DNA of 64,000 nt. Origin: Paraburkholderia sp. D15 (GTDB lineage Bacteria; Pseudomonadota; Gammaproteobacteria; Burkholderiales; Burkholderiaceae). Shown piece after piece: positions 1 to 64,000 of the stretch. The notes under the pieces are model-generated. The model did not search any database. It was not told where the DNA came from and saw only the letters and a program-made list of their open reading frames with translations. The stretch lies in contig NZ_CP110396.1 of assembly GCF_029910215.1 (NCBI RefSeq), positions 806,001 to 870,000 of the forward strand. Reading direction: 5' to 3'. A program made the translations under genes and the position numbers. Within the stretch, counting starts at the first letter, position 1, and every line of letters begins with the position of its first letter.

Positions 1-163
1 GCAAGAAGTACTTTATTCCGACCAATTACATTGCTTTTTACCGGAAAGTCCAATACGTAGTGGCATTTCCGCTTCTTATACGAACCCATGCTAGGGTCAT
101 TGCTGAATTACGAATAATTAAAGTTTGTTATTATGTCGATTCACGTTTGCTTATACATCGGCC
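1..163. other. AT-rich leader at window edge
   Basis: This stretch is clearly lower in GC than the genes that follow and has no convincing reading frame. It ends at the start of the LysR gene and probably holds its promoter. Whatever lies upstream is cut off by the window edge. Confidence 0.4.
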
Positions 164-1111
164 ATGACGATGCGCAATGCGACTCTGCGGCAACTGAAAG
201 TGTTCGAGACGGTGGCGCGCCACCTGAGCTTCTCGCGCGCCGCGGAGGAATTGCATCTGACGCAACCCGCCGTGTCCACTCAGGTACGTCAACTCGAGGA
301 ACATGCGGGACTGCCGCTGTTCGAGCAACTCGGCAAGAAGATCTACCTCACGCCGGCCGGCACCGAGATGCTTCACTACAGCCGCGCGATCATGCAGCAA
401 TTCCACGAAGTCGACGAAGCGATGAGCCAGCTCAAGGGCGTCTCCGGCGGCAAGCTCAGCATCGCCGTGATCAGCGCGGGCGACTACTTCTTTCCCCGGG
501 TACTGGCCGAATTCACGCGCCGTTATTCGGGCGTCGTGCTCAATCTCGCCGTGCACAACCGCGAGGAACTGCTGCATCAACTCGCGACCAATCAAACCGA
601 TCTGGCCGTCATGGTGCGCCCGCCGCACGAAACGGATGCCACCAACGAGCCGTTCGCGCCGCACCCGTACGTGATCGTCGCGGCGCCCACGCATCCGCTC
701 GCGCACAAGCGCAACATCAAGATGAGCCAGTTGGCGAATGAAGCGTTTATCGTGCGCGAGCGCGGTTCGGATACGTGGAATTCGATGGAAGAAGGTTTCG
801 CCGGACGCCTCGCCAATCTGAAGATCGCAATGGAAATCAAGAGCACCGAGACGATCAAGCAGGCGGTGATCGCGGGCATGGGCATCGCGTTTCTGTCCGC
901 GCATACGATCAGCCTCGAATTGCAGCTCGGCCATCTCGTGGTACTCGACGTCGAGAGCTTTCCGGTCATGCTCAACTGGTACGTCGTGCATCGAAAGAAC
1001 AAACGCTTGCCGCCGGTCGCGGTCGCCTTCAAACGCTTCCTGATGGAGGAAGGCGCGAATCTGATCGAGAAGATTACGCGCGTGAAGGAATTGAGCGTGT
1101 ATAAACGCTAG
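164..1111 (+). CDS. LysR-family transcriptional regulator, CbbR-like
   Basis: This is a 315-residue LysR-type regulator. The N-terminal winged helix-turn-helix covers about residues 1-65 and contains LRQLKVFETV and LTQPAVSTQVRQLEE. The remainder is a two-lobe periplasmic-binding-protein-like effector domain. Its closest relatives by eye are CbbR/RbcR-type regulators, but no carbon-fixation gene is in the window. I start it at ATG 164, although ATG 170 is equally possible; an upstream TTG at 125 would add residues unlike the family. It runs in the same direction as a 103-residue unknown gene, with an inverted repeat between them, and converges on the frc operon. Its target could be that small gene, itself or the neighbouring acid-catabolism genes. 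Family assignment is firm, effector unknown. Confidence 0.9.
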   Translation: MTMRNATLRQLKVFETVARHLSFSRAAEELHLTQPAVSTQVRQLEEHAGLPLFEQLGKKIYLTPAGTEMLHYSRAIMQQFHEVDEAMSQLKGVSGGKLSIAVISAGDYFFPRVLAEFTRRYSGVVLNLAVHNREELLHQLATNQTDLAVMVRPPHETDATNEPFAPHPYVIVAAPTHPLAHKRNIKMSQLANEAFIVRERGSDTWNSMEEGFAGRLANLKIAMEIKSTETIKQAVIAGMGIAFLSAHTISLELQLGHLVVLDVESFPVMLNWYVVHRKNKRLPPVAVAFKRFLMEEGANLIEKITRVKELSVYKR

Positions 1112-1115
1112 GCTA

Positions 1116-1146
1116 TGGCAATCCAATAAAACTTTAACTATTGCCA
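1116..1146 (+). promoter_or_regulatory. Inverted repeat upstream of the 103-residue gene
   Basis: TGGCAAT (1116-1122) and ATTGCCA (1140-1146) form a 7-bp inverted repeat with a 17-bp AT-rich spacer. It lies between the LysR stop codon and the next gene. A T-N-A-type interrupted palindrome is what LysR proteins usually bind, so this is a candidate operator. The assignment is inference only. Confidence 0.35.
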
Positions 1147-1207
1147 ATCGTTCGGCGCTTCTATGCTGCAAGCGAGTTCTCTCACTCGCGTGCCCAGGAG
1201 GCCGGTC

Positions 1208-1519
1208 ATGAATCACGCTTCGGTTGCATCCCCTTCCCTCGACAGTACTCACGGCGCGCGCGCGGTCGCGCAAACCGAAGACGATGCGCATCTGAGCGCG
1301 TATAACGCCGCGTTCAGCGATCTCGGTCTGCGCTTTCGCTGGGATCACGCGACGCTCGACGTACTGCGCGAATTCAATGGCGAAGCGGCGCGCATTACCG
1401 CGTACATCGAGCGCTTTCATGCGCATCTGCATCGCGCGTACGATGCCGATTTTCTCGCGCAACTGATTTTGCACAAGAAGGCGCAGTACTACGGCGAGTC
1501 CGTGGCGCACGACGAATGA
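1208..1519 (+). CDS. Hypothetical protein, 103 residues
   Basis: This short reading frame is preceded by a strong ribosome-binding site, AGGAGG at 1197-1202, five bases before ATG 1208; that decides the start. The protein is soluble and predicted helical. Residues 1-35 are low-complexity and the C-terminal half is rich in His, Arg and aromatic residues (for example ERFHAHLHRAYDADF). I recognise no domain. It follows the LysR gene with an inverted repeat in between, so it may be a LysR target. A terminator-like hairpin follows at 1634. The good ribosome-binding site and codon use argue that it is real. Confidence 0.6.
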   Translation: MNHASVASPSLDSTHGARAVAQTEDDAHLSAYNAAFSDLGLRFRWDHATLDVLREFNGEAARITAYIERFHAHLHRAYDADFLAQLILHKKAQYYGESVAHDE

Positions 1520-1633
1520 CGAATCACCGGCCGTCGACGTCGATGTCGATGTCGTCGACTTCGACGATGCGCCGGTGCATACGCTACGGTCGAACGCTTG
1601 CGGCATGCGGACTCCCCATGTTGCACTGCCATC

Positions 1634-1668
1634 GCACGCGGCCGATCGACCGCGTGCTTCTTTCTTTC
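1634..1668 (+). terminator. Rho-independent terminator candidate
   Basis: GCACGCGG (1634-1641) pairs with CCGCGTGC (1650-1657) across an 8-base loop and is followed by a T-rich tail (TTCTTTCTTTC). It is placed to end the transcript of the LysR and 103-residue genes before the convergent FAH gene. Confidence 0.6.
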
Positions 1669-1720
1669 GCTACATTCGCTTCTTTATCTTCTGCCTTCTT
1701 GCTTTCGCTCTCGCCGTCGC

Positions 1721-2539
1721 TCAGGTTGCAGCAACCGTTTGCGGTGCGAGGTGATGCAGGTCCGCAGCAGCCGTGGTCACCAGCGTATTACTGAGCGTGC
1801 CGATACCATCGATCGAAACCGACACGGTCGCGCCGTCCTTGATCGAGCCGACGCCGACCGATGTCCCGCACGCAATCACATCGCCCGCTTCGAGCGTGAG
1901 GTCTTGCGACAGCAGACTCACCTGCTGCTGCGGCGAAAACACCATATCGTCGAGCGGATAGTTCTGCCGCTCGACGCCGTCGAGCAAGGTCACGAGGCGC
2001 GCCTGTCGCCAGTCGAATCCGGAGACGATGGCCGGCCCCAGACAACAGAACGTGTCGAAGCCCTTCGCGCGCGTCCACTGCGGGAAATGCGGGTTCTCGT
2101 TCAACAGATCCGCGGCGGTCACGTCATTGACGAGCGTATAGCCGAAGATCGCCGCGGCTGCTTCGTCGACGCTTGCGTTTCGGCAACGCCTGCCGATCAC
2201 GATACCGAGTTCGCCTTCGTAGACGATCTTGCCCGCGTAACCCGGGGGACGACGGATCGCCTCGCCTGTACCGATCACGGAAGCGGCGGGCTTCAACAGA
2301 AACAGCGGATGCGACGGCACCGGCTTGTCGAGCTTCGCGGCCAGCGCGTGATAGTTGTTCCACAACGCGACGATCTTGCCCGGCGCGCACGGCGCGAGCG
2401 GCGTCAGCGTGCGCATCGGCAGAACCGCGCCGGTCGGCACCGGGTGATCGAGACTCGCGTACTCGTGCAGATAGCCGCCTTCCACGCGCCCAAATACGAC
2501 GCCGCCGTCGCTCGACATGAAACGCATCCACGTATCCAT
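1721..2539 (-). CDS. Fumarylacetoacetate hydrolase-fold protein
   Basis: This 272-residue protein belongs to the FAH superfamily of C-C hydrolases, isomerases and decarboxylases. Visible family features are the metal-binding YEGELGIVIG stretch near residue 108, then GYTLVNDVTAADLL and WTRAKGFDTFCCLGPAIV. The C-terminal GDVIACGTSVGVGSIKDG loop is also typical. It is the last gene of the HACL-frc operon, 55 bases after frc. Within the family the chemistry cannot be told from sequence: acylpyruvate hydrolase, oxaloacetate decarboxylase and hydroxyhepta-dienedioate isomerase are all possible. Its position suggests that it handles a 2-oxo acid linked to the operon's substrate. Confidence 0.85.
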   Translation of the reverse strand: MDTWMRFMSSDGGVVFGRVEGGYLHEYASLDHPVPTGAVLPMRTLTPLAPCAPGKIVALWNNYHALAAKLDKPVPSHPLFLLKPAASVIGTGEAIRRPPGYAGKIVYEGELGIVIGRRCRNASVDEAAAAIFGYTLVNDVTAADLLNENPHFPQWTRAKGFDTFCCLGPAIVSGFDWRQARLVTLLDGVERQNYPLDDMVFSPQQQVSLLSQDLTLEAGDVIACGTSVGVGSIKDGATVSVSIDGIGTLSNTLVTTAAADLHHLAPQTVAAT

Positions 2540-2594
2540 TGTTTCGCTCCGCGAACGTTACGGCGGTTCGGATTTACCCTGCGTCGATCAGCCC

Positions 2595-3842
2595 TCAGAT
2601 CGCGCCGGCCGTGCGCAACGCGCTGATCTGCGCCGGCGAGTAACCGAGTTCGGCCATGACCTCGTCGGTATGTTCGCCGAGCAGCGGCGAGCGTTTGACT
2701 TCGGTCGGACTGTCGGACAGCTTGATGGGATTGCCGACCGTCAAATACTTGCCGCGAGTCGGATGATCCACCTCGACGATCGTGCCAGTCTTGCGCAACG
2801 ACGGTTCCTCGGCGAGTTCCTTCATCGACAGGATCGGACCGCACGGTATGTCGTATTTGTTGAGCGTCTGCATGGCCTCGAACTTGGTCTTGGTCATGGT
2901 CCAGCGTTCGATCTCCGCGAAGATCTCCTTCAGGCGCGGCAGGCGCGCGGCAGGTGTCGCGTAGTCGGGATCGGTGGCCCACTCTTCCCTGCCGATCACA
3001 TTGCAGATCTTTGCCCACACCGGCGCCTGCGTGATGAAGTAGATATACGCATTCGGATCGGTTTCCCAGCCCTTGCATTTCAGAATCCAGCCCGGCTGAC
3101 CGCCGCCCGATGCATTGCCCGCGCGCGGCACCGCGTCGCCGAACGTGCCGTTCGGATATTGCGGGTATTCCTTCATCGTGCCGTTGCGGGCGAGCCGCTG
3201 CTGGTCGCGCAGTTTCACGCGGCACAGGTTGAGCACGCCGTCCTGCATCGCCGCGAGCACGCGCTGACCGCGTCCGGTTTGGGTGCGCTGATACAGCGCG
3301 GTGACGATGCCGAGCGCCAGATGCAGGCCCGTGCCGCTATCGCCGATCTGCGCACCGGTGACGATCGGCGGACCGTCGTCGAAACCCGTGGTCGAGGCGG
3401 CGCCGCCCGCGCATTGCGCGACGTTCTCATAGACCTTGCAGTCCTCGTACGGTCCCGGCCCGAAGCCTTTCACCGAAGCGACGATCATGCGCGGATTCAA
3501 CTCCTGAATCCGTTCCCACGTGAAGCCCATGCGATCGAGCGCGCCCGGCGCAAAGTTCTCCACCAGCACGTCGCATTTCTGGATCAGCGCTTCGAGTACC
3601 TGTTTGCCTTCGGGATGTTTCGTGTCGATCGTGACCGAACGCTTGTTGTGATTGAGCATCGTGAAGTAAAGGCTGTCCACGTCGGGGATATCGCGCAGTT
3701 GCTCGCGCGTGATGTCGCCCGCGCCGGCCCGCTCCACCTTGATCACATCCGCGCCGAACCACGCGAGCAATTGCGTGCAGGTCGGACCCGATTGCACGTG
3801 CGTGAAATCGAGAATGCGCACACCGTCCAATGCTTTCGTCAT
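2595..3842 (-). CDS. frc: Formyl-CoA:acid CoA-transferase (Frc-like, CaiB/BaiF class III)
   Basis: This is a 415-residue class III CoA-transferase that aligns almost end to end with Oxalobacter formyl-CoA transferase. Shared stretches include [32 protein letters not shown] and the glycine loop GGGGQPGW-like [10 protein letters not shown]. The catalytic Asp is in IGDSGTG (about residue 168). In the classic reaction the enzyme moves CoA from formyl-CoA to oxalate. Here it sits 38 bases downstream of a ThDP enzyme that is not a canonical oxalyl-CoA decarboxylase, so the acceptor acid may instead be a 2-hydroxy acid. The family is certain; the natural acceptor is open. Confidence 0.88.
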
Positions 3843-3880
3843 GTCTGTCTCCCCATGCCACGTCGTGGCAAGTCACTGGT

Positions 3881-5653
3881 TTACTTGTACATGGTTTGGT
3901 TTTTGGTCCCCGGCGCGTACTCGCGCGGATCGACCCAGATGTTGACCACCGCCGAGCGCCCGGTCCGATGAATCGCCTCGCGCGCACGCTGCAACGCGCC
4001 AGCGATCTGCGCCGGATCGCGCACCTCCTCGCCGTGACCGCCCAGCATGTCGGCGAACTTGCTGAACGGCACATCGCTCAGCAGATTGCCGACGCTGCCG
4101 CGCTCGTCGCCATATTTGGCGAGCTGCCCGTAGCGGATCTGATTCATCGCCGAGTTATTGCCGATCACCGCGAGATACGGTGCGCCGAAACGGTTGGCGG
4201 TTTCCATGTCGAACGCGGTCATGCCGAACGAGCCGTCGCCGTAGTAGCACAGCACTTCCTTGTGCGGATGCGCGAGTTTCGCGGCAAGCGCGAAGCCGGT
4301 GCCGACACCGAGCGAGCCCAGCGCGCCGGGGTCCATCCATTGCCCCGGACGGCGCGGCCGCACCGCCTGCGCGGAAATCGTCACGACGTCGCCGCCGTCG
4401 CCGATGTACACGGTGTCGTCGGAGAGAAATTCATTGAGTTCGTACGCGACGCGATACGGATGGATCGGCATGCTGTCCGATCTGAACAAGGGCATCAGCT
4501 TTTCGGTCGCGGCGGCTTCGGCGTTCTGCAACTGCGCCATCCATTTGCGCCGTGCCTGACGCTTGTCGTCTTTCAGACGCCCGCTCGCGGCCTGCAATAC
4601 GGCGGCGAGAATCGCGCCCGGATCGCCGACGAGCCCGAGGTCGATATCGCGATTCTTGCCGACCGTGCGGTAGTCCATGTCGATCTGCACCAGCGTCAAC
4701 TCCCGGCTGATGCGCTTGCCGTAACCCATGCGGAAATCGAACGGCGTACCGACGACGATCAACACGTCGGCATTCGCGAAAGCCTGCGAACGAGTGCGGT
4801 CGAAGTGATGCGGATCGCCCGGCGGCAACAGGCCGCGGCTCGCGCCGTTGAAATACCCGGGCATGTCGATGCCGCGCAGCAGCGCGATCGCTTCCTCGTG
4901 CCCACGCGCGGTCCACACCTGCTGGCCGTACAGAATCGCCGGACGTTCGGCGTTCACGAGAATGTCCGCGAGTTTTTCGATGTCGCGCGGATCGCCGATC
5001 GATTTCGTCGACGCGCGATAGTGGCCAGGTTGCGGCACCACCGCGCGCGTCAGATCGATTTCGCGATCGAGCACGTCGCGCGGAATTTCCAGGTAGGCCG
5101 GACCAGGCGCGCCGTTGAAGCACTCGCGCGCGGCCATCGAGATCATGTCCGCGACGCGCTCGGTGCTCGGCACGCTGGCGGCGAACTTGGTGATGGGCGC
5201 CATGATGTCGACGTGCGGCAAGTCCTGCAGCGAACCCATCTTGTGCTGCGTGAGTGCGCCCTGCCCGCCGATGTGCAGGATCGGACTCTCCGAACGGAAC
5301 GCGGTGGCGATGCCGGTGACGGCGTTCGTGCAACCGGGACCGGCGGTGGTGACCACGCAGCCGAGCTTGCCGGTCTGGCGCGCGTAGCCGTCGGCGGCAT
5401 GCGCGGCGACCTGCTCGTGACGCACGTCGATGATGCGGATGCCTTCGTCGACGCAGCCGTCGTAGATATCGATGATGTGGCCGCCGCACAGCGTGAAGAT
5501 CGTGTCGACCCCTTCGTTTTTCAGCGCCTTCGCCACCAGATGGCCGCCGGAGACGACGCCCGCGTTGCGGGTCTTCTGCCTGAGCGTGTCTTCCGCCGTC
5601 GTGCTGCCTGAACTGCTTGTCGCGGGGTTCGGGGATGTAACAACTGCGGACAT
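3881..5653 (-). CDS. ThDP-dependent 2-hydroxyacyl-CoA lyase-like enzyme (ILVBL/HACL2 type)
   Basis: This 590-residue enzyme has the three-domain ThDP fold. The catalytic Glu is in DVRHEQVAAH (E80), and the cofactor motif runs from GDG at 472-474 to NN at 499-500. I start it at ATG 5653, which has AGGAG just upstream; an upstream in-frame ATG at 5695 has none. It could be annotated as oxalyl-CoA decarboxylase or acetolactate synthase. It lacks the SGSSERE stretch of true oxalyl-CoA decarboxylases, however, and instead carries GGH, HIGGQGALTQHKMGSLQ and QWMDPGALGSLGVG as in ILVBL/HACL2 proteins. Those cleave 2-hydroxyacyl-CoA to formyl-CoA and an aldehyde or ketone. It is first in an operon with frc and an FAH-fold gene, behind two probable GntR operators. 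Substrate not determinable here. Confidence 0.82.
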   Translation of the reverse strand: MSAVVTSPNPATSSSGSTTAEDTLRQKTRNAGVVSGGHLVAKALKNEGVDTIFTLCGGHIIDIYDGCVDEGIRIIDVRHEQVAAHAADGYARQTGKLGCVVTTAGPGCTNAVTGIATAFRSESPILHIGGQGALTQHKMGSLQDLPHVDIMAPITKFAASVPSTERVADMISMAARECFNGAPGPAYLEIPRDVLDREIDLTRAVVPQPGHYRASTKSIGDPRDIEKLADILVNAERPAILYGQQVWTARGHEEAIALLRGIDMPGYFNGASRGLLPPGDPHHFDRTRSQAFANADVLIVVGTPFDFRMGYGKRISRELTLVQIDMDYRTVGKNRDIDLGLVGDPGAILAAVLQAASGRLKDDKRQARRKWMAQLQNAEAAATEKLMPLFRSDSMPIHPYRVAYELNEFLSDDTVYIGDGGDVVTISAQAVRPRRPGQWMDPGALGSLGVGTGFALAAKLAHPHKEVLCYYGDGSFGMTAFDMETANRFGAPYLAVIGNNSAMNQIRYGQLAKYGDERGSVGNLLSDVPFSKFADMLGGHGEEVRDPAQIAGALQRAREAIHRTGRSAVVNIWVDPREYAPGTKNQTMYK

Positions 5654-5700
5654 GGTCGTCTCCTGGTCATGGACGTTCAGCCGGCCTCGCCTCATACCGT

Positions 5701-5716
5701 ATGTGATATATCACAT
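5701..5716. promoter_or_regulatory. GntR operator candidate 1
   Basis: ATGTGATATATCACAT is a perfect 16-bp palindrome lying 48 bases upstream of the HACL start codon. Its TGATATATCA core recurs at 5864 and, degenerately, at 6980. FadR-type GntR proteins bind short AT-rich palindromes like this, and a FadR-type gene is the next gene upstream. Confidence 0.65.
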
Positions 5717-5861
5717 TCAATCAAGGCCGATTTCGAGAGGCGCTTGCTTGCGCCGCAATGCGTGTGTTGCTTATCCAGCTTGGTGTTGACGGTGAAAAGC
5801 CGAAAACGGAACGGCGCTCGGCGAGGGAAAACACCGACGCAGGGAAGCTGCCTTTTCCGTT

Positions 5862-5878
5862 GTTGATATATCACATAC
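5862..5878. promoter_or_regulatory. GntR operator candidate 2
   Basis: GTTGATATATCACATA-like sequence sharing the palindromic core TGATATATCA (5864-5873) with the site at 5701. The two sites are about 160 bases apart in the HACL-frc promoter region, an arrangement that would allow looping or two promoters. Confidence 0.55.
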
Positions 5879-5935
5879 TATATTTTCAAGACCGTCAAGC
5901 GCGGCTTTTCCCGCATCGCACGAAGCGAGCGGCAA

Positions 5936-5968
5936 CAAAAAAGCCCGCGGTGCTTTCACACCGCGGGC
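5936..5968 (-). terminator. Rho-independent terminator of the GntR gene
   Basis: On the minus strand a 10-bp stem (GCCCGCGGTG with CACCGCGGGC, 5943-5968) with a 6-base loop is followed by a run of six or more T residues. It lies 22 bases after the GntR stop codon and separates that gene from the HACL operon on the same strand. Confidence 0.85.
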
Positions 5969-5989
5969 CTGATCGAAGCGTTGTTCCGC

Positions 5990-6709
5990 CTAGTCCAGAA
6001 AATCGCAGTTCGCCTCGACGAAGGTCGCCAGATCCAGCGAATGCTGCCGCGTCAGCCGCTCGGCGAGTTCGGTATCGCGCTTCTCCAACGCCTCGATGAT
6101 GCGCAGATGATCGACGATGGAACGCGACGCGCGATCGCTCTGCGAGATCGTCATGCGCCGGATCGCGCGCACGTGGATGAAGATGTTCTTGATCGTGTCG
6201 AGAATGATCTGCGACTTCGACAACTCGACGATCGCCTGATGAAACGCGATGTTGGCGTCCGAGTATTCGGCGATATGCTCGGCCGGGGTGGCGTCGCGGA
6301 AATTGTCGAACATGTGGCGCAGACGGGCGATTTCCTCGTCGCTCGCATGCAGCGTGGCGAGCCGCGCGGCCATGCTTTCGAGCGCCGCCCACATCTGGAT
6401 CATCTCGACGATTTCGCGCTTGCTCTTGCGCACGATGTAGATGCCGCGCCGCGGCACCATGCGCAGAAAACCTTCCTGTTCGAGCAGCGTCATCGCCTCG
6501 CGCACCGGCGTGCGGCTCACGCCGAGCGACTCGCTCAGCACGCGTTCGTCGAGACGGATTTCCTCGCGGCTCTGGTAGATGTCCGCGTCGGCGATCGCCT
6601 GGCGCAACATCGCGTACGCCTGATCGCGCAAGCTCGCGCTCGCGCCGATCGGCTGCAACGACAAAGTCAGCGGCGTACCCACTGCTTCAGTTTGAAGTTC
6701 TGACGACAT
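5990..6709 (-). CDS. GntR-family regulator, FadR subfamily (FCD domain)
   Basis: This 239-residue regulator has an N-terminal winged helix-turn-helix with LRDQAYAMLRQAI and SRTPVREAMTLLEQEGFL (about residues 25-95). A helical FCD ligand-binding domain follows, with metal-ligand histidines in HQAIVEL, DHLRIIEAL and TRQHSLDL. ATG 6709 is preceded by AAGAGGC; the longer frame lacks such a signal. It lies between the HACL-frc operon and a divergent MHS transporter, and similar palindromes lie in both promoter regions. The likely role is repression of acid catabolism and uptake, relieved by an organic acid. The ligand is unknown. Confidence 0.9.
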   Translation of the reverse strand: MSSELQTEAVGTPLTLSLQPIGASASLRDQAYAMLRQAIADADIYQSREEIRLDERVLSESLGVSRTPVREAMTLLEQEGFLRMVPRRGIYIVRKSKREIVEMIQMWAALESMAARLATLHASDEEIARLRHMFDNFRDATPAEHIAEYSDANIAFHQAIVELSKSQIILDTIKNIFIHVRAIRRMTISQSDRASRSIVDHLRIIEALEKRDTELAERLTRQHSLDLATFVEANCDFLD

Positions 6710-6908
6710 GCATCGCCTCTTGTTGACCCTGCGCACGATGCGGCACGGGCGCCGCTCCGCCGTATTGTTCACCCAAACCGATGAACCGGCCATGCTGCGC
6801 CGCGCGTTGCGCGACCGGTTGCGGAATCCAGCGCGTCAGCAAAACCGTGGCGGCGGCACCCAGACCCACGGCCGCGAAGGCCAGCAGCGCGAGAGAAGCA
6901 AAGTCCAT
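6687..6908 (-). CDS. Possible small membrane protein, 73 residues
   Basis: This short frame has GGAG about six bases before ATG 6908 and overlaps the GntR start by 23 bases, as coupled genes do. The N-terminal 25 residues are hydrophobic (LALLAFAAVGLGAAATVLL) and would form one membrane segment, followed by a polar tail. I recognise no family. The overlap and ribosome-binding site support a real gene. The GC-rich context, where chance frames are common, argues for caution. Confidence 0.4.
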   Translation of the reverse strand: MDFASLALLAFAAVGLGAAATVLLTRWIPQPVAQRAAQHGRFIGLGEQYGGAAPVPHRAQGQQEAMHVVRTSN

Positions 6909-6979
6909 TTCCAGCTCCAGATGATCGAGTGAACGAATCGCTCAATCATATGCTGCGCCGCCGCATTTATCAATATTCC

Positions 6980-6997
6980 GTATGTAGTATATCAACG
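6980..6997. promoter_or_regulatory. GntR operator candidate 3
   Basis: On the minus strand this reads CGTTGATATACTACATA, differing from candidate 2 at only three of 17 positions. It lies in the divergent promoter region between the GntR unit and the MHS transporter, about 190 bases before the transporter start. That ties the transporter to the same regulator. Confidence 0.5.
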
Positions 6998-7188
6998 ACG
7001 ATCGCCGTCGAGATTACCTCTGCAAAGTAGCACGGACATCGCCCAAACACGCTCGCCTCGGTGTAAACGCGCAAAACGCGCGCTATGCGCGCACGCGCGT
7101 TCGATGATCGCGCATTTCGACCTCGATGCGGATTGTGCGAAGCGTCGCGCATCACTAACCTTCGGGGAAAGTTATCTGGAGACACGTC

Positions 7189-8508
7189 ATGAGCACGATC
7201 CACCCGGCGGCCGCCCCGGCCGACAACCGCGCAACACGCAGCCAGGCGCGCAAGGCCGCGCTCGGCAGCTTCGTCGGCGCGGTCGTCGACTGGTACGACT
7301 TTCTGCTGTACGGCATCGTCGCCGCGCTGGTCTTCAACGCCGAGTTCTTTCCGAAGGTCAGCCCGGCGATGGGCACCCTCGCCGCATTCGCGACCTTCGG
7401 CGTCGGCTTCCTGTTCCGGCCGCTCGGCGGTTTCGTGTTCGGCCACTATGGCGACCGGCTCGGACGCAAACGCATGCTGGTGCTGACCGTGATGATGATG
7501 GGCCTGTCGACCGCGGCGATCGGACTATTGCCGGCGTTCTCGTCGATCGGCTGGTGGGCGCCGGTGCTGCTCGTCACGCTGCGCGCGATCCAGGGTTTCG
7601 CGGTGGGCGGCGAATGGGGCGGCGCCGCGTTGATGGCGGTGGAAAGCGCGCCGGAAAAGAAAAAGGCGTTCTACAGCAGTGGTGTGCAGGTCGGCTACGG
7701 CGTCGGCCTCGTGCTGTCGACCGGGCTCGTCGCGATCATCAGCCGGTCGATGGACAACGCGTCGTTCCTCAGTTGGGGCTGGCGGCTGCCGTTCCTGTTC
7801 AGCGTGGTGCTGGTGCTGATCGCGCTGTGGATCCGCTCGAGCATGGAAGAGTCGAAGGAGTTCGTCGAGAAGGTCGGCCAGCATGGCGAACGCAGCGTGC
7901 GCCTGCCGATCGTCGAAGCGCTGCTGCGTCATCCGAAGGCGTTTCTGCTGATCATCGCGCTGCGGCTCGCCGAACTGTTCACCATGTATATCGTCACCGC
8001 CTTCGCGCTGAACTACTCGACCGCGAATCTGCACATGCCGCGCGAGTTCTTCCTCACGATCGGTCTGCTGGTCGGCGCGCTGAGCTGCGTGACGATTCCG
8101 TGCTTCGCGTTGCTCGCGGACCGCTTCGGCCGCCGCCGCATCTACATGATCGGCGCGGTGGTCGGCATGCTGAGCGCGGTGCCGTTCTTTCTCGCACTCG
8201 ATGCACGCGCAACCATCTGGATCGTGGTCTTCGCGGTGATGCTCGCGAACGTCGCGCACGACATGGTGGTGAGCGTCCAGCAGCCGATGTTCACCGAACT
8301 GTTCGGCACCGAGTACCGCTATAGCGGCGCGGGCGTCGGCTACCAGGTGGCGAGCGTGGTGGGCGGCGGCTTCACGCCTTTCATCGCGGTTGCGCTGGTC
8401 AGCTTCGCGGGCGGCTCGTGGCATCCGGTGGCCGCATACCTTGCGATCGGCTGTCTGATTTCGGTGCTGGTGGCCGCAAAAATGAAGACCGGGCGCGGCG
8501 TCGCCTGA
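7189..8508 (+). CDS. MFS transporter, metabolite:H+ symporter (MHS) family
   Basis: This 439-residue polytopic protein with about 12 membrane segments belongs to the MHS branch of the major facilitator superfamily (ShiA, KgtP, ProP relatives). The family start GSFVGAVVDWYDFLLYG and the loop 2-3 motif GHYGDRLGRKRML are present, as is QGFAVGGEWGGA in the fourth to fifth segments. GGAGA lies about eight bases before ATG 7189. MHS carriers import mono- and dicarboxylates, betaines or aromatic acids with protons. Divergent placement next to the GntR gene and shared operator-like sites suggest that it imports the substrate of the HACL-frc operon. Confidence 0.9.
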   Translation: MSTIHPAAAPADNRATRSQARKAALGSFVGAVVDWYDFLLYGIVAALVFNAEFFPKVSPAMGTLAAFATFGVGFLFRPLGGFVFGHYGDRLGRKRMLVLTVMMMGLSTAAIGLLPAFSSIGWWAPVLLVTLRAIQGFAVGGEWGGAALMAVESAPEKKKAFYSSGVQVGYGVGLVLSTGLVAIISRSMDNASFLSWGWRLPFLFSVVLVLIALWIRSSMEESKEFVEKVGQHGERSVRLPIVEALLRHPKAFLLIIALRLAELFTMYIVTAFALNYSTANLHMPREFFLTIGLLVGALSCVTIPCFALLADRFGRRRIYMIGAVVGMLSAVPFFLALDARATIWIVVFAVMLANVAHDMVVSVQQPMFTELFGTEYRYSGAGVGYQVASVVGGGFTPFIAVALVSFAGGSWHPVAAYLAIGCLISVLVAAKMKTGRGVA

Positions 8509-8531
8509 GTTTTACTTCCCTCGTTTCGAGC

Positions 8532-8575
8532 CGGGCCGGGGTGGCGAATTTGCCACCGCCGGCCCGTTTCATTTG
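8532..8575 (+). terminator. Rho-independent terminator of the MHS gene
   Basis: A long GC-rich hairpin (CGGGCCGGGGTGGC pairing imperfectly with GCCACCGCCGGCCCG) is followed by TTTCATTT, 23 bases after the transporter stop codon. Confidence 0.75.
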
Positions 8576-8861
8576 CGACGCCCGGTAATGCATTCCGGAT
8601 TAACCATTCGCGAAGCCGGCTTTCGACAGATTACGGTCGCATTTCACCAGGCAAAAGCCTTATGTGTTTGCATCTCATATTGCAAACCAAAAGTGAGCGA
8701 CCTATCGTTCGACGAAGCGCATCCTCGCCAGGATTTGCCTACGTCATATGAAATACAAATACATATATTGACGGCCTACAAAACTGTAATTTTTACGCCG
8801 CGATGCCTAAAGCATTTTGTATGAAAGCCGATAACAAAGAATTCGTAACCGGAGACCGACC
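8576..8861. other. AT-rich intergenic region before the OFA transporter
   Basis: About 285 bases without a convincing gene, much lower in GC than the surroundings, especially 8640-8840. It presumably holds the promoter of the OFA carrier. I see none of the palindromes found at the GntR sites. Confidence 0.4.
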
Positions 8862-10265
8862 ATGAGCAGCATCACCGAGCCGGGCGCAAGCTCAGGCTCC
8901 TCACCCTTCTTTTCCAAACAGGCCACCGTTGCGAAGCCGGGATTTTCGCGCTGGATGGTGCCGCCCGCCGCGCTTGCCGTGCATCTCTGTATTGGCCAGG
9001 CGTACGCGTTTTCCGTGTTCAACGGTCCGCTGACCAAGGTGATCGGCATCACGCAATCCGGTCCGGACGACTGGTCGCTGACATCGCTCGGCTGGATCTT
9101 CTCGCTGGCGATCGTGTTCCTCGGTTTGTCGGCTGCGTTCGCCGGCAAGTGGCTCGAACATGTCGGCCCGCGTCGCACGATGTTTACCGCTGCGTGCTGC
9201 TTCGGCGGCGGCTTCCTCGTGTCGGCGCTCGGTGTGCATCTGCATCAGATCGTGCTGCTGTATCTCGGCTATGGCGTGATCGGCGGGATCGGACTTGGGC
9301 TCGGCTATGTGTCGCCGGTGTCGACGCTGATCCGCTGGTTTCCGGACCGCCGCGGGATGGCGACCGGAATGGCGATCATGGGCTTCGGCGGCGGCGCGAT
9401 GATTGCCGCGCCGTTGTCGGTCGCGCTGATGAACCACTTCAAGAGCGCGAGCAGCGTCGGCGTGGCCGAGACCTTCGTGGTGCTCGGCATCGCGTACTTC
9501 ATCTCGATGTCGATCGGCGCGCTCGCGATTCGCGTGCCGCCGGCGGACTGGAAACCGGCCGGCTGGACGCCGCCCGATACCACGCAGAAGAAGATGATCT
9601 CGCGCAATCACGTGCATATCGATCAGGCGCTGAAGACGCCGCAGTTCTATCTGATCTGGCTGGTGCTGTTTCTCAACGTGACGGCCGGCATCGGCATTCT
9701 CGGCCAGGCGTCGGTGATGATTCAGGAGAGCTTCAAGGATTCCGTGAGCGCGGCGGCGGCGGCCGGATTCGTGGGTCTGCTGTCGCTGTTCAACATGAGC
9801 GGGCGTTTCGTGTGGGCGTCGGCGTCGGACTGGATCGGCCGCAAGAACACCTACTTCATTTTCTTCGCGCTCGGCGCGGTGCTGTACTACCTGGTGCCGA
9901 GCTTCGCCGCGAGCGGCCAGATCGCGCTCTTCGTGCTCGCCTACTGCATCATCCTGACGATGTACGGCGGCGGTTTCGCGACCGTGCCCGCGTATCTCGC
10001 CGATATGTTCGGCACGGCGTACGTCGGCGGGATTCATGGACGCCTGCTGACCGCGTGGGCCGCGGCGGGCGTGGCCGGTCCGGCGCTGGTGAACTACATT
10101 CGCGCGTATGAAGTCGCGCACGGAGTCGCCAAGGCGGACGCGTACACGATGACCGTTCACATCATGGCCGTGCTGCTGGTGCTCGGCTTCATCTGCAATT
10201 TGCTGGTCAAGCGCGTCGACGACAAGCATCACATGACCGACGCGGAACTCGCCAAGGGCGTCTAA
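8862..10265 (+). CDS. MFS transporter, oxalate/formate antiporter (OFA) family
   Basis: This 467-residue membrane protein has about 12 segments and OFA-family features: HLCIGQAYAFSVFNGPL in the first segment, GPRRTMF, and GYVSPVSTLIRWFPDRRGMATGMAIMGFGGGA around segments 4-5. GGAGA precedes ATG 8862. The family includes OxlT of Oxalobacter and YhjX-type carriers, which exchange or import small carboxylates. It is followed at once by a 42-residue hydrophobic protein. With a formyl-CoA transferase nearby, oxalate or another short acid is possible, but a separate AT-rich promoter means co-regulation is not shown. Confidence 0.88.
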   Translation: MSSITEPGASSGSSPFFSKQATVAKPGFSRWMVPPAALAVHLCIGQAYAFSVFNGPLTKVIGITQSGPDDWSLTSLGWIFSLAIVFLGLSAAFAGKWLEHVGPRRTMFTAACCFGGGFLVSALGVHLHQIVLLYLGYGVIGGIGLGLGYVSPVSTLIRWFPDRRGMATGMAIMGFGGGAMIAAPLSVALMNHFKSASSVGVAETFVVLGIAYFISMSIGALAIRVPPADWKPAGWTPPDTTQKKMISRNHVHIDQALKTPQFYLIWLVLFLNVTAGIGILGQASVMIQESFKDSVSAAAAAGFVGLLSLFNMSGRFVWASASDWIGRKNTYFIFFALGAVLYYLVPSFAASGQIALFVLAYCIILTMYGGGFATVPAYLADMFGTAYVGGIHGRLLTAWAAAGVAGPALVNYIRAYEVAHGVAKADAYTMTVHIMAVLLVLGFICNLLVKRVDDKHHMTDAELAKGV

Positions 10266-10275
10266 GGAGAATCGT

Positions 10276-10404
10276 ATGTCCACCGTTCAAGCCGCGCATC
10301 CGACCAACAAGGTCATGCTCGCCGTCTTCTGGCTGTACGTGCTGGCGCCGCTCGCATGGGGCGTGTTCAATACGCTCTCGCAAGCGATGAAGCTGTTCCA
10401 TTGA
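10276..10404 (+). CDS. Small membrane partner of the OFA transporter, 42 residues
   Basis: AAGGAGA lies five bases before ATG 10276, and the gene starts ten bases after the carrier stop codon, so it is surely co-transcribed and translated. The product has one membrane segment (VMLAVFWLYVLAPLAWGVF) and a short polar start. Tiny proteins of this kind sit directly behind OFA-type MFS genes in other proteobacteria and are called MFS transporter small subunit. The role is inferred from position only. Confidence 0.75.
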   Translation: MSTVQAAHPTNKVMLAVFWLYVLAPLAWGVFNTLSQAMKLFH

Positions 10405-10428
10405 GTACAGCCTTGTAGTTTGATGGGC

Positions 10429-10466
10429 GTCCGCGCCGCCGCGCGCAAATGTGCGGCGGCGCGGAC
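10429..10466. terminator. Strong GC-rich hairpin between OFA unit and adhesin
   Basis: GTCCGCGCCGCCGC (10429-10442) pairs perfectly with GCGGCGGCGCGGAC (10453-10466). There is no T run on either strand, so it is not a textbook terminator. It lies between two convergent genes and could end or protect both transcripts. Confidence 0.45.
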
Positions 10467-10574
10467 GGCGGCGGGGACCGTTCGTGTCGCCACGTTCATT
10501 CCAACGCACCCGCCGCCTCTGTTGCGATACTTCCCGACGCGCCGTTCAGGCGCGTTTCGCTTTCTCCCCTTGCT

Positions 10575-13500
10575 TTACCACTGATACGCCGCGCCGGCGC
10601 CGACCGTCGTCGTGGCGGCACTGATGCCCGCGCCGAGCTTCACCTTCAGGTTCTGCGTGACGCGCGCCGACAACCCCACGGCCACCGCCTGATAACCCTT
10701 GTAGCCCGCCGTGCCGACGCCGATCGCGAGGTTCTTGTTGGCATCGACTTCCGGCACCATGGTCAGCGCGATCGCCGACGCCGTGCCCGAGTACGCGTTG
10801 CGCGCGATCTCGTTCATGCCGCCCTGAAACTGCTGCATGTTGACCGCATCGGTGGGCGCCTGACCGTTGGCGACATTCGTGATCCGGCGCTCGCTGCCCG
10901 CCGAACCGACCGACACCGTCCCCGTCTGATCCGCGATCGATCCTTCGCCGAGCGCGACCGCATTCGGCGCGGACGCGACCGCGCCGCCGCCGATCGCCAC
11001 CGAGCCGTTGCCGATCGCCTGCGCGGCATTGCCCGCGCTGTTGACCGACACGTACGCGTTGCCGTTGGTCTGCACGTTCTGCACCGCCTGATTGACGAGA
11101 CCGATCTGCTGGTTGGTCTGCCAGAGCTGCGCGCCGGTCACGGCATCCGTGCTGGTCGCGGACAATTCGCCATCTTGAAGGTTGGTCAGCCGCACCGCCG
11201 ACGTATTGGCCGCCGTACCGCCGAGCGTGATGCGATCGTGCGCGGCGCTGTCGTACTGCACCGCGTTCGCGACCGCGCCGTTCAGATTGCCGACGGTGGT
11301 CTGCAGACCGTCGATCGCGTTGCTGTTCTGCGTGACGCGGCTGTCCAGATTGCCGATTGCGCTGCCCACGTTATTCACCACCGTTCCGCCGACGCTGTAC
11401 GAAGGTGCGTTGAGCGATCCGTCCGGATTGACGCTCGCTCCACCGCCGAGCGCCGCTGCCGTGCTCGCGGCCTGCGCGTAAAGTTGCGAACCGTTGACCG
11501 CGTCGCTGCTGGTCGCACCGATTGCGCCGCGCGCCACGCCGGTGACGACGCGATTGCCCGACGTGCCGGCCAGGTTGATCAGCGCGCCGTCCGTCGCCGA
11601 TCCGACGTTGATGACGCGCGACAGCGGGTCTTGCGTGACGAGGCCGATGCCGCCGCTCGCCATGTCCTGCTGCAGCGTGCTGAGGCCGCTGTCGAGCGAG
11701 CCGAGCGCGTCGCCGACGGTGGACTGCGTGCCGCCCTGCACGTGATACGTGGGACCGGTCAGCGAGCCGTCGGCGTTGAGTTGCGCGCCGCCGCCGAGTG
11801 CCGCGACCATCGGCCGGAACTGCGCGAGGTTGATCGCGGAGGTGTCCGTGATGCCCGCCGCGACGCCCGTCAATTCACGCGCGCCGCCACTGCCGGAGAA
11901 GTCGATGCGTGCGCCGTCCGTGTCTTTCGCCACGCTCAGGTTGCGCGACGCCGCGTCTTGCTGGACGAGACCGATTTCGCCGTTGTTGATCTGGTTCGTG
12001 ATGTGGGTCACGTCCCCTTCGATCGTCGTGGCGCGAGCGTCCAGGTTGCTGATCGCGGTCGTGTTGTCGGTGACGCGCTGATCGAGGTTCGTGATGCTGC
12101 CGGTGTTCTGCGCGACCGCCTGATTCGTCGAGAACAATTGCGCGCCGTTGACGGCCTCCGCGCTGTCAACCGCAAGCTTGCCCGCCCGCACGTTGGTCAC
12201 GCGAACCGGCTTGGCGCTGGTCCCGAGTGTCACCGAATCGTGCGCGTTCGAATCGTATTGCACCGCATCGGCACCGGCCTGGGCGCTGGTCGTGACGGCC
12301 GCCGCGAGCGCCGCGCCGACATCGTGATAGGTCGCGCCGCCGACCGTGTACGACGGCGCCTGCACGGTCCCGTCCATATTGACGATCGTGCCGCCGCCCA
12401 ATGCCGCCGCGGTGCTCGCCGCGTTCGCATACAACTGCGAGCCGTTCACGGCCTCGACGCTGATCGAATTGATCCTGCCGTTCGCCACGCCCGACACCAC
12501 GCGATTGCCCGCGGTGCCCGCCAGATTCACGCGGTCGCCGCCGGTCGTGGCGCCGACCATGATCTCCTGGGTCTGCGGATGCTGCGTGACGAGGTTCGCC
12601 GCGACCTGCTTCTGCACCGACGTCAGGCCCGTGTCGAGCGCATTCAGCGCACTGCCCACCGTGGTCTGCGTGCCGGCCTGCACGTGATACGTGGGGCCGG
12701 TCACCGTCCCGTTCGCGCTGACCGACGCGCCGCCGCCCAACGCCGCGACCACCGGGCTGAGCTGCCCGAGATTGACCGCCGATTCCGCGGCGGTGCCTGC
12801 CGCCACGCCGGTCAGTTCGCGCGACCCCGCCGTGCCGCCGAAGTCGACGCGTTGGCCGTCCGTCGCCTGACCGACGCTCAGATCGCGCGACACCGCGTTT
12901 TGCCGGACCAGACCCGTCTTGCCGCGATTGAGGTCGCTGTCGAGGTTCGCGATATCCGCCGCGTTTTGCGCGACCGCCTGATTGGTGCCGTAAAGCTGCG
13001 CACCTGTCACGGCCTCCGAACTGTCGGCGCTCAACGTGGCGTCCGCGAGGTTCGCGAGTTTGACCGGGACGTTCACGTTGCCGAGCGTGGCGACATCGTG
13101 CTTCGCGGTGTCGTAGCGCAGCGCGTCGGCACTGCCGGCCGCGCTGCCGGTGGCGATAGCCGCCAGCGCCGCGCCCACGTCGTTATACGTCTTGCCACCG
13201 ACATCGTAGGCGGGCGCGACGACCGTACCGCCCGGATCGAGCATCGCACCGCCGCCGAGCGCGGCGACCGCGCCCGCGAGCTGGCCGACGTTGACCGCAT
13301 CCGTCGTCTGGGTGCCGGCCGCGACGTACACCAGTTGGCGACGCTGCGCGTTGCTGCCCACCGCCACCGCGTTGACGCGATCCGCGATCGAGCCGCCGCC
13401 GAGCGCCACCGAGTTCGTGCCGCTCACCGACGCGTTCGCGCCGAAGGCCATGCCGTTCGTCGCGCTCGGGTTGACGAACGCGTTGTAGCCGATGGCGACC

Positions 13501-14171
13501 GAGCCGGTGCCCGTGGCGCTGGCGAATGCACCGATCGACATCGTATTGAACGCGCTGGACCGCGCGTTGTAGCCGATCGCGACCGAGTTGTCGGACAGCA
13601 TGCCGACCGACGAACCAGCGCCGACCACCGTCGAGTTGGTCGACAGCGCGCCCGCGCCCTGCCCGACCGCGGTCGACGCGACGCTGCCGGCCGCCGAGCC
13701 CGCGCCGACCGCGAGCGCATTGATCGCGGTCGCGGCGGCGGTAGGTCCGATCGCCATCGCGTTCAGATCCGTCGACGCGCTGGTGCGCGTGCCTTGGACG
13801 ACGTTCGGGCTGACGGAGATATAGTCGGTGACGGGAGGCGCCGACGCTGCCAGCAGGTTGAGCTGGTTCACTTTCAGCGGGCTTTGCGTAGCCGCTGGCG
13901 CACCTGATTGCCCGACGGTGCGCACCAGATCGTCCGCCTCCACAGCCTCAGTCGTCTGCGAAGTCTCCAAGGTCTCCGAGGTCCGCACGGTCTGCACGGT
14001 CTGCGCTTCCACCGGTTGCGCGAACACGAGCGCGCTCAACAGCCCCGCACTCGCGGCCACCAGCATGCCGCACACCGACACACCCTTCGCGCCCCGGCTT
14101 TTCGCCGTTTCCGACGCCGCCACATAGGTTCGCGTCGCGCGGTTCCAGACTGTTTTATAGGATTTATTCAA
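10575..14171 (-). CDS. Trimeric autotransporter adhesin (YadA/Hia type)
   Basis: This 1198-residue outer-membrane adhesin starts with an ESPR extended signal region (MNKSYKTVWNRATRTYVAASE), followed by a hydrophobic core and a cleavage region near AQPVEAQT (about residue 57). A head of left-handed roll repeats (SVAIGYNA-type) spans about residues 130-290. Necks of the DAVNVGQLAGAV and ELTGVAAGT kind follow. Alternating modules then recur: YxVGGxxxxDVGAAL at least three times and GPTYHVQxGTQxTVG twice, with coiled-coil stalk segments between. The last 75 residues are the four-strand YadA anchor and end in Trp, as expected for BamA recognition. It is flanked by unrelated genes. It probably mediates attachment to a host or surface; the ligand cannot be read from the sequence. 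Confidence 0.93.
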   Translation of the reverse strand: MNKSYKTVWNRATRTYVAASETAKSRGAKGVSVCGMLVAASAGLLSALVFAQPVEAQTVQTVRTSETLETSQTTEAVEADDLVRTVGQSGAPAATQSPLKVNQLNLLAASAPPVTDYISVSPNVVQGTRTSASTDLNAMAIGPTAAATAINALAVGAGSAAGSVASTAVGQGAGALSTNSTVVGAGSSVGMLSDNSVAIGYNARSSAFNTMSIGAFASATGTGSVAIGYNAFVNPSATNGMAFGANASVSGTNSVALGGGSIADRVNAVAVGSNAQRRQLVYVAAGTQTTDAVNVGQLAGAVAALGGGAMLDPGGTVVAPAYDVGGKTYNDVGAALAAIATGSAAGSADALRYDTAKHDVATLGNVNVPVKLANLADATLSADSSEAVTGAQLYGTNQAVAQNAADIANLDSDLNRGKTGLVRQNAVSRDLSVGQATDGQRVDFGGTAGSRELTGVAAGTAAESAVNLGQLSPVVAALGGGASVSANGTVTGPTYHVQAGTQTTVGSALNALDTGLTSVQKQVAANLVTQHPQTQEIMVGATTGGDRVNLAGTAGNRVVSGVANGRINSISVEAVNGSQLYANAASTAAALGGGTIVNMDGTVQAPSYTVGGATYHDVGAALAAAVTTSAQAGADAVQYDSNAHDSVTLGTSAKPVRVTNVRAGKLAVDSAEAVNGAQLFSTNQAVAQNTGSITNLDQRVTDNTTAISNLDARATTIEGDVTHITNQINNGEIGLVQQDAASRNLSVAKDTDGARIDFSGSGGARELTGVAAGITDTSAINLAQFRPMVAALGGGAQLNADGSLTGPTYHVQGGTQSTVGDALGSLDSGLSTLQQDMASGGIGLVTQDPLSRVINVGSATDGALINLAGTSGNRVVTGVARGAIGATSSDAVNGSQLYAQAASTAAALGGGASVNPDGSLNAPSYSVGGTVVNNVGSAIGNLDSRVTQNSNAIDGLQTTVGNLNGAVANAVQYDSAAHDRITLGGTAANTSAVRLTNLQDGELSATSTDAVTGAQLWQTNQQIGLVNQAVQNVQTNGNAYVSVNSAGNAAQAIGNGSVAIGGGAVASAPNAVALGEGSIADQTGTVSVGSAGSERRITNVANGQAPTDAVNMQQFQGGMNEIARNAYSGTASAIALTMVPEVDANKNLAIGVGTAGYKGYQAVAVGLSARVTQNLKVKLGAGISAATTTVGAGAAYQW

Positions 14172-14560
14172 GCATCCCTCCCACTCTTCTTATCGATGAT
14201 TCATCCACCAAGTCTTTCTTATGCGTTCCTAAATAAATAGCCGAAAAAGATAGAAATTTAAGAGCACGTCGCGCTTTCACCTGGTCGAAAAAAAACGCAG
14301 CGCCAAGTGTGCCGCCGCGTTTTCCCATCGCGAATACGAATACTCCGAAAAGCTAATTTTTAGCTTCAAAAAGAAAAATTTATATAACACCTGCTCAGCA
14401 AAAACCGGCAAATTTCTTAGGCTAAACAATAGATATTTAGGACGTTTTAGAATTGCGCCTAATTCGTCCGATGAACGATTTGAAGAGATGAGATGGGATG
14501 GGATCAGTCAGCGCGCGCCAATCACCGATGGACTTTCGGCAAGCCGGAGGACGGCCCGCC
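14172..14560. other. AT-rich intergenic region upstream of the adhesin
   Basis: About 390 bases without a gene. The part nearest the adhesin (14180-14460) is markedly AT-rich for this genome and probably carries the adhesin promoter. Such low-GC upstream regions are common at surface-protein genes, but no specific site could be named. Confidence 0.4.
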
Positions 14561-14587
14561 CAAAACGGTCCCATTGCGGGACCGTTA
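14561..14587 (-). terminator. Terminator of the DUF3830 gene
   Basis: AACGGTCCC and GGGACCGTT (14564-14586) form a 9-bp stem with a 5-base loop. On the minus strand it is followed by TTTT, 15 bases after the DUF3830 stop codon. Confidence 0.75.
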
Positions 14588-14601
14588 TTCGATGCATGCG
14601 C

Positions 14602-15027
14602 TCAGATCTTTTCGAACAGCACTTCCTGCGCGCCTTCCCACAACACCTTGGTGCCGAGTTCGCGCAGCTTTTCCTTGCCTTCGACGATGGTCAGGAAATG
14701 GTTGCCCGCGAGCTGCCCCATCTTGCTCGCGAAACAGCACGAGCCGTACGCGAGGATGATTTCGGTCTCGCTATAACCGCCCGGATAAAACAGAATGTCG
14801 CCGACCGACGGATGGCTCGTGTGATTCTCGAAGCCGACCGGCACGCCGTCGTTTTCGAGCTTGAAGTCGCCGAGCGGCACCCAGCAGCCTTCGCCGCTCC
14901 AGCGCACGTGAATGATCTTCTGCCGGTACGGCAGCAGCTTCAGGAAGGCAGCCACGGTCTGCGGCGCATCGGGATGGGTTTCGGCGGTGAAGGTGTGGCC
15001 GCAGGAGGTGATACGAAGTCGGGTCAT
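14602..15027 (-). CDS. DUF3830 family protein (cyclophilin-like fold)
   Basis: This 141-residue protein resembles the DUF3830 family. An RITSCGHTFTAE start leads to an LPYRQKIIHVRWSGE strand region, and the GDILFYPGGYSETEIILAYG motif lies near residues 85-105. Related proteins adopt a small cyclophilin-like barrel and often occur near amidase, hydantoin or uptake genes, but no function is established that I can apply here. I start it at ATG 15027; an in-frame ATG at 15057 adds ten residues unlike the family. It stands alone with its own terminator, downstream of an AraC gene on the same strand. Confidence 0.7.
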   Translation of the reverse strand: MTRLRITSCGHTFTAETHPDAPQTVAAFLKLLPYRQKIIHVRWSGEGCWVPLGDFKLENDGVPVGFENHTSHPSVGDILFYPGGYSETEIILAYGSCCFASKMGQLAGNHFLTIVEGKEKLRELGTKVLWEGAQEVLFEKI

Positions 15028-15565
15028 CGCTAGGTTTCCGCTGTGACGGTTGATCAAAAGGCCGGTCGGACGATGGCTCGGGTCAAGCCATGGGGCGAGG
15101 CTATTCTGTCGTCCGGTGCAAGGCTTCTACAAGATACAGTTGCCGCGCATCTGGTCAGGCCAGTTGGACCAGTTGGTTCGCCCCGTCCGCTATGCGCTCT
15201 AAATCGTGGGATGCCCAGCCCATGCCAGCTTCAAGCACGCCCGGCCACGAAAGTTCGTAGTTTGCAAGCCGCGCAATGCACAGCACACTGCGAAAAGTGC
15301 GTGATTACCCTCAGGACGGTTCATCGGCCCTGGTTGCCCGATGAGCCACCCCCGGCCCGCCGCCGGATTCATCGCGGCAAGCCGGTGCGGCGGCGCAGCA
15401 TCGCCGCGCCGCTGACGGCGACACCGGCTGGCGATCCGGTGCCTTCATCCAGTGTACTCAAGCGTCGGCGGCTCACTCAGGCATCGTTCGCGAACGGGCC
15501 CGAGCGCCCCGGTGTCGAAGCGCCGGCCCATCCGGTCCCTCCCCACCGCCGCGCCTCCCGCACCG
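15028..15565. other. Intergenic region, nothing recognised
   Basis: About 540 bases between the DUF3830 and AraC genes. Frames through it have no family resemblance, poor starts and composition unlike real neighbours. I see no repeat, RNA gene or clear operator. Confidence 0.4.
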
Positions 15566-16477
15566 TCAGCCGCGCAGCCGGTAGGCAAGCGGCGTCACAC
15601 CGTAGCCACGCTTGAACTGCACGGAGAAATGACTGGCATTCTCGAAACCAACCGCAAGAGCAATCTGCAACACAGTGTGATCGGTGGCGCGCAGCAGTCT
15701 CGCCGCTTCGTCGAGCCGTAAACGCGTCACGAACTGATGCGGCGTCTCGCCGGTTTCGCGGCGAAACACCCGCGCGAAGTGAAAGCTGCTCAGCCCCGCC
15801 TGCGCGGCCAGCTCGTCGATCGCCAGATCGGCCGCGAGATGCGTACGGATGTAGTCGGTCACCCGGCGGATCCGCCGCGGCACCAGCCGTTCGGGTGGCG
15901 CGGGCAGCGCGGCGCCGGCCCGGCGCTCGCGCGAGTAGTGCTGCAGCAGATGCGCGGCGAGCGCGTGCATCAGCGCGTCGACGTAGAGCCGCGAGTCGGC
16001 CGGATCGGCGGCGGCGCGATGCAGCGCGGCGAGCGTCGCGGCGACGAACGGATCGTGAAACTGCATCGCGTCGCCGAGCGACAGTTCACGCGAACCGCCC
16101 AGCTCCATCTGTTGCGCGACGCTATCGATCAGGGCCCGCTCGATATGCAGATGAACGGTCGACAGCGGTTCGCCGCCGATCGAACGCCAGCGCCACGAAA
16201 TCGGCGTGGGCGGCACGAACCAGACATCGCCCACGCGCAGGTCGGCGCTTTCCCAGCGCCCGTTCAGGTTGCGTTCGAGGTGTTCGGCGCCGCTCGCGAG
16301 CGTCATCAGCGTCAGGTCCTGCAGACCGGGCGCTTCCAGCAGTTCCTGCTCGTTCGGTTCGAGATACGAGCGCAATACCAGATGCCGCCATGGGCGGTCG
16401 ACGCTCGACACCAGTTTCTGGCCCGCCATATAGCGATCGTAGGCGAGCGTCGTAGTCAGCTTTGGAATTCGTGCCAT
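15566..16477 (-). CDS. AraC-family transcriptional regulator
   Basis: This 303-residue regulator has an N-terminal cupin-like sensing half with no family hallmark I can name. The C-terminal double helix-turn-helix covers about residues 200-303, with LAIDELAAQAGLSSFHFARVF and the second-helix signature VLQIALAVGFENASHFSVQFKR. The start at ATG 16477 (MARIPK) is preferred to the in-frame ATG 16519. It lies between a DUF3830 gene and a divergent LuxR gene. Targets and effector are unknown; it may regulate the divergent gene. Confidence 0.9.
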   Translation of the reverse strand: MARIPKLTTTLAYDRYMAGQKLVSSVDRPWRHLVLRSYLEPNEQELLEAPGLQDLTLMTLASGAEHLERNLNGRWESADLRVGDVWFVPPTPISWRWRSIGGEPLSTVHLHIERALIDSVAQQMELGGSRELSLGDAMQFHDPFVAATLAALHRAAADPADSRLYVDALMHALAAHLLQHYSRERRAGAALPAPPERLVPRRIRRVTDYIRTHLAADLAIDELAAQAGLSSFHFARVFRRETGETPHQFVTRLRLDEAARLLRATDHTVLQIALAVGFENASHFSVQFKRGYGVTPLAYRLRG

Positions 16478-16654
16478 CACGTCTATTTCCAGGAGGTGCC
16501 GTATGCAAATGAAAGTCACTACACCCGCGCCGGTCCGTTGTCAGAGCAAGAACTCAAAAATGATAGCAAGGAACCGGCTACCGTAATTTTCGGAAATAGC
16601 TAATCATTCAGGTTGTCGTCTTTCACGCGTCTAGAACGCTGGAGCTACCGTTTC

Positions 16655-17656
16655 ATGGAACACGAATGCGATACGCTGCCGCATTGGTTGACCGGCTCGC
16701 CGTCAGGTGAGGCCGGGCATCCGCAGGCAGCCTACAACGCCGTCGTCACCGCTCAACCGGCTTACCCGGCCGGCGCGCGGCAACCCGGCAAGTCGGCCCA
16801 CGCGGCCGACGCATCGAGGGCGTCAAGCCGTACGTCGGCGAGCGCGGCGCCCACCGGTTTTCTCACGCTGTTTACCGAGGAGGAGATCGGCACGCCCTCG
16901 CCCGCGGCACGGCGAGCGGCGCCGGTCATCAGTCCGCTGGTGCGGTTCGGCAGTGCGCAGGACCGCATCGAATTCGTCAGGCAACGCATCAGGCAGTTGG
17001 GCTTCGACTCGTTCAGCTACACGGCCACGCGCACGTCCGCGCATCACAAGACGATGTTCGTGCTGACGAGCTACGAGTCGCAAAGCTGGCTCACGCGCTA
17101 TTTCCGCGAGCGTTATTTCGAGCTCGACCCGCGCGTGGCGCTGGCCTCGCCCACCGGTTTGCCGTTCATCTGGAATACGGCCGACATGCGCGCCGACCTG
17201 CCGCGCGCGCAGATGCGCAGCGAGCGTCTGGGCGGCTTGATCGACATGCTGGAGGCGACCGGCCGCAAGAGCGGCATCCTCACGCAGATGCCGTTGCCGG
17301 AGCCGGAATTCACGGCGAGCCTGTGCTTCAACTCGGAGATCGGCAACCCGCGCTGGATGACGGAGTCGATCGTGGCGGAAACGCTGATGTTCGCGCATAC
17401 GATCCACGAGTTCATCTGGACGCACGCGAAGAGCGTGATCGGCATCGCGCCGGAGCAGCAGCGGCGCGTGACGCTGAGCGAGTTGCAGCACGCGGTGTTG
17501 CGGGCAGTCGTGCAGGGGCAGCGAGACAAGGAGATCGCGTATTTCCTCGGCCTGTCGCCGCATAACGTCGACTATCACCTGCGGCGCTTGCGGCAGTTGT
17601 TCAACGTGCGCAACCGCGTGCAGTTGATCAATGTCGCGCAGGGGTATGTGTCCTAG
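16655..17656 (+). CDS. LuxR-family regulator with autoinducer-binding domain (solo)
   Basis: This 333-residue protein has the AHL-type binding domain pattern W-x3-Y-x4-Y-x3-DP (SWLTRYFRERYFELDP) followed by LPFIWN. The C-terminal LuxR helix-turn-helix (LSELQHAVLRAVVQGQRDKEIAYFLGL onward) occupies about the last 65 residues. The unusual part is the N-terminal 95 residues, low in complexity and rich in Ala, Pro, Ser and Thr; usual LuxR proteins begin close to the binding domain. I start it at ATG 16655 with GGAG ten bases upstream. A later start is possible and would remove the extension. No luxI gene is in the window, so it is a solo. It converges on the steroid isomerase gene. Confidence 0.85.
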   Translation: MEHECDTLPHWLTGSPSGEAGHPQAAYNAVVTAQPAYPAGARQPGKSAHAADASRASSRTSASAAPTGFLTLFTEEEIGTPSPAARRAAPVISPLVRFGSAQDRIEFVRQRIRQLGFDSFSYTATRTSAHHKTMFVLTSYESQSWLTRYFRERYFELDPRVALASPTGLPFIWNTADMRADLPRAQMRSERLGGLIDMLEATGRKSGILTQMPLPEPEFTASLCFNSEIGNPRWMTESIVAETLMFAHTIHEFIWTHAKSVIGIAPEQQRRVTLSELQHAVLRAVVQGQRDKEIAYFLGLSPHNVDYHLRRLRQLFNVRNRVQLINVAQGYVS

Positions 17657-17791
17657 GCGGCGCGTCGGTACAGTGGTGATGCGCCGGGCAGTACAGCGGG
17701 CTTGTAGTTAGCCCGGGTAGTTAGCTCAGATAGTCGGCCGCGGTTGCTCAACGGCAGCCGATCGACTCAGGCAGGCAGTTCCGTAGTACGA

Positions 17792-17835
17792 GTCGCGGCC
17801 CGCGTGTTCGCCGGCCGCGACTTTCATTTCTACTT
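17792..17835 (+). terminator. Terminator of the LuxR solo gene
   Basis: GTCGCGGC (17792-17799) pairs with GCCGCGAC (17814-17821) and is followed by TTTCATTTCTACTT. It lies between the convergent LuxR and ketosteroid isomerase genes. Confidence 0.65.
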
Positions 17836-17840
17836 CAATC

Positions 17841-18233
17841 TCAACCCGCCTGCCCCGCCACGTGATAATCGTCGGCGCCCCAGTACGCGCGCATCCGCAC
17901 GATCTTGCCGGCCGCGTCGAAGTCCATCACGTCGGTCACGTCGATGTACGCGGCTTGCCCTTCCGGCGTCTTCACATGCACGCGAAAGCTGATCGACGCG
18001 CTGTTGCCGTGCGAGCCGCGCGGCGGCGCCATCAGTTCGAGCCGCGCGCCCACCGAGGTCGCGTACGCGTAGAACGCGTCGATCTCGCCGCGGCCTTCCT
18101 TTTGCGGTGTTCCCACCGGGTCTTCGATGCTCGCGTTATCGGCGAACAGGGCCGCGACGCGTGCGCCGTCGGCTGCGTTGAAGGCGTCGATATAGTCGGC
18201 CAGACGCGCCTTCATGGTTTCGCTGGTGTTCAT
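17841..18233 (-). CDS. ksi: Delta5-3-ketosteroid isomerase
   Basis: This 130-residue enzyme moves the 5,6 double bond of 3-oxo-delta5 steroids to the 4,5 position by proton shuttling through Asp. It aligns along its length with Pseudomonas putida KSI. The catalytic Tyr is Y14 (LADYIDAF), the proton-shuttling Asp is D38 in NASIEDPVGTP, and the oxyanion Asp is D101 in IDVTDVMDFD. The family AYW signature follows at about residue 117. All active-site residues are kept. It is the last gene of an hsaD-SDR-ksi unit, eight bases after the SDR. Its presence implies that delta5 steroids such as dehydroepiandrosterone or pregnenolone-type compounds can enter the pathway. Confidence 0.93.
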   Translation of the reverse strand: MNTSETMKARLADYIDAFNAADGARVAALFADNASIEDPVGTPQKEGRGEIDAFYAYATSVGARLELMAPPRGSHGNSASISFRVHVKTPEGQAAYIDVTDVMDFDAAGKIVRMRAYWGADDYHVAGQAG

Positions 18234-18241
18234 ATGGGCTC

Positions 18242-19027
18242 CTAGCGCGCGGTATAGCCGCCGTCGATCACCAGTTCCGTGCCCGTCACATAGCGGCCGG
18301 CCGGCGACACCAGATAGAGGATGCCCGCCGCGATGTCCTGCGGATCGCCGATCTGCGCGAGCGGCACGAGCGTTTTCATGTGCGCGAAAATCTGCTCCGG
18401 GTCGCCGAGCTTGGCGAACGCTTCCTCGAGCAGCGGCGTACGGATGAAGCCCGGGTGCACCGAATTCGCGCGGATGTTCTGCGCCGCGTACAGCATCGCC
18501 TCGGTCTTCGCCATCAGCCGCACCGCGCCTTTCGACGCGTGATACGCGGGCACGTCCGGGCCGCCCACCAGCCCGTACATCGACGACAGGTTCACGATCG
18601 AACCGCCGCCCGCCGCCAGCATGTGCGGGATCGCGTACTTCGTGCAGAGGAACACGCCATTCACGTTCACGTCGATCACTTTCTGCCACTGCTGCAGCGT
18701 CATTTCGTGAGTCGGCAGGTTCACGCCTTCGATGCCCGCGTTGTTCACCAGCGCGTCGAGCCGGCCGAAGCGCGCGGCGATTTCGCCGAACACGCGCTGC
18801 ACGTTGTCTTCCTGCGTGACGTCCATCTTCCAGAACGCCGCCTTGCCGCCCGCGCCGTTGATCTCGGCGACCAGTTCCTCGCCCGCGTCGCTCAACACGT
18901 CGAGCACCGCGATCGCCGAGCCGGCGGCGGCCAGCGTGCGCGCGGTCTGTGCGCCGATGCCGCGCGCGCCGCCGGTGATCGCGCTCACCTTGCCGGTCAT
19001 GTCGAATAGTTGCTGGGGAAATGCCAT
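18242..19027 (-). CDS. Short-chain dehydrogenase, probable hydroxysteroid dehydrogenase
   Basis: This 261-residue classical SDR has the NAD-binding TGGARGIG motif near residue 20, NNAG near 97, and the catalytic Ser-Tyr-Lys set in NLSSMYG and YHASK. The closing segment RYVTGTELVIDGGYTAR is typical. GGAGA precedes ATG 19027. It lies between hsaD and ksi in a three-gene unit, so an alcohol/ketone step at steroid C3, C17 or a hydroxylated nucleus position is the natural guess. The exact position and stereochemistry cannot be read from sequence. Confidence 0.85.
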   Translation of the reverse strand: MAFPQQLFDMTGKVSAITGGARGIGAQTARTLAAAGSAIAVLDVLSDAGEELVAEINGAGGKAAFWKMDVTQEDNVQRVFGEIAARFGRLDALVNNAGIEGVNLPTHEMTLQQWQKVIDVNVNGVFLCTKYAIPHMLAAGGGSIVNLSSMYGLVGGPDVPAYHASKGAVRLMAKTEAMLYAAQNIRANSVHPGFIRTPLLEEAFAKLGDPEQIFAHMKTLVPLAQIGDPQDIAAGILYLVSPAGRYVTGTELVIDGGYTAR

Positions 19028-19094
19028 ATCGTCTCCTTCGTGTTTTGATTGACTGATCGGGCCGCGCACGCGCCGCCGCAGCCCGCAGGATGCC

Positions 19095-19979
19095 TTAAAC
19101 GGCGTGCCGCTCCGCGAGAAATTCCAGACATTCGCGATTGAAATAACCGCGATGCTCGACCATCACCCAATGGCCGCAGCGGTTCATCAGCACGAAGCGC
19201 GCGTCGGCGCAGTGCTCGAGAAAACGCATCGCGCCGCTGGCGGGGTTGAAGCGGTCGTCGCTCCCCCAGAAACCCAGCACCGGGCATTTCAGTTCGGCGA
19301 GGCGGCCGGTGAGGTTCGGCACGCGCATCGTCGACAGCACTTCGGGCGGCTGCTGCTCGCACACGCGCAAGCGTTCGTCGACCAGCGCGTCGGTCACGAG
19401 GCTGCGGTCGTACACCAGCATTTCGAGCAGTTGCCGCATGGTCAGACGGTTCATCTGCTGGTTCGTGAAGAGCGACACCATCTTCTGGATGCCGTCCATC
19501 CTGAAGTACGTCTCGCGCTCCTCGACGCCGCCCGGCGCCATCATGATCAGGCTGTCGACGTCCTCCGGATAGTCGAGTGCGTATTGCAGCGCGATCGCGC
19601 CGCCGAGCGAATTGCCGAGCAAGGTCGCGCGGCCGATGCCGTTCGCCACCAGTTGCGCGCGCAACGCATCGACGAAGAAGTCGAGCGTGTAATGCGCGTC
19701 GGCCGGTTTCGACGACGCGCCGTAGCCCGGCAGATCGACCACCACGGCCCGGTAACCGGCCTCGGCGAACTGCGGATAGTTGTGTTTGAAGTTGCTGAAG
19801 CCGCTGGCGCCGGGGCCGCTGCCGTGAATGAACACGACGGGCGCGCCGCTGCCGGCTTCGAAGTGATGGAGCGTGAGGCCGCCGGGCACCTCGGTGAACG
19901 TGCCGACCGGCGCCTGCGAAGGCGGGCGGTGCGGGGTTTTCGGCGCGGCTTGCTGAAAGCCGGTGGACGTGACGGTCAT
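19095..19979 (-). CDS. hsaD: Meta-cleavage product hydrolase of the steroid A-ring path (HsaD/TesD)
   Basis: This 294-residue alpha/beta hydrolase hydrolyses the C-C bond of 4,5-9,10-diseco-3-hydroxy-5,9,17-trioxoandrosta-1(10),2-dien-4-oate, giving HIP (DOHNAA) and 2-hydroxyhexa-2,4-dienoate. It shows the oxyanion loop HGSGPGASGFSNFKHN of meta-cleavage hydrolases. The nucleophile is GNSLGG (S124), the acid is Asp in WGSDDRFNP (about 242), and the base is His in CGHW (about 270). I use ATG 19979; the upstream extension is not conserved. A candidate steroid-regulon operator lies 150 bases upstream. The product splits between the HsaEFG arm on the left and the Ipd/FadE genes on the right. Confidence 0.92.
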   Translation of the reverse strand: MTVTSTGFQQAAPKTPHRPPSQAPVGTFTEVPGGLTLHHFEAGSGAPVVFIHGSGPGASGFSNFKHNYPQFAEAGYRAVVVDLPGYGASSKPADAHYTLDFFVDALRAQLVANGIGRATLLGNSLGGAIALQYALDYPEDVDSLIMMAPGGVEERETYFRMDGIQKMVSLFTNQQMNRLTMRQLLEMLVYDRSLVTDALVDERLRVCEQQPPEVLSTMRVPNLTGRLAELKCPVLGFWGSDDRFNPASGAMRFLEHCADARFVLMNRCGHWVMVEHRGYFNRECLEFLAERHAV

Positions 19980-20128
19980 GCGCGCTTGTCTCCTGTGTCG
20001 AACGGAACGGCGCTCGCGCGCCCGCTCCGGTCCCACGAATAGTTGGCGATCCGCGCCGCGCTCTGTGGCGCGGCAGCCGGCGCGAGGCTCGCCGGCTGCA
20101 CCATCATCGGGGCGACGGCGTGCGCCGG

Positions 20129-20147
20129 CATCGTCTTTTCAGACTAC
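20129..20147 (+). promoter_or_regulatory. Steroid-regulon operator candidate, site 1
   Basis: CATCGTCTTTTCAGACTAC fits the recurring pattern ATCGTCY-N4-RGACTAG with one mismatch at the end. It lies in the divergent promoter region between hsaD and an SDR, 55 bases before the SDR start. Confidence 0.65.
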
Positions 20148-20201
20148 GAGGCGCGGCCGCATTTCTCCTACCATCGGGCCCACATGAACTGAGGGATGGA
20201 G

Positions 20202-21161
20202 ATGACGGCAATGACGGGATTCGATTTCAGCGGCAAGGTCGTGCTGGTGACGGGCGGCACCAAGGGCATCGGTGCGCGTATCGCGCAGGCGTTCATCGCG
20301 GCGGGCGCGACGGTGTACGTGTGCGGACGCACGGCGCCCAGCGCGGATGGGAGCGAACCGCCACAACAAGCACAACAAGCACAACAGAAGCAGGAGCCGC
20401 TTCGCGCGGCGGCGTCGAGCCCTTCCTTTGGCGCACCGCGCTTCATCGCCGCCGACGTGCGCGACATCGACGCGATCGACGCGCTGCTCGCCCGCATCGA
20501 ACACGAAACCGGCCGGCTCGACGTGGTCATCAACAACGCGGGCGGCGCGCCGTTCGCGCTCGCCGCCGAGGCGTCGCCGCGCTTCACAGAGGCGGTGATC
20601 CGCCTCAATCTGCTCGCGCCGCTGCAACTCGCGCAGCGCGCGAACGCGCGGATGCAGCAGCAAAGCGACGGCGGCGTGCTGTTGTTCATCGGCAGCGTGA
20701 GCGGTTTGCGCGCGTCGCCGGGCACCGCGGCTTATGGCGCGGCGAAGGCGGGCCTGCTCAACGCCGTGCGCTCGCTCGCGGTCGAATGGGCGCCGAAGGT
20801 GCGCGTGTGCGCGGTGAGTCCGAGTCTCGTCGACACCGAGTCGGCCACGCAGGGCCACACGGGGTCGGGGTCGGCGTCGGCACGATCGCAGGAAGCGGCG
20901 CAAGCGCACGGATCGCAAACCACGCACGATCAGCACGAACCGCAGGTCCCACTCGACCCGCTCGCCGCCATTGCCGCGACGATTCCCGCCGGCCGCCTCG
21001 CGCAACCCGACGACATCGCATCCGCCTGTCTGTTCCTCGCATCGCCGCTTGCCGCCTACGCATCGGGCAGCAACCTGGTGCTCGAAGGCGGCGGCGAGGT
21101 GCCCGCCTTTCTCGCCGCGACAGGTCAACTGAACAACGCGAAACCACCGGCCCGCACTTAA
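20202..21161 (+). CDS. Short-chain dehydrogenase of the steroid cluster
   Basis: This 319-residue SDR has TGGTKGIG near residue 17, NNAGG and YGAAK. It is longer than a usual classical SDR (about 250 residues) because of two low-complexity inserts. One is Gln-rich after about residue 52 (QQAQQAQQKQ), the other a Ser/His/Gln-rich stretch near residue 225. GAGGG lies six bases before ATG 20202; an ATG at 20196 is the alternative. It opens the rightward arm, followed by DUF1302, DUF1329 and hsaEGF. Reaction unassigned; oxidation of a hydroxyl on a steroid or on an HIP-type intermediate is plausible. Confidence 0.8.
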   Translation: MTAMTGFDFSGKVVLVTGGTKGIGARIAQAFIAAGATVYVCGRTAPSADGSEPPQQAQQAQQKQEPLRAAASSPSFGAPRFIAADVRDIDAIDALLARIEHETGRLDVVINNAGGAPFALAAEASPRFTEAVIRLNLLAPLQLAQRANARMQQQSDGGVLLFIGSVSGLRASPGTAAYGAAKAGLLNAVRSLAVEWAPKVRVCAVSPSLVDTESATQGHTGSGSASARSQEAAQAHGSQTTHDQHEPQVPLDPLAAIAATIPAGRLAQPDDIASACLFLASPLAAYASGSNLVLEGGGEVPAFLAATGQLNNAKPPART

Positions 21162-21183
21162 CGCTGCCCCCACGCACGACCCC

Positions 21184-21205
21184 GACTGCGGACTCCCCCG
21201 CAGTC
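21184..21205 (+). terminator. Hairpin after the SDR
   Basis: GACTGCGG (21184-21191) pairs with CCGCAGTC (21198-21205) over a 6-base loop. C-rich rather than T-rich sequence follows, so this is a weak terminator candidate. It precedes an operator-like site and the DUF1302 gene. Confidence 0.4.
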
Positions 21206-21224
21206 CCTCCCCCAGGACAAGCGA

Positions 21225-21242
21225 CTAGTCCGTTTTGACGAT
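21225..21242 (-). promoter_or_regulatory. Steroid-regulon operator candidate, site 2
   Basis: On the minus strand this reads ATCGTCAAAACGGACTAG, matching ATCGTCY-N4-RGACTAG except for one base in the left arm. It lies 70 bases before the DUF1302 gene, which suggests a separate promoter for the DUF1302-DUF1329-hsaEGF operon. Confidence 0.65.
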
Positions 21243-21311
21243 TCCCGCCCCGCACACGGCCCCTAACCTCTGATCACAACAAATTTCAGACGTGACCACA
21301 GAGGAGACAGG

Positions 21312-22886
21312 ATGCAGATCAACGAAACACAGGAGCGCGCACCCACCCTGCGCGCGGTGTGCGCGGCGTGCAAGCTGACCATGCTGGCGGCAACGGCGCT
21401 GAGCGTGGCGCCGGCTTACGCGGGCGATACGCTGAATCTCGGCGCGGACACCACGCTCGATTACACCTTCACGGTGGGCTACGGTCTCGGCATGCGTACG
21501 CGCGCGCCGAGCGGCGACCTCCTGACGCCCGCGAACATCAACGGCGACGACGGCGACCGCAACTTCGCGAAGAACAAGCTGATCGAAAACCAGGTGAGCC
21601 TGCTCGGCGAAGTGAACCTCAAGCACGACGACTGGGGTGTGTTCGTGCGCGCCAACACCTTCTACGATCAGGCGTATCAACACTCGAACTACAACGACGC
21701 ACCGGGCACGGTGAACCACAGCGGCGTCTACAACAACTTCAGCGAACAGGCGAATTACTGGGCCGGCGGGCGCACGCAACTGCTCGCGGCCTATGTGTAC
21801 AACACTTTCAAGCTGGGCGGCACGAGCCTGAACGTGAAGGTCGGCGACCAGGTGCTCGCGTGGGGCGAAAGCGTGTTCTTCCCGAACATCGCCGGTGCGC
21901 AAGGCCCCGCGGATGCAACCAAATCGTTCGTCGCGGGTGCCGAAGTGAAGGACGTGCTGCTGCCCGTCCCGCAGATTTCGACGCAGTGGCAGATCACGCC
22001 GAACTTCAGCCTGCTCAGCTACTACCAGTTCGCGTTCGAGCCGAACCAGCTGAGCGCGCCAGGCAGCTACATGAGCTATACCGACGTGGTCGGTCCCGGC
22101 GCGCAATACATCATCGGACCCGGCGGCGTGCAGATTCCGCGCGCGCCCGACAGCCGTCCCGGCAACAGCGGCCAATGGGGCGTCGGCGCCCGCTGGCGCG
22201 TGCTCGGCGACACCGAGATCGGCGCGTACTACCTGCACTACAACGACATGAATCCGAATGTCGTGACGACCTACTTCCCCACGCTGTCGTATCAGGAAAA
22301 GTTCTTCGACAACATCAAGCTCAGCGGCCTGAGCTTCTCCACCGAACTGAACGGCGTGAACATCGCCGGCGAAACGTCGTACCGCCAGGGCGCGGCCGTA
22401 CTCGTGAACACGCCGGCCGGCGCACAGGCGACGCGCGGCGACGTCTGGCAATCGAACCTCTCGGCGATCTATTCGATCGGGCCGACGTTCCTCGCCGCAT
22501 CGCAGTCGCTGGTGGGTGAAGTCTCGTACGTACACGCCGGCAACATCACGCCGATGATGGGTTCGACAACGCTCACCAACTCGCGCAATGCCGCCGCCTT
22601 CGAAGTGGCGTGGACGCTCAGCTACAAGAACGTCTTCAACGGCTGGGATCTCGATGTGCCGATCACCTATTCCGACGACTTCACCGGCAAGTCGCCGCTC
22701 GCGGGCGCGCTCGGTTCGCTGACCGGCGTCGGCGATCACCGCGCGACCATCGGCGTGACCTTCACGCGCCTGAGCAACCTGCAACTCGCGCTGGTCTACG
22801 CGAAGTTCCTCGGCAGTCCGGACCCGGTCAACCGTCCGCTCGCCGATCGCGACTACGTGCTGGCCACCGCGAAATATTCGTTCTGA
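21312..22886 (+). CDS. DUF1302 outer-membrane protein
   Basis: This 524-residue protein has a signal peptide (hydrophobic stretch near residues 20-36 ending APAYAGDT). A long region of alternating polar and hydrophobic residues follows and ends in YSF, as expected for an outer-membrane barrel. Features usual in DUF1302 proteins include DYTFTVGYGLGMR, VKVGDQVLAWGESVFFPNI and a late AFEVAWTLSY segment. GGAGA precedes ATG 21312. DUF1302 genes recur with DUF1329, YCF48-like and RND genes in proteobacteria that grow on hydrophobic compounds. The likely role is passage of steroid across the outer membrane, inferred from context. DUF1329 follows after a strong intergenic hairpin. Confidence 0.88.
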   Translation: MQINETQERAPTLRAVCAACKLTMLAATALSVAPAYAGDTLNLGADTTLDYTFTVGYGLGMRTRAPSGDLLTPANINGDDGDRNFAKNKLIENQVSLLGEVNLKHDDWGVFVRANTFYDQAYQHSNYNDAPGTVNHSGVYNNFSEQANYWAGGRTQLLAAYVYNTFKLGGTSLNVKVGDQVLAWGESVFFPNIAGAQGPADATKSFVAGAEVKDVLLPVPQISTQWQITPNFSLLSYYQFAFEPNQLSAPGSYMSYTDVVGPGAQYIIGPGGVQIPRAPDSRPGNSGQWGVGARWRVLGDTEIGAYYLHYNDMNPNVVTTYFPTLSYQEKFFDNIKLSGLSFSTELNGVNIAGETSYRQGAAVLVNTPAGAQATRGDVWQSNLSAIYSIGPTFLAASQSLVGEVSYVHAGNITPMMGSTTLTNSRNAAAFEVAWTLSYKNVFNGWDLDVPITYSDDFTGKSPLAGALGSLTGVGDHRATIGVTFTRLSNLQLALVYAKFLGSPDPVNRPLADRDYVLATAKYSF

Positions 22887-22890
22887 CAGC

Positions 22891-22918
22891 GCGTGGGCCG
22901 CGCCGCCGCGGCCCACGC
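22891..22918 (+). other. Intercistronic hairpin
   Basis: GCGTGGGCCGCG and CGCGGCCCACGC form a perfect 12-bp stem with a 4-base loop, five bases after the DUF1302 stop codon. There is no T run, so read-through into DUF1329 is likely. It could stabilise the upstream message and favour DUF1302 over the downstream products. Confidence 0.55.
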
Positions 22919-22978
22919 CTTCCGGAACCTGCATCACCCTTTGAATCAGCCGTCTTTTTACTGCAAGAGGATTTGGTC

Positions 22979-24358
22979 ATGAGTCGAATTTTCACACCCG
23001 CCCTGCGTGTCTGCGTGTTCGCCGCGGGCGCGGCGCTCGCCGCTGCATCGTTCGCGAAAACCAGCCAGGAAGATCTCGCCAAACTCGACGGCCCGCTCAC
23101 GCCGATGGGCGCCGAGCGCGCGGGCAACGCCGACGGCACGATTCCGGCATGGAGCGGCAAATGGTTCGGCACGCCGCCGGACGTCGACTACAAGCCGGGC
23201 CAACGCTTCCCCGATCCGTACGCCAACGAGAAGCCGCTGTTCGTGATCACCGCGCAGAACATGCAGCAATACGACGCGCGTCTGACCGACGGCGAAAAAG
23301 CGCTGCTCAAGAAATACCCCGACACGTTCAAGATTCCGGTCTATCCGAGCCATCGCGATTTCCGCTACAGCGAGTCCGAATACAAGGACATCAAGCTGTA
23401 CGCGCCGAATACCACCATGACCAAGGACCAGAACGGCCTGAAGGATTTCCCGCCGGTCACGCCGTTTCCGGTGCCGAAGAACGGCGTCGAGCTGATGTGG
23501 AATCTGCGTTTCGCGTCGGCGATCGAAGGTGAAACGGCGACCTACGATCAGGCCGTCGTCTACCCGGACGGCAACATCGCCTGGGGCAAGGTGCAGTACT
23601 CCATTTACGGTCCGCGCAGCGCGCCGAACTACGACCCGAAGAACCCGCTGAACGCGAAGAGCTACTTCCGCCAGACCACCATGCTGCCGCTGTCGGACCG
23701 CGGCACGATCCTGACCGGCTACGAGATGTGGGATCAGGAAGGCTCCGACACGCGCCGCACCTGGTCGTATAACCCCGGCACGCGACGCGTGCGCCAGGCA
23801 CCGGAGTTCGGCTTCGATCAGCCCGAAGGGCCGGGCGGTTTCCGTACCGTCGACGACGATCGTCTGTTCAACGGCTCGGGCGAACGTTACGACTGGAAGA
23901 TCGTCGGCAAGCGCGAAGTGTATGTGCCGTACGACAACTACAAGCTGATGGACCCGTCGATCAAGTACACCGACATTCTGACCAAGGGTCACGAGAATAC
24001 GCAGTACATGCGCTTCGAACTGCATCGCGTGTGGGTGTTGCAGGCGACGCTGAAGGCCGGCTATCGCCATCAATACGCGAAACGTGTGCTGTATCTCGAC
24101 GAGGACACCTGGAACGCCGTGGCCGCCGACAACTACGACGCACGCGGCACGCTGTGGCGCACCAACCTCGCGCCGACGCTGTACGCGTTCGACGCCAAGT
24201 CGTTCTACTCGACCGCGGTGTTCTATCACGACCTGATCTCCGGCGCTTACTACGCCGACCGCCTGTCGAATCAGGAACCGATGCCGGTGCTCACGCGCGG
24301 CTCGCAGATGAACGAAGCGTTCTTCTCGCCCGACGCGATTCGCGGCGCGGGCAACTGA
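22979..24358 (+). CDS. DUF1329 (LolA-like fold) periplasmic or outer-membrane-associated protein
   Basis: This 459-residue protein has a signal peptide (residues 1-26, ending ASFAKTS) and no lipobox. It matches DUF1329: DLAKLDGPLTPMGAERAGNADG at the mature start, then GTIPAWSG, FPDPYANEKPLF and the central QTTMLPLSDRGTILTGYE region. These proteins resemble lipoprotein carriers in fold. They almost always accompany DUF1302 proteins in hydrophobic-substrate clusters, so a role in ferrying steroid across the periplasm is plausible but unproven. The preferred start is ATG 22979, which gives the signal peptide at once; a hairpin separates it from DUF1302. Confidence 0.88.
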   Translation: MSRIFTPALRVCVFAAGAALAAASFAKTSQEDLAKLDGPLTPMGAERAGNADGTIPAWSGKWFGTPPDVDYKPGQRFPDPYANEKPLFVITAQNMQQYDARLTDGEKALLKKYPDTFKIPVYPSHRDFRYSESEYKDIKLYAPNTTMTKDQNGLKDFPPVTPFPVPKNGVELMWNLRFASAIEGETATYDQAVVYPDGNIAWGKVQYSIYGPRSAPNYDPKNPLNAKSYFRQTTMLPLSDRGTILTGYEMWDQEGSDTRRTWSYNPGTRRVRQAPEFGFDQPEGPGGFRTVDDDRLFNGSGERYDWKIVGKREVYVPYDNYKLMDPSIKYTDILTKGHENTQYMRFELHRVWVLQATLKAGYRHQYAKRVLYLDEDTWNAVAADNYDARGTLWRTNLAPTLYAFDAKSFYSTAVFYHDLISGAYYADRLSNQEPMPVLTRGSQMNEAFFSPDAIRGAGN

Positions 24359-24373
24359 ACCCGGGGGCATCAA

Positions 24374-24421
24374 GACGTGCGGCAAGCCAGCCATGCAGCA
24401 GCGGCCGGCATGCCGCACGTC
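24374..24421 (+). terminator. Hairpin after DUF1329
   Basis: GACGTGCGGCA (24374-24384) pairs with TGCCGCACGTC (24411-24421) over a 26-base loop. A moderately T-rich stretch follows at 24440-24465. It may partly terminate transcription before hsaE or act as a stabiliser. Confidence 0.45.
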
Positions 24422-24470
24422 TCCTCGCGGCCCGCTTCATTTCTTTCCTCGTTTTCGATCCGTCTCTGCG

Positions 24471-25253
24471 ATGACCTCGACCCTACACGCCGAACTCGGC
24501 GACACGCTGTATCGCGCGTGGCTCGACCGCGCGCCCATCGCGCCATTTTCCGCGCAAGCCGGCGGCCTCGCGATCGCCGACGCCTATCGCGTGCAACAAC
24601 ACTTCATTGCTCGCCGTATCGCCGCGGGCGAAACCGTGGTCGGCAAGAAGATCGGGCTGACGAGCGCGGCCGTGCAGAACATGCTCGGCGTGCACCAGCC
24701 TGATTTCGGCATGCTGCTCTCCGGCATGCATTACGTCGCCGGCGAAGCGATTCCGATCGACACGCTGATCGCGCCGCGCGCCGAGGGCGAAATCGCCTTC
24801 TATCTGAAACACGATCTGCGTGGCCCCGGCATCACGCGCGAGGCGGTCCTCGCCGCGACCGATTCCGTGGGCGCGTGCTTCGAAATCGTCGACTCGCGGA
24901 TTCGCGACTGGGCGATCCGTATCGGCGACACCGTGGCCGACAACGCGTCGTGCGGCGTCTACGTGCTCGGCCACGAACGCGTGCCGCCCGCCTCGCTGGA
25001 TCTCGCCGCCTGCCGCATGACGCTCGACAGGAACGGCCAACGGGTAGCCGAAGGGGTCGGCGCGGCGGCGCTCGGCCATCCGGCGGACGCCGTCGCCTGG
25101 CTCGCCAACACGCTCGGCGAGCACGGCGTGCCGCTGCTCGCGGGTGAAGTCGTGCTGTCGGGTTCGCTGGCCGCGCTGATTCCCGTTGCGGGCGGCGACG
25201 TGCTGGACATGCATATCGAAGGCATCGGCGGTTGCTCGGTGCGCTTCGTCTGA
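24471..25253 (+). CDS. hsaE: 2-hydroxy-2,4-dienoate hydratase (HsaE/TesE)
   Basis: This 260-residue enzyme of the hydratase/decarboxylase branch adds water to 2-hydroxyhexa-2,4-dienoate, giving 4-hydroxy-2-oxohexanoate. Family marks are KKIGLTS, QPDFGMLLSGM, the metal-site EGEIAFYL, and VGACFEIVDSRIRDW. ATG 24471 is chosen because upstream residues are not conserved. It opens the hsaE-hsaG-hsaF trio that takes the A-ring fragment released by HsaD to propionyl-CoA and pyruvate. The order hsaE-G-F matches other steroid and meta-pathway clusters. Confidence 0.92.
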   Translation: MTSTLHAELGDTLYRAWLDRAPIAPFSAQAGGLAIADAYRVQQHFIARRIAAGETVVGKKIGLTSAAVQNMLGVHQPDFGMLLSGMHYVAGEAIPIDTLIAPRAEGEIAFYLKHDLRGPGITREAVLAATDSVGACFEIVDSRIRDWAIRIGDTVADNASCGVYVLGHERVPPASLDLAACRMTLDRNGQRVAEGVGAAALGHPADAVAWLANTLGEHGVPLLAGEVVLSGSLAALIPVAGGDVLDMHIEGIGGCSVRFV

Positions 25254-25287
25254 CTGCTTGACCGTCTTTCACTAAAGGAAGCATTGA

Positions 25288-26184
25288 ATGAGCAAGATCA
25301 AATGCGCATTGATCGGCCCCGGCAACATCGGCACCGATCTGCTGTACAAGCTGCGCCGCAGCGCGGTGCTCGAACCGGTCTGGATGGTCGGCGTCGACGC
25401 CGCCTCCGAGGGACTCGCGCGCGCGCGCGAATTGGGCCTGAAGACCACGGCCGACGGCATCGACGGCCTGCTGCCGCATCTCGCCGACGACGACATCCGC
25501 ATCGCCTTCGACGCCACCTCGGCCTACGTGCACCGCGAGCATTCCGACAAGCTGACCGCGCGCGGCGTGCGCGTGATCGACCTGACGCCTGCCGCGATCG
25601 GCCCGTTCTGCGTGCCGCCGGTGAACCTCGCCGCGCAGATCGATCGGCAGGTGATGAACGTCAACATGGTCACGTGCGGCGGCCAGGCGACGATCCCGAT
25701 GGTGCATGCGGTATCGCGCGTGCAGCGGGTCGTGTACGGCGAGATCGTCGCGACCGTATCGTCGCGTTCGGTTGGACCCGGCACGCGCAAGAACATCGAC
25801 GAATTCACGCGCACCACGGCGCAGGCGATCGAACAGATCGGCGGCGCGGCGGTGGGCAAGGCGATCATCGTGATCAACCCGGCCGAGCCGCCGTTGATCA
25901 TGCGCGACACGATTCATTGTCTGACCGAGAGCGATCCCGACATCGACGCGATCACGGCCTCCGTGCATGCGATGGTCGACGAGGTGCGCCAGTACGTGCC
26001 CGGCTACAAGCTGAAAAACGGGCCGGTATTCGACGGCCGGCGCGTCTCCGTGTTCATGGAAGTGGAAGGACTCGGCGACTACCTGCCGAAGTACGCAGGC
26101 AATCTGGACATCATGACGGCGGCCGCCGCGCGTACGGCCGAAGTATTCGCGCAACAGATGCTGGCCGCATCCACCACTGCATAA
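25288..26184 (+). CDS. hsaG: Acylating aldehyde dehydrogenase (HsaG/TesF)
   Basis: This 298-residue NAD-dependent enzyme converts the propanal (or acetaldehyde) released by the aldolase to its CoA ester. The NAD motif GPGNIGTD is at residues 10-17 and the catalytic Cys is C130 in [24 protein letters not shown] and [12 protein letters not shown] are typical of MhpF/BphJ proteins. It is followed ten bases later by the aldolase. In this family the two enzymes form a complex with a channel that passes the aldehyde directly, and close gene spacing fits that. Confidence 0.95.
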
Positions 26185-26194
26185 GGAGCTGACG

Positions 26195-27220
26195 ATGTCA
26201 TTGGCAGGAAAGAAGATTACCGTGCACGACATGACGTTGCGTGATGGCATGCATCCGAAGCGTCATCAGATTTCGCTGGATCAGATGCGAAGCATTGCAC
26301 GCGGACTCGATGCGGCGGGCGTGCCGTTGATCGAAGTGACGCACGGCGACGGCTTGGGCGGCGCGTCGGTGAACTATGGTTTTCCGGCGCACACGGACGA
26401 GGAATATCTGAGCGCCGTGATCGGCGAATTGAAGCAGGCGAAGATTTCGGCGTTGTTATTGCCGGGTATCGGCACGGTCGATCATTTGCGGATGGCGCAT
26501 GAGCTGGGTGTGCATACGATCCGGGTGGCGACGCATTGCACCGAGGCGGACGTATCCGAGCAGCACATTGGGCTGGCGCGCAAGCTTGGGATGGACACGG
26601 TTGGCTTTCTGATGATGGCGCACATGTCGGCGCCGGAGCAACTGGTCGAGCAGGCCAGGCTGATGGAGTCGTACGGCGCGAACTGCATCTACATTACCGA
26701 CTCGGCGGGATACATGTTGCCGGACGACGTGACCGCGCGGATCGGGATGGTGCGTGGCGCGTTGAAGGCCGAGACGGAGCTTGGGTTTCACGGGCATCAC
26801 AATCTGGCGATGGGGGTGGCCAATTCGATTGCCGCTATCGCGGCGGGCGCCAACCGGATCGATGCTGCCGCGGCGGGGCTCGGGGCGGGGGCCGGGAATA
26901 CGCCGATGGAGGTGTTGGTCGCGGTTTGCGAGCGGATGGGAATCCTGACGGGGGTGGATGTTTTTGCTATTTCCGATGTGGCTGAGGATCTGGTTATTCC
27001 TATCATGGATGCGCCGATCCGGATTGATCGGGATGCGCTGACGCTTGGGTATGCTGGGGTTTATTCGTCGTTTCTTTTGTTTGCTAAACGGGCTGAGGTG
27101 AAGTATCGGGTTCCTGCGAGGGATATTCTTGTCGAGCTTGGGAGGCAGCGGCTCGTGGGGGGGCAGGAAGATATGATTGAGGATGCGGCTTTGACTATTG
27201 CTCGATCACGAGGGGGGTGA
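26195..27220 (+). CDS. hsaF: 4-hydroxy-2-oxovalerate/oxohexanoate aldolase (HsaF/TesG)
   Basis: This 341-residue DmpG-type aldolase cleaves 4-hydroxy-2-oxohexanoate to pyruvate and propanal. The N-terminal TIM-barrel metal site has [10 protein letters not shown] (D17) and [11 protein letters not shown] (near residue 200). The C-terminal communication domain contacts HsaG. A notable feature is base composition. From about 26900 to the stop codon the gene shifts to G/T-rich codons (gct, ttt, gtt) quite unlike the preceding GC-rich codons, while the protein stays normal for the family. The stop codon is 55 bases before the inverted-repeat arm that received an IS110 element. Confidence 0.93.
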
Positions 27221-27275
27221 CTGGTTTTTTGTTTGCCTGCGCGGCGCTTTTTTTTGGTCTGGAATTTTTTGGCTT

Positions 27276-27379
27276 TTTCTTGTCTGGAATTTTTGGCCTT
27301 TCCTTGTATTGCTAGTGGTTTATTAGCGTTGCCCCTGTGCGGGGCGGCACCTACTTCTCTTTGCCGCGGCAAAGAGAAG
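27276..27379 (+). repeat. Palindromic intergenic repeat, interrupted copy, left part
   Basis: This stretch is nearly identical to the reverse complement of 28974-29077. It contains the conserved GTTGCCCCTGTGCGGGGCGG segment and a perfect 26-bp palindrome (27354-27379) centred on GCCGCGGC. The repeat continues on the far side of the IS110 element at 28636. It looks like a dispersed Burkholderia-type intergenic repeat. Confidence 0.8.
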
Positions 27380-27510
27380 CAACCGTATTGGAAGTCAAGC
27401 GACGGGTATCGGGTGGGCGGCGGATCACATGTCGATCCGCCGGCGACGTACAGGCGAGCGCATGCCGCACGATCTCCGATCGCGCCTTCGGTAAGAACGC
27501 TTGAAGAAGT

Positions 27511-28633
<1,123 letters not shown>

Positions 28634-28635
28634 AG

Positions 28636-28740
28636 TAGGCAAGAGAAAGCCGCTCAAACCGCTAATTCTTAAGCGGGCCCCTCGCGCAGCCACGGTAGTG
28701 GTCCATCTGGAATCTGTGTTCTCGCGCATTTTGCGGTGAT
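28636..28740 (+). repeat. Palindromic intergenic repeat, interrupted copy, right part
   Basis: Continuation of the repeat split by IS110. TAGGCAAGAGAAAGCCGCTC and the later GTGGTCCATCTGGAATC segment match the reverse complement of 28853-28973 with scattered differences. Confidence 0.75.
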
Positions 28741-28852
28741 GGTACAGCAGTCATGCTTCCGGCGGCGCTGCGCGCGCCCCCGGGTAAATCCAACGCCGCC
28801 CTCCGGTTTTGGATGGACCGCCCCGCCGAGCGCGCAGCGCGAGACGGGATGA

Positions 28853-29077
28853 ATGAGTCCTTTGTCACGAACGCGGAATGCGCGAGGGCACGGATTCCAG
28901 ATGGACCACTAACAATACTGTGCGAGGCGCCCACTTATGAGCTGGCGGTGTGAGCGGCTTTCTCTTGCCTACTTCTCTTTGCCGCGGCAAAGAGAAGTAG
29001 GTGCCGCCCCGCACAGGGGCAACGCTAATAGACCAATAACAATACAAGGAAAGGCCAAAAATAATCCAGACCAACCC
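28853..29077 (-). repeat. Palindromic intergenic repeat, intact inverted copy
   Basis: This uninterrupted copy is in opposite orientation to the one split by IS110. It contains the junction sequence TTGCCTACTTCTCTTT at 28965-28980, which is the empty target site, and the 26-bp palindrome at 28974-28999. The 110 bases between the two copies (28741-28852) hold no recognisable gene. Confidence 0.8.
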
Positions 29078-29099
29078 AAACAACAACATCGAGCAAATT

Positions 29100-29948
29100 A
29101 TGCACCCCTCCCTAAAAAAAACGCTGGCGACAGCCCTACTAGCAACAACAATCCAAGCCCCAGCGCAAACCCAAACCCAAACCCAAACATCATCAGACCA
29201 CTACCTCCCCCTGGAAAAAGTCCAAAACACCAGAGACCTCGGCGGCATAACAACCCCTGAAGGGAGTCAAATAAAACCCCACCGTCTCTACCGCAGCGGC
29301 AACCCCTCCTCAGCGTCGCAGACAGACATAGCCAAACTGCAATCGCTAAAACTGGACACCATCCTGGACTTCCGCGCTGAAAGCGAAAAACAACCCCAAG
29401 AATCCCAATTCGGAAAAACGTTCAACTGGCAAGCCGACCCCGTGCTAGCCGGCAACCTGGCGCCCTCGGCAATCATCCCGCTGCTGAAACGCTCCACGCC
29501 AGCCCAGATGCACGACTTCATGGTCGACCTCTATCGTCAATTCCCCACCCAATATCAACCCCAGTTCCGCCACTTCCTGCAACTCGCGGAACAGAACCAG
29601 ACCTTCCTCTATCACTGCACCGCAGGTAAAGATCGCACCGGCTTCGCCACCGTCCTCCTGCTCTCCGCGCTCGGCGTCGATCGCGCTACCGTCATCGACA
29701 ACTATCTGGAATCCAATCGCTATAACGCCGCCGGCAACGCACAAGCCACCGCGCAACTTCAAAAGATCGGCGTCAACCCCGAGGTCCTTCAACCCCTCCT
29801 CGCCGTCGACCCCGACTATATCGGCGCCGCCATCCAGATCATCGATCAGCAATACGGCGGCATGCAGCACTATCTCGTCGACGTCCTCCACGTGAACGTC
29901 CAGAAAATCCGCGCGAACTATCTCGCGCCGCCCGCGCAGCCGTCCTGA
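29100..29948 (+). CDS. Secreted tyrosine/lipid phosphatase-like protein
   Basis: This 282-residue protein has a short signal peptide (TLATALLATTIQAPAQ). A QTQTQTQT run encoded by a hexanucleotide repeat follows. The rest is a dual-specificity-like phosphatase domain of the Y_phosphatase3/LipA kind: NTRDLGG and RLYRSGN near the start, and the catalytic loop HCTAGKDRTG (Cys nucleophile, Arg). It acts outside the cytoplasm and could act on phosphoprotein or phosphoinositide. The coding strand is unusually A/C-rich, especially in the first half. It lies between the repeat region and the steroid genes with its own terminator, and has no visible link to steroid catabolism. Confidence 0.85.
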   Translation: MHPSLKKTLATALLATTIQAPAQTQTQTQTSSDHYLPLEKVQNTRDLGGITTPEGSQIKPHRLYRSGNPSSASQTDIAKLQSLKLDTILDFRAESEKQPQESQFGKTFNWQADPVLAGNLAPSAIIPLLKRSTPAQMHDFMVDLYRQFPTQYQPQFRHFLQLAEQNQTFLYHCTAGKDRTGFATVLLLSALGVDRATVIDNYLESNRYNAAGNAQATAQLQKIGVNPEVLQPLLAVDPDYIGAAIQIIDQQYGGMQHYLVDVLHVNVQKIRANYLAPPAQPS

Positions 29949-29977
29949 AACCACGCGCCCATACGGTCGCAAAACAG

Positions 29978-30005
29978 AAAACGGTGCACATGTGCACCGT
30001 TTTTC
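29978..30005. terminator. Bidirectional rho-independent terminator
   Basis: A perfect 20-bp palindrome, ACGGTGCACATGTGCACCGT (29981-30000), is flanked by A residues on the left and T residues on the right. It ends both the phosphatase (plus) and kshA (minus) transcripts. Confidence 0.9.
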
Positions 30006-30031
30006 GTCTCATCCGGGAATCCCGAGTCCGA

Positions 30032-31108
30032 TCAGGCTTCGAACACGTGCCGCAACGGCGGCGGCGTGCCGCCCTCCCTCACCTTGATCTCCACCACCTT
30101 GCGCGCGGTGCTCGATGGTCGCACATCCGCCGTGTCGAGATAGAACTGCGAGTACCAGTCCCGCATCTGGTATAGCGGACCATCGCCCTCGCACAGCAAC
30201 GGATTGTCGATTCGCGTCTTCGTGTCCCAGATCGCCACGTCCTCGTAGAACGCGGCCTGCGCCTGCTTCGCGTAGGCGCGCGCAATCTCCATGTTCTGCT
30301 CGTCCGATAATCCCGGCACCTTCTTCACCATCACGCCATAGCGCAACTCGAAACTGTTCATGTCGATCGGCACGTGACAGTTCAACAGGATCGAATTGAT
30401 CGGATGGCCACCGCTCTGCCCCGTCATCTCGGTGATGTGATACGCGGGGCCGAAATACGTCGACAGCGCAATCAGTTCGTCGCCGCCCAGCCGCTCGCTG
30501 CGCCCCACCAGCAGTTGCGTCGCCTTGTGGCCTTCGAACAGATTCGCGAAATAGTCCACCGGCGCGCCATGCACGGTCGCGAAGTGCGCCATGTCGGAAA
30601 TGTTGTCCACCAGCTCGCGGCAGTTCGTGCCGATCTCCATCCGGTCGATCACCCAGTCCGACCACTCGTCGGAAAAACACGCGTCGATGCGCGGAATCGC
30701 GACGGTTTCATCCGGCAGACTGCCTTCGGGGTCGTTCCACACGAACAGCAGGTTGTTCTGCTCGCAGGTGGGCCACGTGCCGATCTTCGCCTTCGGCGGA
30801 ATACGCTTGCAGTACGGAATCGACTGGCAATTGCCGTCGCCGTCCCATTGCCAGCCGTGAAACGGACACACCAGCGTGTCGCCATCCACGCGGCCCGCGC
30901 TCAGGTCGCCGCCCATGTGCGGGCAGAAACCGTCGACCACGTTCACGCGGCCCTGCGTATCCATGAACGCGGCAAGGCGCTGGCCGAAAATATTCAGCGT
31001 GTGCGGCTTGCCGTCCTTGTACTCGCTCGCGAGTCCGAGGCAATGCCAGCCGCGCGCATAACGCTGCGCAAGCGGTTGCGCTTCGATCTTGTAGGGACGT
31101 GCGGACAT
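30032..31108 (-). CDS. kshA: 3-ketosteroid 9alpha-hydroxylase, oxygenase component KshA
   Basis: This 358-residue Rieske non-haem iron oxygenase adds a 9alpha-hydroxyl to androstadienedione-type steroids, after which ring B opens and ring A becomes aromatic. The Rieske cluster ligands are C62 and H64 (CPHMGGD) and C81 and H84 (CPFHGW). The mononuclear iron ligands lie in NCRELVDNISDMAHFATVHG (H175, H180), with a later Asp near 295. The DYFANLFEGHKATQLLVGRS stretch is characteristic of KshA. Its reductase KshB is 21 kb away in the same array. It is the last minus-strand gene, 133 bases after the RND gene, with an operator-like palindrome in that gap, so it probably has its own promoter. Confidence 0.93.
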   Translation of the reverse strand: MSARPYKIEAQPLAQRYARGWHCLGLASEYKDGKPHTLNIFGQRLAAFMDTQGRVNVVDGFCPHMGGDLSAGRVDGDTLVCPFHGWQWDGDGNCQSIPYCKRIPPKAKIGTWPTCEQNNLLFVWNDPEGSLPDETVAIPRIDACFSDEWSDWVIDRMEIGTNCRELVDNISDMAHFATVHGAPVDYFANLFEGHKATQLLVGRSERLGGDELIALSTYFGPAYHITEMTGQSGGHPINSILLNCHVPIDMNSFELRYGVMVKKVPGLSDEQNMEIARAYAKQAQAAFYEDVAIWDTKTRIDNPLLCEGDGPLYQMRDWYSQFYLDTADVRPSSTARKVVEIKVREGGTPPPLRHVFEA

Positions 31109-31226
31109 CTTCTTATCTCCTCCGATGGAAAAAGCGGCGCGGGTCGCGCGCCGCCGTCACGGGTATGGGTTGGATAGCGCGCAACACGCGCCTGGGTCTG
31201 ACGATAAACGCCGCTCGCGCCGCGTT

Positions 31227-31245
31227 CATCGTCTCGACGGACTAG
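31227..31245 (+). promoter_or_regulatory. Steroid-regulon operator candidate, site 3
   Basis: CATCGTCTCGACGGACTAG matches ATCGTCY-N4-RGACTAG perfectly. It lies 119 bases upstream of kshA, and its CTA includes the TAG stop codon of the RND gene. Confidence 0.75.
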
Positions 31246-33746
31246 GTATTTCCGCCAGCCTCGACACGTTCCCGGCGCGCCGCGAGCGCGCCTGGCGCGG
31301 CGGCACCCGCAGCCGCGCCCGAGACCGTCCCCGCCGGCTCAGGCGCCCCACCCCGCTCCGCCCGCTCGACCCCGAGCCACGCAGCCAGCGCCGGCAACAG
31401 GAACACCGCGCCGAACAGATTGACGAGGAACATGAAGGCCAGCAGCACGCCCATGTCCACCTGGAACTTCAGCGCGGAAAACGCCCACGTGCCCACGCCG
31501 ATGAACATCGTCACCGCGGTGAACAACGCCGCCGTGCCGCGTTGCCGCATCGCCGCCGCGAAGGCCTCGGGCAGGCTCGCGCCGTCGCGCAACTCGTGCT
31601 GCATGCGCTCATACAGATAGATGCCGTAATCCACCCCCACGCCGACGCCCAGCGTAATCACCGGCAACGTGGCCACCTTCAGCCCGATGCCGAGCCATGC
31701 CATCACCGCGTTGCATAGAATCGACACCACCGTCAGCGGCACCACGATGCACAGCACCGCGCGCCACGAGCGGAACGTCACCACGCACAGCAGCGCGATC
31801 GCGCCGAAGATCGACAGCAGCATCGCGATCTCGGCGTCGGCGACGGCCTCGTTGGTCGCGGCCATCACGCCCACGTTGCCGCCGCCGAGCCTGAACGCCA
31901 CGTTCGGCGTGTGGTCCTGCGCGGCGAGCCGCTTGATCTCGTCGACGATGTGCGCAATGGTCTTGCCCTCGTGATTCGTCGTGTAGATCAGCACCTGGAT
32001 CACCTGGCAGTTTTCCGTATTCATGCCGTTGTCGGGATCGAAGGCATTCGCGCCCTGCGTGAGGCCATCGCTCGAACGCGGCAGCGCACCCCAGCGCGGA
32101 TTGCCCTCGTTGAACGCGGCAATCGAGATCTTCGCCAGCGACGGCACGCTCACTACCGACTGCACGCCCGCCACGCCGCGCATCGACATTTCGAAACGCT
32201 CGATCGCGCTCATCACCGGATAGTGCAGGCAGGCATCGTCGAAGCCCTTCGTTTCGACGAACACGGACAGCGCATCCACGCCGATATCGTATTGACGCGT
32301 GATGCTCGCGTTATCGAGGTTGTAGCGCGAGTCGGCGCGCAACTCCGGCGCGCCGGAACCGATATCGCCGATCTGCAGATCGCGCGACGCCTTCGCGCCG
32401 AAGCCGAGCAGCACCAGCGCGACGACGAACACGCCGAGCGCCGGCACGGGCCGCGCGAAGGCCGCGAAGCGCGTCCACAGACGGCTGCCGCCGGCCGCCG
32501 CGCGGCGCTGCGCGCGCGCCAGCGTGGTTTTTTCGAGCCGCGTGTACGACAGCAGGATCGGCAGAAACACTTTGTTGGTGACGATCATCAGCAGCACGCC
32601 GAGGCAGGCGGTCACACCTAGCTCGCGCACGATCTCGATCTGGATGCGCATGATGACCATGAAGCCGAGCGCATTGGTCAGCAACGCGACAGTGCCGGGC
32701 ACGAACAGTTTGCGGAATGCGTCGCGCGCGGCATCGACGGACGGCATGCCGCTCACCAGCGCCTGCTTCCACGCATTGGTTATCTGCACCGCGTGCGATA
32801 CGCCGATCGAAAAGATCAGGAACGGCACGAGGATCGACATCGGGTCGATGCCGAGTCCGAGCACCGGCAGCGCGCCAAGCAGCCACACCACCGGCAGCAG
32901 GGCGACGAACAGCGCGAGCGCGGTGGTCTTCAGCGAGCGCGTGTACAGCAGCAACAGCGCGGCGGTCACCGCGAACGCCAGCGCGAAAAAGCCGATCACA
33001 CCGCTGATGCCCGACTCGACGTCGCCGACCAGTTTGGCGAAACCGATGATGTCGACCTCGACGTCCTGATTCGAATAGCGCGCGCGAATCCGTTCGAGCT
33101 GCCGCGCGACCGCGCCGTAGTCGAGTTGCTTGCCGGTGGTGGGATCGGTCTCGCGCAACTCCGCGCGAATCAGGGCCGAGTGCAGATCGTTGCCGACCAG
33201 CCGGCCGATCTGCCCCGAACGCGCGACGTTGCGGCGCACGGTGGCGAGATCGCGCGGATTCGCGCTGCTGAACTGGCCGGGCACCACCACGTCGCCGCGA
33301 AAGCCGGCTTCGGTCACTTCGGTGTAGCGCACGTTCGGCGTGAACAGCGAGAACACGCGCGAGCGATTCACGCCGGGAATGAAGAACACGTCGTCGGTCG
33401 CGTGGCGCAGGTCGTCCATGAACGCCTGGTTGTAGATGTCGCCCTGGCCTCTCCAGCGCAGGCTCACGAGAATCGTATTCGCGCCGGGAAACGCGCTCGC
33501 GTAGCGATTGAACGCCTGCATGTACGGGTGCTGCATCGGGATCATCTTGTTGAAGCCCGGGTCGAGCCGCAGACGCGTCGCGGAGAATCCGAGCGCGACG
33601 GTCAGCGCGAGACACAGCGTCAGCAGCAGACGACGATGCAGCATGATCGCGTCGGCGCAACGTTCGACGAAGCGCGACAAACGCGTGGGCGCCGTGGAGG
33701 CGGAACGGGAGGAAGAATGACGGGAAGGACGGAACGGTGCATTCAT
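31242..33746 (-). CDS. RND-superfamily (MMPL-type) transporter
   Basis: This 834-residue inner-membrane protein has about 12 membrane segments arranged as 1+5 and 1+5 around two large periplasmic loops. Its features include LRLDPGFNKMIPMQHPYMQAF after the first segment, SIGVSHAVQITNAW in the first bundle and VGVGVDYGIYLYERMQHEL in the second. The start at ATG 33746 follows a long non-conserved upstream frame and is supported by the basic MLHRRLLLTLCLALTV membrane start. It is paired with the YCF48-like gene upstream. This pair plus DUF1302/DUF1329 is a recurrent set in steroid and other hydrophobic-compound clusters. Direction of transport is unknown; uptake is favoured because no Mce system is present. 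Confidence 0.88.
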   Translation of the reverse strand: MNAPFRPSRHSSSRSASTAPTRLSRFVERCADAIMLHRRLLLTLCLALTVALGFSATRLRLDPGFNKMIPMQHPYMQAFNRYASAFPGANTILVSLRWRGQGDIYNQAFMDDLRHATDDVFFIPGVNRSRVFSLFTPNVRYTEVTEAGFRGDVVVPGQFSSANPRDLATVRRNVARSGQIGRLVGNDLHSALIRAELRETDPTTGKQLDYGAVARQLERIRARYSNQDVEVDIIGFAKLVGDVESGISGVIGFFALAFAVTAALLLLYTRSLKTTALALFVALLPVVWLLGALPVLGLGIDPMSILVPFLIFSIGVSHAVQITNAWKQALVSGMPSVDAARDAFRKLFVPGTVALLTNALGFMVIMRIQIEIVRELGVTACLGVLLMIVTNKVFLPILLSYTRLEKTTLARAQRRAAAGGSRLWTRFAAFARPVPALGVFVVALVLLGFGAKASRDLQIGDIGSGAPELRADSRYNLDNASITRQYDIGVDALSVFVETKGFDDACLHYPVMSAIERFEMSMRGVAGVQSVVSVPSLAKISIAAFNEGNPRWGALPRSSDGLTQGANAFDPDNGMNTENCQVIQVLIYTTNHEGKTIAHIVDEIKRLAAQDHTPNVAFRLGGGNVGVMAATNEAVADAEIAMLLSIFGAIALLCVVTFRSWRAVLCIVVPLTVVSILCNAVMAWLGIGLKVATLPVITLGVGVGVDYGIYLYERMQHELRDGASLPEAFAAAMRQRGTAALFTAVTMFIGVGTWAFSALKFQVDMGVLLAFMFLVNLFGAVFLLPALAAWLGVERAERGGAPEPAGTVSGAAAGAAAPGALAARRERVEAGGNT

Positions 33747-33855
33747 GATGCGTCTCACGGCAAGGCAACGGGGAGCCCCGCGAACGCCGCCGGGGCACGG
33801 CGGACGAACGCGCGGCGAGAGATCGTCTGGCGCCTGGCGAACCAGGCGGCGGGGA

Positions 33856-34950
33856 TCAGGAAGGCGGCGTGCCGGACGCAGCGGAGGCAGCGGAGGTAGC
33901 GGAGGTAGCGGCTGAAGCGGCGGCCGGAGCCACCGCTGAAATCGCAGCCGGCGCGGCCCCACCCGCGGCGGAGCGTGCGGTCACCGGCAGCAGCGAAATA
34001 CCCGCTTCGCCACCGAGCGCGAGTTCGCCATGCCCCACGTCGACCACGGCGGCGAGACTCTGCACGCCGCCCACCTTGCGCACCGCGAAGCTCGCGCCGT
34101 CGTCGCGCGACGTGACGATCGCACCGCCCTGGCCGACCAGCACCAGTTCGCCATCGGCCAGTTGCACCGCGCCGAAATACGACGTGCCGACGTGGCTATC
34201 CTCATGCGTCCACGTCTCGCCCTGATCGGTGCTGCGCAAGACGTTGCCGCGCATCCCGTACGCGAGCCATGTGCCGTCCGCGAGCGGCAGCACGCCGAAC
34301 AGCGAGCCCTGGTAGGGCACCGGACGCTTGTCCCACGTCACGCCGCGATCGGTGGAGCGCAGCAATGTGCCGGTCTCGCCCGCGATCATCAGCGTGCCCT
34401 TCGCGTCGCCGGCGATGGCGTTCAGGTGACGGTCGTCGGCGGGCGTTTTCTGCTGGGTCCATGTCGCGCCCGCGTCGTGCGAGACGAACAGCTGACCGAA
34501 GCTGCCGGCCGCGAACACGAGGCCGGCCGCGTTGCCCCACACGGATAGCAGCGGGTCCGAATGCGCATGGTCGAAGTGCACCTCGCTCCAGTGCGCGCCG
34601 GCATCGACGCTGCGCAGAATCCAGCCGTCGTGTCCCACCGCGATGCCGACGCGCGGCGACACGAAGAACACCTGGGTGAGCGCGGACGCTTCATCCGAGG
34701 CGACACTCGCCTGGCGCCACGAGGCGCCCGCGTCGTCGCTGAGCAGGATCACGCCGCGCTCGCCGACCGCGACGAGCCGCATGCCCGCCGGCGTGCCCGC
34801 TTGTTCCAGCTTCGCGAGTCCGTTGATCTGCAGACGATCGGCCTGGATGGCCGTGGCCGCGAAAGCCGGCAGCGGACGCGGCGAGAACGCGAACAGCGCC
34901 GCGCCGAGCACGGCCGCCGACATCAGCAGGCCTGGTAGAGTCGATTTCAT
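33856..34950 (-). CDS. YCF48/BNR-repeat periplasmic protein
   Basis: This 364-residue protein has a signal peptide (residues 1-32, ending PAFAATA). Six or so Asp-box/BNR-type repeats of a seven-bladed propeller follow, for example SDDAGASWRQ, SVDAGAHWSE, SHDAGATWTQ, STDRGVTWDK, STDQGETWTH and SRDDGASFAV. The last 30 residues are an Ala/Ser/Thr tail. Propellers of this group resemble the photosystem II assembly factor HCF136/YCF48. In proteobacteria they accompany RND transporters, where a role as periplasmic partner is assumed. It sits 109 bases before the RND gene and 24 bases after the thiolase gene. Confidence 0.85.
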   Translation of the reverse strand: MKSTLPGLLMSAAVLGAALFAFSPRPLPAFAATAIQADRLQINGLAKLEQAGTPAGMRLVAVGERGVILLSDDAGASWRQASVASDEASALTQVFFVSPRVGIAVGHDGWILRSVDAGAHWSEVHFDHAHSDPLLSVWGNAAGLVFAAGSFGQLFVSHDAGATWTQQKTPADDRHLNAIAGDAKGTLMIAGETGTLLRSTDRGVTWDKRPVPYQGSLFGVLPLADGTWLAYGMRGNVLRSTDQGETWTHEDSHVGTSYFGAVQLADGELVLVGQGGAIVTSRDDGASFAVRKVGGVQSLAAVVDVGHGELALGGEAGISLLPVTARSAAGGAAPAAISAVAPAAASAATSATSAASAASGTPPS

Positions 34951-34974
34951 ATTTTGTCTCCTCCGATCCGCGAT

Positions 34975-36180
34975 CTATGCCGCTGTGTCGAAGAGTGCCG
35001 CCGCACCCATGCCGCCGCCCACGCACATCGTGACGACGACGTAGCGTTCGCCGCGCCGGCGCGCCTCGAGCAGGCCGTGCATCGTCATGCGCGTGCCCGA
35101 CATGCCGAACGGGTGCCCGACCGAGATCGCGCCGCCGTTCACGTTCAGGCGGTCCTGCGCGATGCCGAGCTGATCGCGGCAATAGATCACCTGGCACGCG
35201 AACGCCTCGTTCATTTCCCACAGCCCGATGTCTTTCACGGCGAGACCGTACCGCGCGAGCAGCTTCGGCACCGCGAGCGCCGGGCCGATGCCCATCTCGT
35301 CGGGCTCGCAACCGGCCACCGCAAGGCCGCGGAACAGACCGAGCGGCGTGAGGCCGCGCTGTTTCGCTTCGGCCGCGCTCATCACGACCACGGCCGCCGC
35401 GCCATCCGACAGTTGCGACGCGTTGCCCGCCGTGATGAACTCGCCCTGCGCGACCGCCGCGCCGCCGCTCCACACCGGTTTCAACGCGGCCAGACTCGCG
35501 GCGCTGGTGTCGGCGCGGTTGCCTTCGTCGCGCGAGGCTCGCACGTTTTCGCTGCCGGTCTGCTTGCCTTCCTTGTCGAACAGCGCGCGTTGCACGTCGA
35601 GCGGCACGATTTCGTCGTCGAAACGGCCGGCCGCCTGGGCCGCCGCCGTGCGCTGCTGGCTCAGCAGCGCGTACTCGTCCTGCGTCTCGCGCGAAATGCC
35701 ATAGCGGCGCGACACGATCTCGGCGGTCTCGATCATGGCCATATACGCGGCCGGTTGATGCGCGAGCACCGCGTCCGAGCGCGCCCGGTACGCGTTCTTG
35801 TGCTTGTTCTGCGTGAGCGAGATCGATTCGACGCCGCCCGCCACCACGATCCGCGCGTCGCCGCACTGAATGGCGCGCGCGGCGCTCGCGATCGACATCA
35901 GGCCGGACGAGCACATGCGATCCATCGCCATGCCCGGCACCGAGGCGGGCAGACCCGCCGCCGCCGCCGACAACCGGCCGATGTTGTAGCCCTGGGTGCC
36001 CTGCTGCGCGGCGCAGCCCATCAGCACGTCGTCCACGTCGGCGCCGTCCAGATGCGCGCGTTGCAGTGCCGCGCGCACCACGTGGCCGCCCAGCGCGGGC
36101 GCTTCGGTATCGTTGAACACGCCGCGATACGCTTTGCCGATCGGCGTGCGTGCAACCGATACGATGACCGCTTCGTTCAT
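34975..36180 (-). CDS. Acetyl-CoA acyltransferase (thiolase) of steroid degradation
   Basis: This 401-residue thiolase has the nucleophile Cys C90 in [10 protein letters not shown], then [21 protein letters not shown] and the second catalytic Cys in TMCVGGGMG. It differs from the FadA6-type thiolase encoded 5 kb upstream and is nearer to general degradative acetyl-CoA acetyltransferases. It probably cleaves the beta-ketoacyl-CoA formed from the propionate side chain of HIP, removing acetyl-CoA, after FadE30 and a hydratase. The specific step is inferred from context. A MaoC gene precedes it by 52 bases. Confidence 0.85.
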
Positions 36181-36232
36181 GAGCTTGTTTCCTCTACGGG
36201 TAATGCAGCTGACTACGGGTAAATACAGCGAA

Positions 36233-36793
36233 TCACAGGTAATAGCGGCTGATGGTGTCGGCCACGCAGCCGGGTTTCGCCTCGCCGTCGATCTCGACGG
36301 TCACGCGAATCCACGCCTGCACGCCGCCTTCGAACGCTTCGGCGCGCAGCAGCTGGCCGGCTCCGCGCACGCGCGCGCCGACCCGTACCGGCGCGGGGAA
36401 ACGGATCTTGTCGCAGCCGTAATTGACGCCCAGTTGCGCGCCGTCGATCCGCACGATCTGCGGCAGGAAGTAATTGACGAGCGAGAGCGTGAGGAAGCCG
36501 TGCGCGATGCACGCGCCGAACGGACCGCGCGCCGCGCGTTCGGGATCGACGTGCACCCATTGATGATCGAGCGTCGCATCGGCGAACAGATCGATGCGAC
36601 GCTGGTCGAGCGCGAGCCACGCGCTTGCGCCGAGCGCTTCGCCGACGGCGTCGATCAATTCGCCGGGATGGGCGAACACGCGGGCCGGGGGTTGGGCCGA
36701 TTCATGGCCCGATTCACGGGCCGATTCGTGGCCCAACTCCTGGCCCGGTTGTGCAGCGCCGGCACCGGCGCTTTCAGCGAGGACGCGTTCCAT
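36233..36793 (-). CDS. MaoC-like hydratase
   Basis: This 186-residue protein has a single hot-dog MaoC domain. The hydratase signature appears as [21 protein letters not shown] followed by [13 protein letters not shown], with the catalytic Asp/His pair in the first stretch. The N-terminal 38 residues are low complexity, including a repeated GHESA. The start ATG 36793 overlaps the stop codon of ipdF as TGATG, indicating translational coupling. Its neighbours, FadE30, IpdF and a thiolase, suggest that it hydrates the enoyl-CoA from HIP-CoA dehydrogenation. Confidence 0.85.
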
Positions 36794-37596
36794 CACGCGT
36801 GCTGGCTGCTGACCGACAGCACTTCGCCGGTCATGTACGACGCGTAGTCGCTTGCCAGAAACACCATCACGTTGGCCACCTCCCACACTTCGGCGGCGCG
36901 ACCGAACGCTTCGCGCGACGCCAGTTGATCGAGCAGATCGGCCGAAGCCGACTTCTTCAGAAAATCGTGCAGCGCGATGCTCGGCGCGACCGCGTTGATG
37001 CGCACGCCGTGCGGCGCGGCCTCCAGCGCCGCGCAGCGCGTCAGCGCCATCACGCCGGCCTTGGCGGCCGCGTAGTGCGCCTGTTCCGCCTGCGCGCGCC
37101 AGCCGAGCACCGACGCGTTGTTGACGATCGCGCCCCGGCCGCGTTGCTGCATGTGCGGCAGGATCGCCCGCGTCATCCGGAACGTGCCGGTGAGGCTAAT
37201 GTCGATGACCCGCGACCATTCGGCATCGTCCATTTCGACGATGCGGCGCGAACCGCCGAGACCCGCGTTGTTGATCAGCACGTCGACGCCGTCCAGCTTC
37301 GCCTCGGCGTCCGCCACCAGCGCGCGCACTTCGTCTTCCACGGCGACGTTGCACAGGCGGCCGTGCACGGCCTGCAGACCGGTTTCGGCGCGCAGCGTGT
37401 CGACCGCCTGGGCGAGTCGCCGTTCGTGGATGTCGGAGATGAACAGCGCGCGGCACCCTTCTTCCGCGCAGCGCTTGGCCGCGGCGAAACCGATGCCGAC
37501 GCCGGCGGCCGCGGTGATCAGCACCGACTTGCCCGCCAGCAACTGGTGACCGGGCACATAGGCGGGTGCGCTGCGCACCGTTTGAGACTCGTTCAT
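36793..37596 (-). CDS. ipdF: IpdF-type SDR, HIP-pathway hydroxyacyl-CoA dehydrogenase
   Basis: This 267-residue SDR closely matches Mycobacterium tuberculosis IpdF (Rv3559c). Shared features are the start HxLLxGKxVxxTAAAGxGIG, the conserved HERRL after the second strand, NNAGLGG, IVNNASVLGWRAQ, HYAAAKAGVMALTRC and the closing SSYMTGE-type segment. The atypical NAD loop TAAAGVGIG is shared with that family. In the HIP pathway IpdF acts on the 5-hydroxyl of the indane CoA ester. The start overlaps the fadE30 stop as ATGA and the stop overlaps maoC, so the three genes are translated in step. Confidence 0.9.
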   Translation of the reverse strand: MNESQTVRSAPAYVPGHQLLAGKSVLITAAAGVGIGFAAAKRCAEEGCRALFISDIHERRLAQAVDTLRAETGLQAVHGRLCNVAVEDEVRALVADAEAKLDGVDVLINNAGLGGSRRIVEMDDAEWSRVIDISLTGTFRMTRAILPHMQQRGRGAIVNNASVLGWRAQAEQAHYAAAKAGVMALTRCAALEAAPHGVRINAVAPSIALHDFLKKSASADLLDQLASREAFGRAAEVWEVANVMVFLASDYASYMTGEVLSVSSQHA

Positions 37597-38846
37597 AGCG
37601 TTCCTCTGGGTTCCTTCGGCATGCCGAGCCCGCGCTCGGCCATGATGTTGAGCTGGATTTCGTTGGTGCCCGCGTAGATCGTGTCGGCGCGCGAGAACAG
37701 GAAAACGCCTTGCAGACGGGTACGTTTGCCGCCGCCCTCACGATCACCGGCTTCGTCGGCGACGATCACGTTGGCGTCGGGGCCGAGCACGTCCATCGCC
37801 AGCTGCCCGAGCTCGCGGTGCCAGTTCGACCAGTAATACTTGTAGATCAGCGCTTCACGGCCGAGCGCGCCGTCGCCATCGCCTTGGTCCGTGCCGGCCA
37901 GCATGCGCAGCGCGTTGTAGCGCATCACGCGCAAGCCGCTCCATGCCTTCGCGATGCGCTGGCGGATCGACGGATCGCGCGCCATGCCCGCGGCGTGCGC
38001 GGCGTCCACCACCCAGTCGAGTTCGCGGATGAACTGCATCTGCTGACCGAGCGTCGACATGCCGCGCTCGAAACCCAGCAAGGTCATCGCGATGCGCCAG
38101 CCGTCGCCGGGCGCGCCGACCAGATCGGCGCCGGCCGCCAGCGCGCCGTCGAAGAACACTTCGTTGAATTCGGCGCCGCCGTTCATCTGGCGGATCGGGC
38201 GGATCTCGATGCCGGGTTGATCGAGCGGCAGCAGCAGGAACGACAGTCCGCGATTGCCGCGCGATTCGGGATCGGTGCGGGCGACGACGAAGATCCAGTC
38301 GGAATCGTGCGCGAGCGAGGTCCAGACTTTCTGGCCGTGCACGCGCCAGTTGCCGTGCTCGTCGCGCACCGCGCGCGTGCGGATGTTGGCGAGATCGGAA
38401 CCCGCGCCGGGCTCCGAATAGCCCTGACACCAGAACTGTGTGCCGTTCAGAATGCCGGGCAGAAAACGCGCGCGTTGATCGTCGGTACCGCACGCAATCA
38501 GCGTCGGACCGAGCAGACCTTCGCCGATGTGTCCCATGCGGCCGGGGCCGCCGGCGCGCGCGTATTCCTCGTGGAAGATCACCTGATCGGCGACACTGAA
38601 CGCCCGGCCGCCCGCGCTGGCCGGCCAGCCGAGGCCGGTCCAGCCGCCCTTCGCCAGTTCCTGTTCCCATTGTTTGCGCAAGGCGGGATACGCTTCCTCG
38701 TCGCCGGGGCCGCCGCGATATTGCAGGCATGCGAACTCGCCGGTGAGATGCGTGCGCATCCAGCCGGCGACTTCGTCGCGCAGGCGTTGTTGGTGCGGCG
38801 GTTGTTGTTGCGGTTGTTGCCGCTGTTGCTGCAATTCACTGTTCAT
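37593..38846 (-). CDS. fadE30: Acyl-CoA dehydrogenase, FadE30 type
   Basis: This 417-residue flavoprotein dehydrogenates the propionyl side chain of HIP-CoA. It matches FadE30: GWMRTHLTGEFACLQYRGGPG near the start, FHEEYARAGGPGRMGHIGEGLLGPTLIACGT, CQGYSEPGAGSDLA, GGAEFNEVFFD, FERGMSTLGQQ and the final TIYAGTNEIQLNIMAERGLGMPKE. The first 20 residues form a Gln-rich tail not found in relatives. The start ATG 38846 shares its A with the stop codon of the preceding acyl-CoA dehydrogenase gene, and the two may form a heteromeric enzyme, as many steroid FadE proteins do. Confidence 0.9.
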   Translation of the reverse strand: MNSELQQQRQQPQQQPPHQQRLRDEVAGWMRTHLTGEFACLQYRGGPGDEEAYPALRKQWEQELAKGGWTGLGWPASAGGRAFSVADQVIFHEEYARAGGPGRMGHIGEGLLGPTLIACGTDDQRARFLPGILNGTQFWCQGYSEPGAGSDLANIRTRAVRDEHGNWRVHGQKVWTSLAHDSDWIFVVARTDPESRGNRGLSFLLLPLDQPGIEIRPIRQMNGGAEFNEVFFDGALAAGADLVGAPGDGWRIAMTLLGFERGMSTLGQQMQFIRELDWVVDAAHAAGMARDPSIRQRIAKAWSGLRVMRYNALRMLAGTDQGDGDGALGREALIYKYYWSNWHRELGQLAMDVLGPDANVIVADEAGDREGGGKRTRLQGVFLFSRADTIYAGTNEIQLNIMAERGLGMPKEPRGTL

Positions 38847-40234
38847 CAAAGCACTCCTGCGAGCACGTTCTGCGTGGGCTCGGCGAGCGGACTGGACAAC
38901 GTGCCGCCCTCCGCCGGCGCATTGCGCGCCATCACCCGCTGCGCGATCCACGACCACATCTGCGCGCTCGTGCCGAACATCGCGCTCGCGGCCTGCGCGC
39001 GCTTGAAGTAGAGCTGCGGGTCGTATTCCCACGTGAAGCCGACGCCGCCGTGCAACTGGATCGCTTCCTGCGCGCAGAAACGGAACGCGTCGTTGGCGCT
39101 GGCCTTGGCCGATGCGATGTCGGCGAGCACATCGGCATCGCGCGACGTAGCGGCCCTCGACGGGTCCGATGCCGGGTCCGATGCCGGGTCCGACGTCTGG
39201 TCCGACGTCTGGTCCGACGTCTGGTCCCAGGCCTGCGCCGCGCCGAGCACGATCGAGCGGCTGGCTTCGATCTCGACCATCATCTGTGCGCAGCGGTGTT
39301 TGACCGCCTGGAACGAGGCGATCGAGCGGCCGAACTGCACGCGCTCCGCCGTATAGGCGAGCGTGAGATCGAGGCACTGCTGCGCGCCGCCGACCTGTTC
39401 GGCCGCAAGCGCCAGCGCGGCGAACCACGCGGTGCGCGACAGCGCGCGTTCGGCCTGGGTGCCGGACGCGAGCAACGCCGCACGCGGCACTTCGACCGCG
39501 CGCAGATCGAGCCGCGCGAGCGGCCGCGTCGCATCGAGCGTGACGAGCGGCGTGCGCGTCAGGCCATCGATCTGCGTGCCGCTCAACGCGAACAGCGCAA
39601 TCGATTGCGCTTCATTCGCGATGCGCGCGGGCAACAGCAACAAGTCCGCGCTCGCACCGTCGAGCACCTGTTCGAACGTGCCGGACAGCCGGTAGCCGCC
39701 GGCCGTTTCTTCCGCGAGAAGCGAAACAGCGCGTGCGCTGAAATCGAAACCAAAGCCTTGATCGACACTCGCGGCAACACGCGCAGCGGTGCCCGTCTCG
39801 TTGCCCAACGCCGCCCGCATCGGCAACGCCAGCGTCGCGCTCGCCTCGCCACTCGCGATCCGCGCGAGGTAGTCGTGCGCGGTGTCGAGATCGGCGCCCT
39901 GACCTCCCGCTTCGGCACGCTGCGCTGCCACCGACGCCAACGCCGTCGCCGCGAGACACACCGTGCCGAAGTACGGCACGCAAGCGAGCCGCCGGCCCAG
40001 CTGTTCCATCAGCAGCACCAGTTCCATCGCGCCCAGGCCCGCGCCGCCCGCCGCTTCCGGCACCGTCAGCGCGCACCAGCCGAGTTCGCCCGCCACGGTG
40101 CGCCACAATGCGTCGTCGCGGCCCGCGTGTTGCTCGATCGCGCGCCGCACGTCCGCCGACGCGCTGCGCTCCGCCAGCACCTCGGCGGCCGCGTCGCGGA
40201 TCATGATCTGTTCCCCGGAGAGAGCGAGGTTCAT
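38846..40234 (-). CDS. Acyl-CoA dehydrogenase-like subunit with a tandem-repeat insert
   Basis: This 462-residue protein has the acyl-CoA dehydrogenase fold, with an N-terminal helical domain, a degenerate middle barrel and a C-terminal domain with QFGRSIASFQAVKHRCAQM and AIQLHGGVGFTWEYDPQLYFKR. The middle domain lacks the usual EPGAGSD-type FAD/substrate motif, as in the non-catalytic partner chains of steroid FadE heterotetramers. A 24-residue Asp/Ser-rich insert, coded by six 12-bp repeats, interrupts the C-terminal helical bundle. It starts four bases after the upstream SDR stop codon and is coupled to fadE30 by TGATG. Confidence 0.85.
   Translation of the reverse strand: MNLALSGEQIMIRDAAAEVLAERSASADVRRAIEQHAGRDDALWRTVAGELGWCALTVPEAAGGAGLGAMELVLLMEQLGRRLACVPYFGTVCLAATALASVAAQRAEAGGQGADLDTAHDYLARIASGEASATLALPMRAALGNETGTAARVAASVDQGFGFDFSARAVSLLAEETAGGYRLSGTFEQVLDGASADLLLLPARIANEAQSIALFALSGTQIDGLTRTPLVTLDATRPLARLDLRAVEVPRAALLASGTQAERALSRTAWFAALALAAEQVGGAQQCLDLTLAYTAERVQFGRSIASFQAVKHRCAQMMVEIEASRSIVLGAAQAWDQTSDQTSDQTSDPASDPASDPSRAATSRDADVLADIASAKASANDAFRFCAQEAIQLHGGVGFTWEYDPQLYFKRAQAASAMFGTSAQMWSWIAQRVMARNAPAEGGTLSSPLAEPTQNVLAGVL
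39162..39233. repeat. 12-bp tandem repeat inside an acyl-CoA dehydrogenase gene
   Basis: Six units of 12 bases run head to tail, alternating between the forms GGGTCCGATGCC and TGGTCCGACGTC, with the last unit degenerate. The length keeps the frame and encodes DQTS and DPAS units on the minus strand. Copy number may vary between strains. Confidence 0.9.
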
Positions 40235-40238
40235 CGCA

Positions 40239-41114
40239 TCAGCTTCCGTACACGCGTTGCGCGGGCTCGCGCTGCGAGATCAACGCGGCCACCGCGCCAC
40301 CGATCTCGCCGACCTGCCAGCGCGCGCCGTTGTCGATGCGCGGACCGGTGCGCCAACCCTCGGCGACCGCGATCATGCCGCCCGCCGCTTCGAACACCTG
40401 GCCGGTCACATCGCGCGACAACGCACTGCCGAGCCACACGACGAGCGGCGCGACGTTGGCCGGATCGAAATAGTCGAAGCCGTCGGCGGGCTTTTTCATC
40501 ATGTCGGCGAACACGCCCTCGGTCATCGAGGTGCGCGCGGCCGGCGCCAGCGCGTTCACGCGCACGCCGTAGCGTTGCAGCTCGGCGGCCTGCATCAGCG
40601 TGAGCGCGGCAATTGCGGCCTTCGCCGCGCCGTAGTTGGCCTGGCCGATCGAACCTTGCAGGCCCGCGCCGGAACTCGTATTGACGATGCGCGCATCGAT
40701 CTCGGCGCCGCCCTTCGACGCCTCGCGCCATTCGCGCGCCAGCAGTTGCGCGAGACAGAAATGGCCGCGCAGATGGACGCGCATCACGTCGTCCCAATCG
40801 GTTTCGGTCATGCTCGCGAACATGCGGTCGCGGCAGATGCCGGCGTTGTTCACCAGCACGTGCACGTCGCCGAACGTCGCGTGCGCGGCATCGACGATCT
40901 GTTGCGCGGTGTCGAGGCGCGTGATGTCGTCCGCGTTGGCGAGCGCCCGGCCGCCCGCGCGCGCGATCTCGTCGCACACGGCCTGCGCGGCATCCGCGCG
41001 AATGTCGTTGACCACGACCGCCGCGCCTTCGGCGGCGTACGCCAGCGCATATTCGCGGCCCAAACCGCCTCCCGCGCCGGTGATGATCACGGTGCGGCCG
41101 TTGCAGATTCCCAT
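40239..41114 (-). CDS. SDR of the HIP pathway (Rv3548c-like)
   Basis: This 291-residue SDR has TGAGGGLG, NNAGICRDRM, ARIVNTSSGAGLQGSIGQANYGAAKAA (catalytic Ser and Tyr-x3-Lys) and APAARTSMTE, and ends in a long C-terminal extension. The whole pattern fits M. tuberculosis Rv3548c and the SDR/MFE-type hydroxyacyl-CoA dehydrogenases of KstR2 clusters. It probably oxidises a beta-hydroxyacyl-CoA formed during ring C/D degradation. The start is ATG 41114; upstream residues in frame are not conserved. It sits between fadA6 and an acyl-CoA dehydrogenase gene. Confidence 0.85.
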   Translation of the reverse strand: MGICNGRTVIITGAGGGLGREYALAYAAEGAAVVVNDIRADAAQAVCDEIARAGGRALANADDITRLDTAQQIVDAAHATFGDVHVLVNNAGICRDRMFASMTETDWDDVMRVHLRGHFCLAQLLAREWREASKGGAEIDARIVNTSSGAGLQGSIGQANYGAAKAAIAALTLMQAAELQRYGVRVNALAPAARTSMTEGVFADMMKKPADGFDYFDPANVAPLVVWLGSALSRDVTGQVFEAAGGMIAVAEGWRTGPRIDNGARWQVGEIGGAVAALISQREPAQRVYGS

Positions 41115-41178
41115 GCTTGATCCTTCCTTTTGAGTGACACGCGTCGCGGCATGCCCGGCGACATGCCTGGCGATGTAT

Positions 41179-42330
41179 TTACAGGCGCTCGATGATCGTG
41201 ACGTTGGCGAGCCCACCGCCTTCGCACATCGTTTGCAGGCCATAGCGGCCCTGGATGCGTTCGAGTTCATGCAGCAGGCTCGTCATCAGCCGCGCGCCGG
41301 TCGCGCCGAGCGGATGACCCAGCGCGATCGCGCCGCCGTTCGGATTGGTGCGTTCGTGCGGATAGCGCGTCTCGGCGAGCCACGCCATCGCGACGGAAGC
41401 GAACGCTTCGTTGAGTTCGACCACGTCGATGTCGTCGAGCGTGAGACCCGCTTTCTTCAGCGCGTGACGGGTCGCGGGAATCGGCGCGGTGAGCATCCAC
41501 AGCGGATCGTCGCCGAGCACGCTCAGGTGATGGATGCGCGCGCGCGGCGTCAGGCCATAGCGCTTCAAGGCCTCCTCGGAGACGATCAGCAGCGCGGCGG
41601 CCGCGTCGCAGGTTTGACTCGACACCGCGGCGGTCAACGCGCCGCCCGGCATCAACGGTTCGAGCGAGGCCATCTTCGCGAGCGTGGTGTCCTTGCGCGG
41701 CGTCTCGTCATGCACGACGCCCGCGACCGGCGCGATCTCGCGCGCGAAGTAACCCGCCTCGATCGCGGCCAGCGCGCGCCGGTGGCTTTCGAGCGCGTAC
41801 GCCTCCATGCTTTCGCGCGACAGGTTCCAGTGATCCGCGATCCGCTGCGCCGCGTGGAACTGCGAGACCGGCGCGTCGCCGAAACGCGTGCGCCAGCCGG
41901 TGCTGCCCGAAAACGGATCGCTGAAACCGAGCGGCACCGCCGCCGTCATCGCCGACGAAATCGGAATCTGCGTCATGGTCTGCACGCCGCCCGCCACCAC
42001 CACGTCCTGCGTGCCGCTCATCACCGCCTGCGCGGCGAAATGCACCGCCTGTTGCGACGAACCGCACTGACGGTCCACCGTCACGCCGGGCACCGTCAGC
42101 GGCAAACCGGCCGCGAGCCAGCAGGTCCGCGCGATGTTGCCCGCCAGCGGGCCGATCGTATCGACGCAGCCGAACACCACGTCGTCGTATTCGTCGGCGG
42201 GGATCGCGTTGCGCGCCACCAGTTCGCCCAGCACGAAGCCGCCCAGGTCCGCGGCATGCACGTTCGCGAGTCCGCCCTTGCGGCGGCCGGTCGGCGTGCG
42301 CAGCGCGTCGACGATATAAGCCTGTCTCAT
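41179..42330 (-). CDS. fadA6: Thiolase, FadA6 type
   Basis: This 383-residue thiolase matches FadA6 (Rv3556c) throughout: GCVDTIGPLAGNIAR, PGVTVDRQCGSSQQA (nucleophile C89), GGVQTMTQIPISSAM, LTAPIPATRHAL, NPNGGAIALGHPLGATGA, and LQTMCEGGGLANVTIIERL at the C-terminus. FadA6 cleaves the beta-ketoacyl-CoA formed from the ring-opened C/D fragment (MOODA-CoA branch). The ATG overlaps the stop codon of the upstream acyl-CoA dehydrogenase gene by four bases, which fixes the start; the frame upstream of it is not part of the protein. Confidence 0.93.
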   Translation of the reverse strand: MRQAYIVDALRTPTGRRKGGLANVHAADLGGFVLGELVARNAIPADEYDDVVFGCVDTIGPLAGNIARTCWLAAGLPLTVPGVTVDRQCGSSQQAVHFAAQAVMSGTQDVVVAGGVQTMTQIPISSAMTAAVPLGFSDPFSGSTGWRTRFGDAPVSQFHAAQRIADHWNLSRESMEAYALESHRRALAAIEAGYFAREIAPVAGVVHDETPRKDTTLAKMASLEPLMPGGALTAAVSSQTCDAAAALLIVSEEALKRYGLTPRARIHHLSVLGDDPLWMLTAPIPATRHALKKAGLTLDDIDVVELNEAFASVAMAWLAETRYPHERTNPNGGAIALGHPLGATGARLMTSLLHELERIQGRYGLQTMCEGGGLANVTIIERL

Positions 42331-43391
42331 CGCGACTCCAGTTCGAAAGTGCGGGACGGCCCGATCGGCGCGCGATCCTCGATCAGCGCGGCGGCGACAC
42401 GGGCCTTGTGAAACGTCGCGTCGCCCCAGCTGCTGGCGAGCGCCCAGATCCGCTTCATGAAGATCTGCAGATCGAGTTCCCACGTGTAGCCGATCGCGCC
42501 ATGCACCTGCATCGCGTGCCGCGCGGCAAGCTGCGCGGCGGCGGTGGCGGCGAGTTTCGCGTGGGACACGTAGAGCGCGCGCCGCGGATCGCGATCGGCG
42601 ATCGCGCATGCGGCGCGATACAGCACCGGCCGCGCGAACTCGTAGCGGATCGCGACGTCGGCGAGCAGATGCTTGAGCGCCTGATACGAGCCGATCGGTT
42701 TGCCGAACTGCTTGCGCTGCGCGCTGTAGTCGATCGCGACATCCAGCACGCGCTGCGTGAGGCCGAGCAGTTGCGCGGCGACACCGAACGCGCCACGGTC
42801 CAGCGCATCGGCGAGCAACGGCGCGGCGGTTTCGCGCGACGCCACGCGCGTGTCGGCGGACGGGGTCCAGTCGAACTCGAACAGCCGCCGCGACGGATCG
42901 ACACTGTCCACCGCATTCAAACGGCACGCGTGCGGGGTCAGCCAATGCAATTCGCCGTCACGCTCGGCGAGAATCACCTGGGCGACATGCGCATCGGCCA
43001 CGAAGGGATTCACCGGATGCGCCACCGCCACGCGCGCCGAGCCCGCCGCGATCTCGCGCAGCAGCGCGTCGCGCCGCTCGCTCGCGGGCAAGCCTTCGAG
43101 CATGCCGGCCGCCACCAGCGCGGTATCGAGCAGCGGCTCGGGGCTCGCGAAATAGCCGTAGGTCTGCGCGAGCAGCGCCCACTCCACCTCGCCGAGACCG
43201 AGGCCGTCGTGTTGCTCCGGCACCGACACGGCCGTCAGACCCTGCGCGGCGATCATCTGCCACAGCACATCCGAACGGCCCGTCGGCGTCTGCCATAACT
43301 CGCGGATCAGTTCGGGCGTCATCTCCGTCATGAGAAAACGCCGCACGCTGTCCGCCAGCGCTTCCTGATCCTCGTTGAATACGAACTCCAT
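42327..43391 (-). CDS. Acyl-CoA dehydrogenase-like subunit (FadE32/33 type)
   Basis: This 354-residue acyl-CoA dehydrogenase-fold protein is shorter than its partner upstream and has an eroded middle domain. The C-terminal domain keeps AIDYSAQRKQFGKPIGSYQALKHLLAD and MQVHGAIGYTWELDLQIFMKR. Paired short and long FadE chains form alpha2beta2 enzymes in steroid degraders. The likely partner is the FadE31-type protein encoded 77 bases upstream. The probable step is dehydrogenation of the acyl-CoA from ring C/D cleavage. The chain's own catalytic status is uncertain. Confidence 0.83.
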   Translation of the reverse strand: MEFVFNEDQEALADSVRRFLMTEMTPELIRELWQTPTGRSDVLWQMIAAQGLTAVSVPEQHDGLGLGEVEWALLAQTYGYFASPEPLLDTALVAAGMLEGLPASERRDALLREIAAGSARVAVAHPVNPFVADAHVAQVILAERDGELHWLTPHACRLNAVDSVDPSRRLFEFDWTPSADTRVASRETAAPLLADALDRGAFGVAAQLLGLTQRVLDVAIDYSAQRKQFGKPIGSYQALKHLLADVAIRYEFARPVLYRAACAIADRDPRRALYVSHAKLAATAAAQLAARHAMQVHGAIGYTWELDLQIFMKRIWALASSWGDATFHKARVAAALIEDRAPIGPSRTFELESR

Positions 43392-43468
43392 AGTTCCTCG
43401 CTCAATCGTTTAAGCGTCCGGCGTTGCCGCGTTGCGCGCCTACCCCGCCGGGGCGGCGCGCACCGGCA

Positions 43469-44650
43469 TCACGAGCGCGGCATGCCCAGCATCCGTTCCG
43501 CGACGATGTTCCGCTGGATCTCGTTGGTGCCGGCGTAGATCGGCCCGGCCTGCGCGAACAGGAAACCGTCGAGCCAGTTGCCGAGCGCGGCGTGTTGTTC
43601 ATCGGTGCGCGGCAACACTTCGGCACGCGGCCCGAGAATGTCGAGCGCGGTCTGGTGCATGCGCAGATCGAGTTCGGACCAGAACACCTTGTTGGTGCTC
43701 GACTCCGCGCCGATATGACCGCCCTTCTGCAGGCGGCTCGCGGTGGCGTAGGTGGACAACGCGTAGGCCTGGGCGTCCATCCACGCCGAGCTCACCCGAT
43801 CGCGCAAGGTAGGATCGCGGTCCGCCTCCGCGCGATGCGCGAGGTACAGATCGCGCAGCGCCTGGGCCGTGCGTTGAAAACGCGCGGGCGAGCGCAGCAT
43901 CAAGCCGCGTTCGAAACCGGCGGTGGCCATCGCGACCTGCCAGCCCATGCCTTCGCCCGCCAGCCGGTTTTCGACCGGCACGCGCACGTCGTCGAAGAAA
44001 ATTTCGGCGAAGCCGGTGTGGCCGTTCAGTTGCCGGATCGGCCGCACGGTGATGCCGGGCGTCGACAGCGGCACCATCAGAAAGGTCAGACCGTGGTGAC
44101 GCGTGGATTGCGGATCGCTGCGAAAGAGACCGAACAGCCAGTCGGCCCACACCGCGCGCGTCGACCAGATCTTCTGGCCGTTGAGGATGTATTCGTCGCC
44201 GGTGCCGCCTTCGGTGCGGATCGCGCTCGCGCGGATCGCCGCCATGTCCGAACCCGCATTCGGCTCGGACCAGCCTTGCGCCCACACGTGGTCGCCGGCC
44301 GCCATCGCCGGGAGAAAGCGCGCTTTCTGTTCGGGCGTGCCGAAGTCCATCAGGGTCGGGCCGAGCAGAAAGATGCCGTTCTGATTGACGCGCATCGGCG
44401 CGTCGGCGCGCCAGTACTCTTCCTCGAAGATCAGCCACTCGATCAGGTCGCAACCGCGTCCGCCCAACTCGCGCGGCCACGTGACCATGCTCCAGCGGCC
44501 CGAATGCAGCGTGCGTTCCCACGCGCGATGCGCGGCGAACCCCGCCTCGGTGTCGAAACTCGGCAGCGGCCGGCGCGGCACATGCGCGGCAAGCCACTCG
44601 CGAATCTCCGCGCGAAACGCGCGTTGCGCCGGCGTGTAGTCGAGCTTCAT
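43469..44650 (-). CDS. fadE31: Acyl-CoA dehydrogenase, FadE31 type
   Basis: This 393-residue enzyme matches FadE31 (Rv3562): IREWLAAHVP, WSMVTWPRELGGRG, FEEEYWRADAPMRVNQNG, AQGWSEPNAGSDMA, GLFRSDPQSTRHHGLTFLMVPL, GFERGLMLRSPARFQRTA and GPIYAGTNEIQRNIVAERMLGMPR. The flavin and acyl motifs are intact, so it should be the catalytic chain of a heteromer with the shorter FadE downstream. Its start overlaps the echA20 stop by four bases (ATGA). Confidence 0.88.
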   Translation of the reverse strand: MKLDYTPAQRAFRAEIREWLAAHVPRRPLPSFDTEAGFAAHRAWERTLHSGRWSMVTWPRELGGRGCDLIEWLIFEEEYWRADAPMRVNQNGIFLLGPTLMDFGTPEQKARFLPAMAAGDHVWAQGWSEPNAGSDMAAIRASAIRTEGGTGDEYILNGQKIWSTRAVWADWLFGLFRSDPQSTRHHGLTFLMVPLSTPGITVRPIRQLNGHTGFAEIFFDDVRVPVENRLAGEGMGWQVAMATAGFERGLMLRSPARFQRTAQALRDLYLAHRAEADRDPTLRDRVSSAWMDAQAYALSTYATASRLQKGGHIGAESSTNKVFWSELDLRMHQTALDILGPRAEVLPRTDEQHAALGNWLDGFLFAQAGPIYAGTNEIQRNIVAERMLGMPRS

Positions 44651-45468
44651 GCGCGCGCTCCGGGCTGGACTTCGACGTTAGCGTCGCCGGCGTCGAAGCG
44701 GGCGTCGCGTTTCTCGACGAAGGCCGCGCGCGCCTCGCTCGAATCGTTGGTCATGTAGGCCTGCAACGTGAAGCCCTGTTCCCAGCGGTATTTGTCTTCG
44801 AGGTCGCCGTCTTCCACGCCGTTCAGCGCTTCCTTCGCGAGTTGCAGCATCGCGGGGCTCTTCGCGGCGATCCTGCGCGCGAGATCCATGGCCGCGTCGC
44901 GCAACTGCTCGCGCGGCACCACGCGCTCCACCGCGCCGAGCCGGTACGCCTCGGCGGCATCCACCATCTCGCCGGTGAAGTACATCGCGCGCACTTTCTG
45001 CACGCCGAACATGCGCTGAAGATGAGCGCCGCCGCCCATCGCGCCGCGGTCGATCTCGGGCACGCCGAAGCGCGCGCACTCCGAGGCGACGATCACGTCC
45101 GCCGCGCCGCAGATGCCGATCCCGCCGCCCAGCACGAAACCGTGCACGGCGGCGATCACCGGTTTGGGATTGCGGTGCACCGCGCGGAACGTCGCGTAGT
45201 TGCCGGCGTTGACCGCGACGATCCGCTCGGGATACGCGGCCAGTTCCTTGATATCGACGCCCGCGCAGAAGCCGCGTCCCGCGCCGCGCAGAACGATCAC
45301 GTTGACGCTGTCGTCGCGGCCGAGCGCATCGATCGCTTCGGCGAGCGCGTGCCAGCCGCGCGTGTCGAGCGCATTGACCGGCGGCTTATCGATCACCAAC
45401 TCGCCGATGCCGCCCGCGCGTTCGATCCTGAACGGCAGCGCACGGACGTTGTGAAGAGGTTCTGTCAT
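44647..45468 (-). CDS. echA20: EchA20, ring D-opening hydrolase of the HIP pathway
   Basis: This 273-residue crotonase-fold enzyme resembles M. tuberculosis EchA20 (Rv3550). Common features are PPVNALDTRGWHAL, RGAGRGFCAGVDIKELA (oxyanion region), NYATFRAVHR, VIAAVHGFVLGGGIGICGAADVIVAS, the EIDRGAMGGGAHLQRM loop, and a C-terminal KYRWEQGFTLQAYM. EchA20 opens ring D of HIEC-CoA by a retro-Claisen-like hydrolysis, giving COCHEA-CoA, the IpdAB substrate. Its neighbours IpdC, IpdA and IpdB support the call. It carries a short charged extension at the C-terminus. Confidence 0.9.
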   Translation of the reverse strand: MTEPLHNVRALPFRIERAGGIGELVIDKPPVNALDTRGWHALAEAIDALGRDDSVNVIVLRGAGRGFCAGVDIKELAAYPERIVAVNAGNYATFRAVHRNPKPVIAAVHGFVLGGGIGICGAADVIVASECARFGVPEIDRGAMGGGAHLQRMFGVQKVRAMYFTGEMVDAAEAYRLGAVERVVPREQLRDAAMDLARRIAAKSPAMLQLAKEALNGVEDGDLEDKYRWEQGFTLQAYMTNDSSEARAAFVEKRDARFDAGDANVEVQPGARA

Positions 45469-45562
45469 GGTCTCCGTCCCAGATGATTGGCGGATGATTG
45501 AAGGGATGTGTGCATGAGCGTGCGCATGTGCATGAGCGGATAAAGCGAAACCTGGCCGCGCT

Positions 45563-46645
45563 TCACGCGTGCACCGGAATGCCGCGCATCGCGGCGAGCG
45601 TGTCGAGCCGCGCCGTCGCCTCGTCGACGATCCGCGCGATCAGGCTTTCGCACGATTCCAGCGCGCCGATCACGGCGGCCGCCTGGCCGCTCGGCAGCAC
45701 GCCTTCGTCCGGTTCGCCCTCGACGATCGCGCGTTGAATCAGAAACGGCGCGTTCGCCGCCATCAGCGTCTGGCTCGCGGTGTAGCTGTGTTCGCGCAAC
45801 GCCTTCAGGCCGAGCGACGCCATGCTCGCGAAGCTCAGGCCGCTCTGGCGGCGCCACGCTTCGGCGGTGCGCAGCGCGAACAGCGTGCGGCGCAGCGGCC
45901 CGAACGCTTCGAGACGCAGCAGATACGGGTTGTCGATCATCCGTTGCGGCAGACCGTCGAGCGCGGCCGACACGCGAATCCGCGCGGGGTCGTCGACGGC
46001 GAGATAGCGCTCGAGCGTCGCGCGCGGCACCGGCGATTCCTCGGTCATCAGAAAGCGCGTGCCCATCGCGATGCCGGCCGCGCCATAACCGAGCGCGGCG
46101 GCCAGACCGCGTCCGTCGAAGAAACCGCCCGCCGCGATCACCGGTACATCGACCGCATCGAGCACGCGCGGCAGCAGCAGCGTGGTCGGCATCGAGCCGG
46201 TATGGCCACCGCCTTCCGCGCCTTGCACGGTGACAGCGTCGGCGCCGAGTTCGACCGCTTTCTGCGCATGTTTCGGCGCGCCGACAGTGGGAATGCACAT
46301 CACGCCCGCGTCCTTGAAACGGCGGATGGTTTTCGCGTCGGGACCGCGCCCGTAGCTCACCGCGCGCAGCTTGTGCTTGATCGCCAGATCGACGACCTGC
46401 GCGGCGTTAGGCTGGAACATATGGAAGTTGATGCCGAACGGCCGGTCAGTGAGTTCCTTCACGCGCAGAATTTCGGCTTCCACGCGCTCCGGCTCGAGCG
46501 TCGCGCCGGCGAGAAAACCGAAGCCGCCCGCGTTGCAGGTCGCGGCCACCAGACGCGCGTCGGCGACCCAGCCCATCGCGGTCTGCACGACCGGATAGCG
46601 GCAGCCGAGCAGATCGCACAGCGGCGTATGCAGCGCGGCGCTCAT
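45563..46645 (-). CDS. ipdC: IpdC, NAD(P)H-dependent flavin oxidoreductase (nitronate monooxygenase family)
   Basis: This 360-residue TIM-barrel flavoprotein is of the nitronate monooxygenase/2-nitropropane dioxygenase family. Its features are PVVQTAMGWVADARL, NAGGFGFLAG, the FMN phosphate loops VQGAEGGGHTGS and AAGGFFDGRGLAAALGYGAAGIAMGTRF, and a C-terminal helical region. In steroid degraders the IpdC protein introduces a ring double bond into HIC-CoA, giving the EchA20 substrate. Family and context both point there rather than to nitronate detoxification. The ATG overlaps the upstream hydratase stop codon by four bases; echA20 follows after 94 bases. Confidence 0.88.
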   Translation of the reverse strand: MSAALHTPLCDLLGCRYPVVQTAMGWVADARLVAATCNAGGFGFLAGATLEPERVEAEILRVKELTDRPFGINFHMFQPNAAQVVDLAIKHKLRAVSYGRGPDAKTIRRFKDAGVMCIPTVGAPKHAQKAVELGADAVTVQGAEGGGHTGSMPTTLLLPRVLDAVDVPVIAAGGFFDGRGLAAALGYGAAGIAMGTRFLMTEESPVPRATLERYLAVDDPARIRVSAALDGLPQRMIDNPYLLRLEAFGPLRRTLFALRTAEAWRRQSGLSFASMASLGLKALREHSYTASQTLMAANAPFLIQRAIVEGEPDEGVLPSGQAAAVIGALESCESLIARIVDEATARLDTLAAMRGIPVHA

Positions 46646-47559
46646 GGGCGCTCTCCGTTGCCGGCGCCGCCGGTGCCGCCGGTGCGCTGCGACTCGGCCA
46701 TCCTGCGCGCGTCGTAACCGCCGAGCTTGTCGCCGCTCACCAGTTCGTTGTGCGCATGCGCGAAGTGATGCCATGCGAACGCCGCGTCCATCGCGGCGCG
46801 TTTGCCCTGCAGTTCCTCGACGTGGTTCACCGCCTGCTTGGTCAAGGTCAGACCGAGCCGCGGCATGCGCGCGATTTTCGCTGCCATGTCCGCGGTGGTC
46901 GCGTGCAGCTGCTCGCGCGTGACGACCCGGTTCACCATCCCCATCTGGTACGCGCGCGCCGCGTCCATGCGCTCGCCGAGAAACAGAAACTCCTTGGCGA
47001 TGCGCGGATTCAACTCGTACGCATGCGCGAAATATTCGACGCCGGGAATGCCCATGCGCACGACCGGATCGGAGAAGAACGCATCGTCGGACGCGACGAT
47101 CAGATCGCAGACCCACGCCAGCATCAGGCCGCCGGCCACGCACGCGCCCTGCACCATCGCGATGGTCGGCTTGGGCAGATCGCGCCAGCGGCGGCACATG
47201 CCGAGGTACACCTCCTGCTCGCGGGCGTACAGAAACTCGCCGCCTTCCTTGTTCACATGGTCGTACCAGAGCGAGGTCCGCTCGAACGATTGATGAATGT
47301 CGCGGCCCGGCGTGCCGATGTCGTGGCCCGCCGAGAAGTGCTTACCCGCGCCGGCCAGCACGATGACCTTGACCGCGTCGTCGTCGGTCGCGCGGCGGAA
47401 CGCGGCGTCGAGCGCATAGGTCATCTTCGAGTTCTGCGCGTTGTGGTACTCGGGGCGGTTCATGGTGACCGTCGCGATGCCGTCGCTCACCTGGTAGGTG
47501 ACGACCTCGCCGGACGCGCTCGCTTCGCCGGCTGCCGCCGTGGCTGGATTGATCGACAT
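46642..47559 (-). CDS. Enoyl-CoA hydratase of the HIP region
   Basis: This 305-residue crotonase-fold protein has MNRPEYHNAQNSKMTYALD, AGAGKHFSAGHDIG (oxyanion-hole Gly), MVQGACVAGGLMLAWVCDLIVAS and DPVVRMGIPGVEYFAHAYEL. The usual catalytic Glu positions are not obvious in this last stretch, so hydratase activity is not certain. It lies between ipdB and ipdC and is coupled to ipdC. Hydration of the enoyl-CoA of the HIP side chain, or of a later intermediate, is the natural role. It is distinct from the EchA20-type gene nearby. Confidence 0.82.
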   Translation of the reverse strand: MSINPATAAAGEASASGEVVTYQVSDGIATVTMNRPEYHNAQNSKMTYALDAAFRRATDDDAVKVIVLAGAGKHFSAGHDIGTPGRDIHQSFERTSLWYDHVNKEGGEFLYAREQEVYLGMCRRWRDLPKPTIAMVQGACVAGGLMLAWVCDLIVASDDAFFSDPVVRMGIPGVEYFAHAYELNPRIAKEFLFLGERMDAARAYQMGMVNRVVTREQLHATTADMAAKIARMPRLGLTLTKQAVNHVEELQGKRAAMDAAFAWHHFAHAHNELVSGDKLGGYDARRMAESQRTGGTGGAGNGERP

Positions 47560-47567
47560 GACGTCCC

Positions 47568-48365
47568 TCACGCGCGGCGCGGCGCCGGGTTGTTGCGCAC
47601 CACCGCGGCACGCAGATTGTGGGGATCGAGCGAGCGCACGATGCGCAGATCGTCCGCGGTCGGCGGCGCCGTCACCGCGATGCCGGGATGCGCGAGCAAC
47701 GCGAAACCGGTGGCCTCCTGCACTTCGTCGAAGCTCACGCCGGGATGCAGCGAGCGCACCTGGACCGCGTGATCCGGGCCGCCGAAGTCCATCACGCACA
47801 GATCGGTAATCACGCTGCGCAGATCGGTGAATGCGCGCATGCCGGGGATCTCGCGCGCCGGGTTGTAGCCCACGCTGCACACCATGTCCACTTCGCCGGC
47901 CACGAACGTGCGCTTGCCGTGTCCGCTGACGAAAAACGAATTCGCATGGTTGATGCTGTTGCCGGGAAAACCGCGCGCGCCGAGCAATTGCGTTTTCGGG
48001 CGCGCGTAGTCGTCGCCGAGCCAGGAGATGTTCGCCTGACCGAAGCGGTCGATCTGCGTGGGCATCACCAGCGCGTGACGCTTGCCGTGCCACACGCAAT
48101 CGAACACGCGCTCGTAGGTCATCAGGCCCGATGCCTCGACGCGATAGCCCGCTTCGCGCGGCCCGAGCGGTACCGGGTTTTCCACCAGATACGCTTCGCC
48201 GTCGGTCAGCATCAGGCCGGGGTTGTAGGCCAGCCGCGCGAGACCCGCCGCGAGGCGCGGCCCCGTGCCGATGCCGGTGGCCAGCACTTCGCCGTCGTCG
48301 CGCCAGACGCGCGCGGCGGTGACGATCATCAGTTCCGCGAGGGAATAGTCGAGAGAGTCGCTCAT
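47568..48365 (-). CDS. ipdB: IpdB, beta chain of COCHEA-CoA hydrolase
   Basis: This 265-residue class I CoA-transferase-like chain includes YSLAELMIVTAARVWRDDGEVLATGIGTGPRLAA, NPGLMLTDGEAYLVENPVPLG, DCVWHGKRHALVMPTQIDRFGQANIS and GSVGYNPARE-type VDMVCSVGYNPA. IpdAB is a member of this superfamily that hydrolyses ring C of COCHEA-CoA instead of moving CoA. The gene follows ipdA by ten bases and is followed by a hydratase gene after eight. The pair next to hsaC and fadD3 is a hallmark of ring C/D degradation. Confidence 0.92.
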   Translation of the reverse strand: MSDSLDYSLAELMIVTAARVWRDDGEVLATGIGTGPRLAAGLARLAYNPGLMLTDGEAYLVENPVPLGPREAGYRVEASGLMTYERVFDCVWHGKRHALVMPTQIDRFGQANISWLGDDYARPKTQLLGARGFPGNSINHANSFFVSGHGKRTFVAGEVDMVCSVGYNPAREIPGMRAFTDLRSVITDLCVMDFGGPDHAVQVRSLHPGVSFDEVQEATGFALLAHPGIAVTAPPTADDLRIVRSLDPHNLRAAVVRNNPAPRRA

Positions 48366-48375
48366 CTGCGCTCCA

Positions 48376-49269
48376 TTACAGAATCGGCAACGGCAACGCC
48401 GCTACATGGGACCGGCCGCCTGCGCGTTGCAGATAGCCGGCTTCGTCGGCGCCCACCACGTCGCGCAGATAGGCCGCTGTTTGCGCCGCGTCCCCGGCGC
48501 TCGCGCAATACGCCTTCAGTTGCGGCAGATCCCAGCCATAGGCCGGTGCGCACGAAGTCGGATGCGCGCCGCACGGCGCCTGCACGACACCCGTCACGAG
48601 CGAACGCTCGAACGTGTTGCGGCGCGCGAGATCGAGGTCGCTGCTGGCGAGCGACTCGACCACCGTTTCGCTGCTGACGAAGCACCGTTTCGCCGCCCGC
48701 GCGAACCACGCGTCGAAGAACGGGTCCGGGCCATCGATACGCGTATTGCCCATCGGGTCCGCCGCATTCACGTGCAGCAGCGCGGCGTCGAGTTCGATCG
48801 CGGGCATGGCGAGCAAGGTCTCGCCGCCGTACGGCGACTGCACGGTCCGCAGATGCGGCGCGTGCGTGAGCAGGTCGGTGCCGAGGCCGACGCGCGTCGG
48901 CAGGAACGGCAGACGCGCGGCGGCCGCGCGCAGGCCGAGTTGCAGCAGGCCTTCGTCGAGTTCGAGCACGTCGATCGCACCGGCTTCACGGGCGCGGCGG
49001 AAATGCGGTTCGAGCGGAATCACGTCGAGCGACACGAAGCCGAACACCACCTTGCGCACCTTGCCCGCCGCGCACAGCAGGCCGACATCCGGGCCGCCGT
49101 ACGCGACCACCGTCAGGTCCTTCAGATCCGAGCGGAGGATTTCGCGCACCAGCGCCATCGGTTTGCGGCGCGGCCCCCATCCGCCGATGCCGAGCGTCAT
49201 GCCGTCGGCGAGTTGCGCGACGACGTCGCGCGCACTGAGTCGTTTGTCGAGTTTATTCATGGCAGTCAT
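48376..49269 (-). CDS. ipdA: IpdA, alpha chain of COCHEA-CoA hydrolase
   Basis: This 297-residue class I CoA-transferase-like chain includes LADGMTLGIGGWGPRRKPMALVREI, VVAYGGPDVGLLCAAGKV, VFGFVSLDVIPLEPHF and LPTRVGLGTDL. A DAALLHVNAADPMGNTRIDG loop and the late PTSCAPAYGWDLPQLKAY region complete the match to IpdA (Rv3551). Together with IpdB it opens the last ring of the steroid nucleus. The start may be ATG 49269 or ATG 49260. It begins seven bases after the hsaC stop codon, so it belongs to the hsaC-led unit. Confidence 0.92.
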   Translation of the reverse strand: MTAMNKLDKRLSARDVVAQLADGMTLGIGGWGPRRKPMALVREILRSDLKDLTVVAYGGPDVGLLCAAGKVRKVVFGFVSLDVIPLEPHFRRAREAGAIDVLELDEGLLQLGLRAAAARLPFLPTRVGLGTDLLTHAPHLRTVQSPYGGETLLAMPAIELDAALLHVNAADPMGNTRIDGPDPFFDAWFARAAKRCFVSSETVVESLASSDLDLARRNTFERSLVTGVVQAPCGAHPTSCAPAYGWDLPQLKAYCASAGDAAQTAAYLRDVVGADEAGYLQRAGGRSHVAALPLPIL

Positions 49270-49275
49270 CGCGGC

Positions 49276-50172
49276 TCAAAGAAATCCCACGCTGAAGTCG
49301 TGGCCCCACAGGCTCACGCGGGTCGCCTCGTAGACGTTGTGCTGTTCCCAGTCGACCGTCAGGCCGCCGTAGCCGTATTCCAGGTCGAAGCCGCCCGGCG
49401 TCTTCATGTAGAACGAGATCATCCGGTCGTTGCAGTGGCGGCCGAGCGTTGCCGAGAGCTTCACGCCCTGCGCCGCGGCGCGGTCGAGCGCACGGCCCAC
49501 TTCGTCCATCGATTCGACTTCGGCCATCACGTGAATGCAGCCGGACGGCACCGCCATGTCCATGATCGCGAGGCTGTGATGACGCGCGTTCCGGCAGTGC
49601 AGGAAGTGGATGCGCTTCTCGGGTTCGGCGGGGTCGTCGGTGAAGCGCACGCGGAAGATGTCGGAGAGCTCGAAGCCCATCACGTTGCGCAGGAATGCAT
49701 CGGTCGCGTCGAACTGCGGCGCGGGCAGCACCGCGTGGCCGAGACCCATCGCGCCGGTGACGAAACCCGGCACGCCGAGCGGCGAGGCGAAGCGGCGGAA
49801 ATCCGCGCGCACGCCCCAGAAAAATTCGTGACGGTTGCCCGAGGGGTCCACGCACCACGCCATCGCCTGCACGCGGCGCAGCGCGGCTTCGGCGGCGCTC
49901 GCGCGGACCGCTTCCATGCCGCACAGTTCGAGCGCGCGGATCGCGTGATCGAACGCGGCGGCGTCGGCCAGTTCCCAGCCGGACGCGACGTAGCGGTCGC
50001 TGTCGCCGGGCACGATCAGGTAGCGGAAATCGCGCTCGTCCATCTTCAGATACAGCGCGCCGTCCGCGGCATCCTGGGTCTGCATGCCCAGCACTTTTTC
50101 GGCGTAATCGCGCCATGTGTCGACCTGGGTCGACTGCACGACGACGTAGCCTAAAGCCCGCACTTCGATCAT
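49276..50172 (-). CDS. hsaC: Extradiol dioxygenase HsaC/TesB
   Basis: This 298-residue type I extradiol dioxygenase with two vicinal-oxygen-chelate domains cleaves ring A of 3,4-DHSA between C4 and C5. Iron ligands visible by comparison with BphC are H146 (GLGHAVL), His near 199 (NARHHSLAI) and E265 (GFDLEYGYGG). The N-terminal domain starts EVRALGYVVVQST and includes WELADAAAFDHAI. It is the first gene after a good operator-like palindrome (50234) and probably leads the ipdA-ipdB-...-RND unit. Its product is the HsaD substrate. Confidence 0.93.
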   Translation of the reverse strand: MIEVRALGYVVVQSTQVDTWRDYAEKVLGMQTQDAADGALYLKMDERDFRYLIVPGDSDRYVASGWELADAAAFDHAIRALELCGMEAVRASAAEAALRRVQAMAWCVDPSGNRHEFFWGVRADFRRFASPLGVPGFVTGAMGLGHAVLPAPQFDATDAFLRNVMGFELSDIFRVRFTDDPAEPEKRIHFLHCRNARHHSLAIMDMAVPSGCIHVMAEVESMDEVGRALDRAAAQGVKLSATLGRHCNDRMISFYMKTPGGFDLEYGYGGLTVDWEQHNVYEATRVSLWGHDFSVGFL

Positions 50173-50233
50173 CTCCGACTCCTCCAGAAACCGTTGTTGT
50201 CAGGCTTATTCTGGCGCTGGGGGAGCGGTGCTA

Positions 50234-50252
50234 CATCGTCTGTTGGGACTAG
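50234..50252 (+). promoter_or_regulatory. Steroid-regulon operator candidate, site 4
   Basis: CATCGTCTGTTGGGACTAG matches ATCGTCY-N4-RGACTAG exactly and lies 62 bases upstream of hsaC. Its CTA contains the TAG stop codon of fadD3, the same arrangement as at site 3. Confidence 0.75.
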
Positions 50253-51895
50253 CTTGCGACGGCGTTCGCGGGGCTTGCGGACGGGTTGTCCGGCTCGTCG
50301 CCCGCGCCTTCGCGCAGACGGTACTTGAGCACCTTGCCGGCCGCGCTGACCGGCAGCCGTTCGACGATCGACAGATAGCGCGGCACCTTGTAGTTCGCCA
50401 TGTTGCCGCGCGCCCAGTCGATCAGTGCGTCGACGCTCGCCGTCTGCCCCGCGCGCAGCACCACGAACGCGTGCCCCACTTCGCCGAGCCGCGCGTCGGG
50501 CACGCCGATCAGCGCGACCTGCGCGACCGCCGGATGCGCGCTGAACAGCCGCTCGATCTCCGCCGGATAGCAATTGAAGCCGCCGACGATGAACATGTCC
50601 TTGATGCGGTCGGTGATGCGCAGATAGCCGTTGGCGTCGAGCGAGCCGAGGTCGCCGGTGTGCAGCCAGCCGTCCGCGTCGATCGTTTCGTTGCTCTGGC
50701 CGCTCGGCTCGCGTTGTCCGAAGTAACCCTGCATCACGTTGTAGCCGCGAATCTGCACCTCGCCGGTCGCGCCGGCGGGCAAGGCCACGCCATGGCCGTC
50801 GGCGATGCGGATCTCGACGCCGGGCATCGCGCGGCCCGAGGTGTGCGCGACGGTTTCGGCGTCGTCGCCGGGCCGGCACAGCGTCGCGAAGCCGCACGAC
50901 TCCGTCAGGCCGTAGCCGGTCAGCACGGTCTCGAAGCCGAGTTCCGCGCGCATTCGTTCGATCAGGCTCGGCGCGATCGCCGCCGCGCCCGTCACCGCCA
51001 CGCGTAGCGACGACAGATCGCGCGCCGCGAGATCCGGCATGTCGAGCAGCGCGTGGTAGAGCGTGGGCGGTCCCGGCAGGATCGACACGCGGTCGCGCAC
51101 GATCCGTTCGAGCACGCGCTCCGGGTTGAACACAAGATGCGGGAGAATCGTCGCGCCGCTCGCAAGCGCCGCCAGCCAGCCGGCCTTGTAACCGAACGCG
51201 TGGAAAAACGGATTGACGATCAGATAGCGGTCGCTGCCGCGCAGCGTCGCGATGCGTGCCCAGTCGTGCACGCCGCGCAGATTCTGGCCGTGCGTGGTCA
51301 TCACGCCTTTCGGACGGCCCGTGGTGCCGGACGTGAACATGATGTCCATCAGCGTATCGGGACGCACCGTCGCCTCGCGCTCGCGGAACGTCTCCATCGA
51401 CGTGCCGGCCGCGCGCAGCAGGAAGGCGTCCCACGTTTCGTCGCGGCCGTGATGAACCGGCGCGCCGCGCTCGATTTCGCCGTCGAACACGACGATCCGT
51501 TCGAGCGATTCGGGCCGATGCGGCGCCAGCATCGCCGGATACGAATCGCCGAGGAAGGTGCCGCAGCAGAACAGCAGGCGCGCGCCGCTGTCCTGCAGGA
51601 TCGCGCCCGCTTCGAGCCCCTTCATGCGTGTGTTGATCGGCACCAGCGCGGCGCCCGCGCTGTGAATCGCCAGTGCCGCGACGATCCACGACGCGACGTT
51701 CGGCGCCCAGATCGCCACCCGCTCGCCCGGCTCGATGCCGCAGCCGATCAGCGCGCGCGCCGCCGCGATGCGGGCCGCGTCGAGCTGCGCGTAGCTGAGA
51801 TTGCCCTGCGTTGTTTCGATCGCGGTGCGCGTGCCGTGGCGCGCGGCGCCCTGGGCGATCAGTGCGGGCGTCGTCAGAATGTGATTGAGCGTCAT
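50249..51895 (-). CDS. fadD3: HIP-CoA ligase, FadD3 type
   Basis: This 548-residue AMP-forming acyl-CoA synthetase has the phosphate loop TSGTTGRPKG at 188-197, then LTGYGLTESCG, DGWLHTGDLG, RITDRIKDMFIVGGFNCYPAEIE and the C-terminal lysine region PVSAAGKVLKYRLRE. FadD3 activates HIP, the C/D-ring product of HsaD, with CoA and commits it to the Ipd/FadE steps. The assignment rests on motifs, length and position between hsaC and kshB. I start it at ATG 51895; no strong ribosome-binding site is seen there, so the start is less certain. Confidence 0.87.
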   Translation of the reverse strand: MTLNHILTTPALIAQGAARHGTRTAIETTQGNLSYAQLDAARIAAARALIGCGIEPGERVAIWAPNVASWIVAALAIHSAGAALVPINTRMKGLEAGAILQDSGARLLFCCGTFLGDSYPAMLAPHRPESLERIVVFDGEIERGAPVHHGRDETWDAFLLRAAGTSMETFREREATVRPDTLMDIMFTSGTTGRPKGVMTTHGQNLRGVHDWARIATLRGSDRYLIVNPFFHAFGYKAGWLAALASGATILPHLVFNPERVLERIVRDRVSILPGPPTLYHALLDMPDLAARDLSSLRVAVTGAAAIAPSLIERMRAELGFETVLTGYGLTESCGFATLCRPGDDAETVAHTSGRAMPGVEIRIADGHGVALPAGATGEVQIRGYNVMQGYFGQREPSGQSNETIDADGWLHTGDLGSLDANGYLRITDRIKDMFIVGGFNCYPAEIERLFSAHPAVAQVALIGVPDARLGEVGHAFVVLRAGQTASVDALIDWARGNMANYKVPRYLSIVERLPVSAAGKVLKYRLREGAGDEPDNPSASPANAVAS

Positions 51896-51966
51896 GATGA
51901 ATTCGAGGGTGAATGCGGGGCACGCGCTCCGTGTGCGGGGTGACGGGTGAAGCGCGTGTCGTGTAC

Positions 51967-53046
51967 CTAGTCGGGGAAGGCGACGTGGAGCGTCGCGCTG
52001 GCGGGTGTCGCGCTGCACGCGAGGGTCCAGCCGTCGGCGAGATCGGCGGCGTCGAGCACGTGGTTCGCGTTCAGCGTCACGCTGCCGGACACGACGCGGC
52101 ACATGCAGGCGCCGCACAAACCGCTGCGGCAGGAGTTCGGCGCGGGCAGTTCGGCACGCAGCATCGCGTCGAGCAGGGTCTCGCCGGGTTCGCTGGTGAC
52201 GTGGAAGGTCGCGCCGTCGAGTTGCGTTTCGATGGCGGCGGTGACGCTGGTTTGCGATTCGGCGCTGGGTTCGGCGCTGGCGGCGACGTTCGCGTCGGCA
52301 TCGACGCCGCTACCCCGCGCCGGCAGATCGGGCAGATCCGGCAACGAAACGAAACGCTCCACATGCACTTTCGCACGCGGCAAACCGAGCGACAGCATCG
52401 CCGCCAACGCGTTCTCCATGAACAGCGCCGGTCCGCAGATAAAACATTCCTGCGTGCTCCACGGCCGCGCGAGTTCTTCCAGATGACGCTGCTGCGGAAT
52501 CCCCTGCACGCTGTCGAGCCAATGAATCACGCGCAACCGTCCCGCGTGCCGCTGTCCGAGCTGGCGCAACTCGTCGGCGAAAATCACCGACTGCGCGTCG
52601 CGGTTCGCGTAGATCAGCGTCAGCATGCCGCGTCCATTGACCAGCGCCGACTTCAGAATCGACAGCACCGGCGTGATGCCGCTGCCGCCCGCGAACAGCA
52701 GCAGATCGCCTTCGAGCGAACGCGGCGTGAAGACGCCGGCCGGCGCCATCACGTCGAGTTCGTCGCCGGGCTGCACGCTGTCGCACATCCAGTTCGACGC
52801 GCGTCCGTCGCGCACCCGCTTGATGGTGATTTTCGGCGCGGCGTCGATGCCCGGCGCGCTCGACAGCGAATAGCAGCGCTGCACGACCGCGTCGGCGCAC
52901 GGCACCTTGAGCGTGAGAAACTGCCCCGGGCGATAGCTGAACTGCTCGCGCAGCGTTGGCGGCAGATCGAACACGAAAGAGCGCGCATCGGCGCTCTCCG
53001 CGATCACGTCCGCCACCTTGAGCCGGTGAAAACGCGTGTCGGCCAT
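51967..53046 (-). CDS. kshB: 3-ketosteroid 9alpha-hydroxylase, reductase component KshB
   Basis: This 359-residue reductase carries electrons from NADH to KshA. The FAD domain has RCYSLSS (57-63). The NAD domain has LLFAGGSGITPVLSILK and CGPALFMENALAAM. The C-terminal plant-type 2Fe-2S domain has Cys at 306, 311, 314 and 344 (C-x4-C-x2-C-x29-C). An Ala/Ser/Asp-rich linker of about 30 residues joins the NAD and 2Fe-2S domains. Its partner kshA lies at the far end of the array. It could also serve HsaA-type or other oxygenases, but KshB is the best fit. Confidence 0.9.
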   Translation of the reverse strand: MADTRFHRLKVADVIAESADARSFVFDLPPTLREQFSYRPGQFLTLKVPCADAVVQRCYSLSSAPGIDAAPKITIKRVRDGRASNWMCDSVQPGDELDVMAPAGVFTPRSLEGDLLLFAGGSGITPVLSILKSALVNGRGMLTLIYANRDAQSVIFADELRQLGQRHAGRLRVIHWLDSVQGIPQQRHLEELARPWSTQECFICGPALFMENALAAMLSLGLPRAKVHVERFVSLPDLPDLPARGSGVDADANVAASAEPSAESQTSVTAAIETQLDGATFHVTSEPGETLLDAMLRAELPAPNSCRSGLCGACMCRVVSGSVTLNANHVLDAADLADGWTLACSATPASATLHVAFPD

Positions 53047-53057
53047 GGCGGGAGGAC

Positions 53058-53822
53058 TCAGGCCACGCCCATGATCAACTGCGCGTTATCGATCCGATAC
53101 TCGCTGCCGTTGATGAAGCGCGATTCGTCCGACGCGAGGAACAGCACCAGATTCGCGATGTCTTCCGGCAGACACATGCGCGCATGCGGATCGACCGCCT
53201 GGGTCAGCGCCTCGCGCGTGCCTTCGGCCGCACCGAAGAACGGCTCGGTCATCGGCGTGAGAATGCCGTCCGGGTGGATCGTATTGCAGCGCACGCGGTA
53301 GCCCTGCTGCTTGCAGTGCGCGGCGATCGCGCGCGTGAGCGCGGTCACCGCGCCCTTGCTGGCCGAGTACGCGCAGAACGCGCCGAGGCCGCCGAGCGCC
53401 GCGACCGACGACATATTGACGATCGAACCGCCCTTCTCCTTCATCGCCTTGACCGCCGCGCGGCAGCCGAGGAAGTAGCCTTCCGCATTGATGCGCAGCA
53501 CGTTCTGCCATTGTTCGAGGGTGGTGTCCTCGATGCTGCCGAGCAGCAGCACGGCGGCATTGTTGACCAGCACGTCCGGCGTGCCGAAGCTCGCTTGCGC
53601 GGCGCCGAACACGTCGTTCCAGCCCGCCTCGGAGGTGATGTCGTGACGCACGAAACGCGCCGCGTCGCCGATTTCCGCCGCCACCGCGCGGCCCGCTTCC
53701 TCGTTGACGTCGGTCAGCACCACGCGCGCGCCTTCGCGCGCGAACAGCAGCGCGTCCTGCTTGCCGACGCCGCTCGCGGCGCCCGTCACGATGGCGATCT
53801 TGCCTTTGAGTCTGTCTCCCAT
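53058..53822 (-). CDS. 3beta/17beta-hydroxysteroid dehydrogenase
   Basis: This 254-residue SDR has the same length as the Comamonas testosteroni 3beta/17beta-HSD and shares its marks: KGKIAIVTGAASGVG, ARFVRHDITSE, NNAAVLL, GSIVNMSSVAALGG, YSASKGAVTALTRA, CKQQGYRVRCNTIHPDGILTPM and LVLFLASDES. It should oxidise the 17beta- or 3beta-hydroxyl of testosterone-type steroids to ketones with NAD. GAGAG precedes ATG 53822. It lies between a KstD-like gene and kshB in the hsaA-led unit. Confidence 0.9.
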   Translation of the reverse strand: MGDRLKGKIAIVTGAASGVGKQDALLFAREGARVVLTDVNEEAGRAVAAEIGDAARFVRHDITSEAGWNDVFGAAQASFGTPDVLVNNAAVLLLGSIEDTTLEQWQNVLRINAEGYFLGCRAAVKAMKEKGGSIVNMSSVAALGGLGAFCAYSASKGAVTALTRAIAAHCKQQGYRVRCNTIHPDGILTPMTEPFFGAAEGTREALTQAVDPHARMCLPEDIANLVLFLASDESRFINGSEYRIDNAQLIMGVA

Positions 53823-53842
53823 CTTCGTTCTCTCTTTCAGTG

Positions 53843-55540
53843 TCAATCGGTTGCAGTCAGAAAATGGGCGCCGTTCGCGAGAACCGCGCCCGCGGCGGCC
53901 CGGCCTGCCTGGCGGCCGGACCAGATACAGTCGGCGAGCGACAAGCCGCTCACGTAATGATTCGACGCCAGTCCGCACGCGGCGCGGCCGGCGGCGAACA
54001 GGCCCGCGACCGGTTCACCGCCAGCGGACAGCACCGCATTGCTGGTCTCGTCGACGCGCAAGCCGCCCAGCGTGATCGACGGACACGGGAACACGCGGCT
54101 GCTCGCGGAGATATCGATCGCGTAGTAAGGGCCGTGCGCGAGCGGCTGCAGCATCGCGGAGGATTTGCCGAACTCGCGGTCCACGCCCTGTTGCGCGGCG
54201 GCGTTATAAATGTCGACGGTCTGCGCGAGCACCGCCGGATCGCAGCCGATGCGCCCGGCAAGTTCCGTCACCGACGCGGCACGCTTGCGGCCGGCCAGCA
54301 TCAGCAGCAGCGCGGGCACGCTTTGAAACGCCCACAGTCCGCCGCGCAGACATTCGCGCAGCGCTTGCCTGACGAGACGCGCGTCGAGAATCAGCCATGC
54401 GTGGCCGTCGCGCGTTTCGCACATCGCATGACCGAGCGCCGCGCCATAGACTTCCTCGTTGCAGAAACGCGCGCCGCGGCGGTCCACCACGCAGCCTTGC
54501 GCCCACGCATACGGCGGGTTGATGAAGCGCCACGCGGACACGCGTTCGAGGCGCGTCGCCACGCCGCCCGCCGACTCGCCGAGGCGAATGCCCGAGCCGT
54601 CGCAGCCGGTCGCGCCGAGCCGCCAGTTCGGCAGATAGCGCGGTGCGTGACGCGCCACCATCGCGCGGTTGAAGATGAAGCCGCCGGTGCTGAGAATCAC
54701 CGCATCGGCCTTGATCGTGATGAGGCGGCTCTCGCGCAGCTCCACGCGATGCAAGGCCTCGCGCAAACGGTCGGCCCATGCGGGCATGCCGTTGTGCAGC
54801 CGATCCGCCCAGCGCGCGAGCCGTGTGTGCGCACGCTGCGCGCGGCCCGGCGCGACCTGCCAGACCTGCGCGCCGATCACGCGGCCGCCGCGATCCGTGA
54901 CGAGGCGGCGCACGCTCGCGTGGCACAGCGTGTCGATGAACGGCTGCGCGTCGACCGCGTCGCGCAAGGTGTCGTACAGCACGCGGCCCGACATGCCGTC
55001 GCCGACCACGCGATGACCGCGCGGCGCGGGTGGATGCGCACGCGCGGCATCGCCCACCGCTTCGTTGCCGGAGTAGTACAGGTAATAGCCGTTCTGCGGA
55101 TACGAGGTCTTGCGCGGCGGCACCGTCGCGGCAAAGCGCACGCCGAGCCGTTCGAGCCAGCGCAGCATCTCCGCGCTGCCCGCGCAGAAACGGCGCAGCG
55201 TGGCGGCGGTTACGGCGTCGCCCACTTCGTGCTGCAGGTACGCGAACATCGCCTCGGGCGTATCCGCGTAACCCGCTTCGCGCTGGTACGGTGTGCCGCC
55301 GCCCGCGTACACCACGCCGCCGCTTTTCGCGCTCGCGCCGCCGCCTTCGAAGCGCTCGACAATGCGCACTTTCGCGCCGGCCGCCGCCGCTTCCAGCGCG
55401 GCGCACGCGCCGGCCGCGCCGAAGCCGGCCACCAGCACGTCGCACACGTCGTCCCAGCGGACTCGCGCGGGATCGTCGACGACGAGCGGCGCCTCCACCG
55501 GCGTCGCGTGGTCGTGGCGGGCTTCAGCGCAGGTGGACAT
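53843..55540 (-). CDS. FAD-dependent 3-ketosteroid dehydrogenase-like flavoprotein
   Basis: This 565-residue flavoprotein belongs to the fumarate reductase/KstD superfamily. The FAD-binding start is DVLVAGFGAAGACAALEAAAAGAKVRIVE. GGASAKSGGVVYAGGG, LSTGGFIFNRAMV, GPYYAIDIS and a C-terminal LFAAGRAACGLASNHYVSGLSLADC follow. It is clearly different from the KstD encoded next to it. In steroid degraders a delta1-dehydrogenase and a delta4(5alpha)-dehydrogenase are often adjacent (TesH/TesI), so this may be the second activity. Sequence alone does not decide which. It lies between hsaB and a 3beta/17beta-HSD gene. Confidence 0.8.
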   Translation of the reverse strand: MSTCAEARHDHATPVEAPLVVDDPARVRWDDVCDVLVAGFGAAGACAALEAAAAGAKVRIVERFEGGGASAKSGGVVYAGGGTPYQREAGYADTPEAMFAYLQHEVGDAVTAATLRRFCAGSAEMLRWLERLGVRFAATVPPRKTSYPQNGYYLYYSGNEAVGDAARAHPPAPRGHRVVGDGMSGRVLYDTLRDAVDAQPFIDTLCHASVRRLVTDRGGRVIGAQVWQVAPGRAQRAHTRLARWADRLHNGMPAWADRLREALHRVELRESRLITIKADAVILSTGGFIFNRAMVARHAPRYLPNWRLGATGCDGSGIRLGESAGGVATRLERVSAWRFINPPYAWAQGCVVDRRGARFCNEEVYGAALGHAMCETRDGHAWLILDARLVRQALRECLRGGLWAFQSVPALLLMLAGRKRAASVTELAGRIGCDPAVLAQTVDIYNAAAQQGVDREFGKSSAMLQPLAHGPYYAIDISASSRVFPCPSITLGGLRVDETSNAVLSAGGEPVAGLFAAGRAACGLASNHYVSGLSLADCIWSGRQAGRAAAGAVLANGAHFLTATD

Positions 55541-55557
55541 GGCGCGCGATGCCTCGT

Positions 55558-56076
55558 TCAAGCGGCCGCGCAGCGCACGGGCGGTGTCGCGGTCGTATAG
55601 GCGCCGTCGACGTACACCAGCGGATCGACTTCGCCGCTGATCAGCACCTGCTCCACGCGACCGATAAAGATCGCGTGCGTGCCGTAGTCGAAGCGGCCGT
55701 CCTGCTCGCAGATCAGGCTCGCCTGCGCGTCGAGCAGAAACGGCACGCCTTGCGCGGAACGCTGCCAGTCGCCGGTACTGAAGCGGTCCTCGCCCTTCAG
55801 GCGGCCGCTGCAGTCGATCGCGATGTGCTGATGCTGCGCCGACAGCACGTTCACGCCGAACGCCGCGCCCTTGTCGAGCGGCGGAAAGATCGACGAATTG
55901 CGGTTCACGCAGATCAGCAGCGAAGGCGGCTCGGTGGACAGCGAATCGACCGCCGTCGCCGACATCGAATAGCGGCGCTCGCCGTCGCTGCAGCTGATCA
56001 CGGCGACCGAGCGCGCGAGACGGCGCATGGCCAGCAACATGTCGGCGCGCAGCGGATGGGTGTTGAGTTCGGTCAT
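55558..56076 (-). CDS. hsaB: Flavin reductase HsaB
   Basis: This 172-residue HpaC/flavin-reductase family protein has RRLARSVAVIS, YSMSATAVDSLSTEPPSLLICVNRNSSIFP, AFGVNVLSAQHQHIA and DYGTHAIFIGRVEQV. It supplies reduced flavin to the HsaA monooxygenase. The hsaB start overlaps the kstD stop by four bases, so hsaA, kstD and hsaB form one coupled group. In actinobacteria hsaB sits beside hsaC and hsaD instead. Confidence 0.9.
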   Translation of the reverse strand: MTELNTHPLRADMLLAMRRLARSVAVISCSDGERRYSMSATAVDSLSTEPPSLLICVNRNSSIFPPLDKGAAFGVNVLSAQHQHIAIDCSGRLKGEDRFSTGDWQRSAQGVPFLLDAQASLICEQDGRFDYGTHAIFIGRVEQVLISGEVDPLVYVDGAYTTATPPVRCAAA

Positions 56077-57863
56077 GATGTGACTCCGCGAAGTTCGCTG
56101 GGGGATCGTGAAACTGCGCCGGAAGCAACGCCGGAAGCAGCGCCTGAAGCAGCACTCGACGCCGCGCCGTCGCCGGCGAGATGGTTGGCGGCGATGTAGC
56201 CGAAGGTCATCGCGGGTCCGAGCGTCGAGCCCGCGCCCGGATAGCTCGCCCCCATCATCGACGCGCTCGTGTTGCCGATCGCGAAGAGCCCCTCGATCGG
56301 CGAACCGTCCTCGCGCAGCACACGCGCCAGCGCGTCGGTGACGAGCCCGCCCTTCGTGCCGATGTCGCCCGCGTCGACGCGCACCGCGTAGTACGGGCCG
56401 GTTTCGATGGGTGCGAGACAGGGGTTCGGCTTCACGCTCGGGTCGCCGTAGTAGGTGTCGAACACGTTGCCGCCCTTGCCGAATTCCTCGTCCACGCCGC
56501 TCGCGGCGTAGCGGTTCATCTTCGCGACCGTGTCGCGCAGGCCCTCGGCGTTCACGCCGATCTGCGCGGCCAGTTCATCAAGCGATCCGGCCTTGTGCAA
56601 CAGCGAACGGAACGCGGGCGGAATGCGCGAGTCGGGCATCATCGACGCCGGCATGACCGGACCGCATGGATAGTTGCGGCGAAAACGCGCATCGAACACC
56701 ATCCACGCCGGCACGCTCGCGCCGGTTTGTTCGTGATCGCGATACATCGCACGGACGATCTCCGAGTACGGTCCCGCCTCGTTGACGAAGCGCTTGCCGA
56801 GTCCGTTGACGATCACGCAGCCCGGCAGATTGCGCTCGACGAACAGCGCACGCTGCTTTTCCTCGCGCTCGACGTGCACGGTCGGCGCGCCCCACACGTG
56901 CTCCATCAGCGCGATGCCTGCGCCGAGCTGCATGCCAACCGCGATCGCGTCGCCCGTGTTGGCGGGGGGCGTCGCGCTCCAATGCGTTTGCGTGGGTTGC
57001 GGCAGGAAGCGCGCGCGCATCGCCTGATTGCGTTCGAAGCCGCCCGCCGCGAGAATCACGCCGCGCTGCGCGAGCACACGAACCCGGCGGCCCTCGCGTT
57101 CGATCACCACGCCGCTCACGCGTCCCTGGTCCTCAAGCACTTCGCACATCGGCGCCTCCAGCCACACCGGTACCTGGCGATCGAGCAGCGCGCGCCGCAG
57201 ACCGCCGGTGAGCGCGTTGCCGAGCGTCAGACGGCGGTCGCGGCGCGTGCGCAGCCGCATGCGCAGGTCGAGCCAGTAGCGGCCGAACTGCCGCACCGCG
57301 AGGCCGATATAACCCGGCGCCTTCGACAGCATCTGCTGCGCTTCCTTCGAGGTCACCGCCACGCGGCCGCCGACCAGCGTGCCCGGCGACGGATCGCGCA
57401 GCCGCGCGAATTCGGCGCCGAGCAATGCGCCGTCGAACGGCAGCGGATCGAGCGCGCGATAGCCCGGCATCGCGCCGGGCAGATGCTGGAAATAGTCCGC
57501 GTATTTCGCCAGCGACTGGTAACGCACCGGCGTCTTCGTTTCGAGGTAGCGCAGCATCTCGGGCGCGGTGTCGAGATAGGCGTCGATCTTCTCGCTCGCC
57601 GTCAGGCCTTCCGTGCAGGCGTCGAGATAGGTGCGGGCCGCTTCGCGCGTATCGGTCGCGCCGAGTTCGGCGATGTGGTGATTGCACGGAATCCAGATGC
57701 CGCCGCCCGACACCGCCGAGGTGCCGCCGTATTTGTCGCTCTTTTCGAGCACCACCACGGAAAGACCGCGGTCGGCCGCGCGGCAGGCGGCCAGCATGCC
57801 GCCCGCGCCGGAGCCGATCACCACCACGTCGAACGCGTGGGTTTCGCTTGTCTGTTCGCTCAT
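56073..57863 (-). CDS. kstD: 3-ketosteroid dehydrogenase (KstD family)
   Basis: This 596-residue FAD enzyme introduces a double bond in ring A of 3-ketosteroids. The dinucleotide-binding start is FDVVVIGSGAGGMLAACRAADRGL. KYGGTSAVSGGGIWIPCN, FDGALLGAEFARLRDPSPG, LAAGGFERNQAMR, RFVNEAGPY, ETGPYYAVRVDAGDIGTKGG and IGNTSASMMGASYPGAGSTLGPAMTFG-type ends follow. The Tyr residues in the GPYYAV stretch correspond to catalytic Tyr in known delta1 enzymes. The last 35 residues are an Ala/Ser-rich tail with repeated SGA units. Delta1 is the best guess, with delta4(5alpha) as the alternative. Confidence 0.87.
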   Translation of the reverse strand: MSEQTSETHAFDVVVIGSGAGGMLAACRAADRGLSVVVLEKSDKYGGTSAVSGGGIWIPCNHHIAELGATDTREAARTYLDACTEGLTASEKIDAYLDTAPEMLRYLETKTPVRYQSLAKYADYFQHLPGAMPGYRALDPLPFDGALLGAEFARLRDPSPGTLVGGRVAVTSKEAQQMLSKAPGYIGLAVRQFGRYWLDLRMRLRTRRDRRLTLGNALTGGLRRALLDRQVPVWLEAPMCEVLEDQGRVSGVVIEREGRRVRVLAQRGVILAAGGFERNQAMRARFLPQPTQTHWSATPPANTGDAIAVGMQLGAGIALMEHVWGAPTVHVEREEKQRALFVERNLPGCVIVNGLGKRFVNEAGPYSEIVRAMYRDHEQTGASVPAWMVFDARFRRNYPCGPVMPASMMPDSRIPPAFRSLLHKAGSLDELAAQIGVNAEGLRDTVAKMNRYAASGVDEEFGKGGNVFDTYYGDPSVKPNPCLAPIETGPYYAVRVDAGDIGTKGGLVTDALARVLREDGSPIEGLFAIGNTSASMMGASYPGAGSTLGPAMTFGYIAANHLAGDGAASSAASGAASGVASGAVSRSPSELRGVTS

Positions 57864-57874
57864 GACGGCGCCCG

Positions 57875-59068
57875 TCAGATGAAGAAATCGGTATTCGGGC
57901 GGCCCAGCATCACCGCGCCGAGGTTCTGTCCGAAACGGTCGACGTTGTTCGCGTAGTGCGCGCGCGCGGCGTGCAGATCGAGAAAGCGCCGCACCAGCGG
58001 ATTACGGTTGTAGATGCCGTTGCCGCCCGCGTAACGCAGCAGCGCATTGGCCGCCTGCGCGCAACGCTCGGCCACCTGCGCCGATTGATACCGGAACAGC
58101 ACGCGCCGTTCGATCGACACGTCCGGGCCGCCGTTGGCCGCGTCCATCAACTCGGCGAAATTGCGCTTGAGCAGCACCTTCATTTCGTCGACGGCGACCG
58201 CCGCGTTCGCGCAGGCGGTTTGCGCGCCGGTGTCGTCGGTGGTTTTCGCGCCGCTGTTGGCGCTGACGCGAGTCGCGGCATAGCCGGTGAAATCGTCGAG
58301 CGCGCCTTGCAACGCGCCGATACACGCGGTGCACACCGCGCGCACGAAGATCTGCGCGAACGGCAGATGGAACAGCGGCGCGTCGTTGACGGCGAGGCCC
58401 GGGCTGGTGCCCATCATCCCGTCGATCGCCTTATGCGTGCGGTAGTCGGGCACGAACACGTCGTCCACGAGGATGTCGTGACTGCCGGTCGCGCGCAGAC
58501 CGAGCACGTCCCAGTCCTGCTGGATCGTGTAGTCGCTTTTCGGCAGCAGGAAGGTGCGGTACTCGGGCGGTTCGCCGTCCTTCGCCGGCGGCACCAGCGC
58601 GCCGAGAAACACCCACTCGCACAGCTCGCTGCCGCTTGAAAATTTCCAGTGACCCGAGAGACGGAAGCCGCCTTCGACCGGCGTCACGCGCCCCACCGGC
58701 ATATACGTCGAGGCGATCAACGTGCTCGGGTCGCGCCCCCACACGTCCTGCTGCGCGCGTTCGTCGAACAGCGCGAGCTGCCAGTTGTGCACGCCGACCA
58801 CGCCGTACACCCATGCGCTCGACATGCAGCCGCGCGCCACCGCCATCTGGATCTCGAAGAAGGTCTGCGGGTCGAGTTCGTAGCCGCCGTAGCGCTTGGG
58901 CTGCAGCACCTTGAAGAAACCCGCCGCCTGAAAGTCGGCGATCGTCCCGGCGGGAATCCGCCCGTTGGCCTCGGCCTGCGCGGCGCGTCCGGCCAGCACC
59001 GGCGCCAGCGCCTCGGCGCGGGCAATCAGTTCGGCTGCAAGGGCGTTCGAATCGTTGTCGCGATGCAC
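57875..59068 (-). CDS. hsaA: 3-HSA hydroxylase, oxygenase component HsaA
   Basis: This 397-residue flavin-dependent monooxygenase of the acyl-CoA dehydrogenase fold includes GFFKVLQPKRYGGYELDP, ARGCMSSAWVYGVVGVHNWQLALF, GGFRLSGHWKFSSGSELCEW and GLRATGSHDILVDDVFVPD. GGNGIYNRNPLVRRFLDLHAARAH near the end replaces the acyl-CoA dehydrogenase active-site region. It hydroxylates ring A of 3-HSA to the catechol cleaved by HsaC, using flavin reduced by HsaB. It is the first gene after a near-perfect operator-like palindrome and probably leads a unit running to fadD3. Confidence 0.92.
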   Translation of the reverse strand: MHRDNDSNALAAELIARAEALAPVLAGRAAQAEANGRIPAGTIADFQAAGFFKVLQPKRYGGYELDPQTFFEIQMAVARGCMSSAWVYGVVGVHNWQLALFDERAQQDVWGRDPSTLIASTYMPVGRVTPVEGGFRLSGHWKFSSGSELCEWVFLGALVPPAKDGEPPEYRTFLLPKSDYTIQQDWDVLGLRATGSHDILVDDVFVPDYRTHKAIDGMMGTSPGLAVNDAPLFHLPFAQIFVRAVCTACIGALQGALDDFTGYAATRVSANSGAKTTDDTGAQTACANAAVAVDEMKVLLKRNFAELMDAANGGPDVSIERRVLFRYQSAQVAERCAQAANALLRYAGGNGIYNRNPLVRRFLDLHAARAHYANNVDRFGQNLGAVMLGRPNTDFFI

Positions 59069-59140
59069 GGCTGTCTCCTATGTTTTCTCGTGTGAAACTG
59101 TCTGAGGGCGTTTCATCTTCGAGGGCCGGCCGCCGCGTCG

Positions 59141-59159
59141 CATCGTCTGAAGAGACTAG
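59141..59159 (+). promoter_or_regulatory. Steroid-regulon operator candidate, site 5
   Basis: CATCGTCTGAAGAGACTAG matches ATCGTCY-N4-RGACTAG exactly and differs from site 4 at only three bases. It lies 73 bases upstream of hsaA, in the gap after the LLM gene. Confidence 0.75.
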
Positions 59160-59192
59160 CGGCGCGCGCGGCCGTTTCGCGTGCGCGCGGCG

Positions 59193-60347
59193 TCAGGCGA
59201 CGGCCTGCGCCTTTTCCTTGCCCGCCTTCAGGCGGTTGAAATAAGGAATCACGTGCTCGCCGATGTTGCGGATCGTTTCGAGCTGCGCTTCGTGCGGCAC
59301 GGTGCCCATCTGGCACAGGAACAGCACTTCGTCGACGCCCGCTTCCATCAGACGGCCCACGTAGCCGATGCAATCGTCGACGGTGCCGTATGCGTGGTTC
59401 GGGTTCATCATCGAGAGCGCCGGGTCGCTGAAGTCGACCACCACTTCTTCCGACGCGAAGCGCGAGCGGATCACCATTTCGCCGGTGTTGCCCTGCACCA
59501 GATCGTCGCCCCACTTCGACGGATCGGGACGTTCGCCGCCGGTGTACCAGTACGCGAGCGATTCCATGAAGTAGCGCTGGCCGCGAATGCCGATCTTGCG
59601 CGCCTGCTGGCCGTCGCTCATCACCACCGTCGGGCACAGCGCGGCGAGATGCTGGGTCGGACGGAAGCCGACCTGGTCCTCGGGCTTGCGGCTCGCCCAT
59701 GCGTCGCGATACAGCGCGTTCTTCTTCGCCACTTCGTCCGGGCCGCCGAAACCGAGCACCAGCGCGCCAAGACCGCGTTGTCCGGCGCGCACCAGGCCGT
59801 CGCTATTGGTGCAGGCCATGTACATCGGCGGATGCGGGTCCTGGAACGGCTTCGGGTGAATCGGACGCTTAGGAATCTTGATGTACTTGCCGTCGTGTTC
59901 GATCTCGTCCTGCACGAACATCTTCGGCACCAGATACATCGACTCGTCGATCATCGGCTGCAGTTCCGCGAGGTCGTAGCCGAACGCGCCGGCTTCCTGC
60001 TGGCTGCCGCCCTTGCCGACGCCGAAGTGCACGCGCCCGCCCGACAGGATGTCGAGCATCGCGACGCGCTCCGCGACCTTGATCGGATGGTTCATCGCGG
60101 GCGGCAGGCAGATCACGCCGTGGCCGAGGCCGATGCGCGTGGTGCGGCCCGCGAGATACGCGAGAAAGGTTTCCGGCGCGCTCATGTGCGCATAGTTCGT
60201 CAGCGACGTGTGTTCGACGCACCAGATGGTGTCGAAGCCGACTTGCTCGGCCAGCAGCGCCTGTTCGACGGTTTCCTTGAAAACCCGGTGGTCGCCTTCC
60301 CGCGAAGCGTCCGTGGTCTGGGCTTCGTAAATCAGAGAAAACTTCAT
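59193..60347 (-). CDS. Luciferase-like (LLM) flavin-dependent oxidoreductase
   Basis: This 384-residue bacterial-luciferase-like monooxygenase has MKFSLIYEAQT at the start, WCVEHTSLTNYAHMSAPETFLAYLAGRT, GHGVICLPPAMNHPIKVAERVAMLDILSGGRVHFGVGKG split over strands 3-5, and a late EAGVDEVLFLCQMGT. GGAGA precedes ATG 60347. It has its own promoter region with two operator-like sites, and an operator also separates it from hsaA. No step of the known androgen pathway needs such an enzyme, so it may act on a particular substrate (for example a Baeyer-Villiger or hydroxylation step). Reduced flavin could come from HsaB. Confidence 0.83.
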   Translation of the reverse strand: MKFSLIYEAQTTDASREGDHRVFKETVEQALLAEQVGFDTIWCVEHTSLTNYAHMSAPETFLAYLAGRTTRIGLGHGVICLPPAMNHPIKVAERVAMLDILSGGRVHFGVGKGGSQQEAGAFGYDLAELQPMIDESMYLVPKMFVQDEIEHDGKYIKIPKRPIHPKPFQDPHPPMYMACTNSDGLVRAGQRGLGALVLGFGGPDEVAKKNALYRDAWASRKPEDQVGFRPTQHLAALCPTVVMSDGQQARKIGIRGQRYFMESLAYWYTGGERPDPSKWGDDLVQGNTGEMVIRSRFASEEVVVDFSDPALSMMNPNHAYGTVDDCIGYVGRLMEAGVDEVLFLCQMGTVPHEAQLETIRNIGEHVIPYFNRLKAGKEKAQAVA

Positions 60348-60470
60348 TGCGTGCGTCTCCATGAATTTTGGACTGTGCTGAATCGGGCGGCAGCCCGTTC
60401 TCAGGCGCCGAACCCGGTGAGGATCGTGACGGTCCACGCAACGGAGTTTCAGATCGCGCGGGCTTGTCGG

Positions 60471-60489
60471 CATCGTCTGTTTGGGTTAA
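60471..60489 (+). promoter_or_regulatory. Degenerate steroid-regulon operator, site 6
   Basis: CATCGTCTGTTTGGGTTAA keeps the left arm CATCGTCT fully but only part of the right arm. It lies 124 bases upstream of the LLM start and is the weakest member of the set. Confidence 0.4.
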
Positions 60490-60599
60490 CGGAGCGCAAT
60501 TTGGCGAGGGCGGGTTCGCCGGCCGGCACGCAGCAGTTTTTTCACGCGCTGCCACAGGGTTTTCACGGTCCTGTGCGACGCTTTTCCGTTTTTGACGGG

Positions 60600-60618
60600 C
60601 TAGTCCGATCGGACCTAG
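60600..60618 (-). promoter_or_regulatory. Steroid-regulon operator candidate, site 7
   Basis: On the minus strand this reads CTAGGTCCGATCGGACTAG. The core GTCC-GATC-GGACTAG fits the pattern and its central TCCGATCGGA is a perfect palindrome. It lies between the divergent LLM and VOC genes, 90 bases before the VOC start. Confidence 0.65.
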
Positions 60619-60707
60619 TGCGACCCGCCGGCGCGACGCTACGATCGATTCGCGCCCCAACGAGCGGGCGCGCGAACCACGACGCACAACCAGGGGAGTG
60701 CAAGGCA

Positions 60708-61061
60708 ATGAAGGCTTCGATGATGCTGTATCCGGTCGACTCGATCGACGCGGCACTGCCGCTTTTTGTCGACGGCTTGGGACTGGCGGTGAAATTCCGC
60801 GACGGCGAGCGCTATTGCGCGCTCGACGGCGTGAGCATGACGGTGGCGCTGGTGGCCGGCGAGGAACGGATCGTCGAGCGCGCGGCGCTGGTGTTCAAGG
60901 TCGACGAAGACGACGATCTGTACGCGGCGATGGCGCGCGTGGTCGCGGCGGGCGCGTCGGTGCGGGTGCCGGTGCAGCAGGGGCCGCACGAGTGGCGCGC
61001 GGTGCTGGAGGATAAGAACGGCGCGCTGCTGGTGTTGTCGCAGAAGCGGGCGAATGCCTGA
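60708..61061 (+). CDS. VOC-fold (glyoxalase/dioxygenase) protein, 117 residues
   Basis: This small single-domain vicinal-oxygen-chelate protein has MLYPVDSIDAALPLFVDGLGLAVKFRDGERYCALD and a late QQGPHEWRAVLEDKNGALLVLSQ, which carries the terminal Glu/Asp region of the fold. AGGGGAG lies nine bases before ATG 60708. It is divergent from the LLM gene, sharing a promoter region with operator-like site 7. The usual metal-ligand His is not obvious in the first half, so it may be a binding or isomerase-like member. Function unknown; location implies steroid induction. Confidence 0.75.
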   Translation: MKASMMLYPVDSIDAALPLFVDGLGLAVKFRDGERYCALDGVSMTVALVAGEERIVERAALVFKVDEDDDLYAAMARVVAAGASVRVPVQQGPHEWRAVLEDKNGALLVLSQKRANA

Positions 61062-61071
61062 GCGGTGAGCT

Positions 61072-61096
61072 CACGGGCGCGGGGTACGCGCCCGTG
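61072..61096. terminator. Hairpin between convergent VOC and LuxR genes
   Basis: CACGGGCGCG and CGCGCCCGTG form a perfect 10-bp stem with a 5-base loop, ten bases after the VOC stop codon. No T run follows on either strand. It is a possible bidirectional terminator. Confidence 0.5.
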
Positions 61097-61150
61097 AGGC
61101 TGAACGTGATGTGACTTAACGCGCGACACGTCGCGCGTGACGCGTCGCGA

Positions 61151-62338
61151 TTAACCCAGCGGCACCACGCTGCCCAGCAGAATGCGCACGAGCGTGGCCT
61201 GGCGCGTCACGCCGGTCTTCGAGAAGATCGCCCGCAGATGCGCGCGCGCCGTGTTCTTGCTGATGCCCAGCTCGTCGGCGGCCTCTTCGAGCGTGAGCCC
61301 ATTGGTCAACAGCAACGCGAGCGAGGTCTCGGCCGGCGTGAGATCGAACAGCTTGCGCACGATCTCCTGCGAGCCTTGCGACTTGCGGTCCGGGTCGCGC
61401 AGAAACAGCACGGTCGCCGGGCGCCGCTTGTTGTCCTCGGACCAGTCCGATAGCGGAATGGTCCGCACCAGCACGCCGAGTTTCGGCTTGTCGCAGCCGC
61501 GCGTGATCGGCATCGCCTCGACGATCGGCGCGGCGGTGCCGAAGTGGCCCATTAACGCATGACGCACGAGGCGTTGCAGGTTGCGGTTCTCCTGCGCGTC
61601 GGTCGCCTCCACGTTGCCGTGCGCGATGCGCAACCCCTTGCCTTCCGCGAGAATCTCGTCGGCCACGCTGTTGGTGCGCATGATCGCGCCGCTTTCGTCG
61701 AGCGTGACCGTGCCCACCAGCATCCGGTCGATCGCGCTCGCGTACAGCGTGCGTTCCGATTCGACGATGTCGAGCCGCGAATGCAGCTCGACCGCGCGCC
61801 GCAGATGCGGCAGCAACAATGCGCAGAACGCCTTGTCGCGTGCGGAAAAATGCGTGGCGTCATGACGCCGGCATACCCGGAAGCGGCACTCCACGCCGGA
61901 CTCCGTGCGCAGATCCGCGCCCATGATGTAGCGGATGTCGGCGGGCTTCAGGAACTGCTTGTACAGCTCGCTGGTGAGCCAGCCGGTATCGCCGAACACT
62001 TCGTCGACCGTCACCACGCGATCGGCGGGCAGGCCGACGAACGGGTCGAGCGAATAGTAGTAGTTGTTGTACGACGCTTCGCCCGGCACACCCGAGCCCG
62101 CCTCCGATGCGTGGACCATCAGCCCGCGCCGGTCGCTCGACGGCGAACGCAGAATCAGCGTCACGTAGCTCGCGTCCAGCGATCCGCGGATCAGTTCGAG
62201 CGCACTTGCCCAGGGGGTGCTTTCCAGCGGTCCTTGATAAAGCCGCGCGGCAAGTTCGCTGAATTGCGCGACGTTCAGGTCCGCGAGTTCGCTCGCGGAC
62301 TGGCCCTCTTCGGGGGCCCATCTTGTCTCCATCAACAC
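61151..62338 (-). CDS. LuxR-family regulator, TeiR/TesR-like
   Basis: This 395-residue regulator has a non-AHL N-terminal sensory region of about 320 residues. That region includes a GAF/PAS-like part with YYYSLDPFVGLPADRV and FSARDKAFCALLLPHLRRAVELHSRL, and a second PAS-like part near residues 205-235. The C-terminal LuxR helix-turn-helix is LTPAETSLALLLTNGLTLEEAADELGISKNTARAHLRAIFSKTG. Size, domain order and position at the end of a steroid cluster resemble TeiR/TesR, the testosterone-responsive activator of Comamonas testosteroni. It is the best candidate to bind the recurring palindrome, one copy of which (62454) lies in its own upstream region. The start may be ATG 62338 or 62332. Confidence 0.85.
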   Translation of the reverse strand: MLMETRWAPEEGQSASELADLNVAQFSELAARLYQGPLESTPWASALELIRGSLDASYVTLILRSPSSDRRGLMVHASEAGSGVPGEASYNNYYYSLDPFVGLPADRVVTVDEVFGDTGWLTSELYKQFLKPADIRYIMGADLRTESGVECRFRVCRRHDATHFSARDKAFCALLLPHLRRAVELHSRLDIVESERTLYASAIDRMLVGTVTLDESGAIMRTNSVADEILAEGKGLRIAHGNVEATDAQENRNLQRLVRHALMGHFGTAAPIVEAMPITRGCDKPKLGVLVRTIPLSDWSEDNKRRPATVLFLRDPDRKSQGSQEIVRKLFDLTPAETSLALLLTNGLTLEEAADELGISKNTARAHLRAIFSKTGVTRQATLVRILLGSVVPLG

Positions 62339-62453
62339 GCTCCGTCCTCCATGCGATTTTGCATCGCGACGCCAAGCTTACGGGCCGCCCCGTTCGCCTG
62401 CATCGGTGGAAGTACTTAGCCGCGACAAGTTTCGCAGAGCGTGCTAACGAACT

Positions 62454-62472
62454 CTCGTCCAATCGGACGATG
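62454..62472 (-). promoter_or_regulatory. Steroid-regulon operator candidate, site 8
   Basis: On the minus strand this reads CATCGTCCGATTGGACGAG. It keeps the left arm CATCGTCC and the GGAC half, with TCGTCC/GGACGA forming a 6-bp inverted repeat. It lies between the divergent LuxR-type regulator and HSL-type hydrolase genes, so autoregulation is possible. Confidence 0.55.
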
Positions 62473-62617
62473 CCGGCCCCAGGGCCGCGCGCTTCAATGC
62501 ATTCCATTCGATGCTTGCGTGCGCAACGGGCTGCCGTTCATAGCGGAAAAACCGCGCACGTACGCTCGCTTTCTAATAACCGGTATAGCCACGGCCATAC
62601 CCAGACAAGGAGACTCG

Positions 62618-63604
62618 ATGGCGCTCGATCCCCAGGCGAAAGCCCTGCTCGACGCAATGGCCGCCCTGCCCGCGCTCGATTTCACGCAGCTCACCGCTCC
62701 CGCCTATCGCGCCATGCTCGCGGCGGCCGGCAGCCTCGCCCCCGGCGATGCGGTCGCGTCCGAGGAAGATCTGCGCATTCCGACCCCGAACGGCTCGCTC
62801 GCCGCACGCGTGTATCGGCCGGTCGTCGCCGGCGGCGGCAACGATGCGCTGCTGCCGCTCACCGTGTTTTTCCACGGCGGCGGCTTCGTGTCGCTCGGCA
62901 TCGACAGTCACGCGAACATCTGCCGCTGTCTCGCGCAGCGGGCGCAGACCGTGGTGCTCTCGGTCGATTACCGGCTCGCGCCCGAAGCGCCCTTTCCGGC
63001 CGCGGCGCACGATGCGCTCGACACCGTGCGCTGGGCCGCCACACATTCCGCCGAACTGCGCGTGCGGCCCGGTCCGCTCGCGGTCGCGGGCGACAGCGCG
63101 GGCGGCAATCTCGCCGCGGTGGCCGCGCAGCAGTTGCGCGGCGACGGTACGATCGCGCACCAGTTGCTGCTGTATCCAGTGGTCGATTGCGCCACCGAAC
63201 ATCCGTCATACGAATCGCTGGCCACGGGTTATCTGCTGAGCGCCGCGCAGATGCGCTGGTTCAAGGATCTGTATTTTGGCCCCGACGCCGGCCAGGCCGA
63301 TCGGGCCGATCCGCTCGCGAGTCCGCTCGCCGCCGCTCTGGCCGATCTGCGCGGCGTGGCGAGCGCGACCATCGTCAGCGCGGAGTTCGATCCGCTGCGC
63401 GACGAAGCCGAGCAGTACGCCGCGCGGCTCGCGCAAGCGGGCGTGCCGACCGCGCACGTGCGATGGCCAGGTCAGATTCACGGTTTCGCGAGCCTGATCG
63501 GTGCGCTCGACGCGGCCGACCATGTCCTCACGCACGCCGCGCAGGCCCTGCATCACGCGCTGCACGTCTCGCCTTCCCGACTCCGCCAACCCGAAACGAC
63601 ATGA
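62618..63604 (+). CDS. Alpha/beta hydrolase, hormone-sensitive lipase family
   Basis: This 328-residue esterase has the HSL oxyanion motif FFHGGGF, the nucleophile elbow AGDSAGGNLAA, the acid in SAEFDPLRDEAE and the base in GQIHGFAS. DYRLAPEAPFPAA is typical of this family. AAGGAGA precedes ATG 62618. It is divergent from the TeiR-like regulator and followed by an overlapping enoyl-CoA hydratase gene. Hydrolysis of steroid or acyl esters is a reasonable role; it might also open a lactone. There is no direct evidence for the substrate. Confidence 0.87.
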   Translation: MALDPQAKALLDAMAALPALDFTQLTAPAYRAMLAAAGSLAPGDAVASEEDLRIPTPNGSLAARVYRPVVAGGGNDALLPLTVFFHGGGFVSLGIDSHANICRCLAQRAQTVVLSVDYRLAPEAPFPAAAHDALDTVRWAATHSAELRVRPGPLAVAGDSAGGNLAAVAAQQLRGDGTIAHQLLLYPVVDCATEHPSYESLATGYLLSAAQMRWFKDLYFGPDAGQADRADPLASPLAAALADLRGVASATIVSAEFDPLRDEAEQYAARLAQAGVPTAHVRWPGQIHGFASLIGALDAADHVLTHAAQALHHALHVSPSRLRQPETT

Positions 63605-64000
63605 CTGCATTGATCCGCCTCGCGGCCGACGACGGTATCGCGACGCTCACGTTCGACCGCCCCGACGCCTTGAACGCCCTCAACGAAGCGATGGCCATCG
63701 AGTTGAACGCGACGCTGGCGCGGCTCGCGCACCACGACGACATTCGCGCGATCGTCCTCACGGGCGCCGGCGATGCCTTCATGGCGGGCGGCGACCTGCG
63801 CAGCATGCGTGCCGCGCTGGACGCGAAACCGGCCGCGCGCGACCGCTCGATCGGCAAGCTCGTGCGGCTTGCGCAAAGCGCGGTCGAGCTGATCGCGCGT
63901 TCGCCGAAGCCGGTGATCGCGAGCGTGAACGGCGCGGTGGCGGGCTTCGGTCTGAGCCTCGTCGCCGTCTGCGATCTCGCGATCGCGGCGCAGCGCGCGA
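63601..64000 (+). CDS. Enoyl-CoA hydratase/isomerase, truncated by window end
   Basis: The first 133 residues of a crotonase-fold protein are present: LTFDRPDALNALNEAMA, GAGDAFMAGGDLRSM (oxyanion-hole region) and SPKPVIASVNGAVAGFGLSLVAVCDLAIAA. ATG 63601 overlaps the hydrolase stop codon by four bases (ATGA). The rest lies beyond the window. It probably continues the steroid-linked operon started by the HSL-type gene, perhaps in side-chain or ring beta-oxidation. Confidence 0.88.
   Translation, partial: MTALIRLAADDGIATLTFDRPDALNALNEAMAIELNATLARLAHHDDIRAIVLTGAGDAFMAGGDLRSMRAALDAKPAARDRSIGKLVRLAQSAVELIARSPKPVIASVNGAVAGFGLSLVAVCDLAIAAQRA

Follow-up and report, generated by a model that had tools for sequence, protein, structure and literature searches.

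A polar palindromic box ahead of steroid degradation genes in Paraburkholderia sp. D15 as the putative operator of a TeiR-like LuxR-type activator

In actinobacteria, dispersed steroid operons carry a shared palindrome recognized by KstR or KstR2. Lux boxes are usually centered at about -42.5. Publications on a positive regulator of steroid genes reportedly go back to 2004. In Comamonas testosteroni, TeiR (TesR) is, in the portions of the literature available, a LuxR-type positive regulator, and most identified steroid genes need it for induction. Reviews available in excerpt call it a polar membrane-associated kinase (PMC6678751, PMC8399759), a description that fits poorly with a plain DNA-binding activator. 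TeiR-like genes reportedly also occur in Pseudomonas stutzeri Chol1, where, according to the excerpt of one review, deletion of one of them slowed cholate degradation; the same excerpt describes the regulatory mechanism of bacterial bile acid breakdown as largely unknown (PMC8399759). In part of another paper, tesR-like genes are stated to be confined to C. testosteroni (PMC6895838). Cupriavidus necator ATCC 17699, a laboratory strain from soil, carries the entry "G, R" for testosterone in Table 2 of PMC4810484. EdcR of Caenibius tardaugens is, in the available part of its report, a repressor whose operator, TnnCnnTACnAnTnGTAnnGnnA, overlaps the -10 box (PMC8700777).

Here, we analyzed a 64,000-nucleotide stretch of the genome of the soil bacterium Paraburkholderia sp. 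D15 (the window), in which eight sites of a steroid degradation cluster carry an imperfect palindrome with the consensus CTAGTCY-N4-RGACGATG when read toward the downstream gene. The protein encoded at 61151 resembles TeiR/TesR in that it too is a LuxR-type helix-turn-helix (HTH) protein from a steroid gene cluster. However, the TeiR descriptions, as far as available, mention no operator and present TeiR as the polar, membrane-associated kinase. Class II LuxR regulators of quorum sensing share an 18- to 20-bp inverted repeat centered near -42.5 (here in silico) and a GerE-type HTH, and the ligand domains of QscR and LasR resemble in fold the modeled GAF-like domain of 61151. In contrast to a lux box, the steroid box has a fixed polarity and 61151 is without the Pfam autoinducer-binding domain; its half-site, ATCGTC/CTAGTC, presumably differs from the lux-box sequence as well. 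As with KstR and KstR2, one regulator would serve dispersed steroid operons, but those proteins are TetR-type repressors in the accounts partly available, and their operators are not known to resemble the box. EdcR likewise has a common palindrome at proteobacterial promoters of steroid (estrogen) genes, but it is a repressor, and its operator consensus is, by inspection, unlike CTAGTCY-N4-RGACGATG.

The preliminary description of this DNA had listed eight sites. A pattern search found all of them in the window, three exactly as listed and five whose starts had been given one base low (Table 1). As it had claimed, the boxes at 31228, 50235, and 59142 are perfect, the latter two differ at three bases, and the sites lie shortly before start codons, at distances of 63 to 151 nt (all eight sites; start codons as called in the analysis). 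At up to 3 mismatches, ATCGTCYNNNNRGACTAG had 22 matches in the window, compared to 8.19 ± 3.10 in 100 shuffles (maximum, 17), a test biased by the derivation of ATCGTCYNNNNRGACTAG from the window itself. Apart from the listed sites, a single position in the window (55448, intragenic) matches with no more than 2 mismatches. The box at 20130 had been assigned to both hsaD and an SDR gene; its orientation supports hsaD, whereas for the SDR gene this polar box reads the other way. The supposed weaker copy at 60471 is indeed weak; close relatives have a strong box before the LLM gene (TTAATCCAAA[CT]AGACGATG), of which this is a degenerate copy. The 21225 box also occurs in genome G250 (L141:6691), and the 62454 box sits in a divergent gap shared with the regulator gene.

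Table 1. Boxes, box target genes, and the candidate regulator in the window
Feature	Position	Strand	Mismatches to ATCGTCYNNNNRGACTAG	Remarks
Box GTAGTCTGAAAAGACGAT	20130..20147	-	1	Toward hsaD; -10-like GATGAT at 20103-20108
Box CTAGTCCGTTTTGACGAT	21225..21242	+	1	Before DUF1302/DUF1329/hsaE-G genes (from 21312, +); -10-like TAACCT at 21264-21269
Box CTAGTCCGTCGAGACGAT	31228..31245	-	0	Before kshA; -10-like TATCGT at 31201-31206
Box CTAGTCCCAACAGACGAT	50235..50252	-	0	Before hsaC-ipd genes (from 50172, -); -10-like CAGAAT at 50208-50213
Box CTAGTCTCTTCAGACGAT	59142..59159	-	0	Before hsaA-kstD-hsaB genes (from 59068, -); -10-like GAAGAT at 59115-59120
Degenerate box TTAACCCAAACAGACGAT	60472..60489	-	3	Before LLM-class gene (59193-60347, -); -10-like GAAACT at 60445-60450
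Box CTAGTCCGATCGGACCTA	60600..60617	+	3	Before VOC gene (60708-61061, +); -10-like TACGAT at 60640-60645, 22-nt spacing
Box CTCGTCCAATCGGACGAT	62454..62471	+	1	Before hormone-sensitive-lipase-type gene (62618-63604, +); -10-like TTCAAT at 62493-62498
HsaD-type meta-cleavage hydrolase, box target	19095..19979	-		Best NCBIfam match under its cut-off
KshA-type 3-ketosteroid 9-alpha-hydroxylase oxygenase, box target	30032..31108	-		
HsaC-type extradiol dioxygenase, box target	49276..50172	-		First gene of the ipd group
HsaA-type monooxygenase oxygenase subunit, box target	57875..59068	-		Best NCBIfam match under its cut-off
TeiR-like LuxR-type regulator, candidate binder	61151..62338	-		395 aa; GAF-like N-terminal domain (model), C-terminal GerE HTH

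All eight boxes have one polarity when read toward the downstream gene, and a -10-like hexamer lies 21 nt beyond the box at seven sites and 22 nt beyond it at one. This spacing would place the box center, in silico, at about -42.5. Across 12 genomes, xAxxxT occurs at the 21-nt offset of 73 of 96 oriented intergenic boxes, while the next best offset accounts for 13 of 96. This set was obtained from 139 matches by removing 30 intragenic ones and 13 that failed on orientation, score (13.2), or distance (300 nt); weaker minus-strand matches overlapping a better match and the window copies in locus L161 were left out before the count. The proximal half of the 60600 box is degenerate. Of 19 relatives examined, 12 retain this form; the hexamer follows at 22 nt in 11 of them and at 21 nt in one. 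Box promoters have no conserved -35 hexamer, their -10 hexamers are poor, and the left half of the box varies more than the right.

The exact core CGTCYNNNNRGACTAG occurs three times in the whole genome (8,325,170 bases on 3 contigs), always inside the steroid cluster. When up to one mismatch is allowed, the 18-mer matches at 10 places: six in the window, one three kb beyond it, and three on contig 1. TAGTCYN4RGACGATG matches six times: four times in the cluster, once 3 kb beyond the window, and once on another contig (contig 1, 3768299) preceding an old-yellow-enzyme-type gene. The symmetric consensus MTMGTCYN4RGACKAK was rejected as unspecific: with up to one mismatch allowed, it gave 59 matches per strand versus 122 in its reversed control. 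The best reading of these matches is a predicted regulon of eight promoters inside the window plus two elsewhere in the genome under one regulator. The earlier estimate of at least four promoters in the array is thereby revised to eight predicted ones, and the regulon is predicted to reach beyond the window.

Protein 61151 has a GerE domain (PF00196) at residues 333 to 386, scoring 29.0 bits against a cut-off of 23.5. Pfam at E ≤ 1e-3 returned only HTH-type domains and no kinase domain; at the same threshold, the autoinducer-binding domain PF03472 is absent from 61151 and present in the LuxR solo 16655. The structure model combines the HTH with a GAF-like domain and another, mixed domain. In a second comparison, which barely probes residues after 200, residues 14 to 199 resemble the QscR and LasR ligand domains in fold; Foldseek on the whole model gave TM-scores of at most 0.34 by query length among the 50 matches listed. 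A profile search of the PDB yielded HTH matches to response regulators and nothing else. The name TeiR appears in none of the 240 homologues listed, out of 971 and 1591 matched, most of them nameless. The protein is best described as TeiR-like, judging by its architecture and by the position of its gene in a steroid degradation cluster.

Other Burkholderiaceae and two further Burkholderiales families also have the box in their steroid clusters, beside relatives of 61151, and it accompanies a TeiR-like gene on one plasmid each of Vibrio and Sphingobium. The exact pattern is present in 27 of 53 family genomes with a 61151 relative versus 6 of 246 without one. Among the 26 protein-bearing genomes lacking it, 25 fall in one genus matching named Burkholderia loci, and 20 of the 21 loci read from such genomes have a variant box. 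No relaxed-pattern box lies within 2.5 kb of 24 of 80 regulator relatives, including all 11 Burkholderia paralogues of about 61 to 64% identity, one of which belongs to a cluster (L175) with boxes 4 to 6 kb off. Nor was a convincing box seen near the two most distant relatives (33 to 34%), those of Sphingobium TomMM15 and Novosphingobium aromaticivorans. Some Cupriavidus-type genomes retain a box ahead of a thiolase gene, and in one of them the protein has no close relative. Beyond the family, searches found the regulator rarely: in 2 of 369 genomes of the class (the source genome and G389), 4 of 300 of the order (source genome included), and, among 26 genomes of the family to which G537 belongs, in G537 alone. 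When 10 box-bearing cluster sets, window included, were compared (homologues at E ≤ 1e-20 over 60% of length), 61151 was the only regulator among the 53 window gene calls common to nine other sets. This co-occurrence and the lack of another shared regulator support the initial choice of 61151 as first candidate; the protein is the best candidate for the putative binding of the box.

The preliminary description had also proposed one operator for one regulator, and the uniform polarity, fixed hexamer spacing, nearly exclusive occurrence in this part of the genome, and conserved presence in orthologous clusters argue for it. The palindrome is probably the operator of a TeiR-like one-component activator, with one regulator governing one regulon. 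A 61151 dimer would bind the 18- to 19-bp box CTAGTCY-N4-RGACGATG, centered about 42.5 bp upstream of the transcription start, where the box would stand in for a -35 element. The bound dimer would then recruit sigma-70 RNA polymerase to the weak hexamer 21 (once 22) nt on, the trigger possibly being a steroid or steroid metabolite held by the GAF-like N-terminal part.

It is unlikely that the box, as a real operator, is bound by another protein (LuxR solo 16655, the AraC-type 15566, or a regulator encoded elsewhere) while the TeiR-like protein just accompanies steroid clusters. Such a binder would suit genome G026, which retains a single box but has no close TeiR-like protein (best E value, 1e-24); 16655 is likewise a GerE protein, and the regulators compared were those within the window. 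However, homologues of 16655 and 15566 occur in 1 of the 10 box-bearing sets, the window itself, which disfavors both as binders, whereas gene calls showed a TeiR-like protein in nine sets and other searches showed one in the tenth genome (G389), and the box stays with the TeiR-like gene even on the Vibrio and Sphingobium plasmids. Less likely still is a repressor operator, with a dimer sitting over the -35 region and freed by a steroid metabolite, as for KstR or EdcR. Fixed polarity and -10 spacing would be needless for a repressor, these promoters offer no conserved -35 hexamer to block and have poor -10s, and TeiR/TesR acts positively in C. testosteroni in the accounts available, even if the box partly covers the expected -35 place and KstR, KstR2, and EdcR are steroid repressors according to the sources available in part (PMC6678751, PMC8700777). 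Of the 53 window gene calls, 39 were scanned and gave no TetR-type match in Pfam or NCBIfam; 14 were outside the scan, seven of them at 164-6932.

That the box is instead the promoter of an alternative sigma factor is very improbable. The constant distance to the downstream hexamer would agree with it, but an 18-bp dyad separated by 21 nt from a sigma-70-like xAxxxT is unlike a -35/-10 layout, and a left half more variable than the right is expected of a distal operator arm. Chance or compositional palindromes in GC-rich DNA are hardly credible as an explanation and are ruled out for the strong matches by the exact matches, polarity, hexamer spacing, and conservation, although at 2 mismatches the genome has 114 matches versus 239 in the reversed control. 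Hits as frequent in unrelated genes as in steroid promoters, or a lack of conservation in orthologous clusters, had been named in advance as speaking against an operator; the strong matches show neither, whereas those at 2 mismatches are no commoner than in the control.

A TeiR-like LuxR-type activator is of a kind already known; the box appears undescribed in the literature searched, which did not reach the primary TeiR papers. If the relatives of 61151 count as tesR-like, they contradict the partly available statement that such genes are confined to C. testosteroni (PMC6895838). Since the box keeps a near-exact distance to the steroid operons and also appears, in distant relatives, next to one kind of regulator, control of steroid breakdown becomes directly testable: a polar, spacing-constrained box predicts the regulon operons of each genome, their transcript starts, and the protein to test. 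The box also provides parts for steroid biosensors.

We see an even chance that aerobic steroid breakdown in Alpha-, Beta-, and Gammaproteobacteria alike is governed by a single regulator-plus-box module. This module would pair a soluble, one-component LuxR-type activator that senses steroids with a polar class II operator of 19 bp, travel with the clusters (plasmids included), multiply into paralogues of shifted specificity (Thr366 with GATGAT half-sites), and supplant the view of TeiR as a membrane kinase of Comamonas only. A T at box position 15 occurs in 5 of 32 hexamer-bearing sites with a Thr366 regulator versus 0 of 59 with Ala366; these five sites seem to come from about three lineages, and the possible link between residue 366 and position 15 is suggestive only.

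The window encodes a 9,10-seco steroid pathway (39 of 53 gene calls scanned), with hsaD, DUF1302/DUF1329, hsaE-G, kshA, an MMPL protein, thiolases, acyl-CoA dehydrogenases, ipdABC, hsaC, fadD3, kstD, hsaB and hsaA, in addition to an LLM-class gene, a VOC gene, the LuxR-type regulator and a hormone-sensitive-lipase-type gene. Gene starts were taken from our own codon-usage caller, and several gene names represent matches under the curated cut-off or were assigned from context. The closest named relatives of the TeiR-like regulator are found in Paraburkholderia (96% identity). A transposase gene lies inside the cluster, and two further regulators adjoin its hsaD end; homologues of the latter two were found in none of the nine other cluster sets compared.

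Upstream of the steroid genes lies a polar palindrome, CTAGTCY-N4-RGACGATG, previously written as ATCGTCY-N4-RGACTAG. All eight sites of the preliminary description are present, five of them with start coordinates that were one base low. The exact sequence pattern CGTCYNNNNRGACTAG has three matches in the 8.3-Mb genome, all inside the steroid cluster, and allowing up to one mismatch in ATCGTCYN4RGACTAG yields ten places genome-wide. At two mismatches, this pattern has no specificity (114 matches versus 239 for the reversed control across the whole genome). For weak matches, the concern of the preliminary description over unrelated genes is therefore justified. TAGTCYN4RGACGATG occurs without mismatches at six places, five of which carry a strict -10-like xAxxxT hexamer at the expected offset, the exception being contig 2 873030 (GTCAAT). 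The four places with one mismatch include 62454, which shows TTCAAT; the other three lack such a hexamer. Of the 142 two-mismatch places, 20 were read, showing strict xAxxxT in none and xTxxxT in two.

Features of the steroid cluster and predicted box sites (window positions unless a contig or locus is named)
Feature	Position	Remarks
AraC-type regulator	15566-16429	adjoins hsaD end
LuxR solo	16655-17656	autoinducer-binding domain; adjoins hsaD end
IS110-type transposase	27511-28467	between hsaE-G-group aldolase and kshA
TeiR-like LuxR-type regulator	61151-62338 (-)	395 aa
ATCGTCYN4RGACTAG, up to one mismatch, in window	31228, 50235, 59142, 20130, 21225, 62454	
ATCGTCYN4RGACTAG, up to one mismatch, outside window	contig 2 873031; three on contig 1	contig 2 site 3 kb past window end
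TAGTCYN4RGACGATG, exact	contig 2 826129, 837227, 856234, 865141, 873030; contig 1 3768299	
Box before 96-aa reading frame	contig 2 873030	window-equivalent 67030; extracted locus L161:7031
Box before Oxidored_FMN gene	contig 1 3768299	extracted locus L200:1500-1518

When each site is read in the direction of its nearest suitable gene, the CTAGTC-type half is distal and the GACGAT-type half proximal in all eight. In six of the sites, xAxxxT begins exactly 21 nt past the 18-bp box; the sequence at this offset is TTCAAT at 62454, and at 60600 TACGAT follows one base further on. A matrix derived from seven of the window sites (flanks excluded, N4 ignored) was run on loci of 14 genomes, each selected for holding an exact box or a relative of the regulator. 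Intergenic matches in the right orientation, scoring at least 13.2 and at most 300 nt from a gene, were kept (96 of 139, representing 12 genomes). Offset 21 carries xAxxxT in 73 of these 96 boxes, followed by offset 22 with 13 and at most 9 at each other offset from 10 to 35, while in-gene matches show it at offset 21 in 4/30. Leaving out D15, the count is 68/89 (2/6 to 7/7 per genome). The base directly after the box is G in 91%. Taking the hexamer as the -10 element (-12 to -7), the box would span -51 to -34 with its centre at -42.5, which is also where lux boxes are placed in PMC4471428 and PMC3376562. Of 19 relatives, 12 retain the box of the VOC promoter together with its TACGAT hexamer (TAGCAT in locus L143), with changes in the spacer and in the distance to the start codon; sites in the other seven are more divergent.

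Across the order, the exact TAGTCYN4RGACGATG occurs in 28 of 399 genomes and the regulator in four of 300, namely D15, one Burkholderia genome and two from other families (G389 and G537). The hexamer accompanies 12/15 exact matches in regulator-bearing genomes versus 0/26 in others (Fisher P ~6e-8, relatedness uncorrected; seven of the 26 come from six later-added genomes in which the protein was not searched). The G389 boxes precede hsaA-, hsaC- and DUF1329-type genes, among others. Within the family (299 genomes), 53 carry the regulator (all listed matches at ~1e-70 or better), 33 the exact original pattern and 27 both (P = 3e-18, phylogeny ignored), and for 57 of 74 boxes a regulator gene is present on the same contig no more than 65 kb away. 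The regulator occurs without the exact pattern in 26 family genomes, 25 of one genus matching named Burkholderia loci, and a variant box such as ATCATCCGATYGGACGATG is near the regulator in 20 of the 21 loci read from this genus. Using a relaxed pattern, a box lies within 2.5 kb of 56 of 80 distinct regulator relatives, 53 of them with the hexamer; none was found within that distance for the remaining 24, including all 11 Burkholderia paralogues (~61-64% identity). A number of family genomes hold two to six regulator paralogues, several near their own boxes (loci L150-L153, L162-L164, L169-L173). Thr366 paralogues adjoin boxes with GATGAT, not GACGAT, half-sites (L063, L065, L170, L062, L171, L178).

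In other classes, ipd-, fadA6- and hsaA-type genes occur on a Vibrio alfacsensis plasmid, which encodes a 38-39% identical regulator and has three strong boxes. Strict hexamers follow the boxes before the hsaA-type (AAATCT) and etfB-type (TACGCT) genes; the third box lies between divergent genes and is followed by one (GAAAAT) in the second direction only. On a Sphingobium plasmid, a box with hexamer AAAGTT precedes kshA. By contrast, a convincing box was not found at the loci of Sphingobium TomMM15 and Novosphingobium aromaticivorans (33-34% regulator relatives), and the recognition helix of the latter departs too (NTAKVQLR). Protein searches place the same family in Vibrio, Shewanella, Marinobacterium and Pseudomonas, with DNA examined for the Vibrio plasmid only.

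No operator for TeiR or TesR was found in the portions covered of the open literature, including PMC6678751, PMC8399759, PMC8700777, PMC6895838, PMC12239570, PMC4810484 and PMC13101464; the primary TeiR paper lay outside this scope, so a site may have been published earlier. The type of mechanism is already known, and the operator and its reach appear new as far as this literature goes. Outside the steroid cluster, the Oxidored_FMN (old-yellow-enzyme-type) gene is a predicted regulon member, with an exact box and a -10-like AAGAAT ~70 nt upstream. The 96-aa reading frame is without a Pfam match, and its arrangement with the box is also present in genome G250. In a Cupriavidus-type genome, a box-like site with the hexamer shifted by one base lies upstream of a thiolase gene (L165:10018), and the same site occurs in a genome without a close TeiR-like protein (G026:C1:1700193).
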